DNA of 39,393 nt from Candidatus Aegiribacteria sp. (GTDB lineage: Bacteria > Fermentibacterota > Fermentibacteria > Fermentibacterales > JCC-6), in assembly GCA_030594645.1 (NCBI GenBank), contig JAUVEU010000020.1, positions 1 through 39,393 on the forward strand. Reading direction: 5' to 3'. The notes beneath the pieces are model-generated. The model saw only the letters and a list, made by a program, of their open reading frames with translations, was not told where the DNA came from and did not search any database. The position numbers were made by a program, and so were the translations under genes. Positions 1-39,393 of the stretch are shown one piece after another; positions within the stretch are counted from its first letter, which is position 1, and every line of letters begins with the position of its first letter.

Positions 1-168
1 CTCCGTTAATTGTTTGCCAGCCGCGCTACCTATGTTGAGCGGACCGATATAGAGAATGGCTTCCCTGGGTCGGTTATCATCGGAGGGCGTTGTCGACTGT
101 TTTTGTGAATAGCCTGTGTCAATTACAGCGGATGATCGTACTGGTAATACGGTATCAGAATTTCCCAT
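1..168 (-). CDS. Partial CDS (N-terminal 56 residues), possibly a glycosyltransferase
   Basis: An open frame runs from the ATG at 168-166 to the left edge without a stop, giving 56 visible residues. A strong ribosome binding site (AGAAGGAGG) lies about 6 nt upstream of the ATG, which decides the start. The first ~35 residues are polar and rich in Ser, Thr and Asp. From about residue 36 the sequence becomes strand-like (AILYIGPLNIGS), which resembles the first beta-strand and glycine loop of GT-B glycosyltransferases. That likeness is weak and rests on this short stretch, so function is left open. The gene continues outside the window. Confidence 0.6.
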   Translation of the reverse strand, partial: MGNSDTVLPVRSSAVIDTGYSQKQSTTPSDDNRPREAILYIGPLNIGSAAGKQLTE

Positions 169-625
169 TGTTGCCTCCTTCTGATCATGCGTTCGTCAAC
201 CACGATCTCGCTGCTGTTTATAAGATCCCAGGATCACTTGTTGTGACCGTTATATCACTAAGACAAGCTGATAGAAAAGGACTTCTTCTATTTGCAATAG
301 TAATTCTGAACGAAAACCCTAATAGCAACGAATCTCATCAAAAATGATATTACCGAGTATTACCCAGCATGTCAAGTAAATCAGTAGATACATGAACCTT
401 AATCATGCAATCATATATAAACATATTTCCGGATTGTCACTAAATCCTATATCCGTCTTGCCTGGATCTCAGTAAAATTATCCATCCAGGGAATGTAGTC
501 TACTTCATGTTCGCATATCTTCTCCAAGGGAATTTCTGATGAAATTGTAATCCCATGCCGGGCATAACTTACTTAACTAATTCATTTACTTTAATTAATA
601 TTGCTTTTTAAAGATTGATCTGAGT
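169..625. other. Intergenic region with no convincing gene
   Basis: About 460 bases separate the partial leftward gene from hairpin element C. No reading frame combines a ribosome binding site, sensible length and protein-like composition. The stretch holds one copy of a 27-bp direct repeat (557-583) and is AT-rich around 580-615. The region just right of 169 must carry the leader of the leftward partial gene, but I could not identify a clear promoter. Confidence 0.5.
557..583 (-). repeat. 27-bp direct repeat, copy 1
   Basis: This 27-base stretch matches 2523-2549 at 24 of 27 positions. Read leftward it starts GAATTAGTTAAG and ends near GCCCGGC. Copy 2 lies directly upstream of the HAD phosphatase start, so it could be a shared leader or operator, or the remnant of a dispersed repeat. 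Two copies do not settle which. Confidence 0.45.
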
Positions 626-706
626 CTAACATCTGAACATTTACATTACGGGAACACCTGGCAGAGCCTGCATGTCCTCATAGTACATAAAATGTTTAGA
701 TGTTAG
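626..706 (+). repeat. Palindromic hairpin element C (81 bp)
   Basis: The arms 626-642 (CTAACATCTGAACATTT) and 690-706 are inverted repeats of 17 bp with a single mismatch, which becomes a G-U wobble in a + strand transcript. The interior (about 650-680) carries GCAGAGCCTGCATGTCC, which matches the central hairpin of repeat B (31577-31593) exactly over 17 nt. The element sits between the 3' end of the leftward propeller gene (738) and the open region to its left. It could act as a terminator-like or REP-like element; there is no T-run. Confidence 0.65.
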
Positions 707-737
707 GCCCGGCCCCCAGATTCTACCTTCTGCTGTC

Positions 738-1901
738 TTAAGGGATTTCATCTGTTGGGATGAGCATGGTGAAAACATCAGAATTAGTATAGATGTCTTC
801 CCAGCAAGTACCGATAATGAGATATCCAGGGTGTGTTTCAAGAAGAAACAGCGGTTCGCAGTTGCCATCGAATGGGATTACATCCATTCCAACCGGGGTG
901 CCGTATTCGTCGAGACGGAGGATAAGAATACCCTCGTCCACAGGGGTAGCACCATCATCACTGACAGAACCGGTCCATCCGGCGAGAAGAAATCCTCCCT
1001 CGATTGGAATTCCGCATGTGCAGACTGCATGGCCCAGCCCAGTCTCGAATATTTCATTTGTGATTTCTCCCTCGCTGTCTATGAGACAGATGAGACAGTT
1101 ATCCTGCATCTCGAATTGATCTGACGATGCTATAACAAGAGTTCCTCCATTATCGGCAGGAAGTATATCCTCGAACGCATGAGTCATCTCACCGCCGGTT
1201 TCGATCTCTACTGACCAGATCAGTTTTCCGGACGACGATATTCTGTTGAGAAAAAGGAGATTGTTGAAACCGTCTTCATCCGAACCAACAGCACAGCCGC
1301 CATCCGGCATGGATCTGATGACATCCGGATTCATCCAGTATCCCGGACAGGATATGCTGCGCGACCACAGAGTGTCTCCCTGCGGACCGAGCCTGAAAAG
1401 AAATTTTGAAAGCACTTCCCAGGATTCATTGTCGACCAGGTCTGAACTCATCCAGTAACCGGAGCCGTCATAAAGAGGAAGCAGTGAGTTAATATGATAC
1501 GATTTACCTCTGGTGACTGAGAGAGATTGCCCTGAGCCGGGGACCCGAATGCTGTCGTAAAGAATTCCTTCAGATGTGAATGTTACTATATCTGAGAACT
1601 CGTGTCCGGTACTGTATGATGATACGATCAGAGAAAGCATCCCATCCGATGCCCAGCCGGAGCCACGGGGCCATACTGGATCCTCGATATTCCTTAAGAT
1701 CGGTATCATGACCGGATCATCACCGGGGGCAAGAATCACGATCTCTAATGTTAGGGGGCACTCAGGAACATGGGATTGCAGGAGTATGCCGCAGGATCCG
1801 TCCGGAAGCAGTGTGGCTGCAATCGGAACGTCCCTCATGATGGGCGATCCAAATGTGACTGACTGAGTGAGGATCAAGAGAATATGAATAAGATTCTGCA
1901 T
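738..1901 (-). CDS. Secreted propeller-like repeat protein, function unknown
   Basis: 387 residues. The start is set at the ATG at 1901 because an AAAGGAGG site lies ~7 nt upstream; an in-frame ATG ten codons earlier precedes that site. The N-terminus is a short signal peptide (hydrophobic LIHILLILTQSV). The rest consists of repeats of about 45 residues with the pattern DGG.., a hydrophobic strand, and then an acidic/aromatic segment such as GKLIWSVEIETG. This is typical of beta-propeller or delta-60-type repeat proteins that describe event-like data. No C-terminal FlgD-like or sorting domain is visible, unlike the two larger propellers in the glycan cluster. It probably acts in the periplasm or outside the cell. 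It lies 116 bp downstream of the HAD phosphatase gene on the same strand. Confidence 0.75.
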   Translation of the reverse strand: MQNLIHILLILTQSVTFGSPIMRDVPIAATLLPDGSCGILLQSHVPECPLTLEIVILAPGDDPVMIPILRNIEDPVWPRGSGWASDGMLSLIVSSYSTGHEFSDIVTFTSEGILYDSIRVPGSGQSLSVTRGKSYHINSLLPLYDGSGYWMSSDLVDNESWEVLSKFLFRLGPQGDTLWSRSISCPGYWMNPDVIRSMPDGGCAVGSDEDGFNNLLFLNRISSSGKLIWSVEIETGGEMTHAFEDILPADNGGTLVIASSDQFEMQDNCLICLIDSEGEITNEIFETGLGHAVCTCGIPIEGGFLLAGWTGSVSDDGATPVDEGILILRLDEYGTPVGMDVIPFDGNCEPLFLLETHPGYLIIGTCWEDIYTNSDVFTMLIPTDEIP

Positions 1902-2017
1902 TTGAATTCCTCCTTTCAGTCTATAATACAATGAAGAAGTTCCGATTGAAAGGCTAAGGTTTCAGTCATTAGGACTTGAATCTTAAAGCGGAAAAGCTGT
2001 TTTTATACTTTGCTTAC

Positions 2018-2509
2018 TCAGTCAGGCTCCCTGCGGAAGAACTTGTATGCCCACATGAAATCGCATCCGGCGTTTGCCGCCGCCTTCTCATCGGCATCTC
2101 TATCGCCCACAAAAAGAACATCCTGTGGAGAAACCCCGTATTTTTTCATCAGATTCTGAAGCATCAGCGGGTCAGGCTTACGGCACCCGCAACCAGAGTG
2201 CGGGACATGCGGGCAAATTTCGATTGTTCCCTCTGCGGGATCAAAACCGAATGCTTCTCTGACGGTATCCTTCAGCAAGCTGATGGCTGTTTCCTCGCTG
2301 AAATATCCCACACCGACGCCACCCTGATTACTTGCGATACCATAACCCATACCCTGTTCAGGACTGTTCGGAGAAACCCAGTTGTACTCCGCAAGTTTTT
2401 CCTTAACGCCGGGATAAAGCTCCCATTCACCGGATCTGTTAGGGCAGGGCTGTCCCTCCACCGTACAGAATCTCAGTGTTCCGTCAGCATCAAAAATGAT
2501 AAGCTTCAT
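2018..2509 (-). CDS. HAD-superfamily phosphatase of the GmhB/HisB-N type
   Basis: 163 residues, a normal length for GmhB-like enzymes, which remove the 7-phosphate from D-glycero-D-manno-heptose 1,7-bisphosphate in the cytoplasm for LPS or S-layer glycan heptose. HAD motifs are all present: DADGT with D7 and D9 (nucleophile and acid), S60-N61 (motif II), R110-K111, and GDRDAD at 135-140 (motif IV). The zinc-loop ligands typical of GmhB are C99, H101, C107 and C109. The start ATG has AAGGAG 5 nt upstream. The family also contains HisB-N and other phosphatases, so the substrate is not certain; a role in heptose metabolism would fit the glycan cluster downstream. Confidence 0.8.
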   Translation of the reverse strand: MKLIIFDADGTLRFCTVEGQPCPNRSGEWELYPGVKEKLAEYNWVSPNSPEQGMGYGIASNQGGVGVGYFSEETAISLLKDTVREAFGFDPAEGTIEICPHVPHSGCGCRKPDPLMLQNLMKKYGVSPQDVLFVGDRDADEKAAANAGCDFMWAYKFFRREPD

Positions 2510-2522
2510 GAAACTCCTTAAG

Positions 2523-2549
2523 GCCGGACATAACTTAACTAACTAATTC
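2523..2549 (-). repeat. 27-bp direct repeat, copy 2
   Basis: Partner of 557-583 (24/27 identical). It ends 14 bp upstream of the start codon of the leftward HAD phosphatase, so it forms most of that gene's leader. A role as an operator or leader element is possible but not shown. Confidence 0.45.
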
Positions 2550-2667
2550 CCCAATAACGTACTCCAGTAATCTGTACATATGCTGCACTTGCGTATGAGC
2601 GTATATAGTTGCATTCTTAAACAATGAGGATACATGCTGAATCAGTAAATGAGAGGGCAGAATATCT

Positions 2668-5313
2668 GTGACAGGAAATCATTGTGAAGGTGATGGCAAG
2701 AAGAAACCGGAGGAAGCAGTCAAACCTATGGGAAACTCTGGTTTACCTCGCTTTGCAGCGATCATTCTTGTTTTCATCGGATTGGTTTTATCATTTCTGG
2801 GTTTCCTTGCTGCCAGAGGGTGGGAGCAATCTGTAATAGAGAGTGACCTGAAAGTCGTTGCACGGGATCGTATTGCAGCTCTTGAAGATGGGATTGCTCA
2901 GCATCTGCTGTTTCTTGAGATACTATCAGAGTTGAGTGAGTACATTCCTGAAAGTATTTGCAGCAGTTTTCACGCTGTCACTCATGCATCACGGGTTGGA
3001 CATGACGATATCGTTATGATCTGGGTTCCTCATGTGATTAACGAAGGCATTTCCTTGAACGGGGAAGAAGATACAACTGTCGCCTTCATCGGTGAAGATT
3101 ATTACCCGATTTTTTATATCTCTTCAATTCAGCGATACGAACACCTTATCGGTTCTAACATTGCTTCAGATCCGGTATTTGCTGAGTGTTTCAGGAGGGC
3201 TGCTGCTTCAGGGGAAATAGCTGCCTCAGGTGAAATGATTCGCCCAAATCCATTCAGTGATTCGGCTGCGGTTCTGCTTGTAATGCCTGTATTTACTGAA
3301 ATCCCGCACTCGGACTTATCGGGTTCTGCGTCCCCTGAACCCGAAGGGTATTTTATCTGTGTCAATCTGATGTCTGAACTGTTAGATCACTGCCTTGATC
3401 CGCTTGTGCAGCAGGGCGTTGATATACATGTGTTTGATGTCATGCCTTCCGGCGATGTTAAGCTGCTTGTTTACCATGCAGCCAGAACCCGTACAGATCA
3501 TGTGGAGAGAGTGGAGGATCTCAGTCTTCTGGATGCTTCAAAAAACTATTCTGAAAGGATTTCTTTCGGGGACAGGGAATGGCTCGTTGTTTTTACTCCT
3601 GCTCCCACATTCTTGGCGGAAAGAAAATCCATTCATCCATGGGTAATTCTTATCAGTGGTTTATTATTCACCGGACTGCTGTTTGCATTCGTCAGGGGAA
3701 CACAGAAGTCAGCAAACATATCACGGCAATTCGCCATCGAGCAGGCTGCATTCTCCATAGAACTTGAAAAAGCTCTTGAAGAACAGAAGAACACAGCAAA
3801 GAAACTCCGTGAATCTGAACAGAATTTCATCAGCCTTATAGAACAGTCTCCTGACGGTATTCTTATACTGGACAGCGAGGGAAAGCAGTTGTTTTCCAAT
3901 AACCGAATGTGTGAGATCACAGGATATGATAAAAAAGAGCAGGCTTCAGTATCCATTGAAGAGATGATACATCCCGATGTGCTCAATAAGCACAGGGAAT
4001 TGTATACCAGGAAGATGCGTGGAGAGGAAGTATCTGATCAGTTCGAAAGCGCTATCGTACGGAAGGATGGCAAGGTTATCCCGATAGAGTTAAGGGCAAG
4101 AACCACACTGTGGAAAGGAAAGACATGCGCCCTGATCTTCATCACTGACATTTCCGAGCGAATCAAACTTAAAGAACGCCTTTTCCAGTCACAGAAGCTG
4201 GAAACCGTGGGATTGCTCGCTGGTGGAATTGCTCATGACTTTAACAACATACTTCAGACTATTTTTGGATATGTGGAACTTGTTGGCATGAACTTCTCCA
4301 AGAGTGATCCAGCTCTTGAGGATATTGCTGAGATCAGGAAAGGGGCCAGAAGAGCTGCTGCCCTAACCGCGCAATTGCTTGCATTCAGCCGACAGCAGGC
4401 TCTTGCTCCCAGAAATATCGATATAAACGATTTAACAATCAGACTGATTAAAATGCTGAGAAGGATAATTGGTGAGGACATTAAACTTGAGTTTATTCCT
4501 GGTGAAGGACTCAGTACAGTTTTCGTGGATCCGGGTCAGATGGAGCAGATACTCATGAATCTCTGCAATAACAGTCGTGATGCCATGCCCCATGGCGGAC
4601 ACCTTACGTTCGAAACGGAGAGTGTGTTGATAAACAAGGAGTACTCCGATACTCATCCTGAGGTGGAGGAGGGGCAATATATGCTGATTACAGTGACTGA
4701 TACCGGCTGCGGGATGAATGGAGAAACTCTTTCAAAGGCTTTCGAACCCTTCTTTACGACCAAGGAAGTAGGCAGGGGCTCAGGCCTGGGTCTCGCCACA
4801 GTATTTGGAATCGTCAAACAGCATAACGGGTTCATTAACGCCTACAGCGAGGTGGACAAGGGAACTTCGATTAAAGTGTATCTGCCTCTTGTAGAGTGTC
4901 CTGCTGAAGAGGTCGACATCAAGATCGAAGATGAAGTCATTGGTGGTACCGAGACGATTCTTATCGCTGAGGATGAAGAAGAGGTTCTTGCTATCGCCGC
5001 ACGGATTCTGAGAAGAGCCGGTTACACTGTTCTGGAAGCATCGGATGGAATCGAGGCCATTGAGCTGATAAATAAGAATCCGGACAGTATAGCGCTGGCG
5101 CTGCTTGATGTGGTTATGCCGGAAAAGAGCGGTCAGGATGTATATGCAGTGATACAGGAGACTGCTCCGAATATCAGGATTCTATTCACAAGCGGATACA
5201 GCGCCAATACAATTCATACACGGTTTATTCTGGATGCCGGAATGATACTGCTGCGAAAACCTTACGCTCCTTTCGTTCTCCTTCGTGAGATTCGTGCAAT
5301 TCTTGACGAATAA
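2668..5313 (+). CDS. Hybrid sensor histidine kinase (CHASE-PAS-HisKA-HATPase-REC)
   Basis: 881 residues with a GTG start (GAGAGGG lies ~10 nt upstream); an ATG at codon 21 is an alternative. Domains in order: TM helix 28-48; a periplasmic CHASE domain ~60-310 (IWVPHV, YPIFYIS, SDPVFAE, LLVMPVF); TM helix ~323-343; PAS ~385-500; HisKA with phospho-acceptor H523 (IAHDFNN); HATPase with N-box around N634-N635, DTGCGM and GSGLGL; and a C-terminal receiver with acidic pocket D769/E770, phospho-acceptor D814, T841 and K864. It should sense a small external ligand and pass phosphate to its own receiver. The receiver is terminal with no output domain, and no partner regulator lies nearby. The gene is divergent from the HAD phosphatase and stands alone. 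Confidence 0.93.
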   Translation: MTGNHCEGDGKKKPEEAVKPMGNSGLPRFAAIILVFIGLVLSFLGFLAARGWEQSVIESDLKVVARDRIAALEDGIAQHLLFLEILSELSEYIPESICSSFHAVTHASRVGHDDIVMIWVPHVINEGISLNGEEDTTVAFIGEDYYPIFYISSIQRYEHLIGSNIASDPVFAECFRRAAASGEIAASGEMIRPNPFSDSAAVLLVMPVFTEIPHSDLSGSASPEPEGYFICVNLMSELLDHCLDPLVQQGVDIHVFDVMPSGDVKLLVYHAARTRTDHVERVEDLSLLDASKNYSERISFGDREWLVVFTPAPTFLAERKSIHPWVILISGLLFTGLLFAFVRGTQKSANISRQFAIEQAAFSIELEKALEEQKNTAKKLRESEQNFISLIEQSPDGILILDSEGKQLFSNNRMCEITGYDKKEQASVSIEEMIHPDVLNKHRELYTRKMRGEEVSDQFESAIVRKDGKVIPIELRARTTLWKGKTCALIFITDISERIKLKERLFQSQKLETVGLLAGGIAHDFNNILQTIFGYVELVGMNFSKSDPALEDIAEIRKGARRAAALTAQLLAFSRQQALAPRNIDINDLTIRLIKMLRRIIGEDIKLEFIPGEGLSTVFVDPGQMEQILMNLCNNSRDAMPHGGHLTFETESVLINKEYSDTHPEVEEGQYMLITVTDTGCGMNGETLSKAFEPFFTTKEVGRGSGLGLATVFGIVKQHNGFINAYSEVDKGTSIKVYLPLVECPAEEVDIKIEDEVIGGTETILIAEDEEEVLAIAARILRRAGYTVLEASDGIEAIELINKNPDSIALALLDVVMPEKSGQDVYAVIQETAPNIRILFTSGYSANTIHTRFILDAGMILLRKPYAPFVLLREIRAILDE

Positions 5314-5340
5314 TTCAGTTTAATAATCCTGCATGAGTAC

Positions 5341-5368
5341 TTGACAGTGTTTGATTCATCATTATATT
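5341..5368 (+). promoter_or_regulatory. Sigma70-type promoter of the oxidative-stress operon
   Basis: TTGACA (5341-5346) is followed after 16 bp by TATATT (5363-5368), a near-consensus pair. It lies ~32 bp upstream of the perR-like start codon, so the leader is short. The -10 box overlaps the left arm of an inverted repeat, as expected for a repressible promoter. Confidence 0.75.
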
Positions 5369-5390
5369 CGGAATAGTTCCGATTACGAAT
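5366..5390. promoter_or_regulatory. Candidate PerR/Fur-type operator (inverted repeat)
   Basis: ATTCGGAAT (5366-5374), a 7-bp spacer and ATTACGAAT (5382-5390) form an inverted repeat with 8 of 9 paired positions. It overlaps the -10 box and likely transcription start just upstream of the perR-like gene. Its position suggests autoregulation of the operon. The sequence differs from the Bacillus PerR box (TTATAAT-type), so recognition by this regulator is inferred. Confidence 0.55.
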
Positions 5391-5400
5391 AGGGGAATTG

Positions 5401-5820
5401 ATGAAACAATCAGCAGTTCGGCGGATGACCAAGCAGAGAGTTATTGTTTTCAATACTGTGAAAGCTCTAGGATCTCATCCGACCGCCTTTGAAATCTTCG
5501 AGAGAGTACGGAAGGAACTGCCCGGAGTAAGCCTCAGTACTGTATACCGCAATCTCAGCATCCTTGTCGATCAGGGCGATATACTCACTGTTCGGGGAAT
5601 CGGGCAGGAAGTCCACTACGATCACAATTTGCACGATCATTATCATGTGCAATGCCGTATCTGCGGTAAGGTTTCCGATATACATACTGATTTTATTATC
5701 CCCTCTTGCATAAATCCAAACAATGAGGAAGGATACATTATTGAAGATATGCTTATTACCTTAATAGGCGTTTGTCCCGAATGCGCTAACAGGATGAAAG
5801 TGGAGGATGAAGATGCATAG
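5401..5820 (+). CDS. perR: PerR-like peroxide-sensing repressor (Fur family)
   Basis: 139 residues. The ATG at 5401 is preferred over the TTG just before it, because AGGGGAA lies a few bases upstream. A winged helix-turn-helix occupies residues ~10-65 (HPTAFEIF, SLSTVYRNL). The metal sites match PerR: H26, D74, H80, H82 and D93 for the regulatory Fe/Mn site (Bacillus H37, D85, H91, H93, D104), and C85, C88, C125, C128 for structural zinc. Fe-catalysed oxidation of the histidines by peroxide would release DNA. It is the first gene of an eight-gene oxygen-defence operon and sits behind a promoter overlapped by an inverted repeat. The PerR rather than Fur assignment rests on the ligand pattern and on the neighbours. 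Confidence 0.88.
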   Translation: MKQSAVRRMTKQRVIVFNTVKALGSHPTAFEIFERVRKELPGVSLSTVYRNLSILVDQGDILTVRGIGQEVHYDHNLHDHYHVQCRICGKVSDIHTDFIIPSCINPNNEEGYIIEDMLITLIGVCPECANRMKVEDEDA

Positions 5821-6079
5821 AACATTTGAAAAGAAGTATTCCGGAGAATCGGACAATACACCGAAGTACTCTGTCGGAGATACGGTTACCATTAGAAGCT
5901 CAAAGCATCCTCTCCATTCTAAGCGAGGAAAGATCAAGAAAGTGAACGTAAAACCTGGTAATGTATTCTATGATGTGAATTTTAATAAGGTAACAAAGCA
6001 CCTGCCGGAGAGAATGCTGTTTCCGGCAGAAGAAAAGAAGAAGGAAACGGAGGAGAATAATGAGAGTAAAGGGAACTGA
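5813..6079 (+). CDS. Small basic SH3/KOW-like protein, unknown function
   Basis: 88 residues. The ATG at 5813 is chosen because GGAGG lies 6 nt upstream; an in-frame ATG at 5807 directly abuts that site. The gene overlaps the end of the perR-like gene by 8 nt. Residues ~18-60 ([11 protein letters not shown], then RGKIKKVNV, then YDVNF) look like a small five-stranded barrel of the KOW/SH3 type, and the C-terminal ~20 residues are charged (Lys and Glu). No Cys or His metal site is visible. Its position between regulator and rubrerythrin suggests a link to the stress response, but I do not recognise the family and assign no activity. Confidence 0.75.
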
Positions 6080-6632
6080 AACCGAGAAGAATATTCTTAA
6101 AGCTTTTGCGGGAGAATCGCAGGCAAGGAACAGGTATACTTATTTTGCATCTCAGGCGAAGAAGGATGGACTTGTCCAGATCTCAGCAATCTTTGAGGAA
6201 ACGGCAAATCAGGAAAAGGAGCATGCGAAAAGGCTATTCAAGCTGCTTGAAGGCGGTGAACTCGAGGTAACTGCGGGTTTTCCGGCAGGAATTATAGGAA
6301 GTACGGCAGAAAACCTTAAGGCTTCGGCCGCTGGCGAGAACTACGAGCATACTCAGATGTATCCCGAGTTTGCGAAAACTGCGAGGGAAGAGGGTTTCGA
6401 TGCAATAGCCGTGATTTTCGAATCAATTGCTGTTGCGGAGAAGCAGCACGAAAAGCGCTATCTGGACCTCCTTGACAACATAAACAACGGGCGGGTCTTT
6501 AAAAGAGATAATGCAGTAATCTGGCGATGCCGAAACTGCGGCTACCTTCACGAGGGTATCGAAGCTCCTGAATTATGTCCTGCATGCGCTCATCCGCAGG
6601 CTCACTTCGAGCTGCTTGGCGAGAACTGGTAG
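6060..6632 (+). CDS. rbr: Rubrerythrin
   Basis: 190 residues, the normal length. It is an NAD(P)H-linked peroxidase of the anaerobe cytoplasm that reduces H2O2 to water using electrons from rubredoxin. The ferritin-like domain carries the diiron ligands E19, E52-H55, E96 and E127-H130. The C-terminal rubredoxin domain (from ~155) has CxxC pairs C157/C160 and C173/C176 for one Fe(SCys)4. The start ATG has GGAGG 6 nt upstream and lies inside the end of the preceding small gene (20-nt overlap), which suggests translational coupling. It is followed by superoxide reductase, whose product H2O2 it can remove. Confidence 0.96.
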
Positions 6633-6667
6633 AAAGCATAAGTCAATTTCAGGAAAGGAATGAAGAA

Positions 6668-7045
6668 ATGACAAAGAGAATGCAGGTATACAAGTGCGAG
6701 AAATGCGGAAATATTGTGGAGATGCTTCACGGAGGAGCCGGTGCTCTTATCTGCTGCAATGAACCGATGAGACTTTTCGAGGAGCAGACCGCTGACGCAT
6801 CCACAGAGAAACACGTTCCTGTAATAGAGAAAACAGATGAAGGCTGCATCGTGAAAGTGGGGACGATTCCTCACCCTATGGAAGCGCAGCATTATATCGA
6901 GTGGATAGAACTGATAGCCGGCAGCAACGTGTACAGAAAATACCTCAAACCCGGTTCAGCCCCCGAAGCTGAATTCAAGGTAGCGGATCTTGATGATGTA
7001 ACTGCCAGGGAGTACTGTTCGATTCACGGACTCTGGAAAGGCTAA
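6668..7045 (+). CDS. dfx: Superoxide reductase, class I (desulfoferrodoxin)
   Basis: 125 residues. The ATG at 6668 follows AAAGGA at a normal distance. The enzyme reduces superoxide to H2O2 without making O2. The N-terminal desulforedoxin domain binds Fe(SCys)4 through C10, C13 and the adjacent pair C29-C30, which makes it the two-iron class. The catalytic Fe(His)4Cys site is built from H49, H69, H75, C117 and H120, and the E47-K48 pair next to H49 is the known gating/catalytic pair. All ligands are intact. It lies between rubrerythrin and ferritin in the operon. Electrons would normally come from rubredoxin; here the rubredoxin domain of the last gene in the operon is a candidate donor. Confidence 0.96.
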
Positions 7046-7048
7046 AAA

Positions 7049-7564
7049 ATGCTTAACAGTAAAATTGAAAAAGCAATAAACAATCAGATAAACGCGGAAA
7101 TTTACTCTTCCTACCTGTATGTCTCCATGGGGATGTACTTCGAATCAGCAGATATGAGTGGCGCGGCAAAATGGATGAACGCGCAGGCGCAGGAAGAACT
7201 TGTTCACGCTGAAAAATTCATGAACTATGTGAATGAAAGAGGCGGAAGGGTTGTTCTGGAAGCGATTGAGAAGCCTCCGGTAGAATGGGAATCCGGCCTT
7301 GCGACTTTTGAGGCTGCCCTGGATCATGAACGAAAAGTTTCTTCGCTTATTAACGAGCTGGTTTCCCTTGCAAGATCAGAAAACGACTATATGACTGACA
7401 ATTTCCTGCAGTGGTTTGTAAGTGAACAGGTGGAGGAAGAAGCCTCGGCGGGTGAAGTTGTCAGGAAAATGAGACTGGCAGGTGAATCGGGCGGCGGAAG
7501 ATTCATGATCGATAAAGAACTGGGACTGAGGGTGTTCACACCTCCAGCAGCGCTGCAGGAATAG
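7049..7564 (+). CDS. ftnA: Ferritin (bacterial, FtnA type)
   Basis: 171 residues forming a four-helix bundle that oxidises Fe2+ and stores it as mineral in a 24-subunit shell. The ferroxidase ligands fall at the same numbers as in E. coli FtnA: E17, E50, H53, E94, Q127 and E130. It starts 3 nt after the superoxide reductase stop, and GGAAAGG within the end of that gene serves as the ribosome binding site. It lacks the haem-binding Met expected for bacterioferritin in this alignment, so ferritin is preferred. In this operon it probably keeps free iron low while peroxide is present, limiting Fenton chemistry. Confidence 0.95.
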   Translation: MLNSKIEKAINNQINAEIYSSYLYVSMGMYFESADMSGAAKWMNAQAQEELVHAEKFMNYVNERGGRVVLEAIEKPPVEWESGLATFEAALDHERKVSSLINELVSLARSENDYMTDNFLQWFVSEQVEEEASAGEVVRKMRLAGESGGGRFMIDKELGLRVFTPPAALQE

Positions 7565-7574
7565 GAGAAATGCG

Positions 7575-8075
7575 ATGGCAAACCAATTTAATGCATTCGA
7601 GGTTTTGACCATGGCGGAGCGGATTGAGATCAACGCGCAGAACTTCTATCAACAGGCCTCCGAAATGGTTGACAATCCAGACATATCCGAGCTGTTCGCG
7701 AATCTGGCCGCCTGGGAGAAGGAGCACGAATTTCTCTTCAGTAAAATGAAATCCGGGCTGTCCGAAGACGAGAAGGCTTCTACCGCAATTGATCCCTATG
7801 ATGAGATTATGCTGTACCTCACGGAAATGGCTGATGAACATGTGTTTGTAAGAAAGGATCTTGACCCTGCTACTGTGATTGCTGACAGATCGACTCCCGA
7901 GGACATAATCAATCTTGCAATCGAGTTTGAGAAAGAATCCATACTGTTTTTCCTGACTTTGAAGAGACTTATGTCAAAAAGAACCGGTTCTGAAGAAATT
8001 CAGAAAGTCATCGACGAGGAAGTGGGCCATATGGCTTACCTCGCTTCGAAGAAAAGGATATTGAGAAGCAGCTGA
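7575..8075 (+). CDS. Rubrerythrin-like diiron protein without rubredoxin domain
   Basis: 166 residues of ferritin-like four-helix bundle (COG1633 type). Two E-x-x-H iron motifs are visible, E48-H51 and E149-H152, with further carboxylates near E18 and E121. There is no C-terminal CxxC rubredoxin module, in contrast to the classic rubrerythrin two genes upstream, so it must receive electrons from a separate protein if it is a peroxidase. It may instead handle iron. AGGAGA lies ~6 nt before the ATG. The gap to ferritin is 10 nt and to the flavodiiron gene 35 nt. Confidence 0.88.
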   Translation: MANQFNAFEVLTMAERIEINAQNFYQQASEMVDNPDISELFANLAAWEKEHEFLFSKMKSGLSEDEKASTAIDPYDEIMLYLTEMADEHVFVRKDLDPATVIADRSTPEDIINLAIEFEKESILFFLTLKRLMSKRTGSEEIQKVIDEEVGHMAYLASKKRILRSS

Positions 8076-8096
8076 ACTGCTTTATAACGAAAGATT

Positions 8097-8103
8097 AAGG
8101 AGG
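8097..8103 (+). promoter_or_regulatory. Strong ribosome binding site supporting a TTG start
   Basis: AAGGAGG lies 7 nt upstream of TTG at 8111. No in-frame ATG lies close by, so this perfect site decides the start of the flavodiiron protein. Confidence 0.8.
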
Positions 8104-8110
8104 TAATTCT

Positions 8111-9325
8111 TTGAGCGCTTTCAAGGCTGTTAAGCTGACAGATAAAGTATACTGGGTTGGTGCTGTTGACTGGGCTATAAGAGATTTTCACGGTTACAGT
8201 ACCAGCAGGGGAACCACTTACAACGCTTTTCTGGTTCTGGCTTCCAGGGTAACTCTGATCGATACTGTCAAGAAGCCCTTTTATGGTGAGATGATGTCCA
8301 GAATTGCGTCAATCATCGATCCGGGAGAGATCGATTACATTATCAGTAATCACTCGGAAATGGATCATACGGGTGCGCTTCCAGATACTGTTTCTACCGT
8401 GCATCCTGAAAAAATATTTGCTTCGCCCATGGGGAAGAAAGCAATTGCAAGCCATTTTCATTGGAATCCCGACCTTATCACCGAGGTTAAGACAGGAGAC
8501 AGCATTTCCCTTGGAAACATGAGCATGACCTTTATTGAGACCAGAATGCTTCACTGGCCCGACAGCATGGTTTCCTACATTCCGGAGGAAAAGGTACTGT
8601 TCAGCCAAGACGGTTTCGGTATGCATCTCGCTTCTTCAGAACGCTTTGACGATGAGCTTCCATTGCATATTCTGGATGAGGAAGCTTTGAAATACTATGC
8701 CAACATACTGATGCCGTTCTCTCCACTCGTGAGCAGACTGATAGATCAACTCGGAGATCTCGATCTTGAAGTTGATTTGCTCTGCCCTGATCATGGGCCT
8801 GTATGGAGGAGCAATATTGATCACATCATAGCTAACTGGGCGGAGTGGGCGAAGCAGAAACCATCCATGAAAGCTGTGATAGTCTTCGATACTATGTGGC
8901 ATAGTACAGCAGCACTTGCTGAAGCTGTTTGTGATGGTCTTAATTCGAAGGGAATTTCTGTCAGAGTGATGCCTCTTGCCTCCAGCAGCAGAAGCGATGT
9001 TGCTACTGAGGTTCTTGACGCGGGCGCGCTGATCGTCGGCAGCCCCACCATCAATAATCAGATATTCCCAAGAGTAGCAGACTGCATGGTTTATCTGAAA
9101 GGTCTGAAACCTAAAAACCTTGTCGGAGCAGCTTTCGGTTCATACGGCTGGAGCGGAGAAGCAGTTGAACAGCTTGAATCCCTGCTTGGTGATATGAACA
9201 TACCGCTTGCCTCAGAAGGGCTGAAAATCAACTACGTTCCTGACACTGAAGCCATGGAGAAGGCAAGGGATTTTGGTATACGAATTGGAAAAGCGATTAT
9301 TGAACTGGCAGGAGAATCGGAATGA
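8111..9325 (+). CDS. fprA: Flavodiiron protein (rubredoxin:oxygen/NO oxidoreductase)
   Basis: 404 residues with a TTG start. It reduces O2 to water (and often NO to N2O) with electrons from rubredoxin. The N-terminal metallo-beta-lactamase-like domain (~1-250) holds the diiron site: H81, E83, D85, H86, H148, D167 and H228 (HSEMDH, LHWPDS, PDHGP). Having H86 and H148 is typical of full O2-reducing members. A flavodoxin domain (~253-400) binds FMN ([23 protein letters not shown]). The next gene starts in its stop codon (ATGA) and encodes its likely electron donor. The same fprA-hrb pairing is known from Moorella thermoacetica. Confidence 0.96.
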
Positions 9326-10032
9326 TAGATATTAATGCCATGTTTACACTTAGCTACGGTCTTTATGTGATCGGATCGCGATCCTTCGGTCGGATCAACG
9401 GGCAGATAGCCAATGCGGTCTTCCAGATAACAAATTCGCCGATGCGAATAGCTGTTGCGATCAACAAAGAAGAACTTACGCATGAATTCATAAGCGATAC
9501 GGGTGTCTGCTCCATAAATGTACTGAGCGAGAAAGCCGATCTTCCCTTTATCGGGCAGTTCGGATTCAGAACCGGCAGAGAAGTGGACAAGTTTGCGGAT
9601 GTTTCACATACACTTACCCCTTCAGGCTGCCCCTGTCCGGATGAGAACATACTGGCATGTATAGACCTTTCAATAAAGGACAGTCTCGATATAGGTACAC
9701 ACACTCTATTCATTGGGGAAGTAACCGATTGCATGATCACAGGCGAAGGGACCCCGATGACATACTCCTTCTACAGAGAAGTTCTGACAGGTAAGACGCC
9801 TCCAACCGCGCCTTCACATATCGCGGAAAAGAAAGACATCGATGTTGAACTGAACAGAGAGGAAAAACTCGAAATGAAAAAGTATGTGTGCAATATATGC
9901 GGATATGTCTACAACCCTGAGAAGGGCGATCCCGATTCCGGAATTGCTCCGGGAACCGCGTTTGAAGACATCCCTGAGGACTGGGTCTGCCCGGTCTGCG
10001 GTGTAGGCAAAGACCAGTTCTCAGAGCACTAG
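9322..10032 (+). CDS. hrb: High-molecular-weight rubredoxin (flavin reductase-rubredoxin fusion)
   Basis: 236 residues. Residues ~1-160 form an FMN-binding flavin-reductase-like split barrel ([23 protein letters not shown]). After a charged linker, residues ~185-236 are a complete rubredoxin with C190, C193, C223 and C226. In Moorella the homologous Hrb passes NADH electrons to the flavodiiron protein; the ATGA overlap with fprA supports the same role here. An in-frame ATG at the linker end (codon 185) could in principle yield free rubredoxin, but its ribosome binding site is weak. Its TAG stop lies within the first bases of structured repeat A. Confidence 0.94.
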
Positions 10033-10213
10033 CCTGCATAAATCACCAGCCTTCGTAGCGAAACGTCACAGATGCTGGTGGATACGAGGCTTGCGAATAC
10101 AGACCCCGGAGGCGTACTTATAAAGTACGTCGAGGACGGATGTATGAGCATAACGAAGTAGACGCCTGCATATGTGGTGTTGCAGTAGATGGCTGGTGAT
10201 TTATGCGGGCTAG
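10029..10213 (+). repeat. Structured repeat A (185 bp, possible structured RNA)
   Basis: Arms 10029-10051 and 10191-10213 are inverted repeats of 23 bp with one mismatch, which is a U-G wobble in a + transcript. The interior aligns with repeat B (31479-31689, opposite strand). Identical blocks include GTGGATACGAGGCTT (10077-10091), AGTACGTCGAGGACGGATG (10124-10142) and ATAACGAAGTAGAC (10150-10163). Small hairpins shared by both copies include TTCG/CGAA near 10052 and CGTC-GAG-GACG near 10128. A short CGTACT/AGTACG hairpin in the middle is replaced by a longer hairpin in B. It lies between convergent genes and supplies the 3' end of the leftward XdhC-like frame. No protein is encoded. I do not recognise the family. 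Confidence 0.8.
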
Positions 10214-11176
10214 GCTTCTGCGGAACAGGGAGATCAGTTCGGCGGCAATGCTGACGGCTATCTCATCAGGCGTACGGCTGCCGATTGGAAGGCCTATCGG
10301 GGAATGAACGCTGTCAAGAAAATCTTCGGAAACCCCTGCTTCGGCAAGATCCTTGAAAAGTTTCTCTTTCTTTGATCTGCTTGCCATCAGGCCGATATAT
10401 CTTAAATCTGTACCGCTCAGGCTTTTCAGTACCGCTGCATCAGCGCTGTGGCTGGGTGTCATTATTACTGCCCAGCTGTGATTACCCTTCTGTATGAATT
10501 TGTGCGAATCTATAAAGGGAACCTCAATCCATTTGCAGGGAAGAGAACTGCCTGGCTGAAACTTCCTTTCATCCAGAATAACAGGCTTGAAAGGGAGTTT
10601 TACAAGAAGCCCGGCAAGCGCCCGGCCGACATGTCCTCCCCCTATGATATAGACAGTGTCGCTCAGGCCAAGAGGTCCTTCGTATTCCCAGTATTCAGCA
10701 TCAGTGGAAGTGAATGAGTGATCTCTGAGGAGTTCGGATTCCCGTATCTCAAGTCCGTTCGGTGAGAGGCGGAGCATTCCGGTGGTGTCTGATTCCAGGA
10801 TATTGATAGCCCTTTCTACAGTATTGAGCATATCATTGCTAACAGGAGCAACTGCGGTGATCTGTGAACCTGAGCAGATCATACCTGAGGACTGTCCTTC
10901 TCCGGGAGGGTGATCGGCGGGATCGCAGTGGTGATGCTCGAAATATTCAGGAGATGTTTCTCCCTGTTCGAGCATTAAAAGCGCATGACGTATCATCCCC
11001 TGTTCCATGCCGCCGCCGCCGATAGTACCGGAATTCGTTCCGTCAGAAGTAACAGCCATCGCTGCTCCCGGTCTGCCCGGACCGCTTCCCTCCGTTCTAA
11101 GGGTCAGAAGAAGGGCACAGGGAACACTTTTCCTAAGTGATTCGCGAAGGAGCATCCATAGCTCAGGATTGTTCAC
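10118..11176 (-). CDS. XdhC/CoxI-family protein with repeat-derived C-terminal tail
   Basis: 352 residues with a GTG start overlapping the adenosine deaminase stop (GTGA). XdhC-type proteins bind molybdenum cofactor, support its sulfuration and insert it into xanthine-dehydrogenase-type hydroxylases. The N-terminal XdhC/CoxI domain shows GSGPGRPGAAM and GTIGGGGME; the C-terminal half is a Rossmann-like domain (YIIGGGHVGRALAGLL, then GLMASRSKK, IGLPIGSRTPDEIA). The core ends near residue 320 (AELISLFRRS). The last ~32 residues are read from structured repeat A, which also provides the TAA stop, so the native C-terminus was probably altered by the repeat. No molybdenum hydroxylase gene lies in the window. 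Confidence 0.87.
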   Translation of the reverse strand: MNNPELWMLLRESLRKSVPCALLLTLRTEGSGPGRPGAAMAVTSDGTNSGTIGGGGMEQGMIRHALLMLEQGETSPEYFEHHHCDPADHPPGEGQSSGMICSGSQITAVAPVSNDMLNTVERAINILESDTTGMLRLSPNGLEIRESELLRDHSFTSTDAEYWEYEGPLGLSDTVYIIGGGHVGRALAGLLVKLPFKPVILDERKFQPGSSLPCKWIEVPFIDSHKFIQKGNHSWAVIMTPSHSADAAVLKSLSGTDLRYIGLMASRSKKEKLFKDLAEAGVSEDFLDSVHSPIGLPIGSRTPDEIAVSIAAELISLFRRSLARINHQPSTATPHMQASTSLCSYIRPRRTL

Positions 11177-12393
11177 AGCTGGCGGTTATCCCTGGAGGCT
11201 TCGCTTTCGATCTTCTCGAAGTACTCCATGCAGCGCCGTACATACGCTCTCTTCTCATTGTATTTGCCAGGGAAGAAGCTCCGCTTGAAGCCGTAGACAA
11301 GAATATTCTTCAGATCGTTTCTGGTCAGATTGAATGCGTTTACCGCTTTGTGAAGTTCCTTTGTAACGGTCGTGTTCGATATTGTCCTGTTATCGGTACA
11401 TATGGATACCGAGAGTTTCCTTTCCATCATCTTCCCGAACGGATGGTTGGCGAGATCCCGGTAAGCGGGATTTGTCTGCTGATTTGATGTGAGACAGACC
11501 TCAATGGTTATCCTTCTGTCAGCTATGAATTCAGCAAGAGAATCAACATAGGCTTCCGGGTCAGTGATGTCTTCGGATTTGACTGAGCCCGGATCAAGGA
11601 GAGTCAGACCATGTCCAATTCGATCGGCATAGAGTTCGGTTATGGCCTGGTAGATACTCTCAGGTCCGTAAGCTTCACCGGCATGAACCGTCTTTTTCAG
11701 GAAATGTTTCTGAGCCCTTCTGAATGCGATAAGGTGGTTTATTGCCGGCCATCCTTTTTCAGAGCCTGCGAGGTCGATACCGACCACCGGAAGATTCTCC
11801 ACCCATCTCGCTTTCGATACCGCTGCTTCCAGCTCAAGTGATGCGAGAGAAAACACCCGTTCAGGTTTCGTGTATTTGTGCATCTCGAAAAACCTGCTGT
11901 ACCAGGTAGAGAAGGCTGGTGTGAAAAATCTCATTGCGCATGCGATAATTCCATAGTGGAAGGGAGGCTCATGCCCGTCAACGACCTCAGACCGGGAATT
12001 GAATTGCGTTTCCGCTCTGTCCAGTCCGTTGTTCACGGCTCTTATGCATTCGATGATATTCATCGAATCATTCGCGTGAAGCTGCGGAGCGAATCGTACT
12101 TCGATGTAGCGAACACCCTCTTTCTGGTTGTCCTCAGCAACTTCGAAGGCGATTCTTTCCAGATTTTCCCTTGTCTGCATTACAGCGGTTGTATACGCGA
12201 ATCCCTTCAGATAATCGTCCAGGTCTATATAATCGTCCTTGAACACGGTTTCACGAAGTCCCGACTCGGTATAGGATGGCAGCTTGACACCTGATTCCCG
12301 GGCAAGTTCTATGAGCGTTGAAAGCCTCACTGAACCGTCAAGATGCAAATGGAGGTCGGTCTTGGGAAGTTTTTTCAGGAGAGCGTGATTCAT
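11173..12393 (-). CDS. add: Adenosine deaminase family protein
   Basis: 406 residues. The ATG at 12393 has AAAGGA 6 nt upstream and gives the usual start just before the HLHLDG motif; a longer frame reaches 12480 but overlaps the upstream gene without support. It deaminates adenosine (or a related adenine compound) to inosine using one zinc. Ligands and catalytic residues are visible: H15 and H17, H237 and E240 (HAGE), H261 (DRIGHG) and D334. The usual TDD is TDN here (N335), as in some bacterial adenosine deaminases, so preference may differ from the mammalian enzyme. It is the middle gene of a leftward operon with an outer-membrane barrel upstream and an XdhC-like gene downstream, perhaps a purine-salvage setting. 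Confidence 0.88.
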   Translation of the reverse strand: MNHALLKKLPKTDLHLHLDGSVRLSTLIELARESGVKLPSYTESGLRETVFKDDYIDLDDYLKGFAYTTAVMQTRENLERIAFEVAEDNQKEGVRYIEVRFAPQLHANDSMNIIECIRAVNNGLDRAETQFNSRSEVVDGHEPPFHYGIIACAMRFFTPAFSTWYSRFFEMHKYTKPERVFSLASLELEAAVSKARWVENLPVVGIDLAGSEKGWPAINHLIAFRRAQKHFLKKTVHAGEAYGPESIYQAITELYADRIGHGLTLLDPGSVKSEDITDPEAYVDSLAEFIADRRITIEVCLTSNQQTNPAYRDLANHPFGKMMERKLSVSICTDNRTISNTTVTKELHKAVNAFNLTRNDLKNILVYGFKRSFFPGKYNEKRAYVRRCMEYFEKIESEASRDNRQL

Positions 12394-12418
12394 GCAAAAT
12401 CCTTTCCGGATAAATGGT

Positions 12419-13459
12419 TCAGAAAAGTTCCCCGAAAGCCAACTGCATACAAGGTCCCTCCGGTGACACGGCGAAATCAAACCTGAAAGTTCCTCCTCCG
12501 GGAATTGTTATCCTCAGGCCAAGGCCGCCGTCGAGGTGAAACCTGTTCCATTGTACTTCATCAAGATCATCAGTTGTCTGTCCGGCGTCACCGAAAAGAA
12601 CGACTCCGATTTCAATTGTATTGCTTTCGTCAATCTTGAATGATAGTAACCTTTGCCGGAGTTCCAGGTTGGCAAGCAGCGTCCATGAACCTCCGAAGCG
12701 TCTGTCGTGATATCCTCGGAGTCCGATTTTTCTGCCGAGGCTGGGCAGGTATGGAAACGGAGTTTCCGAAGTTCCAAAGTGTTTTTCTCCGAGGATGCGG
12801 AAGGCGGGTGTGGTTGAAGCTCCTATTGGAGTGAAGAAGGCGAGAGCTGCTGATGCATTGGAATAGGAAAACCCGCTGCCCATCTGGTGTTCCATCTCTA
12901 CTAAGGCATAACCACTAATGAGTGATGGGAATAACCAGTGAGCTTCTATCAAAGGTCCTGCGCTCCAGAGGGAGCCATAATCAGAGCAAGGTGAGGAAGT
13001 CCAGAGAGTATCTTCCGCTCTGTCATATACTGTTGAATGGTTTACCCGTATACCGGTGGAAAGGGCAAAACCGGCTGCAGGGCTGAATCTGTATATACCG
13101 GAAATACACTGCATCTGCCTGTCGTAGGAAGTGTTGATATCCTTGTCACCGTCGTTCCCCCATCCGTAAAAAGAGGCTTCATTATCCACCCTGTATGCAG
13201 CTTCTATGTTTATGATTCCATTTTGCAGGGGGAAGAGGAATACCGGTTTAAGAAATATGCTTCCATTTGTGAAGACCTGTGTCATGCAGTTGAAAGCAAA
13301 GGGGTTGTACGGAGATTTCATGTTATGACTGACGACGCCGCCGAACATTACTCCTGAATTGGGACTATAGCTTACAAGAGGCAGTACTCTCAATGCAAGA
13401 GTAGGTATGGAGAAGAGAACAAGAATTACCGAAATGAATATCTTTGCTGAAATTTTCAT
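12419..13459 (-). CDS. Outer-membrane beta-barrel of the Omp85/D15 surface-antigen type
   Basis: 346 residues. An N-terminal signal peptide (IFISVILVLFSIPTLA) is followed by alternating strands consistent with a barrel. The LRGY motif (IGLRGYHDRRFGG) and a later FGDAG are marks of the Omp85/BamA C-terminal barrel, and the protein ends in phenylalanine as many outer-membrane proteins do. No POTRA domains precede the barrel, so it is not a full BamA or TamA. It implies an outer membrane. It starts 47 bp from the divergent glycan cluster, and 25 bp separate it from the downstream deaminase. Transport of nucleosides or other small molecules is possible but unproven. Confidence 0.8.
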   Translation of the reverse strand: MKISAKIFISVILVLFSIPTLALRVLPLVSYSPNSGVMFGGVVSHNMKSPYNPFAFNCMTQVFTNGSIFLKPVFLFPLQNGIINIEAAYRVDNEASFYGWGNDGDKDINTSYDRQMQCISGIYRFSPAAGFALSTGIRVNHSTVYDRAEDTLWTSSPCSDYGSLWSAGPLIEAHWLFPSLISGYALVEMEHQMGSGFSYSNASAALAFFTPIGASTTPAFRILGEKHFGTSETPFPYLPSLGRKIGLRGYHDRRFGGSWTLLANLELRQRLLSFKIDESNTIEIGVVLFGDAGQTTDDLDEVQWNRFHLDGGLGLRITIPGGGTFRFDFAVSPEGPCMQLAFGELF

Positions 13460-13506
13460 CTGTTCCGTCCTGACGTTTAAACCTTAAGTTTTTCCTGTAC
13501 CTGTTC

Positions 13507-14253
13507 ATGGATTATATTGCACAAAATACAGAAAGTAGAGGTCTTTTGAAAACACCACTGATTGTTGTCCCAACCTACAATGAACTGGAAAACATTCGAA
13601 ACCTGCTTCCCGTTCTGCTTGATCTACAAATAAAGCCCGATATACTCGTTGTCGATGATCAAAGTCCGGATGGAACAGGAAAAGCAGTCCAGGAGCAGGA
13701 ACATACAGGAAGAGTGCATCTTCTCAGTCGTCCGGAGAAAGCCGGCCTCGGTAAGGCGTACATTTCCGGATTCAAATGGGCGCTGGAAAGGGATAAGTAC
13801 GATCCGATAATTCAGATGGATGCCGACTTCTCTCATAAACCTGAAAAAGTACCGGAACTTGTTAAAGTTCTTGATAATAACGATGTCGCCATTGGCTCCA
13901 GATATTGCAGTGGAGTAAATGTTGTCAACTGGCCCCTTTCGCGATTGCTCCTTTCCTGGTTCGCCAACCGGTATACAAAACTGATAACCGGTTTGCCTCT
14001 TGAGGATGCTACAGGAGGCTTTAAGGCTTTCAGGAGAACAGCTCTTGAAAAGCTTGATCTGAATTCAATAAAATCTGATGGGTACTCCTTCCAGATAGAG
14101 GTTTCATACAAACTCTACAGAGCGGGATGTTCTATTACAGAGGTTCCAATCATTTTTGTGGACAGGCATGCCGGCACATCCAAGATGACTAAAAGTATTG
14201 TCTGGGAGGCTGTCTGGATGGTATGGCATCTCCGTTTTCCCTGGCTTTTCTGA
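13507..14253 (+). CDS. Polyprenol-phosphate mannosyltransferase (DPM1-like, GT2)
   Basis: 248 residues, close to soluble DPM1/Ppm1 enzymes; no C-terminal membrane domain is present. It transfers mannose (or another hexose) from a GDP- or UDP-sugar to a polyprenyl phosphate. GT2 motifs are visible: VVPTYNE at ~21, VVDDQSPDGT at ~48, the metal-binding MDADFSHKP at ~103, and GSRYCSGV. The ATG at 13507 lacks a clear ribosome binding site; TTG at 13546 (codon 14), behind AGAGG, is an alternative start just before the fold. It opens the rightward glycan cluster. A membrane glycosyltransferase that could use a polyprenyl-P-sugar lies downstream at 17470. Confidence 0.88.
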   Translation: MDYIAQNTESRGLLKTPLIVVPTYNELENIRNLLPVLLDLQIKPDILVVDDQSPDGTGKAVQEQEHTGRVHLLSRPEKAGLGKAYISGFKWALERDKYDPIIQMDADFSHKPEKVPELVKVLDNNDVAIGSRYCSGVNVVNWPLSRLLLSWFANRYTKLITGLPLEDATGGFKAFRRTALEKLDLNSIKSDGYSFQIEVSYKLYRAGCSITEVPIIFVDRHAGTSKMTKSIVWEAVWMVWHLRFPWLF

Positions 14254-14268
14254 GATGAAGCTGCCTGT

Positions 14269-16518
14269 ATGATTTCTTTCATTGCCTTGCTACTCGCTGT
14301 TTCAATCAGTCCTTCCGATTGGGGTTTTGAAACATCACAGAGTTATGTCACGTCAATTTTCGAGGATTCAGATGGTACGATGTGGTGTTCAACGTCAGGG
14401 GGGATTCTCCACTATGACCCCGATACAGGCTGGGATGATCCCATTGTCTATCCGGATGAGTTACCATGGTACAAAACAAATGATCTTTATGTGTACGATT
14501 CGCTGTTGTGGGTTGCTACAGCCGGCGGCGGTCTTGCGTTAAGGCAGGGGGAGGTCTGGCAGGTTTTTTCTTCCTATGAGGGCATTCCAGGAAGCGGAGT
14601 TGTGCATTCAGTGCACTGTGCCGGCGGATATACATGGGCTGGATCTGATGGTGGTCTGTCGCGTGGTAATGCTGCCGGCTTCCAGCAGATTGACGAGTCC
14701 GCTACCGGTGGAGCCTTCAGGGCCGATGAAGTAACGGGAATTACGAGTGTTTCCGACATTCTGTTTCTGGCGACTGATAGAGGTGTTTACTCGCTTGATC
14801 TTCTGGCAAGTCCCTTCAATCCGGATTCCTGGACCAGCCATGAGACGGCGACATCTGATCTTGGCATTTCGGATATTTACACGGTGTCAGCTGATTCCGT
14901 ATTTGGCTTCGGACCGGGCGGAGTTATGCAGATGATCAACCCTGACAGCTGGCAGGTTCTTCTCGACTATTCAATGAGCGATGATTCCGTGGTTACCGGA
15001 CTTCTCCGGACAGACAATGAGTTTCTTGCTTCATGCATCAATGTCAAACGATTTATCGAAGAAGGTGTCTGGGAGACATATGGAGAAGGGTATCCCATCA
15101 GTACTTTCTCATCCTGCCTCGGATTCGCATGTGATAAGATATGGGTCGGGTACGGTCTTAACGATGTGAGTACAGAGAATTCGGGAAACGGTCTCGGATA
15201 TCTTGATAACGGAACATGGGTTTCGGTTCCTGTTTCAGGGATGGCGGGGTCAAGCTGTTATCAGATAACTCTGGACAGCGGCAATATTTACCTCGGAAGT
15301 CACAATGCAGGCCTGATGGTGTGCTATCCGGACAGTGGATGGAACACCTTCAATATGAATACAGTGAATATGCCCAGATCTCTCCGAACATATTCATCTG
15401 CGAAATCGTCCTGTCCGGGAATCTGGACGGGCAGTTATCATTACGGACTTACATGGATTAATGACAGAAACACATTCTCCATGGAGGACGACACGGTCAT
15501 TACATATGTTTCTGATTCTCTTTCCGATGTTTCTCCGGACGTGGTTCAGGTTATTGCTCCTCTTCTTAACAACCAGGTAGTAATGCTCTCTGTCCAGAAT
15601 GGAGCTCTCTGGATTGCGCAGGAAGCCTTCTGGCAGTCGCCCGATGAGATCAGCGGGATTGTGGCTGTGTCCGGTGACCCTGAATCCGGCGATCTGGAGT
15701 GGACATCCAGAACAGACACGGACGGACTTGCTGTTAAGAATATCCAGACACTCTATCCGTGCGGTCAGGATAGCCTCTGGATTGCTTTCGCCTCCAATGG
15801 TGGATGTCAGCTTCTTGTTCACGGTGGTAATCCCCTCGACAAATCACAGGACATCTGGTATCCGGGGCAGGGAGAGGTCTACGATACATCCTGGGGTCTT
15901 TCTTCCAGTCAGGTTTTCTGTTTTGCCAGGGATAATGGCGGTAATATTCTGGCCGGGACCGGCAGCGGCCTGTTTCGCTGGCAGGAAAACGCGTTTGTTC
16001 AGATTTCAGGAATAACCGGTTCCATAAAAACAATGCAGGTTGACAACAGGGGAAGAATATGGTGCATGAGCGGAAGTTCAATCATTTGCGTGGATGACTC
16101 TGAGATTACGGAATTCACAACTTCCAATTCGCCATACATACCCACGAGCAGAGTCGAGAATGAGTTCAGTGCTTTTCAAGCGAATGCTGGAAAGCTGTAT
16201 TTTTCCTCGATAATTGGTTTATGGACCCTTATCGTGCAGCAGGGAAGCGATGAAAGTCCTGATCTGCTGTTCTATCCTCAGCCGTTTCTTCCTGCAGAAG
16301 AAGAACTTCATATGTGCTGGACAGGTACTGACCGGCAGATTTCAGTGAAACTGTTTTCACTTGACGGACAGTATCTGGGGTGTATACAGGCTGAGAGCTG
16401 GGAGGAATGGTCCTGGAATGGTTCATTGAGTGACGGCGATGTGTCCTCCGGAGTGTATTTGGCTATTATAGAAACGGATGATATGACTATCAGAGCAAAG
16501 GTTGCAGTGATAAGATGA
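14269..16518 (+). CDS. Secreted propeller protein with FlgD-Ig-like C-terminus (copy 1)
   Basis: 749 residues. A signal peptide (ISFIALLLAVSIS) is followed by repeats of ~45 residues of the two-component-regulator propeller type, such as DSDGTMWCSTSGG, LWVATAGGG and TWAGSDGGL, which fold as blades of a beta-propeller. The last ~80 residues (from YPQPF) have the FlgD-Ig pattern with G-Y/WNG and a final strand ending RAKVAVIR, common in exported proteins of FCB-like phyla. Such propellers are usually part of sensor kinases; here no kinase domain follows. The ribosome binding site is weak. The acetyltransferase gene overlaps its stop (ATGA). A paralogue lies at 24089. The role in this glycan cluster is unknown. 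Confidence 0.85.
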   Translation: MISFIALLLAVSISPSDWGFETSQSYVTSIFEDSDGTMWCSTSGGILHYDPDTGWDDPIVYPDELPWYKTNDLYVYDSLLWVATAGGGLALRQGEVWQVFSSYEGIPGSGVVHSVHCAGGYTWAGSDGGLSRGNAAGFQQIDESATGGAFRADEVTGITSVSDILFLATDRGVYSLDLLASPFNPDSWTSHETATSDLGISDIYTVSADSVFGFGPGGVMQMINPDSWQVLLDYSMSDDSVVTGLLRTDNEFLASCINVKRFIEEGVWETYGEGYPISTFSSCLGFACDKIWVGYGLNDVSTENSGNGLGYLDNGTWVSVPVSGMAGSSCYQITLDSGNIYLGSHNAGLMVCYPDSGWNTFNMNTVNMPRSLRTYSSAKSSCPGIWTGSYHYGLTWINDRNTFSMEDDTVITYVSDSLSDVSPDVVQVIAPLLNNQVVMLSVQNGALWIAQEAFWQSPDEISGIVAVSGDPESGDLEWTSRTDTDGLAVKNIQTLYPCGQDSLWIAFASNGGCQLLVHGGNPLDKSQDIWYPGQGEVYDTSWGLSSSQVFCFARDNGGNILAGTGSGLFRWQENAFVQISGITGSIKTMQVDNRGRIWCMSGSSIICVDDSEITEFTTSNSPYIPTSRVENEFSAFQANAGKLYFSSIIGLWTLIVQQGSDESPDLLFYPQPFLPAEEELHMCWTGTDRQISVKLFSLDGQYLGCIQAESWEEWSWNGSLSDGDVSSGVYLAIIETDDMTIRAKVAVIR

Positions 16519-17483
16519 TAACGATCAGGCCTGCAGAAGTATGTGATAGAGAAAAATGGACTGATTTTGTCCTCCGTTCAAATAATGGTACGGTGTTTCA
16601 TCTTCCCGATTTTCTCGATTATCATCCGGAGGGGAGATTTCAGAATCATCATCTGATAGCTGAAAGCGACAGCGAAATCGTATCGATTATTCCCGGCGCT
16701 CTTTCTGAGCGGGAAGACGGTGTCTGGTTCCGGTCCTATCCGGGTTCTTCGTACGGAGGTCCGGTGACGAATGATTCTCTCGGACTGAGAAAACTGGAAG
16801 AGTTGATTGATACGCTGGAATCGTATTGCGGATCTCAGGGCTGGACCGGAATAGAAATGACTCCACCCCCGATCATCTATTACAGAAGACCTCACAACTA
16901 CCTAGAGTTTGCTCTGGTCAAACGGGGTTTCAAATACCGAAGAAGGGAACTGACAGCAGTTATAGACCTGACTCGATTCGGTGAGGAACTGAAACTTGGA
17001 TTCCGTTCATCTGCTCTTCGCGGCGTGAGGAAAGCTCTGAAAAGCGGAGTTACAGTCGAGGAGAATTCCGATTTTTCACTGTTCTATCACGTGCTCGAAT
17101 CAAATCTTCAGCAGCGTCACGGAGTCAAACCCACTCATACTCTTTCAGAACTTGAACTTCTTAGAAGCCTTCTTGGAAGTGATCGTATCAAACAGTTCAT
17201 TGCGCTGAAAGACGGAGAAGTTCTTGGGGGGATGGTGATGTTTCACTGCAACCCCAGGGTGACTCTCGCTTTCTACATCTCCCACGATCAGGAGCATCAG
17301 GCTTTCAGACCGGTCAATCTGGTTTACATGGATGTTATCAGATGGGCGAAGCAAATGGGATACCATTACATGGATCTCGGGACTTTTACCCTTGATATGG
17401 ATGTAAATTACGGACTATGCCGATTCAAGGAATCATTTTCCGCGCGAGGAATTTTCAGGAACACTCTCTATGGTTTTGTCTAG
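16515..17483 (+). CDS. FemAB-like GNAT aminoacyl/acyltransferase
   Basis: 322 residues containing two tandem GNAT-like folds of the FemAB/BioF2-like type (RPAEVCDREKWTDFV at the start, PGSSYGGPV, then HHGVKP-like RHGVKPTHT, and the C-terminal MDLGTFTLD and FKESF). FemAB-type proteins add amino acids from tRNA to peptidoglycan bridges; relatives in exopolysaccharide clusters add acyl or aminoacyl groups to sugars. The final Tyr/Lys/Glu-rich KESFSARG is typical of the family end. The start forms an ATGA overlap with the propeller gene and its end overlaps the next gene by 14 nt. The acceptor is unknown. Confidence 0.82.
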   Translation: MITIRPAEVCDREKWTDFVLRSNNGTVFHLPDFLDYHPEGRFQNHHLIAESDSEIVSIIPGALSEREDGVWFRSYPGSSYGGPVTNDSLGLRKLEELIDTLESYCGSQGWTGIEMTPPPIIYYRRPHNYLEFALVKRGFKYRRRELTAVIDLTRFGEELKLGFRSSALRGVRKALKSGVTVEENSDFSLFYHVLESNLQQRHGVKPTHTLSELELLRSLLGSDRIKQFIALKDGEVLGGMVMFHCNPRVTLAFYISHDQEHQAFRPVNLVYMDVIRWAKQMGYHYMDLGTFTLDMDVNYGLCRFKESFSARGIFRNTLYGFV

Positions 17484-18768
17484 GAGTCTGGTTAAAGATC
17501 CGTATTTTCGCGGGTTATTACTCCTGTGGACAGCTTTACTTGTTCTTGTATTTGGCGGGAGAATGTATACAACCGATGTGCTTGCTCAGTATGAAGTAGC
17601 CGGCTCCCTGATAGGTCAGCGTCCTTTTCTTACAGCGTCGGGAGAGTACGGATGGATTGTGGATGGAGTTAGACCGGGGAATTTCATACCACATAGTATA
17701 GGATATTCCATTCTACTGATTCCCGCAGCTTTTTCAGGAGTCGTTTTTGGACTGGATGCAGGGAAGATTTCAACCGGTGTTCTCAACGGGGGTTTCAGTC
17801 TGATTCTGATAGGGTTCATGTATGCCGCAGCCAGAAATAAATACAAAAACGTATCCGTTGCAAGGTTGATTGTCATTGCTATCGGTGGAATGTTTCTTGT
17901 ATATGGTAGGATGCCTTACGATGTGACCGCAGCAGCGGCTGCTGCCATGGCAGGTTTCTACTTCTCATGCAGAGACAGAGCGCTCATCGCAGGATTCTGC
18001 ATGGGAATGGCTGTTCTGATCAGACTCGACAGTCTCCTTCTCCTGCCTGTGTTCTGGTCCGGCTGGACGAATATGCGAAAACTTCTTTCTGGGATGGCTC
18101 CGTTCATTCTTATTGCTGCTTCAGTGAACTGGTATAGATTCGGCAGCCCTCTTCTGGATGGACACAGCCAGGATCCCGCTATGGCTATTGAGCCGTTCAG
18201 GGGAGGAATTGTCGGTTTGCTTCTGAGTCCGGGAAAAGGTCTCCTCTATTATGCGCCCTTATGTGTATTCGCTCTATTTTTCCAGAAGGACTGGCGACTC
18301 TGGACACCTTTTGTGCTGTCACTTGTTCTGCATGGAATGCTTCACGACTGGACCGGCGGAACGGGATGGGGACCAAGATTTCTTTTCACGACTCTCCCTT
18401 TTCTTTTATTTCCTCTAGTACGGAAAGGCACAGGAGGCCGACTGTTCCGGCTGATTGCCGCTCTCGGAATTCTTGTTTGTATTCCCGCCTGCTGGAGTAA
18501 TGTGAATATGCTGGAACAGGCAGCCGGACCTGATCTTTTTGATGAAGTCGGCCGGCAGGCTGTGCTCTGGAATTATTCTGCATTTCCGCTTTTTACAGCT
18601 TTTAGAAACCTCGGTAACGGGATTCCCGATATGTTTGGTGCCACTGCCGCGGTTTCCATCGGGATTTCCGCCCGGTTCGGATTACTGCTGCAGAGTACAA
18701 TTGCATTAATACTTGCCGGAGCGGGCGTCTTTGTCATGAGAAAACGGACGGAAGTATCGGAGAAATGA
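17470..18768 (+). CDS. Polytopic membrane glycosyltransferase, GT39-like
   Basis: 432 residues with about ten hydrophobic segments (for example 14-30, 82-100, 114-132, 140-160 and 405-420). A charged first loop (FLTASGEYGWIVDGVRPG) and arginine-bearing loops such as AVLIRLDSLLLLP are typical of GT-C enzymes that use a polyprenyl-phosphate sugar donor; the acidic Asp/Glu in the first loop is the usual catalytic element. It is also a candidate Wzy-type polymerase, which I cannot exclude. It overlaps the acetyltransferase gene by 14 nt, and the next gene starts in its stop codon. It may use the product of the DPM1-like gene at 13507. Confidence 0.65.
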   Translation: MVLSRSLVKDPYFRGLLLLWTALLVLVFGGRMYTTDVLAQYEVAGSLIGQRPFLTASGEYGWIVDGVRPGNFIPHSIGYSILLIPAAFSGVVFGLDAGKISTGVLNGGFSLILIGFMYAAARNKYKNVSVARLIVIAIGGMFLVYGRMPYDVTAAAAAAMAGFYFSCRDRALIAGFCMGMAVLIRLDSLLLLPVFWSGWTNMRKLLSGMAPFILIAASVNWYRFGSPLLDGHSQDPAMAIEPFRGGIVGLLLSPGKGLLYYAPLCVFALFFQKDWRLWTPFVLSLVLHGMLHDWTGGTGWGPRFLFTTLPFLLFPLVRKGTGGRLFRLIAALGILVCIPACWSNVNMLEQAAGPDLFDEVGRQAVLWNYSAFPLFTAFRNLGNGIPDMFGATAAVSIGISARFGLLLQSTIALILAGAGVFVMRKRTEVSEK

Positions 18769-19844
18769 AAATACTGCATCTCTCTCCTCAGAATTATACG
18801 GGGATTCTTAACCTTTTCGTTGAAGGACACAGGGAACTTGGTCATGAGAGCCGACTGGTGACTTTCTACCGTGCATGGAATCAGTACAAGGAAGATATAT
18901 GCCTGAATCTGCCTTTCGTTGGTCATAAGGAATGGCTCTGGAAGGTGAAAAGATTAGTGAAATCAGGAAGTCTGAATGTGCCGTTTACCGGTACTACCGA
19001 GCGCATATTCTGGACTCCGAGCTCTGCCGAGAAAATTCTGATGAGAGGAAGGGACATGATCTGGACCCCTCTCGTAAGAAAAGCCGCAAAGAAGTATGAT
19101 CTGTGGGATTACGACATCTATCATCTCGAAGGCGGAATGAGTTTTTTCAGGGACGGCAGAGATATCCAAGCTCTTAAAAAAGCCGGGAAGAAGATTGTTT
19201 CCTACTACCATGGCCTCGATCTAAGGATGAGGGGGGCAATACGCCCTGTGTGGGAAGCAACTGACCTTCACATTACCTGTGAATTCGACCTGTATCTGAG
19301 ATACCCCGAGGTTGATTATCTCTTTCTCCCTTTTGACCAGAGTGAAATGCCTCAGGCCGATCCTCTCCAGGGGAAAATACGTATTTGTCACGCACCTAGA
19401 ATTCGGTCTGTAAAGGGTACAGAAGAAATAATCACTGCTGTTGAAGACCTGTCTCGAGAGATCCCCGTAGAACTTGTACTTATTGAGAATATGTCCCACT
19501 CGGAAGCGATCCGGATGAAGGCTTCGTGCCATATCGCCGTTGATCAGGTTTACAGCGGAGATATGGGCTATGGCGTCAATTCACTTGAGACCCTGTCTAT
19601 GGGCATTGCAACAGTGACCAGCCTCTCCAGAACATATCAGGACTTCATTCCGGAGCACCCATTTTTTCTCACAACGTCAAAAACATTGAAACGTGACCTC
19701 CGCGAGCTTGCGCTGGATGCGGATCTGAGAAAAAAACATGCCCTTGCAGGACCTCCATGGATTCTAGCAAGGCACAACTGGTTATCAGTGGCAGAGGAAA
19801 TACACAGGATTTACAGGGAACGGGGCTGGGAAAAACCTCAATGA
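18765..19844 (+). CDS. Glycosyltransferase, GT4-like
   Basis: 359 residues of GT-B type. The N-terminal domain starts MKILHLSPQNYTG and carries the acceptor site; SYYHGLDLRMRG lies near the domain junction. The C-terminal half has the nucleotide-sugar region with HAPRIRSVKGTEEII and the loop NSLETLSMGIATVTS, which stands where GT4 enzymes hold the EX7E motif. Cytoplasmic, at the membrane face, adding one sugar to the growing lipid-linked glycan. ATGA overlaps join it to the genes on both sides. The sugar is unknown. Confidence 0.82.
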   Translation: MKILHLSPQNYTGILNLFVEGHRELGHESRLVTFYRAWNQYKEDICLNLPFVGHKEWLWKVKRLVKSGSLNVPFTGTTERIFWTPSSAEKILMRGRDMIWTPLVRKAAKKYDLWDYDIYHLEGGMSFFRDGRDIQALKKAGKKIVSYYHGLDLRMRGAIRPVWEATDLHITCEFDLYLRYPEVDYLFLPFDQSEMPQADPLQGKIRICHAPRIRSVKGTEEIITAVEDLSREIPVELVLIENMSHSEAIRMKASCHIAVDQVYSGDMGYGVNSLETLSMGIATVTSLSRTYQDFIPEHPFFLTTSKTLKRDLRELALDADLRKKHALAGPPWILARHNWLSVAEEIHRIYRERGWEKPQ

Positions 19845-21283
19845 AAGAGAATTTGAACATAGTTCATGTTAACGACCATAAAAGGGATCTATCGCGGGAA
19901 TCGATATTCTACGCCGTGGCTCTGATTTTCAGTGGTCTTGTTCAGGTAGCCTTTCTTCCGTTTTTCTCTAAATTCCTGACTGCTGATGCAGCAGGCGAGC
20001 TCGGCACACTGAGAATCATATCGGAAGCCATCGCAGGAATAGTGGTACTTGGTCTTCCCACTGCACTGATCAGAGCGTGGCAGAGGACAGAAAATCACAG
20101 GGCAGTTATTATTCGAGGTATCGTTTTTCCTGCTGTTCCGGCTCTATTGATGGCTCTGATGGTTTTTTTGTTTCATGGAACCCTTAAATCATTTCTTCAT
20201 CTACAGCATCCCAACTATCTGATCCATGCTGTTCTCCTTGGAATCGGAGTTGCCTACGTGCAGTTATCTCTGTCTTTTCCGAGGGCGGACGGTCTGGCAG
20301 GCCGATATCTCCTTTTGCAGATAATCCGCGGTTTTCTTGCCCTTGGGGCGCTTGCTGTTTTTCTTTATGCCTGTTCTTTCAATGCGATTCCCGCTTTCCT
20401 GACAGCAAGATGGGCTCCCTCTTTCCTTATTGCCGCCGTGGCGATAATCATGATGTGGAAAAGGACGGCCGGTTCGGTGAAAATTGAGAAATCATCAACC
20501 CTGAACCGTGATATACTTGGTTTCAGTCTGCCTCTGATCCCTGCTACGCTGTCCATGATCGTACTTTCATCAGCTGATATGTTCATGCTGAGGAACATCT
20601 ATCCTGATCTTGCGGAAAGCGGATATTACGAATGGGCAAGCCGTGCCTGTCTTGTTCTCATGCCGATGATTCTGGGTTTTGATATGGCATGGAAGCGGTT
20701 CATTTTCAGGAAACGGAGAACGGGCGGGAACCTTGCGGAACTGGGCAGAGCAGGGCTGCTTTTCATGGTTATGGTTAACTGGACAGCCCTTCTTCTTGCT
20801 ATGTCATCTCCATGGATTGTAGGTCTGGTTGGAGGAGTTAATTTCTTGCCTTCCCTTCGCGTACTGCCTACGCTTGCCGGAGCCAGCGCAATGTTCGGCC
20901 TGTTCCTTATTTCTCAGACTGGTTGTCTTCTTACAGGTCAGACCAGATATATTGCGGGAATGACACTGTTCGGCGCTATTCTGAATATTGGATTCAATTT
21001 GAGATTGATACCTGTAGCAGGTGCTCTTGGAGCGGCTTTTGCTACACTCGGCACAAATCTGTTCATGGCTCTGAGTCTTTTCTGGCTTGGCAGAAAGGTT
21101 TTTCCGATAAGTTTCTTTGCAGTTGCGCTGACTGTAGTATTACCGATTTCCTACGGTCCTCTGGCAACGCTTGACGCCGGCTTTCGGTCGGCAATTGTCA
21201 TTGTCGGATCTGTAATAACAGTTCTTATTATCGCTGCTCTCAGAAGGCTGGGAACCACACTTACGGAAGGTATTTCGGAATGA
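19841..21283 (+). CDS. Flippase of the MOP/Wzx type (copy 1)
   Basis: 480 residues. The ATG at 19841 forms an ATGA overlap with the GT4-like stop and is preferred over a longer frame reaching 19757, which would overlap that gene by ~90 nt. About twelve to fourteen hydrophobic helices span the protein, starting IFYAVALIFSGLVQVAFLPFF and including the paired MOP-type ends LSMIVLSSADMFMLRN and LRVLPTLAGASAMFGLF. Wzx-type proteins flip undecaprenyl-PP-linked repeat units from the cytoplasm to the periplasm. A second flippase lies at 31696. Confidence 0.85.
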   Translation: MKENLNIVHVNDHKRDLSRESIFYAVALIFSGLVQVAFLPFFSKFLTADAAGELGTLRIISEAIAGIVVLGLPTALIRAWQRTENHRAVIIRGIVFPAVPALLMALMVFLFHGTLKSFLHLQHPNYLIHAVLLGIGVAYVQLSLSFPRADGLAGRYLLLQIIRGFLALGALAVFLYACSFNAIPAFLTARWAPSFLIAAVAIIMMWKRTAGSVKIEKSSTLNRDILGFSLPLIPATLSMIVLSSADMFMLRNIYPDLAESGYYEWASRACLVLMPMILGFDMAWKRFIFRKRRTGGNLAELGRAGLLFMVMVNWTALLLAMSSPWIVGLVGGVNFLPSLRVLPTLAGASAMFGLFLISQTGCLLTGQTRYIAGMTLFGAILNIGFNLRLIPVAGALGAAFATLGTNLFMALSLFWLGRKVFPISFFAVALTVVLPISYGPLATLDAGFRSAIVIVGSVITVLIIAALRRLGTTLTEGISE

Positions 21284-22215
21284 GACCGGAAATTTCAGTG
21301 CAGATTCCCGTAAAGGATGGAGGAGAGAATTTCCGGATCACTCTGGAAAGTCTCAGGAACCAGGAATCAGGAGGAATTCCGTGGGAATTAATTGTAATTG
21401 ATGATTGCAGCACCATTCCCGTCAAGCAGCAGTTTGACCTTGCCTTTCCGAACGAAGTCAGTGTAAAAGTTATCCGGCTTGAAACCGGCGGGAACAGACC
21501 TGCCGCCCGCAACAGAGGCTGGCAGGAGGCATCCGCTCCTTTATCATTCATTTCGGATGGCGATATCCGGTTTCCTTCTGACATATTGAGAAAGCACATA
21601 GAGATGCATCAAGAAGGACATGGAGATGTTATCATGGGAGCCAGGGTCAACGCCTGGAATAAAGATTCCTCGCCATGGCAGAAATGGTTCGATACAAGGG
21701 CAATGGGAAAAAGAGAGGCCGGCAGATTCCCCCCGCAGTATTTCATTACCGGTAATATAAGCCTTCCGACAAAACTTCTGGAGACTGCAGGAGGCTTTGA
21801 TTTAAGCATTGACCGGTATGGGGGAGAGGATACTGAATTAGGTTTCCGACTTGCCGGACAGGGAGTCACGTTTTACTGGAATCCGGATCTCAGAGTTGAG
21901 CATCTCGATACCGTGACAGTACGAGAGCATTCGTGGAAAATGATCGAGTATGGTAGCTCAGGGTTGAAATACACATTAATTAAAATCCCTGAATCTGCAG
22001 GCATGCTTGGCAGTAACTGGATCAAACCGCTTTTTGATGCTCCCGTTTACCCAGGTACCGTTTTGATGAGACTTGTAACAAAAATTGCGCTTCTTCCTCC
22101 CGTTTACAGATGCGTACTTGCATGGATGGAAAAAGCAGGGGCGCCGAGATTTCTGTTCACTTATCTTTCTGTGGGAGCCTGTCTCATGGGGCTGACCGGA
22201 AAGGATTTTGAGTAA
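21280..22215 (+). CDS. Glycosyltransferase, GT2
   Basis: 311 residues. The GT-A fold shows VQIPVKDGGENF at the start, VIDDCST near 45, ARNRGWQ near 74, and the DxD equivalent SDGDIRFPSD near 88. GGEDTELGFRL near 180 holds the catalytic acidic residues typical of GT2 chain enzymes. No clear transmembrane domain is present; a hydrophobic patch near the end (VYRCVLAWM and YLSVGACLMG) may attach it to the membrane. The start forms an ATGA overlap with the flippase. Confidence 0.85.
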   Translation: MRPEISVQIPVKDGGENFRITLESLRNQESGGIPWELIVIDDCSTIPVKQQFDLAFPNEVSVKVIRLETGGNRPAARNRGWQEASAPLSFISDGDIRFPSDILRKHIEMHQEGHGDVIMGARVNAWNKDSSPWQKWFDTRAMGKREAGRFPPQYFITGNISLPTKLLETAGGFDLSIDRYGGEDTELGFRLAGQGVTFYWNPDLRVEHLDTVTVREHSWKMIEYGSSGLKYTLIKIPESAGMLGSNWIKPLFDAPVYPGTVLMRLVTKIALLPPVYRCVLAWMEKAGAPRFLFTYLSVGACLMGLTGKDFE

Positions 22216-22217
22216 CA

Positions 22218-23138
22218 GTGAATAAAATTGCTGCCGATCTCCTTAAGGAGCGCTATCCTGACGCTGTCCGGTCAATCAGGCTGAGCGAATGGACAACCTG
22301 GCAGGTTGGAGGTTCTGCAATCTCAATTGTTGTATCTTCCACAGGGATGCTGTCTGATCTGCTCGGTGTTCTGCGGCAGGAAGGTATTCAATGGTTTCTT
22401 ATAGGGCGCGGATCGAACATACTTGCTTCGGACGATGGCTGCAGTTCCATTATTATCAGGCTTGCGGGTGATCTTGCTTCTGTCAGATGGGAGCATTCAG
22501 GCAGCAGATGGAAACTCTCATGTGGAGGAGGAACCAGATTTCCCTCTCTCTCAGGTGTTGCCTGCAGCAAAGGAGCATCAGGGCTTGCTTTCGCGATTGG
22601 AATACCGGGAACCGTCGGAGGGGCGGTGTTTATGAACGCCGGTGCTTATGGCAGTTCTGTCTCGGATATGCTGACAGAAGTTGATGTTGTAGATTCTGAT
22701 GGAAACGAGAGGGTTATCAGAAAAGCGGAATGCGGCTTCTCCTATAGATCAAGCCGGTTTCAGAAGGAACCGTTGATCGTGACGGGTGCCATGTTCCAGC
22801 TGAATGAGGCAGACCCGGCAGCACTCAGATCGGAAGCCAGACGGATACTGCAAATGCGAAGAGAAAAATTTCCTCTTGAGTTTCCAAATGCGGGGAGCGT
22901 ATTTCGCAGACCCTTCGAAGGCCCCCCTCCGGGGAAACTTATTGAAGATTCAGGTCTGAAAGGAAGAGCAGTCGGAGGCGCTATGGTTTCAGAAAAGCAT
23001 GCGAATTTTATAGTGAATACGGGAAATGCTTCATCGGCTGATATATTAAGTCTTGTTAATGTGGTTCGGGAAGAGGTTTTTTCGATGAGTGGGATATTGC
23101 TGAAAGAGGAAATCCGTTACCTCGGACGGAGGGGTTAA
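22218..23138 (+). CDS. murB: UDP-N-acetylenolpyruvoylglucosamine reductase (MurB)
   Basis: 306 residues with a GTG start. MurB reduces enolpyruvyl-UDP-GlcNAc to UDP-MurNAc using NADPH and FAD, an early cytoplasmic step of peptidoglycan synthesis. FAD-binding and active-site motifs are visible: TTWQVGGSA, IGRGSNILASDDG, GIPGTVGGAVFMNAGAYG, YRSSRFQ, the catalytic serine in NAGSVFRRP, and the C-terminal glutamate in LKEEIRYLG. The length and YRxSxF motif fit the short (type II) class. Unusually it lies inside a glycan cluster away from other mur genes, between a GT2 gene and an SDR reductase. If this is the only murB it is essential; if not, it may provide a MurNAc-like sugar to the surface glycan. 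Confidence 0.93.
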   Translation: MNKIAADLLKERYPDAVRSIRLSEWTTWQVGGSAISIVVSSTGMLSDLLGVLRQEGIQWFLIGRGSNILASDDGCSSIIIRLAGDLASVRWEHSGSRWKLSCGGGTRFPSLSGVACSKGASGLAFAIGIPGTVGGAVFMNAGAYGSSVSDMLTEVDVVDSDGNERVIRKAECGFSYRSSRFQKEPLIVTGAMFQLNEADPAALRSEARRILQMRREKFPLEFPNAGSVFRRPFEGPPPGKLIEDSGLKGRAVGGAMVSEKHANFIVNTGNASSADILSLVNVVREEVFSMSGILLKEEIRYLGRRG

Positions 23139-23141
23139 AAT

Positions 23142-24092
23142 ATGACGGCCAAGGAGAGCTACGGTGAAAACAGGCTTGAGTCCGGTGCAGTTCTGGTCAC
23201 CGGAGCAGGCGGGTTTGTAGGCAGTCACCTCATGAGTGAACTTGAAATGGGTAAGGGAGATATAGCAGTTGATGTCTCGACTGATTTTCAGGCTCCAGCC
23301 TTCGTCAAGAAAATTGCATGGAATCTCCCCTCTGAAGCTCCAGAAGAGCTGGGAGAAGTCCGGTATATTATTCATCTGGCGGCAATGAGTTCTGTATCAC
23401 GCTCTTTGAAGGAAGTGCATGAAGCATACGAAATCAATCTCATGGGAACTATTTCAATTCTCGAGTACATGGTTTCACATTGCCCGAAAGCAAGACTTCT
23501 TATGATCAGCTCCGCCGAGGTTTATAAACCATCTGACGATCTGATTACTGAAAACAGTGAGATTGGCCCAAGAAATCCTTACGGTACTACAAAAGCCGCA
23601 GCGGAAATAGCGGCATTTCAATTTGCAGGGAATTACAATCTGGATATAGTGCTTGCCCGTTCATTTCCTCATTATGGTCCAGGACAATCCGAAGATTTCG
23701 CATTTCCGGCATTTTGCAGACGTATTATCGAGGCAGCCAGAAGTGGATCAAAGCGGATACGGGTAGGAAACCTCAGACCAGTGCGTGACTATCTTTATGT
23801 ATCGGATGTGGCAAGAGCATACAGGTATATCCTTAACAGAGGGCAGTCCGGCAGTATTTATAATGTTTGTTCAGGAACAGGAAACAGTATTGGAGATATG
23901 GTTAATATGCTTATTGAAATTTCCGGACATGATATTGAACTTGAAGTTGACCTTGAACTGTTCCGTCCGGTTGATGTGGAATTTCAGGTTGGCGATCCAT
24001 CCAGGTTGAACTCTTTGCTCGGCTGGAAACCGGAGGTCAACAGAAACACTGGCTTGAGCAGACTGTTTTCATGGTGGGAGGAGAGAATATGA
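23142..24092 (+). CDS. NDP-sugar dehydratase/reductase, extended SDR, Rmd-like
   Basis: 316 residues of extended SDR. GAGGFVGSH binds NAD(P) at the N-terminus; S-S and the catalytic Y-x3-K (PYGTTKAA) are present. HYGPGQSEDFAF, GNLRPVRDY and DVARAY resemble GDP-4-keto-6-deoxymannose reductase (Rmd). It could instead reduce the 4-keto-6-deoxyglucose made by the nearby RmlB, since no rmlC or rmlD is seen in the window. A strong GGAGG-type site precedes its ATG. The next gene (propeller copy 2) starts in its stop codon. Confidence 0.8.
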   Translation: MTAKESYGENRLESGAVLVTGAGGFVGSHLMSELEMGKGDIAVDVSTDFQAPAFVKKIAWNLPSEAPEELGEVRYIIHLAAMSSVSRSLKEVHEAYEINLMGTISILEYMVSHCPKARLLMISSAEVYKPSDDLITENSEIGPRNPYGTTKAAAEIAAFQFAGNYNLDIVLARSFPHYGPGQSEDFAFPAFCRRIIEAARSGSKRIRVGNLRPVRDYLYVSDVARAYRYILNRGQSGSIYNVCSGTGNSIGDMVNMLIEISGHDIELEVDLELFRPVDVEFQVGDPSRLNSLLGWKPEVNRNTGLSRLFSWWEERI

Positions 24093-26263
24093 CCCTTCTG
24101 ATGATCTTCAGCGTATTGGTTACAGGTAGAATATCCGATTGGGAGCACTTTACGCATTTAGGCGGAGTCAGTGAAATACTTGTTGAAGATACTCAATTTG
24201 CGGGAGCAACAAGCGGTGGAGTAATTTTCGGAACGCTCGGGGCCGATACAGTATTCTGGGACTCAACATGGACCTGCCCGGGGGAACTTTCTATAAGTGA
24301 TGTAAGATGTCTTGCCAGAGATGAATCAGGGAATCTTTGGATTGGGACTAATGGCGGAGGAATTGATGTGCAGCTCTCATCTGGAGGATTTCAGCATTAC
24401 GGACAGCTTGAAGGGTTGCCGATTTCTCTGAAGATTACCTGTATTCTCCCGGATACGACGATCTGGGTCGGTACAAGCGAAGGGCTCTGCAGCAAGGATC
24501 TTGGCTACTTCAATGTCTGGACAATATTTTCAACTGGCGGCGGACTTCCCTCAGATATCATTAACTGTATCGCCTCTGTGGATTCCGGACTTATTGTGGG
24601 CACGTCTAACGGTATCGTAATGCTCAGAAAAGATCTTTACCCAGGGAGTTCGGGTTCATGGCTCAGTTTTCCATCCGCTTCGGAAATTGGAGCTTTCGAT
24701 CTTCTCGTTACAGGTGACACTGTCTGGGCCGCTTCCCCAACAGGCCTGCATTTCTTGGTTGCCGGTCAGGACTGGCAGACTGATGAGACGTATCCTGGAA
24801 ATTATCCGGTCTCGCTTTCCTATAATGAGGGTAAACTGGCAGTTGGGGGTCAGGGTGATGTCTGTATTTTCGATGGTTCCCAATGGAACAGAGGAACGTA
24901 CGGACTGGTAGGACAGATGATTCAGGACATATGCTGGTTATCCACTGACAGCCTCATAATTGCACAGGTGTCAGGATTCTCTGAGAACAGAGCATCAGGT
25001 AACGGGGTCGCAATCGGCCTTCTTGATTCATGGTACAATACCCGGCCTGCAGGAATACTGTCCAATGACCTGCTGGCGGTGGATATTGATTCCAGAGAGG
25101 ATATCTGGGTAACAAGTAATCACAGGGGAGCCGGAGTTCTCAGCCAGTATGGATGGACAGAGTTCGGATCTCAATTACCGAGCAAGGATCAGGTGTTCGT
25201 TTGTCTGGCGGATCATTCCGGAGGAGTGTTTATTGCTTCCTGGCACTATGGTGTAACCTGGCTGGACTGGAATGGGACACCAGAGAGAGATGATGATGTT
25301 TTTGTCAATTGGGATACTGAGAACAGCGGTCTTCTGAACAATCAGATCAGAAGCGCAGCGATTTCATCATCCGGAGAGGTGTGGTTCGCTCAGGAACCGT
25401 ACTGGGAAACGCCATCCGAACCCAGCGGAGTAGTAAGACTCTCCTGGACACCCGGAGAGGAGACTACTGCGTCATGGAAAGCCTTCGAACCATCTGACGG
25501 TCTTCCATCAGGTTATGTACGGGATGTTGCGGCGACGCCCTCATCTACAATAGCATGGATGGGAACCGAACTGGGACTGGTTGAAGGAAACATTCTTACA
25601 GGTCAGGTCCTGTATTCCGCAGGCACGCCGCAGGGATTACCATCAGGGGATGTGCAATCGATAGCCCTTTCAAGAAATGCAGATCTCTATGTGGGAACAA
25701 CCGGCGGTCTCGCTGTGCTGAAATCAGGAGAAGAAACATTCATAGATGTAGAAGGCATCTCCGGTAATATATATATGCTCTGTTTTGACAATTTATCCTG
25801 TCTCTGGGTTGCTTCTTCAGAAGGGTTCTACAGGATTTATCCCGATGGAACCCTTGAAGAGTACAATACACTGAACTCACCATTACAATCCATTGATATC
25901 AGGAACGCTGTCTGCGATGTGGATAATGGATTGCTCTACATTGTTACAGATCATGGTCTCTGGAAACTTTATCTCGAACAGGGAATGACCGGCAACATAG
26001 AAACAGCAACGGTATATCCCAATCCGTTTGTCCCTGGAGCAGGAGAAGTACTGGGAATTGCAGGGCTTCCGAATACATCTCTGGATTTCCATCTGTTTGA
26101 CCTCAGGGGAGAGCTTGTTTATGAGTCCGTGTCACAGAACAGGGACATGTTCTCATGGGATGGTTATGACGACAGTGGTGAACCTGTGGCGTCGGGAACG
26201 TATATTGTACGGATTTCACAGGATGGTGAAAGCAGATTCTTCAAACTTGCGATTGTTCGATAA
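24089..26263 (+). CDS. Secreted propeller protein with FlgD-Ig-like C-terminus (copy 2)
   Basis: 724 residues. The ATG at 24089 has GGAGG upstream and makes an ATGA overlap with the preceding reductase; an earlier ATG at 24071 precedes that site and is less likely. A short signal sequence (TLLMIFSVLVTG) is followed by propeller repeats (DESGNLWIGTNGGG, TIWVGTSEGL, VWAASPTGL, LYVGTTGGL). The last ~80 residues, from YPNPF, have the FlgD-Ig pattern with FSWDGYDDSGEPVASGTY. The architecture is the same as the protein at 14269, and in both cases the gene is translationally coupled to a glycan enzyme. No kinase domain follows. Its function is unknown. Confidence 0.85.
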   Translation: MTLLMIFSVLVTGRISDWEHFTHLGGVSEILVEDTQFAGATSGGVIFGTLGADTVFWDSTWTCPGELSISDVRCLARDESGNLWIGTNGGGIDVQLSSGGFQHYGQLEGLPISLKITCILPDTTIWVGTSEGLCSKDLGYFNVWTIFSTGGGLPSDIINCIASVDSGLIVGTSNGIVMLRKDLYPGSSGSWLSFPSASEIGAFDLLVTGDTVWAASPTGLHFLVAGQDWQTDETYPGNYPVSLSYNEGKLAVGGQGDVCIFDGSQWNRGTYGLVGQMIQDICWLSTDSLIIAQVSGFSENRASGNGVAIGLLDSWYNTRPAGILSNDLLAVDIDSREDIWVTSNHRGAGVLSQYGWTEFGSQLPSKDQVFVCLADHSGGVFIASWHYGVTWLDWNGTPERDDDVFVNWDTENSGLLNNQIRSAAISSSGEVWFAQEPYWETPSEPSGVVRLSWTPGEETTASWKAFEPSDGLPSGYVRDVAATPSSTIAWMGTELGLVEGNILTGQVLYSAGTPQGLPSGDVQSIALSRNADLYVGTTGGLAVLKSGEETFIDVEGISGNIYMLCFDNLSCLWVASSEGFYRIYPDGTLEEYNTLNSPLQSIDIRNAVCDVDNGLLYIVTDHGLWKLYLEQGMTGNIETATVYPNPFVPGAGEVLGIAGLPNTSLDFHLFDLRGELVYESVSQNRDMFSWDGYDDSGEPVASGTYIVRISQDGESRFFKLAIVR

Positions 26264-26284
26264 AAACCGGAAGAGGTTGATTCC

Positions 26285-27019
26285 ATGAAAGGTGTTGTTC
26301 TTGCCGGGGGACTTGGAACACGGCTCAGGCCGCTGACCAGTATAACAAACAAGCATCTGCTGCCTGTTTATGATCAGCCGATGATTTTCTACCCTCTTCA
26401 GAAGCTTGCTGAGGCGGGGATCAGTGATGTAATGCTGGTTACAGGCGGGAACAGCGCAGGAGATTTTCTCCGGCTCCTTGGTGATGGATCAGATTTCGGA
26501 CTCAACACTCTTAATTATGCCTATCAGACTAAAGAAGGCGGCATAGCGGAAGCGATAGGTCTGACAAAAGCATTTGTCGGCGGTGATAAATTCGTTGTTA
26601 TCCTGGGTGACAATATTCTTGAGGATTCGCTTGAGCAATATGTGGAAACGTTCCGGAAGCAGGAGAATGGAGCGAGAATACTTCTGAAGGAAGTGAGTAA
26701 TCCAAGAGATTACGGAGTAGCTGAGATCGAGGGAGACAGGATCATATCAATAGTTGAAAAACCTGAATGCCCCGTAAGCAACTATGCCGTCATTGGTGTA
26801 TACATGTACGATGATTATGCATTTGAAGTTATTGATGCGCTTAAGCCTTCCGCGAGGGGAGAACTAGAGGTCACCGATATCAACAACGCTTATCTGAGCG
26901 CCGGTAAACTCATGGCGGATATTATTGGAGGCTGGTGGGCGGATTCCGGAAGCAGCATTGACGGTCTTCTGCAGGCCGGGATCAGAGCAAGGGAACTGAG
27001 GGTCGGGAGAAAGATATGA
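26285..27019 (+). CDS. rmlA: Glucose-1-phosphate thymidylyltransferase (short RmlA)
   Basis: 244 residues, shorter than the common ~290-residue RmlA but like other short members of the family. It makes dTDP-glucose from glucose-1-phosphate and dTTP in the cytoplasm. GGLGTRLRPLT is the nucleotide-binding signature; KHLLPVYDQPMIFYPL, GDNILEDS (Mg site), YGVAEIEG and VEKPE follow in order. GAGGTTG-like spacing precedes the ATG. The rmlB gene starts in its stop codon (ATGA), so the two are coupled. Confidence 0.93.
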   Translation: MKGVVLAGGLGTRLRPLTSITNKHLLPVYDQPMIFYPLQKLAEAGISDVMLVTGGNSAGDFLRLLGDGSDFGLNTLNYAYQTKEGGIAEAIGLTKAFVGGDKFVVILGDNILEDSLEQYVETFRKQENGARILLKEVSNPRDYGVAEIEGDRIISIVEKPECPVSNYAVIGVYMYDDYAFEVIDALKPSARGELEVTDINNAYLSAGKLMADIIGGWWADSGSSIDGLLQAGIRARELRVGRKI

Positions 27020-28041
27020 AACTTCTCATCACAGGCGGCGCGGGTTTCATAGGAAGCAATTTTACAAGAATGGTAATTAATCAGAATCCTTCATGGAAGG
27101 TTACTGTTCTTGATAAGCTGACATATGCCGGCAGAAGGGAAAATCTCTCTGACCTGGAAGACAACTCCCGCTACACATTTATCAGGGGAGATATCTGCGA
27201 TCCGGATGCGGTATCCGAAGCGATGAATGGATGCGACACAGTTGTCAATTTCGCAGCTGAAACTCATGTGGACAGATCCATTGATGATTCCTCCTCTTTT
27301 GTCAGGACAGACATTGAAGGTGTCAGGGTTCTTCTTGAGGAATTCAGGAAAGAAAAACGGAATCTATTCCTTCAGATATCTACTGATGAAGTGTACGGCA
27401 GCGTTGAATCAGGAAAATCTCGAGAAGGTGATACGCTTGCCCCGAGAAGTCCGTATGCGGCATCCAAGGCCGGCGGAGAACTGCTGGCCATGAGCTACTG
27501 GACGACCTATAAAACACCCGTTGTGGTAACGAGGGCATCGAATAATTACGGCCCATGGCAGTATCCCGAAAAGCTCTTCCCCCTTTTCATTACAAACGCA
27601 TTGGACGGAGAACCTCTTCCATTGTACGGAGACGGTCTGAACCGTCGAGACTGGATGTATGTGGAAGATCACTGCCGGGCACTGATGCTCATACTTGATA
27701 ATCCTGTTCCGGGCTCCATCTACAACATCGGAGCAGGGGAAGAGCATACCAACAGGGAAGTGACCGATGGCATACTCGCGGCAACAGATGCTGATCGGGG
27801 TCTTGTTAGGTATATTGATGACCGCCCCGGACATGACAGACGGTACGCTCTTGACGTCAGTTCCATAGAAGAGAAGCTTGGCTGGAAGGTTGAGATTTCC
27901 TTTGAAGAGGGGCTTGAACTTACAGTCGCATGGTATATTAGTAATCGTGCCTGGTGGGAAGAGATTAAATCAGGCAGATTCAGGGAATATTACAAAGTTA
28001 TGTATTCTGAGAGATTGGGCAATTCCCGGGAGAATAGATGA
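27016..28041 (+). CDS. rmlB: dTDP-glucose 4,6-dehydratase (RmlB)
   Basis: 341 residues, standard length. It converts dTDP-glucose to dTDP-4-keto-6-deoxyglucose using bound [13 protein letters not shown] is the NAD loop; STDEVYG carries the catalytic Thr-Asp-Glu; the Y-x3-K pair is in [21 protein letters not shown] and [13 protein letters not shown] are typical of the family. It is coupled to rmlA upstream and to the UDP-glucuronate decarboxylase downstream by ATGA overlaps. No rmlC or rmlD follows. Confidence 0.95.
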
Positions 28042-28994
28042 GAATACTTGTAACAGGCGGTGCCGGCTTCATTGGCAGCCACCTTTGTGAAAGACTGCTT
28101 TCTGAAGGACACGAAGTGGTGGCGATGGATAACCTTATTACAGGGTCGACAGATAACATCGCGCATCTGGCCGGTAACGGCAGTTTCTCGTTCATTCATC
28201 ATGATGTGACAAACTATATTTTTGTACAGGGAAAGCTTGATTTCATTTTTCACCTTGCTTCTCCCGCAAGTCCGGCTGACTATCTTGCCTTTCCGATTCA
28301 AACGCTGAAAGTCGGATCGCTGGGAACTCATAAAACCCTGGGTCTCGCAAAGGAAAAGAATGCCGGTTTCATGCTGGCATCAACCAGTGAAGTCTATGGA
28401 GACCCTCTTATTCATCCTCAGACGGAGGATTACTGGGGAAATGTGAATCCAGTAGGCCCAAGGGGAGTTTATGACGAGGCAAAACGGTTCGCGGAGGCCC
28501 TTACGTTCGCGTACAGACGCTTTCATGGAACAAATACGAAAATCGCCAGAATCTTCAATACTTACGGACCCAGAATGAGAGCTGATGACGGAAGAGTTGT
28601 ACCCGCTTTCATTTCACAGGCATTGTCCGACCATGACCTTACAGTCTTTGGTGATGGCAGCCAGACTCGGAGTTTCTGCTTTGTTTCAGATACGGTTGAC
28701 GGACTGGTGCGTTTAATGATGAGTAATTTCGAGGGACCGGTGAACATAGGCAATCCTGAAGAGATGACTATCCGGGAGTTTGCCGGTTTTGTACTGGAGA
28801 GAATCAAAACACAGAGTACAATCGTTTACAGGGATTTACCGATGGATGATCCCAAGATCAGAAAGCCGGACATATCCCTGGCGAACGAAAAACTTGGCTG
28901 GAAACCAGTCGTCTGCCTGGAAACTGGTCTGGATACCACAATCGAGTACTTCAGGAAGACCGGGTATCAAACCGGGACTTCCAGACAGGATTAA
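28038..28994 (+). CDS. UDP-glucuronate decarboxylase (UDP-xylose synthase)
   Basis: 318 residues of extended SDR. It oxidises and decarboxylates UDP-glucuronate to UDP-xylose (or a 4-keto pentose). The family hallmarks are intact: [32 protein letters not shown] followed by [23 protein letters not shown] with the Y-x3-K pair, and [15 protein letters not shown]. The start lies in the rmlB stop (ATGA). UDP-glucuronate itself would need a UDP-glucose dehydrogenase, which is not in the window. Confidence 0.93.
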
Positions 28995-29039
28995 ATGTAA
29001 TGTATTACTGTACTTTGTTTTACGGGGACTGGTAAATTT

Positions 29040-30215
29040 ATGTTCTTTACAATACTCATGATACTTTTGCAAAGTGTTTCTCCGCCTGTTTCAAGCGGTT
29101 CAGGCATCAGCATTTCTGTTCTCGAACAGGTGGACAGAAATTCATATATCCTTGGTCCGGGTGATGTCGTATCAGTTGTAATAGAGGGTGGCTGCACAGA
29201 AGCGTTACTGGTAGCGGGAGTTCTTCCATGGGCTGAAAGCCGCATCGGCTCCGATGGTTATCTGTCCGTATCAGGTATAGGAGCCGTTGATGTGGATGGC
29301 CTTACGATCGAGCAGTCACAGTATGCTCTGCAAAGGACAGTTTCAAGATTCTATCCGTCATTGAATATTACACTCTCACTTTCTGAACCTCGCATGTTGA
29401 GAGCAAGTATTCGAGGCATGGTTAATGAACCCGGAACATATATCATGACATCACTCGACAAAGTTTCTGACCTGGTTTTGAGGGCAGGAGGCATTTCCGC
29501 TTACGGTTCCAGGATCGGGAAACTGTATACGGCTGTCGGCGATACTCTCGAAGTCGATCTGCATATTTCCGGAGAAACCGGGTTCCATACTGTGGATCCT
29601 TTTTTGACCAATAATGCGAGTGTTCTTTTTGATGTATGTACAAATCCTGTATTCCTTCTTCGCTCAGATTTGACTTATCCGGCAACACCTGATGAGATTC
29701 CTGAAAGGATTCACTCATTTGAAACCTGGGAACTCGCGCCATACGATAATTTCGAGTCTCTTGTTGTTCGTATGGGAGGTTTGCCGGGGAATGTGAATCT
29801 GTCCGAGACCAGGATCGTCAGAAACAGTGGTCATTTTCCTGTCTGGGCTGACAGCATTGGTATTCTTCAACAGCTGATTCTCCCCGGAGATACAATACTG
29901 CTTGTAATGATGAGCGATTCAATAGTTGTTGCTGGAGCTGTAAGTATTCCTGGATCGGTAGTATACAGACCGGAGAGCACCGTATTCAACTATATTATTG
30001 CTGCTGGAGGGTTATCGAATGAAGCAGGTTCTAATATCTCCATATTCCGGAACGGAATTGAATTTGAACCGGATAGGTCTATAGAGGATCTGACGCTGCT
30101 TCCAGGAGATGGAATCAATGTTGGTTATAACTGGTTCTCAAGAAACAAAGATCTGATTTCTGTTTTCGGGACAATAGTGTCGATTGGTGTAACAGTATAT
30201 GCAATATCGAAATAG
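29040..30215 (+). CDS. Wza-like polysaccharide export protein (PES/SLBB)
   Basis: 391 residues. It has a signal peptide (FFTILMILLQSV) with no lipobox cysteine, unlike classical Wza. A polysaccharide-export domain begins YILGPGDVVSVVI near residue 36, followed by two SLBB-type domains (RGMVNEPGTYIM near 124 and VAGAVSIPGSVVY near 300). The C-terminus is a hydrophobic helix (LISVFGTIVSIGVTVYAI), which in Wza forms the outer-membrane barrel of helices. It should form the channel that exports the glycan through the outer membrane. It starts 45 bp after the UDP-glucuronate decarboxylase gene and is followed by the Wzz-like gene 10 nt downstream. Confidence 0.87.
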   Translation: MFFTILMILLQSVSPPVSSGSGISISVLEQVDRNSYILGPGDVVSVVIEGGCTEALLVAGVLPWAESRIGSDGYLSVSGIGAVDVDGLTIEQSQYALQRTVSRFYPSLNITLSLSEPRMLRASIRGMVNEPGTYIMTSLDKVSDLVLRAGGISAYGSRIGKLYTAVGDTLEVDLHISGETGFHTVDPFLTNNASVLFDVCTNPVFLLRSDLTYPATPDEIPERIHSFETWELAPYDNFESLVVRMGGLPGNVNLSETRIVRNSGHFPVWADSIGILQQLILPGDTILLVMMSDSIVVAGAVSIPGSVVYRPESTVFNYIIAAGGLSNEAGSNISIFRNGIEFEPDRSIEDLTLLPGDGINVGYNWFSRNKDLISVFGTIVSIGVTVYAISK

Positions 30216-30225
30216 AGTATAGAAG

Positions 30226-31470
30226 ATGCAGAATAATATGAGAAACACTTTTGCAGGGAACTGGTTAAGCTCAATAGCGTTAAATCTTCGCAAAATTATC
30301 CTTCTGTGCATCATTGTCGCGATAGCGAGTTCTGTATGGGCTCTGACAAGAGAGAAGCGGTGGAGCGCATCAGCCCTTGCTATGGTTCCTGGAGAATCCG
30401 GCTCTCTATCTCAGATGGCGGATCTCGGAGCAATTGCCGGAAACATTTTACCCGGAGGGCTTGGCGGCCTCGGAAGCGCACTGAGCGCAGGGACACCGGG
30501 AGGAATGGATATCAATCTTGTCCAGCAGATATTGTCTTCAAGGATAGTGATTGAAAAAATAATGCTGAAGTACGATTTTTTTGAACATTTCAAATCCCCG
30601 AATATTGATCTCGCCCTTGACCGAATGCAGAAATGGATATCAGTTGATCTCACTCCTGAAGGCCTGATCGTTGTATCTGCAGAAGGCAGGAGCAGAGAAG
30701 AAGCAGCAGCTATGGTGAACGATATTATCGCGTTCGCGAACGACGAACTCTCCGTCATTATAACCAGCAGAGCCAGGCGAAGCAGAATTCTCGCAGAGGA
30801 ATCCGTGGAAACAGCGGAAGAGTCACTTCTTGTAGCGCAGAACAGAATGGAGCGGTTCCGGGAGGAAACAGGGCTCATTTTTCCAGAAGAGCAGGGTTCG
30901 CAGACAATCGGATTACTTGGTGCACTCGAGACAGAACTTCTTCTTGCCGAGGCGGAACTGTCAGGTGTAAGCGGAACCATGTCGCACTCCAGTTCCGCTT
31001 ATTCGGAGATAGCGCGAGAAGTCGCATTCCTCAGGAGTACTCTGAATACCAGAATGACATCCGGAGACAGTCTCAGTCTCTTTCCAGGTCTGGACAGCAT
31101 TCCATCGATGCTGAAGGAGTATGAAAATATCTCAATCAACCTTGAAACACGTCGCATAATATATCTGATGCTGCGGCAGGAGCTGGAATCACTGAGGCTT
31201 GAGGAAGCAAAGGAAAGCCCCACTCTTGAAGTTCTGGTTCCCGCAGTACCAATGGCTCTCCGGTCATATCCGAAACGCGCTATGCTTGTCATAACAAATA
31301 CTTTTATTGCCCTTATTCTCTCACTTCTCTGGCTTACTGTAGTTACCTATGCAAAGCAGCTTCTCGAAAGTGAATCAACAGGGGATTTCTGGAGAGGTAT
31401 TCTGAAAACTACTGGTAAGCAGCTATTTTTAATCAAAGATAAAAAGCGCGGTTCAGGGGAAATCCGCTGA
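30226..31470 (+). CDS. Wzz-like chain-length / polysaccharide copolymerase protein
   Basis: 414 residues. Two membrane helices, ~23-41 and ~350-372, flank a large periplasmic domain rich in heptad-like helices (~180-345, such as ESVETAEESLLVAQNRMERF). The proline-rich segment before the second helix (VPAVPMALRSYPKR) is characteristic of Wzz/PCP proteins. There is no C-terminal tyrosine-kinase domain, so it is not a Wzc fusion. It should control the chain length of the exported glycan with the Wza-like protein upstream. An ATG at 30238 is an alternative start. Structured repeat B begins 8 nt after its stop. Confidence 0.86.
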   Translation: MQNNMRNTFAGNWLSSIALNLRKIILLCIIVAIASSVWALTREKRWSASALAMVPGESGSLSQMADLGAIAGNILPGGLGGLGSALSAGTPGGMDINLVQQILSSRIVIEKIMLKYDFFEHFKSPNIDLALDRMQKWISVDLTPEGLIVVSAEGRSREEAAAMVNDIIAFANDELSVIITSRARRSRILAEESVETAEESLLVAQNRMERFREETGLIFPEEQGSQTIGLLGALETELLLAEAELSGVSGTMSHSSSAYSEIAREVAFLRSTLNTRMTSGDSLSLFPGLDSIPSMLKEYENISINLETRRIIYLMLRQELESLRLEEAKESPTLEVLVPAVPMALRSYPKRAMLVITNTFIALILSLLWLTVVTYAKQLLESESTGDFWRGILKTTGKQLFLIKDKKRGSGEIR

Positions 31471-31478
31471 TCATCCAA

Positions 31479-31689
31479 TCAGCCCGAATCCATCACAAAT
31501 ACTCTACTGCAGCGATGTATATACCAGTGTCTACTTCGTTATACTCAAGCATCCGTCCTCGACGTACTTTTCGGGGACACGCAGCAGAGCCTGCATGTCC
31601 CCGAGCCTCCGGAGTCTGCTTTCGAAAGCCTCGTATCCACAGGAATCTTCACCGCTTCGCCACGAGTACTTGTAACGGATCCGGGCTAG
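31479..31689 (-). repeat. Structured repeat B (211 bp, possible structured RNA)
   Basis: Arms 31481-31503 and 31665-31687 are inverted repeats with 19 of 23 exact matches. All four mismatches become G-U pairs in a leftward (- strand) transcript, but A-C clashes in a rightward one. The leftward sequence aligns with repeat A, sharing GTGGATACGAGGCTT, AGTACGTCGAGGACGGATG and ATAACGAAGTAGAC. The arm sequences of A and B differ, yet both pair, which indicates conserved structure. A 12-bp hairpin (31573-31602) stands where A has a short one, and its GGACATGCAGGCTCTGC motif matches element C. It fills the space between the wzz-like and second flippase genes. Confidence 0.8.
31573..31602 (-). repeat. 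Nested palindromic hairpin within repeat B
   Basis: Read leftward, GGGGACATGCAG pairs with CTGCGTGTCCCC over 12 bp (one U-G wobble) around a GCTCTG loop. Its first 17 nt after the first two G are identical to part of element C near the left edge. In repeat A the same place holds only a 6-bp hairpin, so the hairpin was probably inserted into, or expanded in, B. Confidence 0.65.
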
Positions 31690-31695
31690 ATAACA

Positions 31696-32970
31696 ATGTT
31701 CAATGAAATTCTGAAATTTAAAAAGCAGATAGTTGAACTCGGAGTTCCAGCTCTGGTCAGCAGAGGAACCCTTGTATTGTGGGGACTGGTAGCAATACTC
31801 ATTGTCCGGGTTCTTCCGGAGGAAACCTTTGCTGCTTACGCCCTGGCAAGGAGTGTTCAGCTGTTCGGTGTCCTTTTCGGCGGAGGGTTTGTTCTTCAGG
31901 CGATTATCAAATTTGCTGCAGAGGGTGATACCGAAAGAGAGCAGAAACTGGCTAATGCGGGGATAGTCCTTGCCTCCGGTATGGCAATAATTACAGCGGC
32001 GCTTCTTGTTTTCGGCAGCGGGCTTCTTCAATCCTTTTACAGTGATATTGATATTGCAGGGATTCCTGAAGTTCTTGCTCTTTTTGTTATAGTCAGTACA
32101 GCATCTCAGCTTCCAAGAAGCCTTCTTGTGGCAAAGCACAGGATGAAAGATGTCATGATAGTTGACATTGCTTCATTCGCGGTCAGAACCGGTGCTGTCG
32201 GGTGGATGATCCTGAACGGTTCTCTCAACAGTCCCCTTCAGATATTTGGAGCGATGATAGCCGGTAACGTCGCGGCTCTTCTGATAAACGTCTGGCTGGC
32301 ACGAGACCTTGTATCTCCCGCCCTGGGTATATCACCCGGTTCAATGAGGATCGTATTGGGTTTTGCCGTTGTTTCTCTCGGCACAGGACTCGCTAATTTC
32401 GTCTATACCAGAACTGATATTCTGGTTCTCGGGAAACTAGCTCTTCCATCTGAAGTGGCAGGATATGGAGCATGCCGAACCCTGACCGCTTTTGTGATGA
32501 ATCTTTCTATTGCAGCTAATATGATTCTTCTGCCTCTTGTATCAAGAATGTGGAGACAGGGGAACAGGGATGGAATCCTCAAGCGGGTGCTCAGTGGAAT
32601 TCTTATTATCGAATTGATTCAGCTTCCTGTTGTAATATTGTATACTGTCTTTTCAAAACCGTTACTGCACTTCCTTTATCAGGGCAAATACACATTTGCC
32701 TGGCCTGTTTTGATTGTACTGGGTTCATTGTCTGTGATCCGTCCATTTGGAAGCCTTTTCTCTGTGATGTCTCTTGGAATGGGAAAACCTTCTTATTCAA
32801 TGTACAGCGTTATGGTCTCTGCAGGTATGAACCTTTTACTGAATTTTCTGCTCATTCCAAAATACGGAGCGCTTGGTGCTGCAATCGCAACCGCAGCAGC
32901 TGTTATCTGTGGAGCATCCGCTGTGATTGTTCCAACAGTGCGTTACTGGAACCGTAATAAGAACGCATAA
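31696..32970 (+). CDS. Flippase of the MOP/Wzx type (copy 2)
   Basis: 424 residues with twelve or more hydrophobic helices (LVSRGTLVLWGLVAILIVRV at the start, paired LFGGGFVLQAII, LGTGLANFVYTRTDILVLG and AAAVICGASAVIVPT at the end). The DILVLGKLA segment is typical of Wzx-type lipid-linked-oligosaccharide flippases. It would flip a repeat unit across the inner membrane. The start codon lies 6 nt from the end of repeat B and no ribosome binding site is visible, so initiation is unclear. It is one of two flippases in the cluster, the other at 19841. Confidence 0.85.
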   Translation: MFNEILKFKKQIVELGVPALVSRGTLVLWGLVAILIVRVLPEETFAAYALARSVQLFGVLFGGGFVLQAIIKFAAEGDTEREQKLANAGIVLASGMAIITAALLVFGSGLLQSFYSDIDIAGIPEVLALFVIVSTASQLPRSLLVAKHRMKDVMIVDIASFAVRTGAVGWMILNGSLNSPLQIFGAMIAGNVAALLINVWLARDLVSPALGISPGSMRIVLGFAVVSLGTGLANFVYTRTDILVLGKLALPSEVAGYGACRTLTAFVMNLSIAANMILLPLVSRMWRQGNRDGILKRVLSGILIIELIQLPVVILYTVFSKPLLHFLYQGKYTFAWPVLIVLGSLSVIRPFGSLFSVMSLGMGKPSYSMYSVMVSAGMNLLLNFLLIPKYGALGAAIATAAAVICGASAVIVPTVRYWNRNKNA

Positions 32971-33019
32971 ACAGATCATTTCAGTCAACGATTTCAATCT
33001 GCCATCTGTATATGTGAAG

Positions 33020-33049
33020 TTGTCAGAGTTTCCGGTTTTTCATTAAATT
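33020..33049 (+). promoter_or_regulatory. Possible promoter of the Eis-like gene
   Basis: TTGTCA (33020-33025) and TAAATT (33044-33049) are 18 bp apart, 48 bp before the ATG at 33097. The match to consensus is moderate. It marks a likely break between the glycan cluster and the next genes. Confidence 0.35.
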
Positions 33050-33096
33050 CATAATGATGGATATGGTTGTTTAGACATGCTGGTTAAAGGAACAGA

Positions 33097-34326
33097 ATGA
33101 TACACAGATTATATGACAGCGAACGGGATCAGAAGGATTGCCACAGGATATGGCGTGAGGTTGGATGGATCGATAAGGATCAGGGAAAAATCATGGACAC
33201 CTTTCTCGCCGGTTGCCGTGCGCTTGTGGGTGATCTGAACGGCAGACCGGAATCGCTTGTAGTTTCCTCCCCCGGTTCCCTCCGTTATCTTGAACAGGAT
33301 CTTTCGTTCTGCGCGGTATGCGGTGTTACCACGGGATATGCCGGCAGGAGGCAGGGATTAGCGGGACGACTTACAGCTGAGCTTATCGCGCTCGATGCTG
33401 CTGAAGGGGCTTTGGTTGCGGGACTGGGCATGTTTGAACAGGGATATTACGACAGGCTCGGATTCGGTACCGGAACGTATGAATCCTGGATCGGGCTCGA
33501 CCCGTCAAGCCTTAAAATCGATATTCACCCGCCTGCTCCCATCAGGCTGACAAAGGATGACTATGCGCTGGTCCACAGATCACGCCTGAGGAGGCTTCAG
33601 GCTCACGGCAACACAACGCTATTCAGGGAGGAACTTACTCGAGCTGAAATGGAGTGGAGCAAGAATGGTTTCGGGCTTGGTTACATGGATTATGAAGGGG
33701 AAAACCTCTCTCATCATTTCTGGTGCGGTCACGTAGAAGGAGAGAATGGACCTTACTCGGTGTCATGGATGTCCTACAAAGACTATTTTCAGTTTCTTGA
33801 ACTGCTTGCCCTTATCAGGAACCTTGGTGACCAGGTCTCTCTCATCCGGCTGAACGAACCTGTTGCCATCCAGATACAGGATCTGATACGAACTCCTTTC
33901 AGACACATGAGAAAAACGAGGAAGTCAAAATTCGAAACAAGTCATCGGGCTCTTGCGTACTGGCAGATTCGGATATGCGACCTGGAAAAGTGCATGGCTA
34001 AGACATTTCTCCCAGGGGGTAGTGTTTCTTTCAATCTCGAATTGAAAGATCCAATTGAAGGATATCTTGCAGAGGACGCTCCCTGGCGGGGGATATCAGG
34101 CAGTTATACCGTTACTCTAGGACCGGAATCAAGAGCAGAGAAGGGCCATCAGAGCGGTCTTCCTGTGCTGGAAGCTTCGGTAGGCGCATTTACCAGGATG
34201 TGGTTCGGCGTCCGACCGGCTTCAGGGCTTGCGGTAACAGATGATCTTGCCGGATCGGAGGATTTTCTGAAACAGCTGGATGAAGTACTCCGCCTGCCGA
34301 AACCAAGCAACGACTGGGAATATTGA
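33097..34326 (+). CDS. Eis-like GNAT N-acetyltransferase
   Basis: 409 residues. Eis-type enzymes acetylate amines such as aminoglycosides or lysines with acetyl-CoA. The N-terminal GNAT domain shows the acetyl-CoA loop GYAGRRQGLAGRL near 80 and QGYYDRLGFG near 114. The central region is a second GNAT-like fold, and the C-terminal ~100 residues (SVSFNLELKDP onward) resemble the sterol-carrier-like domain of Eis. It ends in the negatively charged SNDWEY; in Eis the terminal carboxylate is catalytic. AAAGGA precedes the ATG. It lies 126 bp past the flippase and 13 nt before the flavoprotein gene, so it probably starts a new transcript. The substrate is unknown. Confidence 0.8.
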   Translation: MIHRLYDSERDQKDCHRIWREVGWIDKDQGKIMDTFLAGCRALVGDLNGRPESLVVSSPGSLRYLEQDLSFCAVCGVTTGYAGRRQGLAGRLTAELIALDAAEGALVAGLGMFEQGYYDRLGFGTGTYESWIGLDPSSLKIDIHPPAPIRLTKDDYALVHRSRLRRLQAHGNTTLFREELTRAEMEWSKNGFGLGYMDYEGENLSHHFWCGHVEGENGPYSVSWMSYKDYFQFLELLALIRNLGDQVSLIRLNEPVAIQIQDLIRTPFRHMRKTRKSKFETSHRALAYWQIRICDLEKCMAKTFLPGGSVSFNLELKDPIEGYLAEDAPWRGISGSYTVTLGPESRAEKGHQSGLPVLEASVGAFTRMWFGVRPASGLAVTDDLAGSEDFLKQLDEVLRLPKPSNDWEY

Positions 34327-34339
34327 TAAGGAGAAGAGG

Positions 34340-34894
34340 ATGAAAGTTGTAGCATTTGTTGGAAGTCCAAGAACCGAGGGTACAACCGATGCTCTGGTCA
34401 GGCAGGTACTCAACGGAGCTGAGGATAAGGGGGCTGATACGTCCATTTTCCACATCGGTTTACTTGATATCAACGGGTGCCACGCGTGCATGAAATGCAG
34501 GAAAACAGGTATATGTGTTCAGGATGATGATATGAAACCGCTTTTTGATGAGATCCGCAACTCTGACTGCATAGTGCTCGGCACGCCTATCTATTTCTAT
34601 TACATGACCGCTCAGATGAAGGCTTTTACGGACAGGTTGTTCAGTTTCATCGGAGACAACTTTGAAAAGAGACTTGGAAGCAGAAAAACTGTCTTCGTTG
34701 TAACTCAGGGAGCGGATGATCCGGAACTCTTCCGGGCACAGATCGATAGTATGATCAGCGCCTGGGGTATGGTCGGATTGAATGTCACGGAAACGATACA
34801 GGCTTGCGCCACCTCGGACAAAGAGCAGATAGAAGAGGATGAGGAACTGATGGAAAAGGCTTTTGCCGCCGGACAGAATCTGGCTGATTACTGA
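34340..34894 (+). CDS. NAD(P)H-dependent FMN reductase / iron-sulfur flavoprotein-like
   Basis: 184 residues. The ATG at 34340 has AAGGAG ~7 nt upstream and starts the flavodoxin-like strand MKVVAFVGSPR; a longer frame reaching back to 34280 overlaps the upstream gene. GSPRTEGTT binds the FMN phosphate, and GTPIYFYYMTAQMKAF is the second FMN loop. A cysteine cluster C-x2-C-x2-C-x5-C (GCHACMKCRKTGIC) matches the [4Fe-4S] motif of archaeal iron-sulfur flavoproteins (Isf), so it may carry a cluster as well as FMN. It is probably an electron-transfer or quinone/azo-type reductase in the cytoplasm. It meets the leftward phosphotransacylase gene tail to tail (6 nt apart). Confidence 0.84.
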   Translation: MKVVAFVGSPRTEGTTDALVRQVLNGAEDKGADTSIFHIGLLDINGCHACMKCRKTGICVQDDDMKPLFDEIRNSDCIVLGTPIYFYYMTAQMKAFTDRLFSFIGDNFEKRLGSRKTVFVVTQGADDPELFRAQIDSMISAWGMVGLNVTETIQACATSDKEQIEEDEELMEKAFAAGQNLADY

Positions 34895-34900
34895 ATGTTC

Positions 34901-35836
34901 TTATGACTGATTGACCGGGCAGCTTTCAAGGTAAGAAGCCACAATTCCAGCCAGAACGAGCGAGCACAGTTTGGATTCCGCCGAGTCTGCACGGGATGTA
35001 AGCGTTACAGGATGTGTTGCGCCCATTATCACGGCAGCACCTTCAGCGTTTGACAGGAAAAGCAGCGTCTTATATAGGATGTTTGCGGACTCTATGTCCG
35101 GCAGCAGTACAATATCTGCCTGACCCGCCACAGAACTTTTTATCTTTTTGATTCTTACCGCTTCCGGAGAAACTGCAAGATCCATGGCAAGCGGACCATC
35201 AAAATCGGTACCTGTAATTTCACCATCTTCAACCATTTTTTTAATCTTTGCAGCTTCCATCGTGCGGGGCATTTTCTCATAGGGTATTTCTTTTGCGCAT
35301 AAATAGGTTGATTTCGGAAGATCAATTCCGAGAGCATTTACGACTGTAATGGCGTTTTTCAGGATCAGGACTTTCTGATCAAGTTTCGGTTTGATATTCA
35401 TACCTGCGTCGGTTACAGTAAGTAATTTTGGATATGTTGGGATATCAAAAACCGCTACATGGCTAAGAAGACCAGGACCTCGAATGCCTTTCTCGTTATC
35501 CAGTATTGCTTTCAGAAAGATAGAACTTGCAACAAGCCCCTTCATTATAACATGGGCCTCATCGTTTCGGATAAGCTCAACCGCTTTTTCCGCAGCAGGT
35601 TTGTCTTCTGCAGCTTCGATGATATCCATGCCGCTTATATCAACTCCAGCCTCGTCAGCTGAACGTTTGATTGCATCAGATCCGCCTATCAGAACGGCAT
35701 CGATCATATTTCCCTCTACTGCTGTCATAACGGCGGTCAGGGTTTCAGTTTCATCAGCCCTTACCACTGCTACTCTTCTGGAAGGTAATACCGTGGCCAT
35801 TTTTTTCATCTCTGAAAAACTTTTAACCGGCTGCAT
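34901..35836 (-). CDS. Phosphate butyryltransferase / phosphotransacylase (Ptb-like)
   Basis: 311 residues, the usual length of Ptb. It swaps acyl between CoA and phosphate (butyryl-CoA or acetyl-CoA to acyl phosphate), the step before ATP formation by an acyl kinase. Family motifs include VIMKGLVASSIFLKAIL near 95, GPGLLSHVAVF near 120, TDAGMNI near 143 and DIVLLPDIESANILYK near 245. AAGGAG lies 5 nt upstream of the ATG. No butyrate kinase is next to it in the window. Acetyl versus butyryl use cannot be decided from sequence alone. It supports a fermentative metabolism. Confidence 0.9.
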   Translation of the reverse strand: MQPVKSFSEMKKMATVLPSRRVAVVRADETETLTAVMTAVEGNMIDAVLIGGSDAIKRSADEAGVDISGMDIIEAAEDKPAAEKAVELIRNDEAHVIMKGLVASSIFLKAILDNEKGIRGPGLLSHVAVFDIPTYPKLLTVTDAGMNIKPKLDQKVLILKNAITVVNALGIDLPKSTYLCAKEIPYEKMPRTMEAAKIKKMVEDGEITGTDFDGPLAMDLAVSPEAVRIKKIKSSVAGQADIVLLPDIESANILYKTLLFLSNAEGAAVIMGATHPVTLTSRADSAESKLCSLVLAGIVASYLESCPVNQS

Positions 35837-35890
35837 TGCTTCTCCTTAAGAAAATCAAATGAATAAACTGATAATGATATGTGAGAAATG

Positions 35891-35920
35891 AATATATCTG
35901 CGTTGATGCTGACAGTGCAA
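35891..35920 (-). promoter_or_regulatory. Likely promoter of the Ptb-like gene
   Basis: Read leftward, TTGCAC (35920-35915) and TATATT (35896-35891) are 18 bp apart, with the -10 about 55 bp before the ATG at 35836. It fits a sigma70 promoter for the phosphotransacylase. Confidence 0.5.
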
Positions 35921-36130
35921 GTACCGGATGGTTCGTTGATATTGCAGACTATATAGAAAGTCTTGCACTTCGCCGGACGACACATATTATATGACGCTAT
36001 AATTATAAAAATAGATATTAATATTACTATTATGTAATGGCATGTTTTTTGCATGTATGTTGTTTACTTAATACTCAAACTGAACAAATATTTATATTAA
36101 CCATTGTTTAGTGAAGTATTAAGCATATTT

Positions 36131-36205
36131 CAGGTACCGGCAGGTATGAAGGACGAATTATTCTGGGGAATTTGTTCTGGGATGTGGGTCTGCCTGCCGG
36201 TACTG
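36131..36205. repeat. Large inverted repeat near the 3' end of the DUF gene
   Basis: CAGGTACCGGCAGGTA (36131-36146) is the inverse of TGCCTGCCGGTACTG (36191-36205), with 13 of 15 bases pairing. A small CTGAAG-CATC-CTTCAG hairpin overlaps the right arm (36203-36218), and its TCCTTCA also complements 36147-36153, allowing alternative folds. No T-run follows in either direction, so it is not a classic terminator. It is a further palindromic intergenic element in this window. Confidence 0.6.
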
Positions 36206-36251
36206 AAGCATCCTTCAGAGTAAGAGGTTCATTTGATACCTGACTATGATA

Positions 36252-36761
36252 CTATTCCCGGACTATACCATTTATTCGGTCAGCTTCCATCTGAATGAGT
36301 TCACGGAATTTCATAGCCAGCTCCGGGTCGAACTCAGGAAATTCATCAGATCCTACTCGTGGAGTCCAGTAGCCTTCCATCTCCAGCCACTCAGGATGAG
36401 TGAACCCGTTCTCTTCGATAACTATCATATGATCAAGCTTTTTGTATGGATCATCGGGATCCTTCCGGTGGATCATTTCGGCATGTACCCTGGCATACAT
36501 CTCAAGACTGCCGGGTTCACCACCACCCCGGATACGGGCCTGAGCAGCCTGGAAAAGCGGCATGAAAGCCATGGCAGTTTTTCCCATATCTGAGGGATCC
36601 TGCATTATAGCAGTATAGTGTTCCTTAGCTTCCTTCCAGTCCCCAGGATTGACTCCCTTAGCAAGTGCTATCTGGTTCTCCTTTTCAATATTACCACCTG
36701 TGTCAGCCATAAGGGCGCAGAGTTCAGCGTACATTTCCAGAGTCACATTTCCATCAGCCAT
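36252..36761 (-). CDS. Small acidic conserved protein, possibly DUF6620-like
   Basis: 169 residues. The ATG is preceded by GGAGGAATTCAA, the same leader as the secreted propeller gene at 1901. The first ~80 residues are helical, with an N-terminal LEMYAELCALMAD, GVNPGDWKEAKEHY and FMPLFQAAQARI. The second half has LEMYARVHAEMIHRKDP, so the two halves may be related repeats. No signal peptide, membrane helix or catalytic motif is visible. I associate it only loosely with DUF6620 and assign no function. It lies 117 bp downstream of the TPR-PAS hybrid kinase on the same strand and could be co-transcribed with it. Confidence 0.75.
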   Translation of the reverse strand: MADGNVTLEMYAELCALMADTGGNIEKENQIALAKGVNPGDWKEAKEHYTAIMQDPSDMGKTAMAFMPLFQAAQARIRGGGEPGSLEMYARVHAEMIHRKDPDDPYKKLDHMIVIEENGFTHPEWLEMEGYWTPRVGSDEFPEFDPELAMKFRELIQMEADRINGIVRE

Positions 36762-36878
36762 TTGAATTCCTCCATAATGAAAGGGTTTTCGTAATCAGTT
36801 AAACTTTGAAAGTATATGTGCATTCTGCCAAACCTGCATAAGTATGTGCAAGTTCGATTTCAGAGATGGACACTCATC

Positions 36879-39393
36879 TCATTCCATCTCTATTACGCGG
36901 GTTATCTCAGTTATTAAAGTCCTTATCTTAAACGGTTTAACAAGCTTGCCCTTGAATCCGTATTCGTCGAAATCAGCCATAACAGGATCCTTTGCATAAC
37001 CGCTGCAAACAATAGATTTTGCTTCGGGGTAAATAGAAAGAAGTTTCCTGACCGCTTCCTTACCGCCCATACCACCTGGAATAGTCAAATCCATAATAAC
37101 GATATCAAATGGTCGGCCTTTTTTTTCAGCAGATGTGTATTTCTTTATTGCTTCTTTTCCATCAGAGGCAAAATCTACTGTATATCCGCATTCTTCAAGC
37201 ATTACTTTTGATATTTTCCTGATTATTTCTTCGTCATCCATCACAAGTATCCTGGCTGTTTGCTCCGGTGTTGAGGGTTTTGCTCCGGATTGCTTCATTT
37301 CCGGCAGCTGCCGTGATTCAGAGGCACGGAGGTATAGCGTAAAAGCTGTTCCCGTACCGGGCTTCGAATCAACTCCTATATATCCTTTGTGCTTGCTTAT
37401 TATTGAATAAACCGTAGCCAGCCCCAGACCGCTGCCAGTCTGCTTGGTGCTGAAGTAAGGATCGAATATCCGGTCAAGATGCTTCCGGTCTATACCTGTT
37501 CCTTCGTCACGTATTGTGGCTTTGATATATTTGCCTGGGCTGAGATTCGGCAATTCATTCATCAAGACCTCAGCATTCTCCAGTGTGATATACAGATGTC
37601 CGCCATCGGGCATTGCCTGGTCAGCATTTATTATCAGGTTGGAGAATACCTGCTGCATCTGTCCTTTGTCCGCTTTAGTTATCCAAAGGTCTTCCGCTCG
37701 CTTGAAAACAGGCTTTACATTACTGCCTGACAGGTCAAATCCAGAGACCCCCCGAATTAATTCGTAAAGGCCGATATCCTCTCTGACAAATTCACCGCCG
37801 CTTGCAAAGGTCAGTAGCTGTCTGGTTAAATGAATAGCCCTGTTCATGGAGTTTTCTGCTTCTTCAAGAGATTTGAATCCGGGATGATCTTTGGAAAGCT
37901 TAATTTTCGCCATTGAGATATTACCGAATAACCCGGTGAGGATATTGTTGAAATCGTGTGCTATGCCACCTGACAGAGTAGCGATACTCTCGATCTTCTG
38001 TAGTTTCCGGAGTTCTTCCTCCGCTTTTGCTTTCTCGGTAATGTTTCGTACTGTTGCCAGGATCTTATCTTCCCCGAACGGAACGATACGGGCATCAAAA
38101 GTATTATCGGAACCGTTAATGTTAAGTTCATACTCGAAACTGTGCGTAGTTCCCGTTTTCAGAGTGTTTTCAATCTGATCAAGGATGAATTTAACTGCAT
38201 CCTCTGAAAATCCGGCATCCGATAGATTCTTTCCGATGATTTCCTCTGGCGGAATGGAAAGATCGTCTTCAGTTTCTACTTTGAAATCCATGTAAGTTCC
38301 GTTTCTTGAAAGAACGAACATCATCTCGGGCATGGCGGCAAGAAGTGCTTCATTTCTGGTGTTACTCTCACGCAGTGCGTCCTCTGCCCGTTTCCGTTCG
38401 GTGATGTCCTCGACGGTCCCTTCATAATACAGGACATTTCCTGATTCATCCCGAACAGTTCTTGAGCTTTCGCGGATGAAGAGGGAAGTGCCATCCCTTC
38501 TGAACCAGAGCGATTCTAATCCGAGCACAACTTCCTTATCTTTAAGATGCTCACTGAGACCGAGATGCAAATGCTCAGAGTCATACCTCACATCATGAAG
38601 ATTATGCTGTGCTAACTCATCAAATGATGAATATCCCAGCATGCTTACCAGCGCCGAATTGGCCATAAGTATGCTTCCCGAGGGAGTAATTCTGTACATT
38701 CCTATGACGGTGTTTGTAAAAATGCCTCGATAGATCTCTGCTTCCTTTTCCTTTTTCGAGGTCTCATATCTAACCTGCATCTGCGCGATCTTTTCAGCAG
38801 TAGTATCGCTGAAGATCTTCTCTCTCAATTCGCTGTATTTGCTTTGGAAATCCAGGGCCTGTTTGAAATTACCCTGTGCCTGACATAGTTCGAAAAGGTA
38901 CTTATAACTGTTTGTTTCCCAGTCCATTATCCCTGATTTCTTAGCAAGCTCCAAACCCTTTTGCAGATAGACCAGCGCTGAATCGTAGTGCTCAAGTCGA
39001 GTGTGAAGACGACCGATTTGGTTGTTAGAATCCGCAATGCCTCGTTTATCCCCGATCTTCATGTAAATGTCCAGAGCCTTTAGATAGTATTCCAATGCCG
39101 GTTCGGAATCTTTATGATTCTCGAAATGGTTCCCAATGTTCATGTAGGAGCCGGCGATACCCTTTTCATCTCCGATCTTTTCCTTGATTCCCAATGACTT
39201 TTGATAATGTTCGAGCGCACGAGCGGAATCTCCCTGCGTTTCATAAACTGTTCCGATGTTGTTGTAAGAAATAGCAATGCCTTGCTCATCTCCGAGGTCC
39301 TCAAAGAATCGCAGAGCCTTTAAGTAGTAATCAAGAGCCTGATCATATTCCTTCCACTCATCGTAAATTATACCGATATTATTATAACTCTTT
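36879..39393 (-). CDS. Hybrid histidine kinase with TPR and PAS domains (partial, N-terminus outside window)
   Basis: 837 residues are visible and the frame stays open to the right edge, so the N-terminus is missing. Domains in order: tetratricopeptide repeats of ~40 residues (SYNNIG, then ALDYYLKAL, ISYNNIGTVYETQGDSARALEHY, and so on) to about visible residue 190; a short coiled-coil linker (~195-220); PAS ~225-335; PAS ~350-455; HisKA with phospho-acceptor at about 479 (IAHDFNN); HATPase (DEGTGIDRKHLDRIFDP, GSGLGLATVY); and a terminal receiver (VMDDEEIIRK, phospho-acceptor in IVIMDLTIPG, SGYAK, VKPF). No transmembrane segment is seen, so the visible part is cytoplasmic. As with the kinase at 2668, no DNA-binding output domain follows. 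TPRs probably recruit a partner protein. Confidence 0.92.
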   Translation of the reverse strand, partial: KSYNNIGIIYDEWKEYDQALDYYLKALRFFEDLGDEQGIAISYNNIGTVYETQGDSARALEHYQKSLGIKEKIGDEKGIAGSYMNIGNHFENHKDSEPALEYYLKALDIYMKIGDKRGIADSNNQIGRLHTRLEHYDSALVYLQKGLELAKKSGIMDWETNSYKYLFELCQAQGNFKQALDFQSKYSELREKIFSDTTAEKIAQMQVRYETSKKEKEAEIYRGIFTNTVIGMYRITPSGSILMANSALVSMLGYSSFDELAQHNLHDVRYDSEHLHLGLSEHLKDKEVVLGLESLWFRRDGTSLFIRESSRTVRDESGNVLYYEGTVEDITERKRAEDALRESNTRNEALLAAMPEMMFVLSRNGTYMDFKVETEDDLSIPPEEIIGKNLSDAGFSEDAVKFILDQIENTLKTGTTHSFEYELNINGSDNTFDARIVPFGEDKILATVRNITEKAKAEEELRKLQKIESIATLSGGIAHDFNNILTGLFGNISMAKIKLSKDHPGFKSLEEAENSMNRAIHLTRQLLTFASGGEFVREDIGLYELIRGVSGFDLSGSNVKPVFKRAEDLWITKADKGQMQQVFSNLIINADQAMPDGGHLYITLENAEVLMNELPNLSPGKYIKATIRDEGTGIDRKHLDRIFDPYFSTKQTGSGLGLATVYSIISKHKGYIGVDSKPGTGTAFTLYLRASESRQLPEMKQSGAKPSTPEQTARILVMDDEEIIRKISKVMLEECGYTVDFASDGKEAIKKYTSAEKKGRPFDIVIMDLTIPGGMGGKEAVRKLLSIYPEAKSIVCSGYAKDPVMADFDEYGFKGKLVKPFKIRTLITEITRVIEME

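Follow-up and report, generated by a model that had tools for sequence, protein, structure and literature searches.

A MITE-like intergenic element of Candidatus Aegiribacteria and related bacteria whose sense strand may be a structured RNA under selection

The stretch of Candidatus Aegiribacteria DNA that was analysed (39,393 nucleotides of contig JAUVEU010000020.1, hereafter the window) contains two related repeats, A and B, and raises the question of whether they are copies of a mobile DNA element, of a selected RNA structure, or of both. From these two copies, the initial annotation had proposed a new family of structured RNA at gene boundaries. The observation behind this proposal is real and bigger than was stated, and its interpretation is partly supported.

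Both repeats are present as claimed, with CTAG on each side of A, and CTAG and CTGA flanking B. Copy A (10030..10212, sense on the plus strand) scores 188.4 bits against model R1 and copy B (31480..31688, sense on the minus strand) 146.4 bits, scores that are not independent because both copies are among the ten sequences used to build the model. With short flanks, A folds at -100.8 kcal/mol and B at -107.7 kcal/mol (MFE z -9.4 and -8.5, respectively, versus dinucleotide shuffles). The target-site duplication of A is CTAG at 10029..10032 and 10210..10213 (unstranded), and the TAG of the left one serves as stop codon of ORF 9322-10032, a flavin reductase-rubredoxin gene with a complete rubredoxin domain. 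The closing arms of A (10030..10051 and 10191..10212, plus strand), counted over 10029-10213, form the predicted 23 pairs, comprising 22 Watson-Crick pairs and one G-U. On the same strand, they are followed inward by internal loop 1 (5′ strand 10055..10062, in which CGAA, at 10059-10062, reaches 97% conservation or more across the family; 3′ strand TGCAGTA at 10181..10187, with five of seven positions at least 97% conserved), by internal loop 2 (5′ strand AGGC at 10087..10090; 3′ strand GAGCATAACGAAG at 10146..10158, within which ATAACG is the longest run at 97% conservation or more) and by an apical hairpin at 10114..10128.

For copy B, the arm description had to be amended: from 31480/31688 inward, the minus-strand RNA forms 25 pairs rather than 23, 20 of them Watson-Crick and five, not four, G-U, and the outer limits originally given, 31479/31689, add one C-A mismatch. 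An expanded variable apical hairpin that is missing from A lies at approximately 31571..31604 (minus strand). Read on the minus strand, the 5′-side tetranucleotide is CTAG (31686..31689) and the 3′-side one CTGA (31479..31482), which differs from it; the empty site in the relative G014 reads ATCTGATCTGAA. Copy B lies between two genes, one of them matching Wzz weakly and below cut-off, the other polysaccharide flippase-like. Both copies are thus at gene boundaries, as had been noted, and this position alone is no evidence of regulation.

A covariance-model search of the same and related genomes, of the kind that had been suggested, found more than 20 further copies in the genome of origin and more in its relatives. 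The 3.07-Mb draft holds about 25 copies (21 strong sense-strand matches and 4 partial or weak ones to model R1), a count that leaves out 12 mirror hits. Within the genus, 13 of 19 genomes carry the element; of 17 others in the family 6 do so, and of 24 outside it none. So far as seen, it is confined to one bacterial family comprising Aegiribacteria, Sabulitectum and relatives; in the NCBI taxonomy, Sabulitectum belongs to Fermentibacterota, and Aegiribacteria is listed incertae sedis within the FCB group. In a pattern search of a genome collection, 53 of 54 matches were named Aegiribacteria, Sabulitectum, Fermentibacteraceae or Fermentibacteria, and the sole outlier, a deltaproteobacterial locus (L255), had no surrounding element by eye and was taken as chance. 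In agreement with the claim that no known family is involved, Rfam 15 gave nothing credible for the whole window at gathering thresholds or for A, B and five loci in relaxed searches; the relaxed matches of the two copies, to snoRNA and lncRNA models with E between 1.4 and 9.3, were attributed to chance. An origin from phages, plasmids or viruses was rejected, because searches with copy A against phages and plasmids and a scan of viral contigs with one loop pattern were all empty. No earlier description was recognized in the literature searched, of which coverage was partial, and this element of uncultured bacteria is apparently undescribed.

Selection on an RNA structure, as inferred from the two copies, is borne out by both compensatory stem changes and a strand-specific G-U excess across the family. 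Both sides change in 41 of 55 stem pairs, with 749 both-side changed cells versus 253.5 after shuffling and no more than 120 when partners were slid; many copies with varying, unpaired arms would have spoken against the fold, and pairing is kept in 93.7% of 5719 stem cells. The wobble asymmetry seen in A and B extends to the whole family (619 G-U versus 85 A-C cells among distinct copies in alignment A2) and is retained when events are collapsed (78 versus 40; control at unpaired positions 49 versus 55), the outer arm by itself giving 33:21 events (p=0.13). Tree parsimony assigns G-U and A-C changes 73 versus 15 to internal and 129 versus 55 to terminal branches, against 52:45 and 73:95, respectively, for the unpaired control. 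Alignment A2 was made against the structure model and is biased in favour of structure; this bias was addressed by a structure-blind MAFFT alignment of 111 copies, for which RNAalifold gave -19.5 for the sense and 0.0 for the antisense strand. The sense RNA folds better in all 111 copies, by a median of 22 kcal/mol. Several internal-loop segments are near-invariant across the family, and mean conservation is not higher in unpaired (75.3%) than in paired columns (78.7%). Orthologous copies share 93% identity, compared with 72% for the fourfold sites in neighbouring genes, a comparison of 9 pairs from 7 loci that leaves out the intergenic yardstick (48 aligned bases). Pairing is 94.7% in 43 copies with an upstream gene reading the sense strand versus 92.9% in 59 others, a small effect (stratified p=0.01).

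The copies are also mobile, intergenic and protein-free, with a length of approximately 183 nt and a 4-bp target duplication that is mostly YTAR. That they encode no protein had been claimed for A and B and fits the whole family: a simple ORF caller places none of 127 copies within a reading frame of roughly 100 aa or longer. Among 114 full-length copies, the duplication is exact in 36 (shuffled mean 9.9, maximum 23 in 2000), YTAR is missing on at least one side in 72, and of the 42 copies flanked by YTAR at each end, 35 carry the identical tetranucleotide on the two sides. In the YTAR copies, a few of which are orthologs and not independent, the flanks are correlated as a duplication (left -1 versus right -3, p=1.3e-7; left +2 versus right +1, p=5.8e-9), and the flank positions that would pair are uncorrelated (p=1 and 0.34). 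Empty sites were found in relatives for 4 of 8 tested sites of the genome of origin, namely B and three others, and several of them read TCAG, CTGA or ATAG rather than the exact flanking tetranucleotide. The terminal inverted repeats are paired in 92.4% of cells in 21 arm pairs. Short, multicopy and without protein, with inverted ends, target duplications and empty sites, the copies are MITE-like; that they are no mobile element, as the initial annotation had implied by recognizing no known riboswitch, REP, group II intron or IS, is not supported. The element sits at gene ends partly because the YTAR target holds the stop codon TAA or TAG. Relative to genes, the 110 copies whose two neighbours were both called show no orientation bias (25 sense and 35 antisense in same-strand pairs; 19 convergent; 31 divergent), so that the nearest upstream gene could read just 44 of the 110 in sense.

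It is very improbable that these copies are ordinary MITEs, in which transposase end recognition and template switching within the palindrome would maintain the symmetry and RNA would be irrelevant. Long inverted repeats, the 4-bp duplication and dispersal are DNA-transposon features, and the IS5 group is likewise described with a 4-bp target duplication at sites including CTAA and CTAG (PMC11677980). DNA symmetry, however, predicts as many G-U as A-C, and the observed 619:85 cells and 78:40 events, with a control of 49:55, are not explained by maintenance of the palindrome at the DNA level. Some copy-rich relatives (G013, G014, G017, G007, G012 and G045) do carry PF01609 transposases, but the genome of origin, in a difference from the IS5 group, has no match to PF01609, nor to PF13546, PF00078 or PF07282, and the 16 PF01609 loci checked have no facing pair of element ends, with stray end-like matches (three mismatches or fewer) in seven. 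No autonomous IS sharing the element ends was found by an end-pattern scan of two genomes or by way of PF01609 and PF13546 in these incomplete drafts, and partial copies in C145, C158 and C92 and lone ends, followed as leads to an autonomous parent, pointed to no transposase.

A strand-specific fold of single-stranded DNA recognized by a Y1/RAYT-type enzyme, as in REP, is quite improbable. DNA parameters also make the sense strand more stable (110 of 111 copies, median 6.5 kcal/mol), and Y1_Tnp has nine matches in the genome of origin and is found in 14 of 16 genomes. A target duplication is not expected under Y1 transposition of single-stranded DNA, and here the 4-bp duplication covaries. Furthermore, 30 Y1 loci (of 67 Y1 matches) contained no element at E up to 0.1, so that the repeats flanking the transposase gene that mark REP/RAYT were not seen in these loci, and Y1 genes occur in the copy-free G001, G006, G011, G015 and G020 and were undetected in the copy-bearing G050. 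Unlikely, too, is that the folded sense RNA is a transposition intermediate or cofactor, with selection on the lineages that propagate and not on resident copies. This would fit the wobble excess in shared changes (46:14) and its absence from private ones (27:26), the stronger bias on internal than on terminal branches, and the lack of orientation bias. Against it, resident orthologous copies are conserved and keep the wobble bias (G-U to A-C, 22 to 5, with 22 further changes that simply break pairs); RVT_1 (PF00078) has no match in the copy-rich G000, G013, G014, G017 and G007 and one each in G012, G009 and G003; and the TnpB zinc-ribbon (PF07282), the partner in IS200/IS605 omega-RNA systems, has no match in any of the 16 genomes. 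The element's target duplication of fixed length and its largely intact ends are also atypical of target-primed retroposition. A more specific proposal, in which DNA integration with its 4-bp target duplication requires the folded sense RNA of the element itself, be it as cofactor or as intermediate, would make the element a bacterial counterpart of SINEs or an RNA-assisted transposon without a protein of its own; it is distinctly unlikely.

We therefore lean, by a modest degree, towards a non-autonomous MITE-like element, inserted by an enzyme provided in trans, with a sense strand that is selected as a structured RNA. The enzyme would act at 4-bp, mostly YTAR, targets, which are duplicated. 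Readthrough from an adjacent gene would then yield an element RNA that folds as a long hairpin and may be bound by an RNA-binding protein or nuclease; the hairpin could serve as an mRNA 3′-end, processing or stability element, as reported for ERIC and NEMIS, and well-folding copies would be preferentially retained and spread.

The element is perhaps an ERIC/NEMIS-like mRNA element. ERIC/IRU is a mobile, MITE-like palindromic stem-loop repeat that alters mRNA levels at gene 3′ ends depending on orientation, and NEMIS/Correia is a MITE whose hairpin RNA in mRNAs is processed by RNase III (PMC2229807, PMC10969869). The present element shares the mobile, stem-loop-forming palindrome of the former and differs in its length of ~183 nt and mostly YTAR 4-bp duplication; a further difference from ERIC/IRU is that, for the present element, wobble bias on one strand and compensatory changes throughout the subfamily have been measured. 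To NEMIS it is likened by description, as a MITE hairpin. Caulobacter CIR is likewise an intergenic repeat family for which a phylogenetically conserved RNA structure was proposed (PMC2229807), but it is ~110 bp long with two arms, a linker and a GANTC motif, whereas the element is a single rod-like hairpin. REP/RAYT and TIRYT resemble it in their palindromic repeats (PMC3733652), and RAYT-like Y1 genes are present in its genomes, but the target duplication and the 30 Y1 loci without a copy set it apart. For palindromic MITE-like repeats such as ERIC, NEMIS and CIR, action through RNA has been proposed, and the present family provides an evolutionary test: more than 100 related copies have stems that covary, and a strand-specific wobble excess tells selection for the folding of a single strand apart from symmetry of the DNA. 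With a covariance model, a target site, empty sites and conserved loops now at hand, the transcription, partner protein and mobility of the element have become testable.

Re-inspection of the sequence bears out the two structured copies described in the initial annotation, the core elements A (10030-10212, + strand) and B (31480-31688, - strand), each with flanking tetranucleotides at its edges. Both fold far more stably than shuffled sequence, and their closing arms contain one (A) and five (B) G-U pairs; one step outward in B, at the limits given by the initial annotation, lies a C-A mismatch. A search of Rfam 15 returned no credible match to the element. An XdhC-like open reading frame (10118-11176, - strand) extends about 31 codons into A, overlapping it at 10118-10212 (- strand), and insertion of A may have replaced the end of this protein.

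A covariance model built from ten copies, including A and B, gives 37 matches in the genome itself, which after subtraction of 12 opposite-strand mirror hits correspond to 25 loci, 21 of them strong. Among 60 genomes, searched with stricter filters that lose weak matches, it finds the element in 13 of the 19 from the genus (own genome included), in 6 of the 17 remaining family members and in none of the 24 outside, with 0 to 34 matches per genome, mirror hits counted. Of the 54 stretches that a loop pattern matched in the genome collection, 53 come from records bearing the names Aegiribacteria, Sabulitectum, Fermentibacteraceae or Fermentibacteria, and no element match was found in the viral contigs, phages and plasmids searched.

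Across 107 distinct copies, pairing is kept in 93.7% of stem cells, and both sides have changed in 41 of the 55 pairs, exceeding shuffled and slid controls. Because this alignment was fitted to the structure, the test was repeated on a structure-blind alignment, which yields a consensus fold on the sense strand and none on the antisense strand, with G-U to A-C at 485 to 64; 111 of 111 copies are more stable folded as sense RNA. Of the 183 columns, 42 (23 paired, 19 unpaired) are at least 97% conserved, the longest runs being CGAA, AGGC, AGGA and ATAACG, and mean conservation is no higher in unpaired than in paired columns. CGAA facing GCAGUA presumably resembles the bulged-G (sarcin-ricin) consensus. 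Several copies in the own genome have an additional stretch of at least about 40 nt towards the inner end of the closing arm, in the 5′ arm (L005, L007, L008) or the 3′ arm (L004, L006); these stretches are largely similar (around GGAACCA.AGGTTTCTGGCTG), those of one arm being inverted relative to the other, and are possibly a second, nested repeat. Core-less copies of about 60 bp with arms (G000: C94:62575-62636, C84:425-484, C19:8622-8684) are probably decay products.

Base repetition from end to end spans exactly four positions. The tetranucleotide YTAR stands at both ends in 42 of 114 copies and is identical in 35 of these, and the correlation between their flanks tracks duplication, not base pairing; over all 114 copies, 36 flanks match exactly (9.9 expected). 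The remaining copies differ between sides, as does B (CTAG and CTGA). When the joined flanks of eight own-genome copies were searched in related species, uninterrupted sites were found for four (B, L032, L084, L085), the other four copies being A, L031, L033 and L080; several empty sites depart from the flanking tetranucleotide and read TCAG, CTGA or ATAG. Because YTAR contains TAA or TAG, a stop can remain on the near side after insertion at a stop codon. Among genes reading towards an element, 9 of 44 that lie upstream and 14 of 54 that lie downstream have their stop in its terminal triplet. One site is shared by an A-type copy in G000 and a copy of another subfamily in G014 (L063, L121). 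In another genome, two identical 183-nt copies stand in direct tandem with a common tetranucleotide between them (G017:C91:3316-3680, L130), just after an apparent element end.

Stem cells favor G-U over A-C by 619 to 85, or 78 to 40 distinct events after collapsing, an excess that general mutational strand bias cannot explain because the same base changes in unpaired columns stand at 49 to 55; for the outer arm by itself the events number 33 to 21 (p=0.13). By tree parsimony the counts are 73 to 15 for internal branches and 129 to 55 for terminal ones. Private changes have no G-U excess (27 to 26), whereas shared changes do (46 to 14), which points to selection acting on propagating lineages. 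Against this count the ortholog pairs, with a ratio of 22 to 5, plus 22 pair-breaking changes, and 93% identity of orthologous copies versus 72% at nearby fourfold sites (nine pairs, seven loci); insertion more than once at the same site could also account for that identity. Where the upstream gene reads the element in sense, pairing is better kept, both at equal divergence and in a stratified permutation (p=0.01), which speaks for RNA over single-stranded DNA, although the effect is small.

An enzyme acting in trans is needed. Searches of the own genome with models for four families, PF01609, PF13546, RVT_1 and the TnpB zinc ribbon, gave no match; PF01609 was detected in 9 of the 14 genomes scanned for it and RVT_1 in 6 of 16, some of these being copy-rich. 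The genomes are incomplete drafts. Y1 genes are common, with nine matches in the own genome, and 30 Y1 loci contain no element copy; target duplication is not expected of Y1 enzymes. As many as nine Y1 (RAYT-like) matches occur per genome (loci L342-L371), most within open frames about 220-420 aa long.

Most likely the RNA of the element serves as an mRNA hairpin that a host factor recognises or cleaves, the mode of action reported for ERIC and NEMIS (PMC2229807, PMC10969869). The main difficulty for such a role is that the copies have no orientation bias relative to genes. The RNA-level signature proposed in the initial annotation stands, while the mobility of the element had been missed. The element is a variant of the palindromic MITEs and has a strand-specific signature that was measured here.
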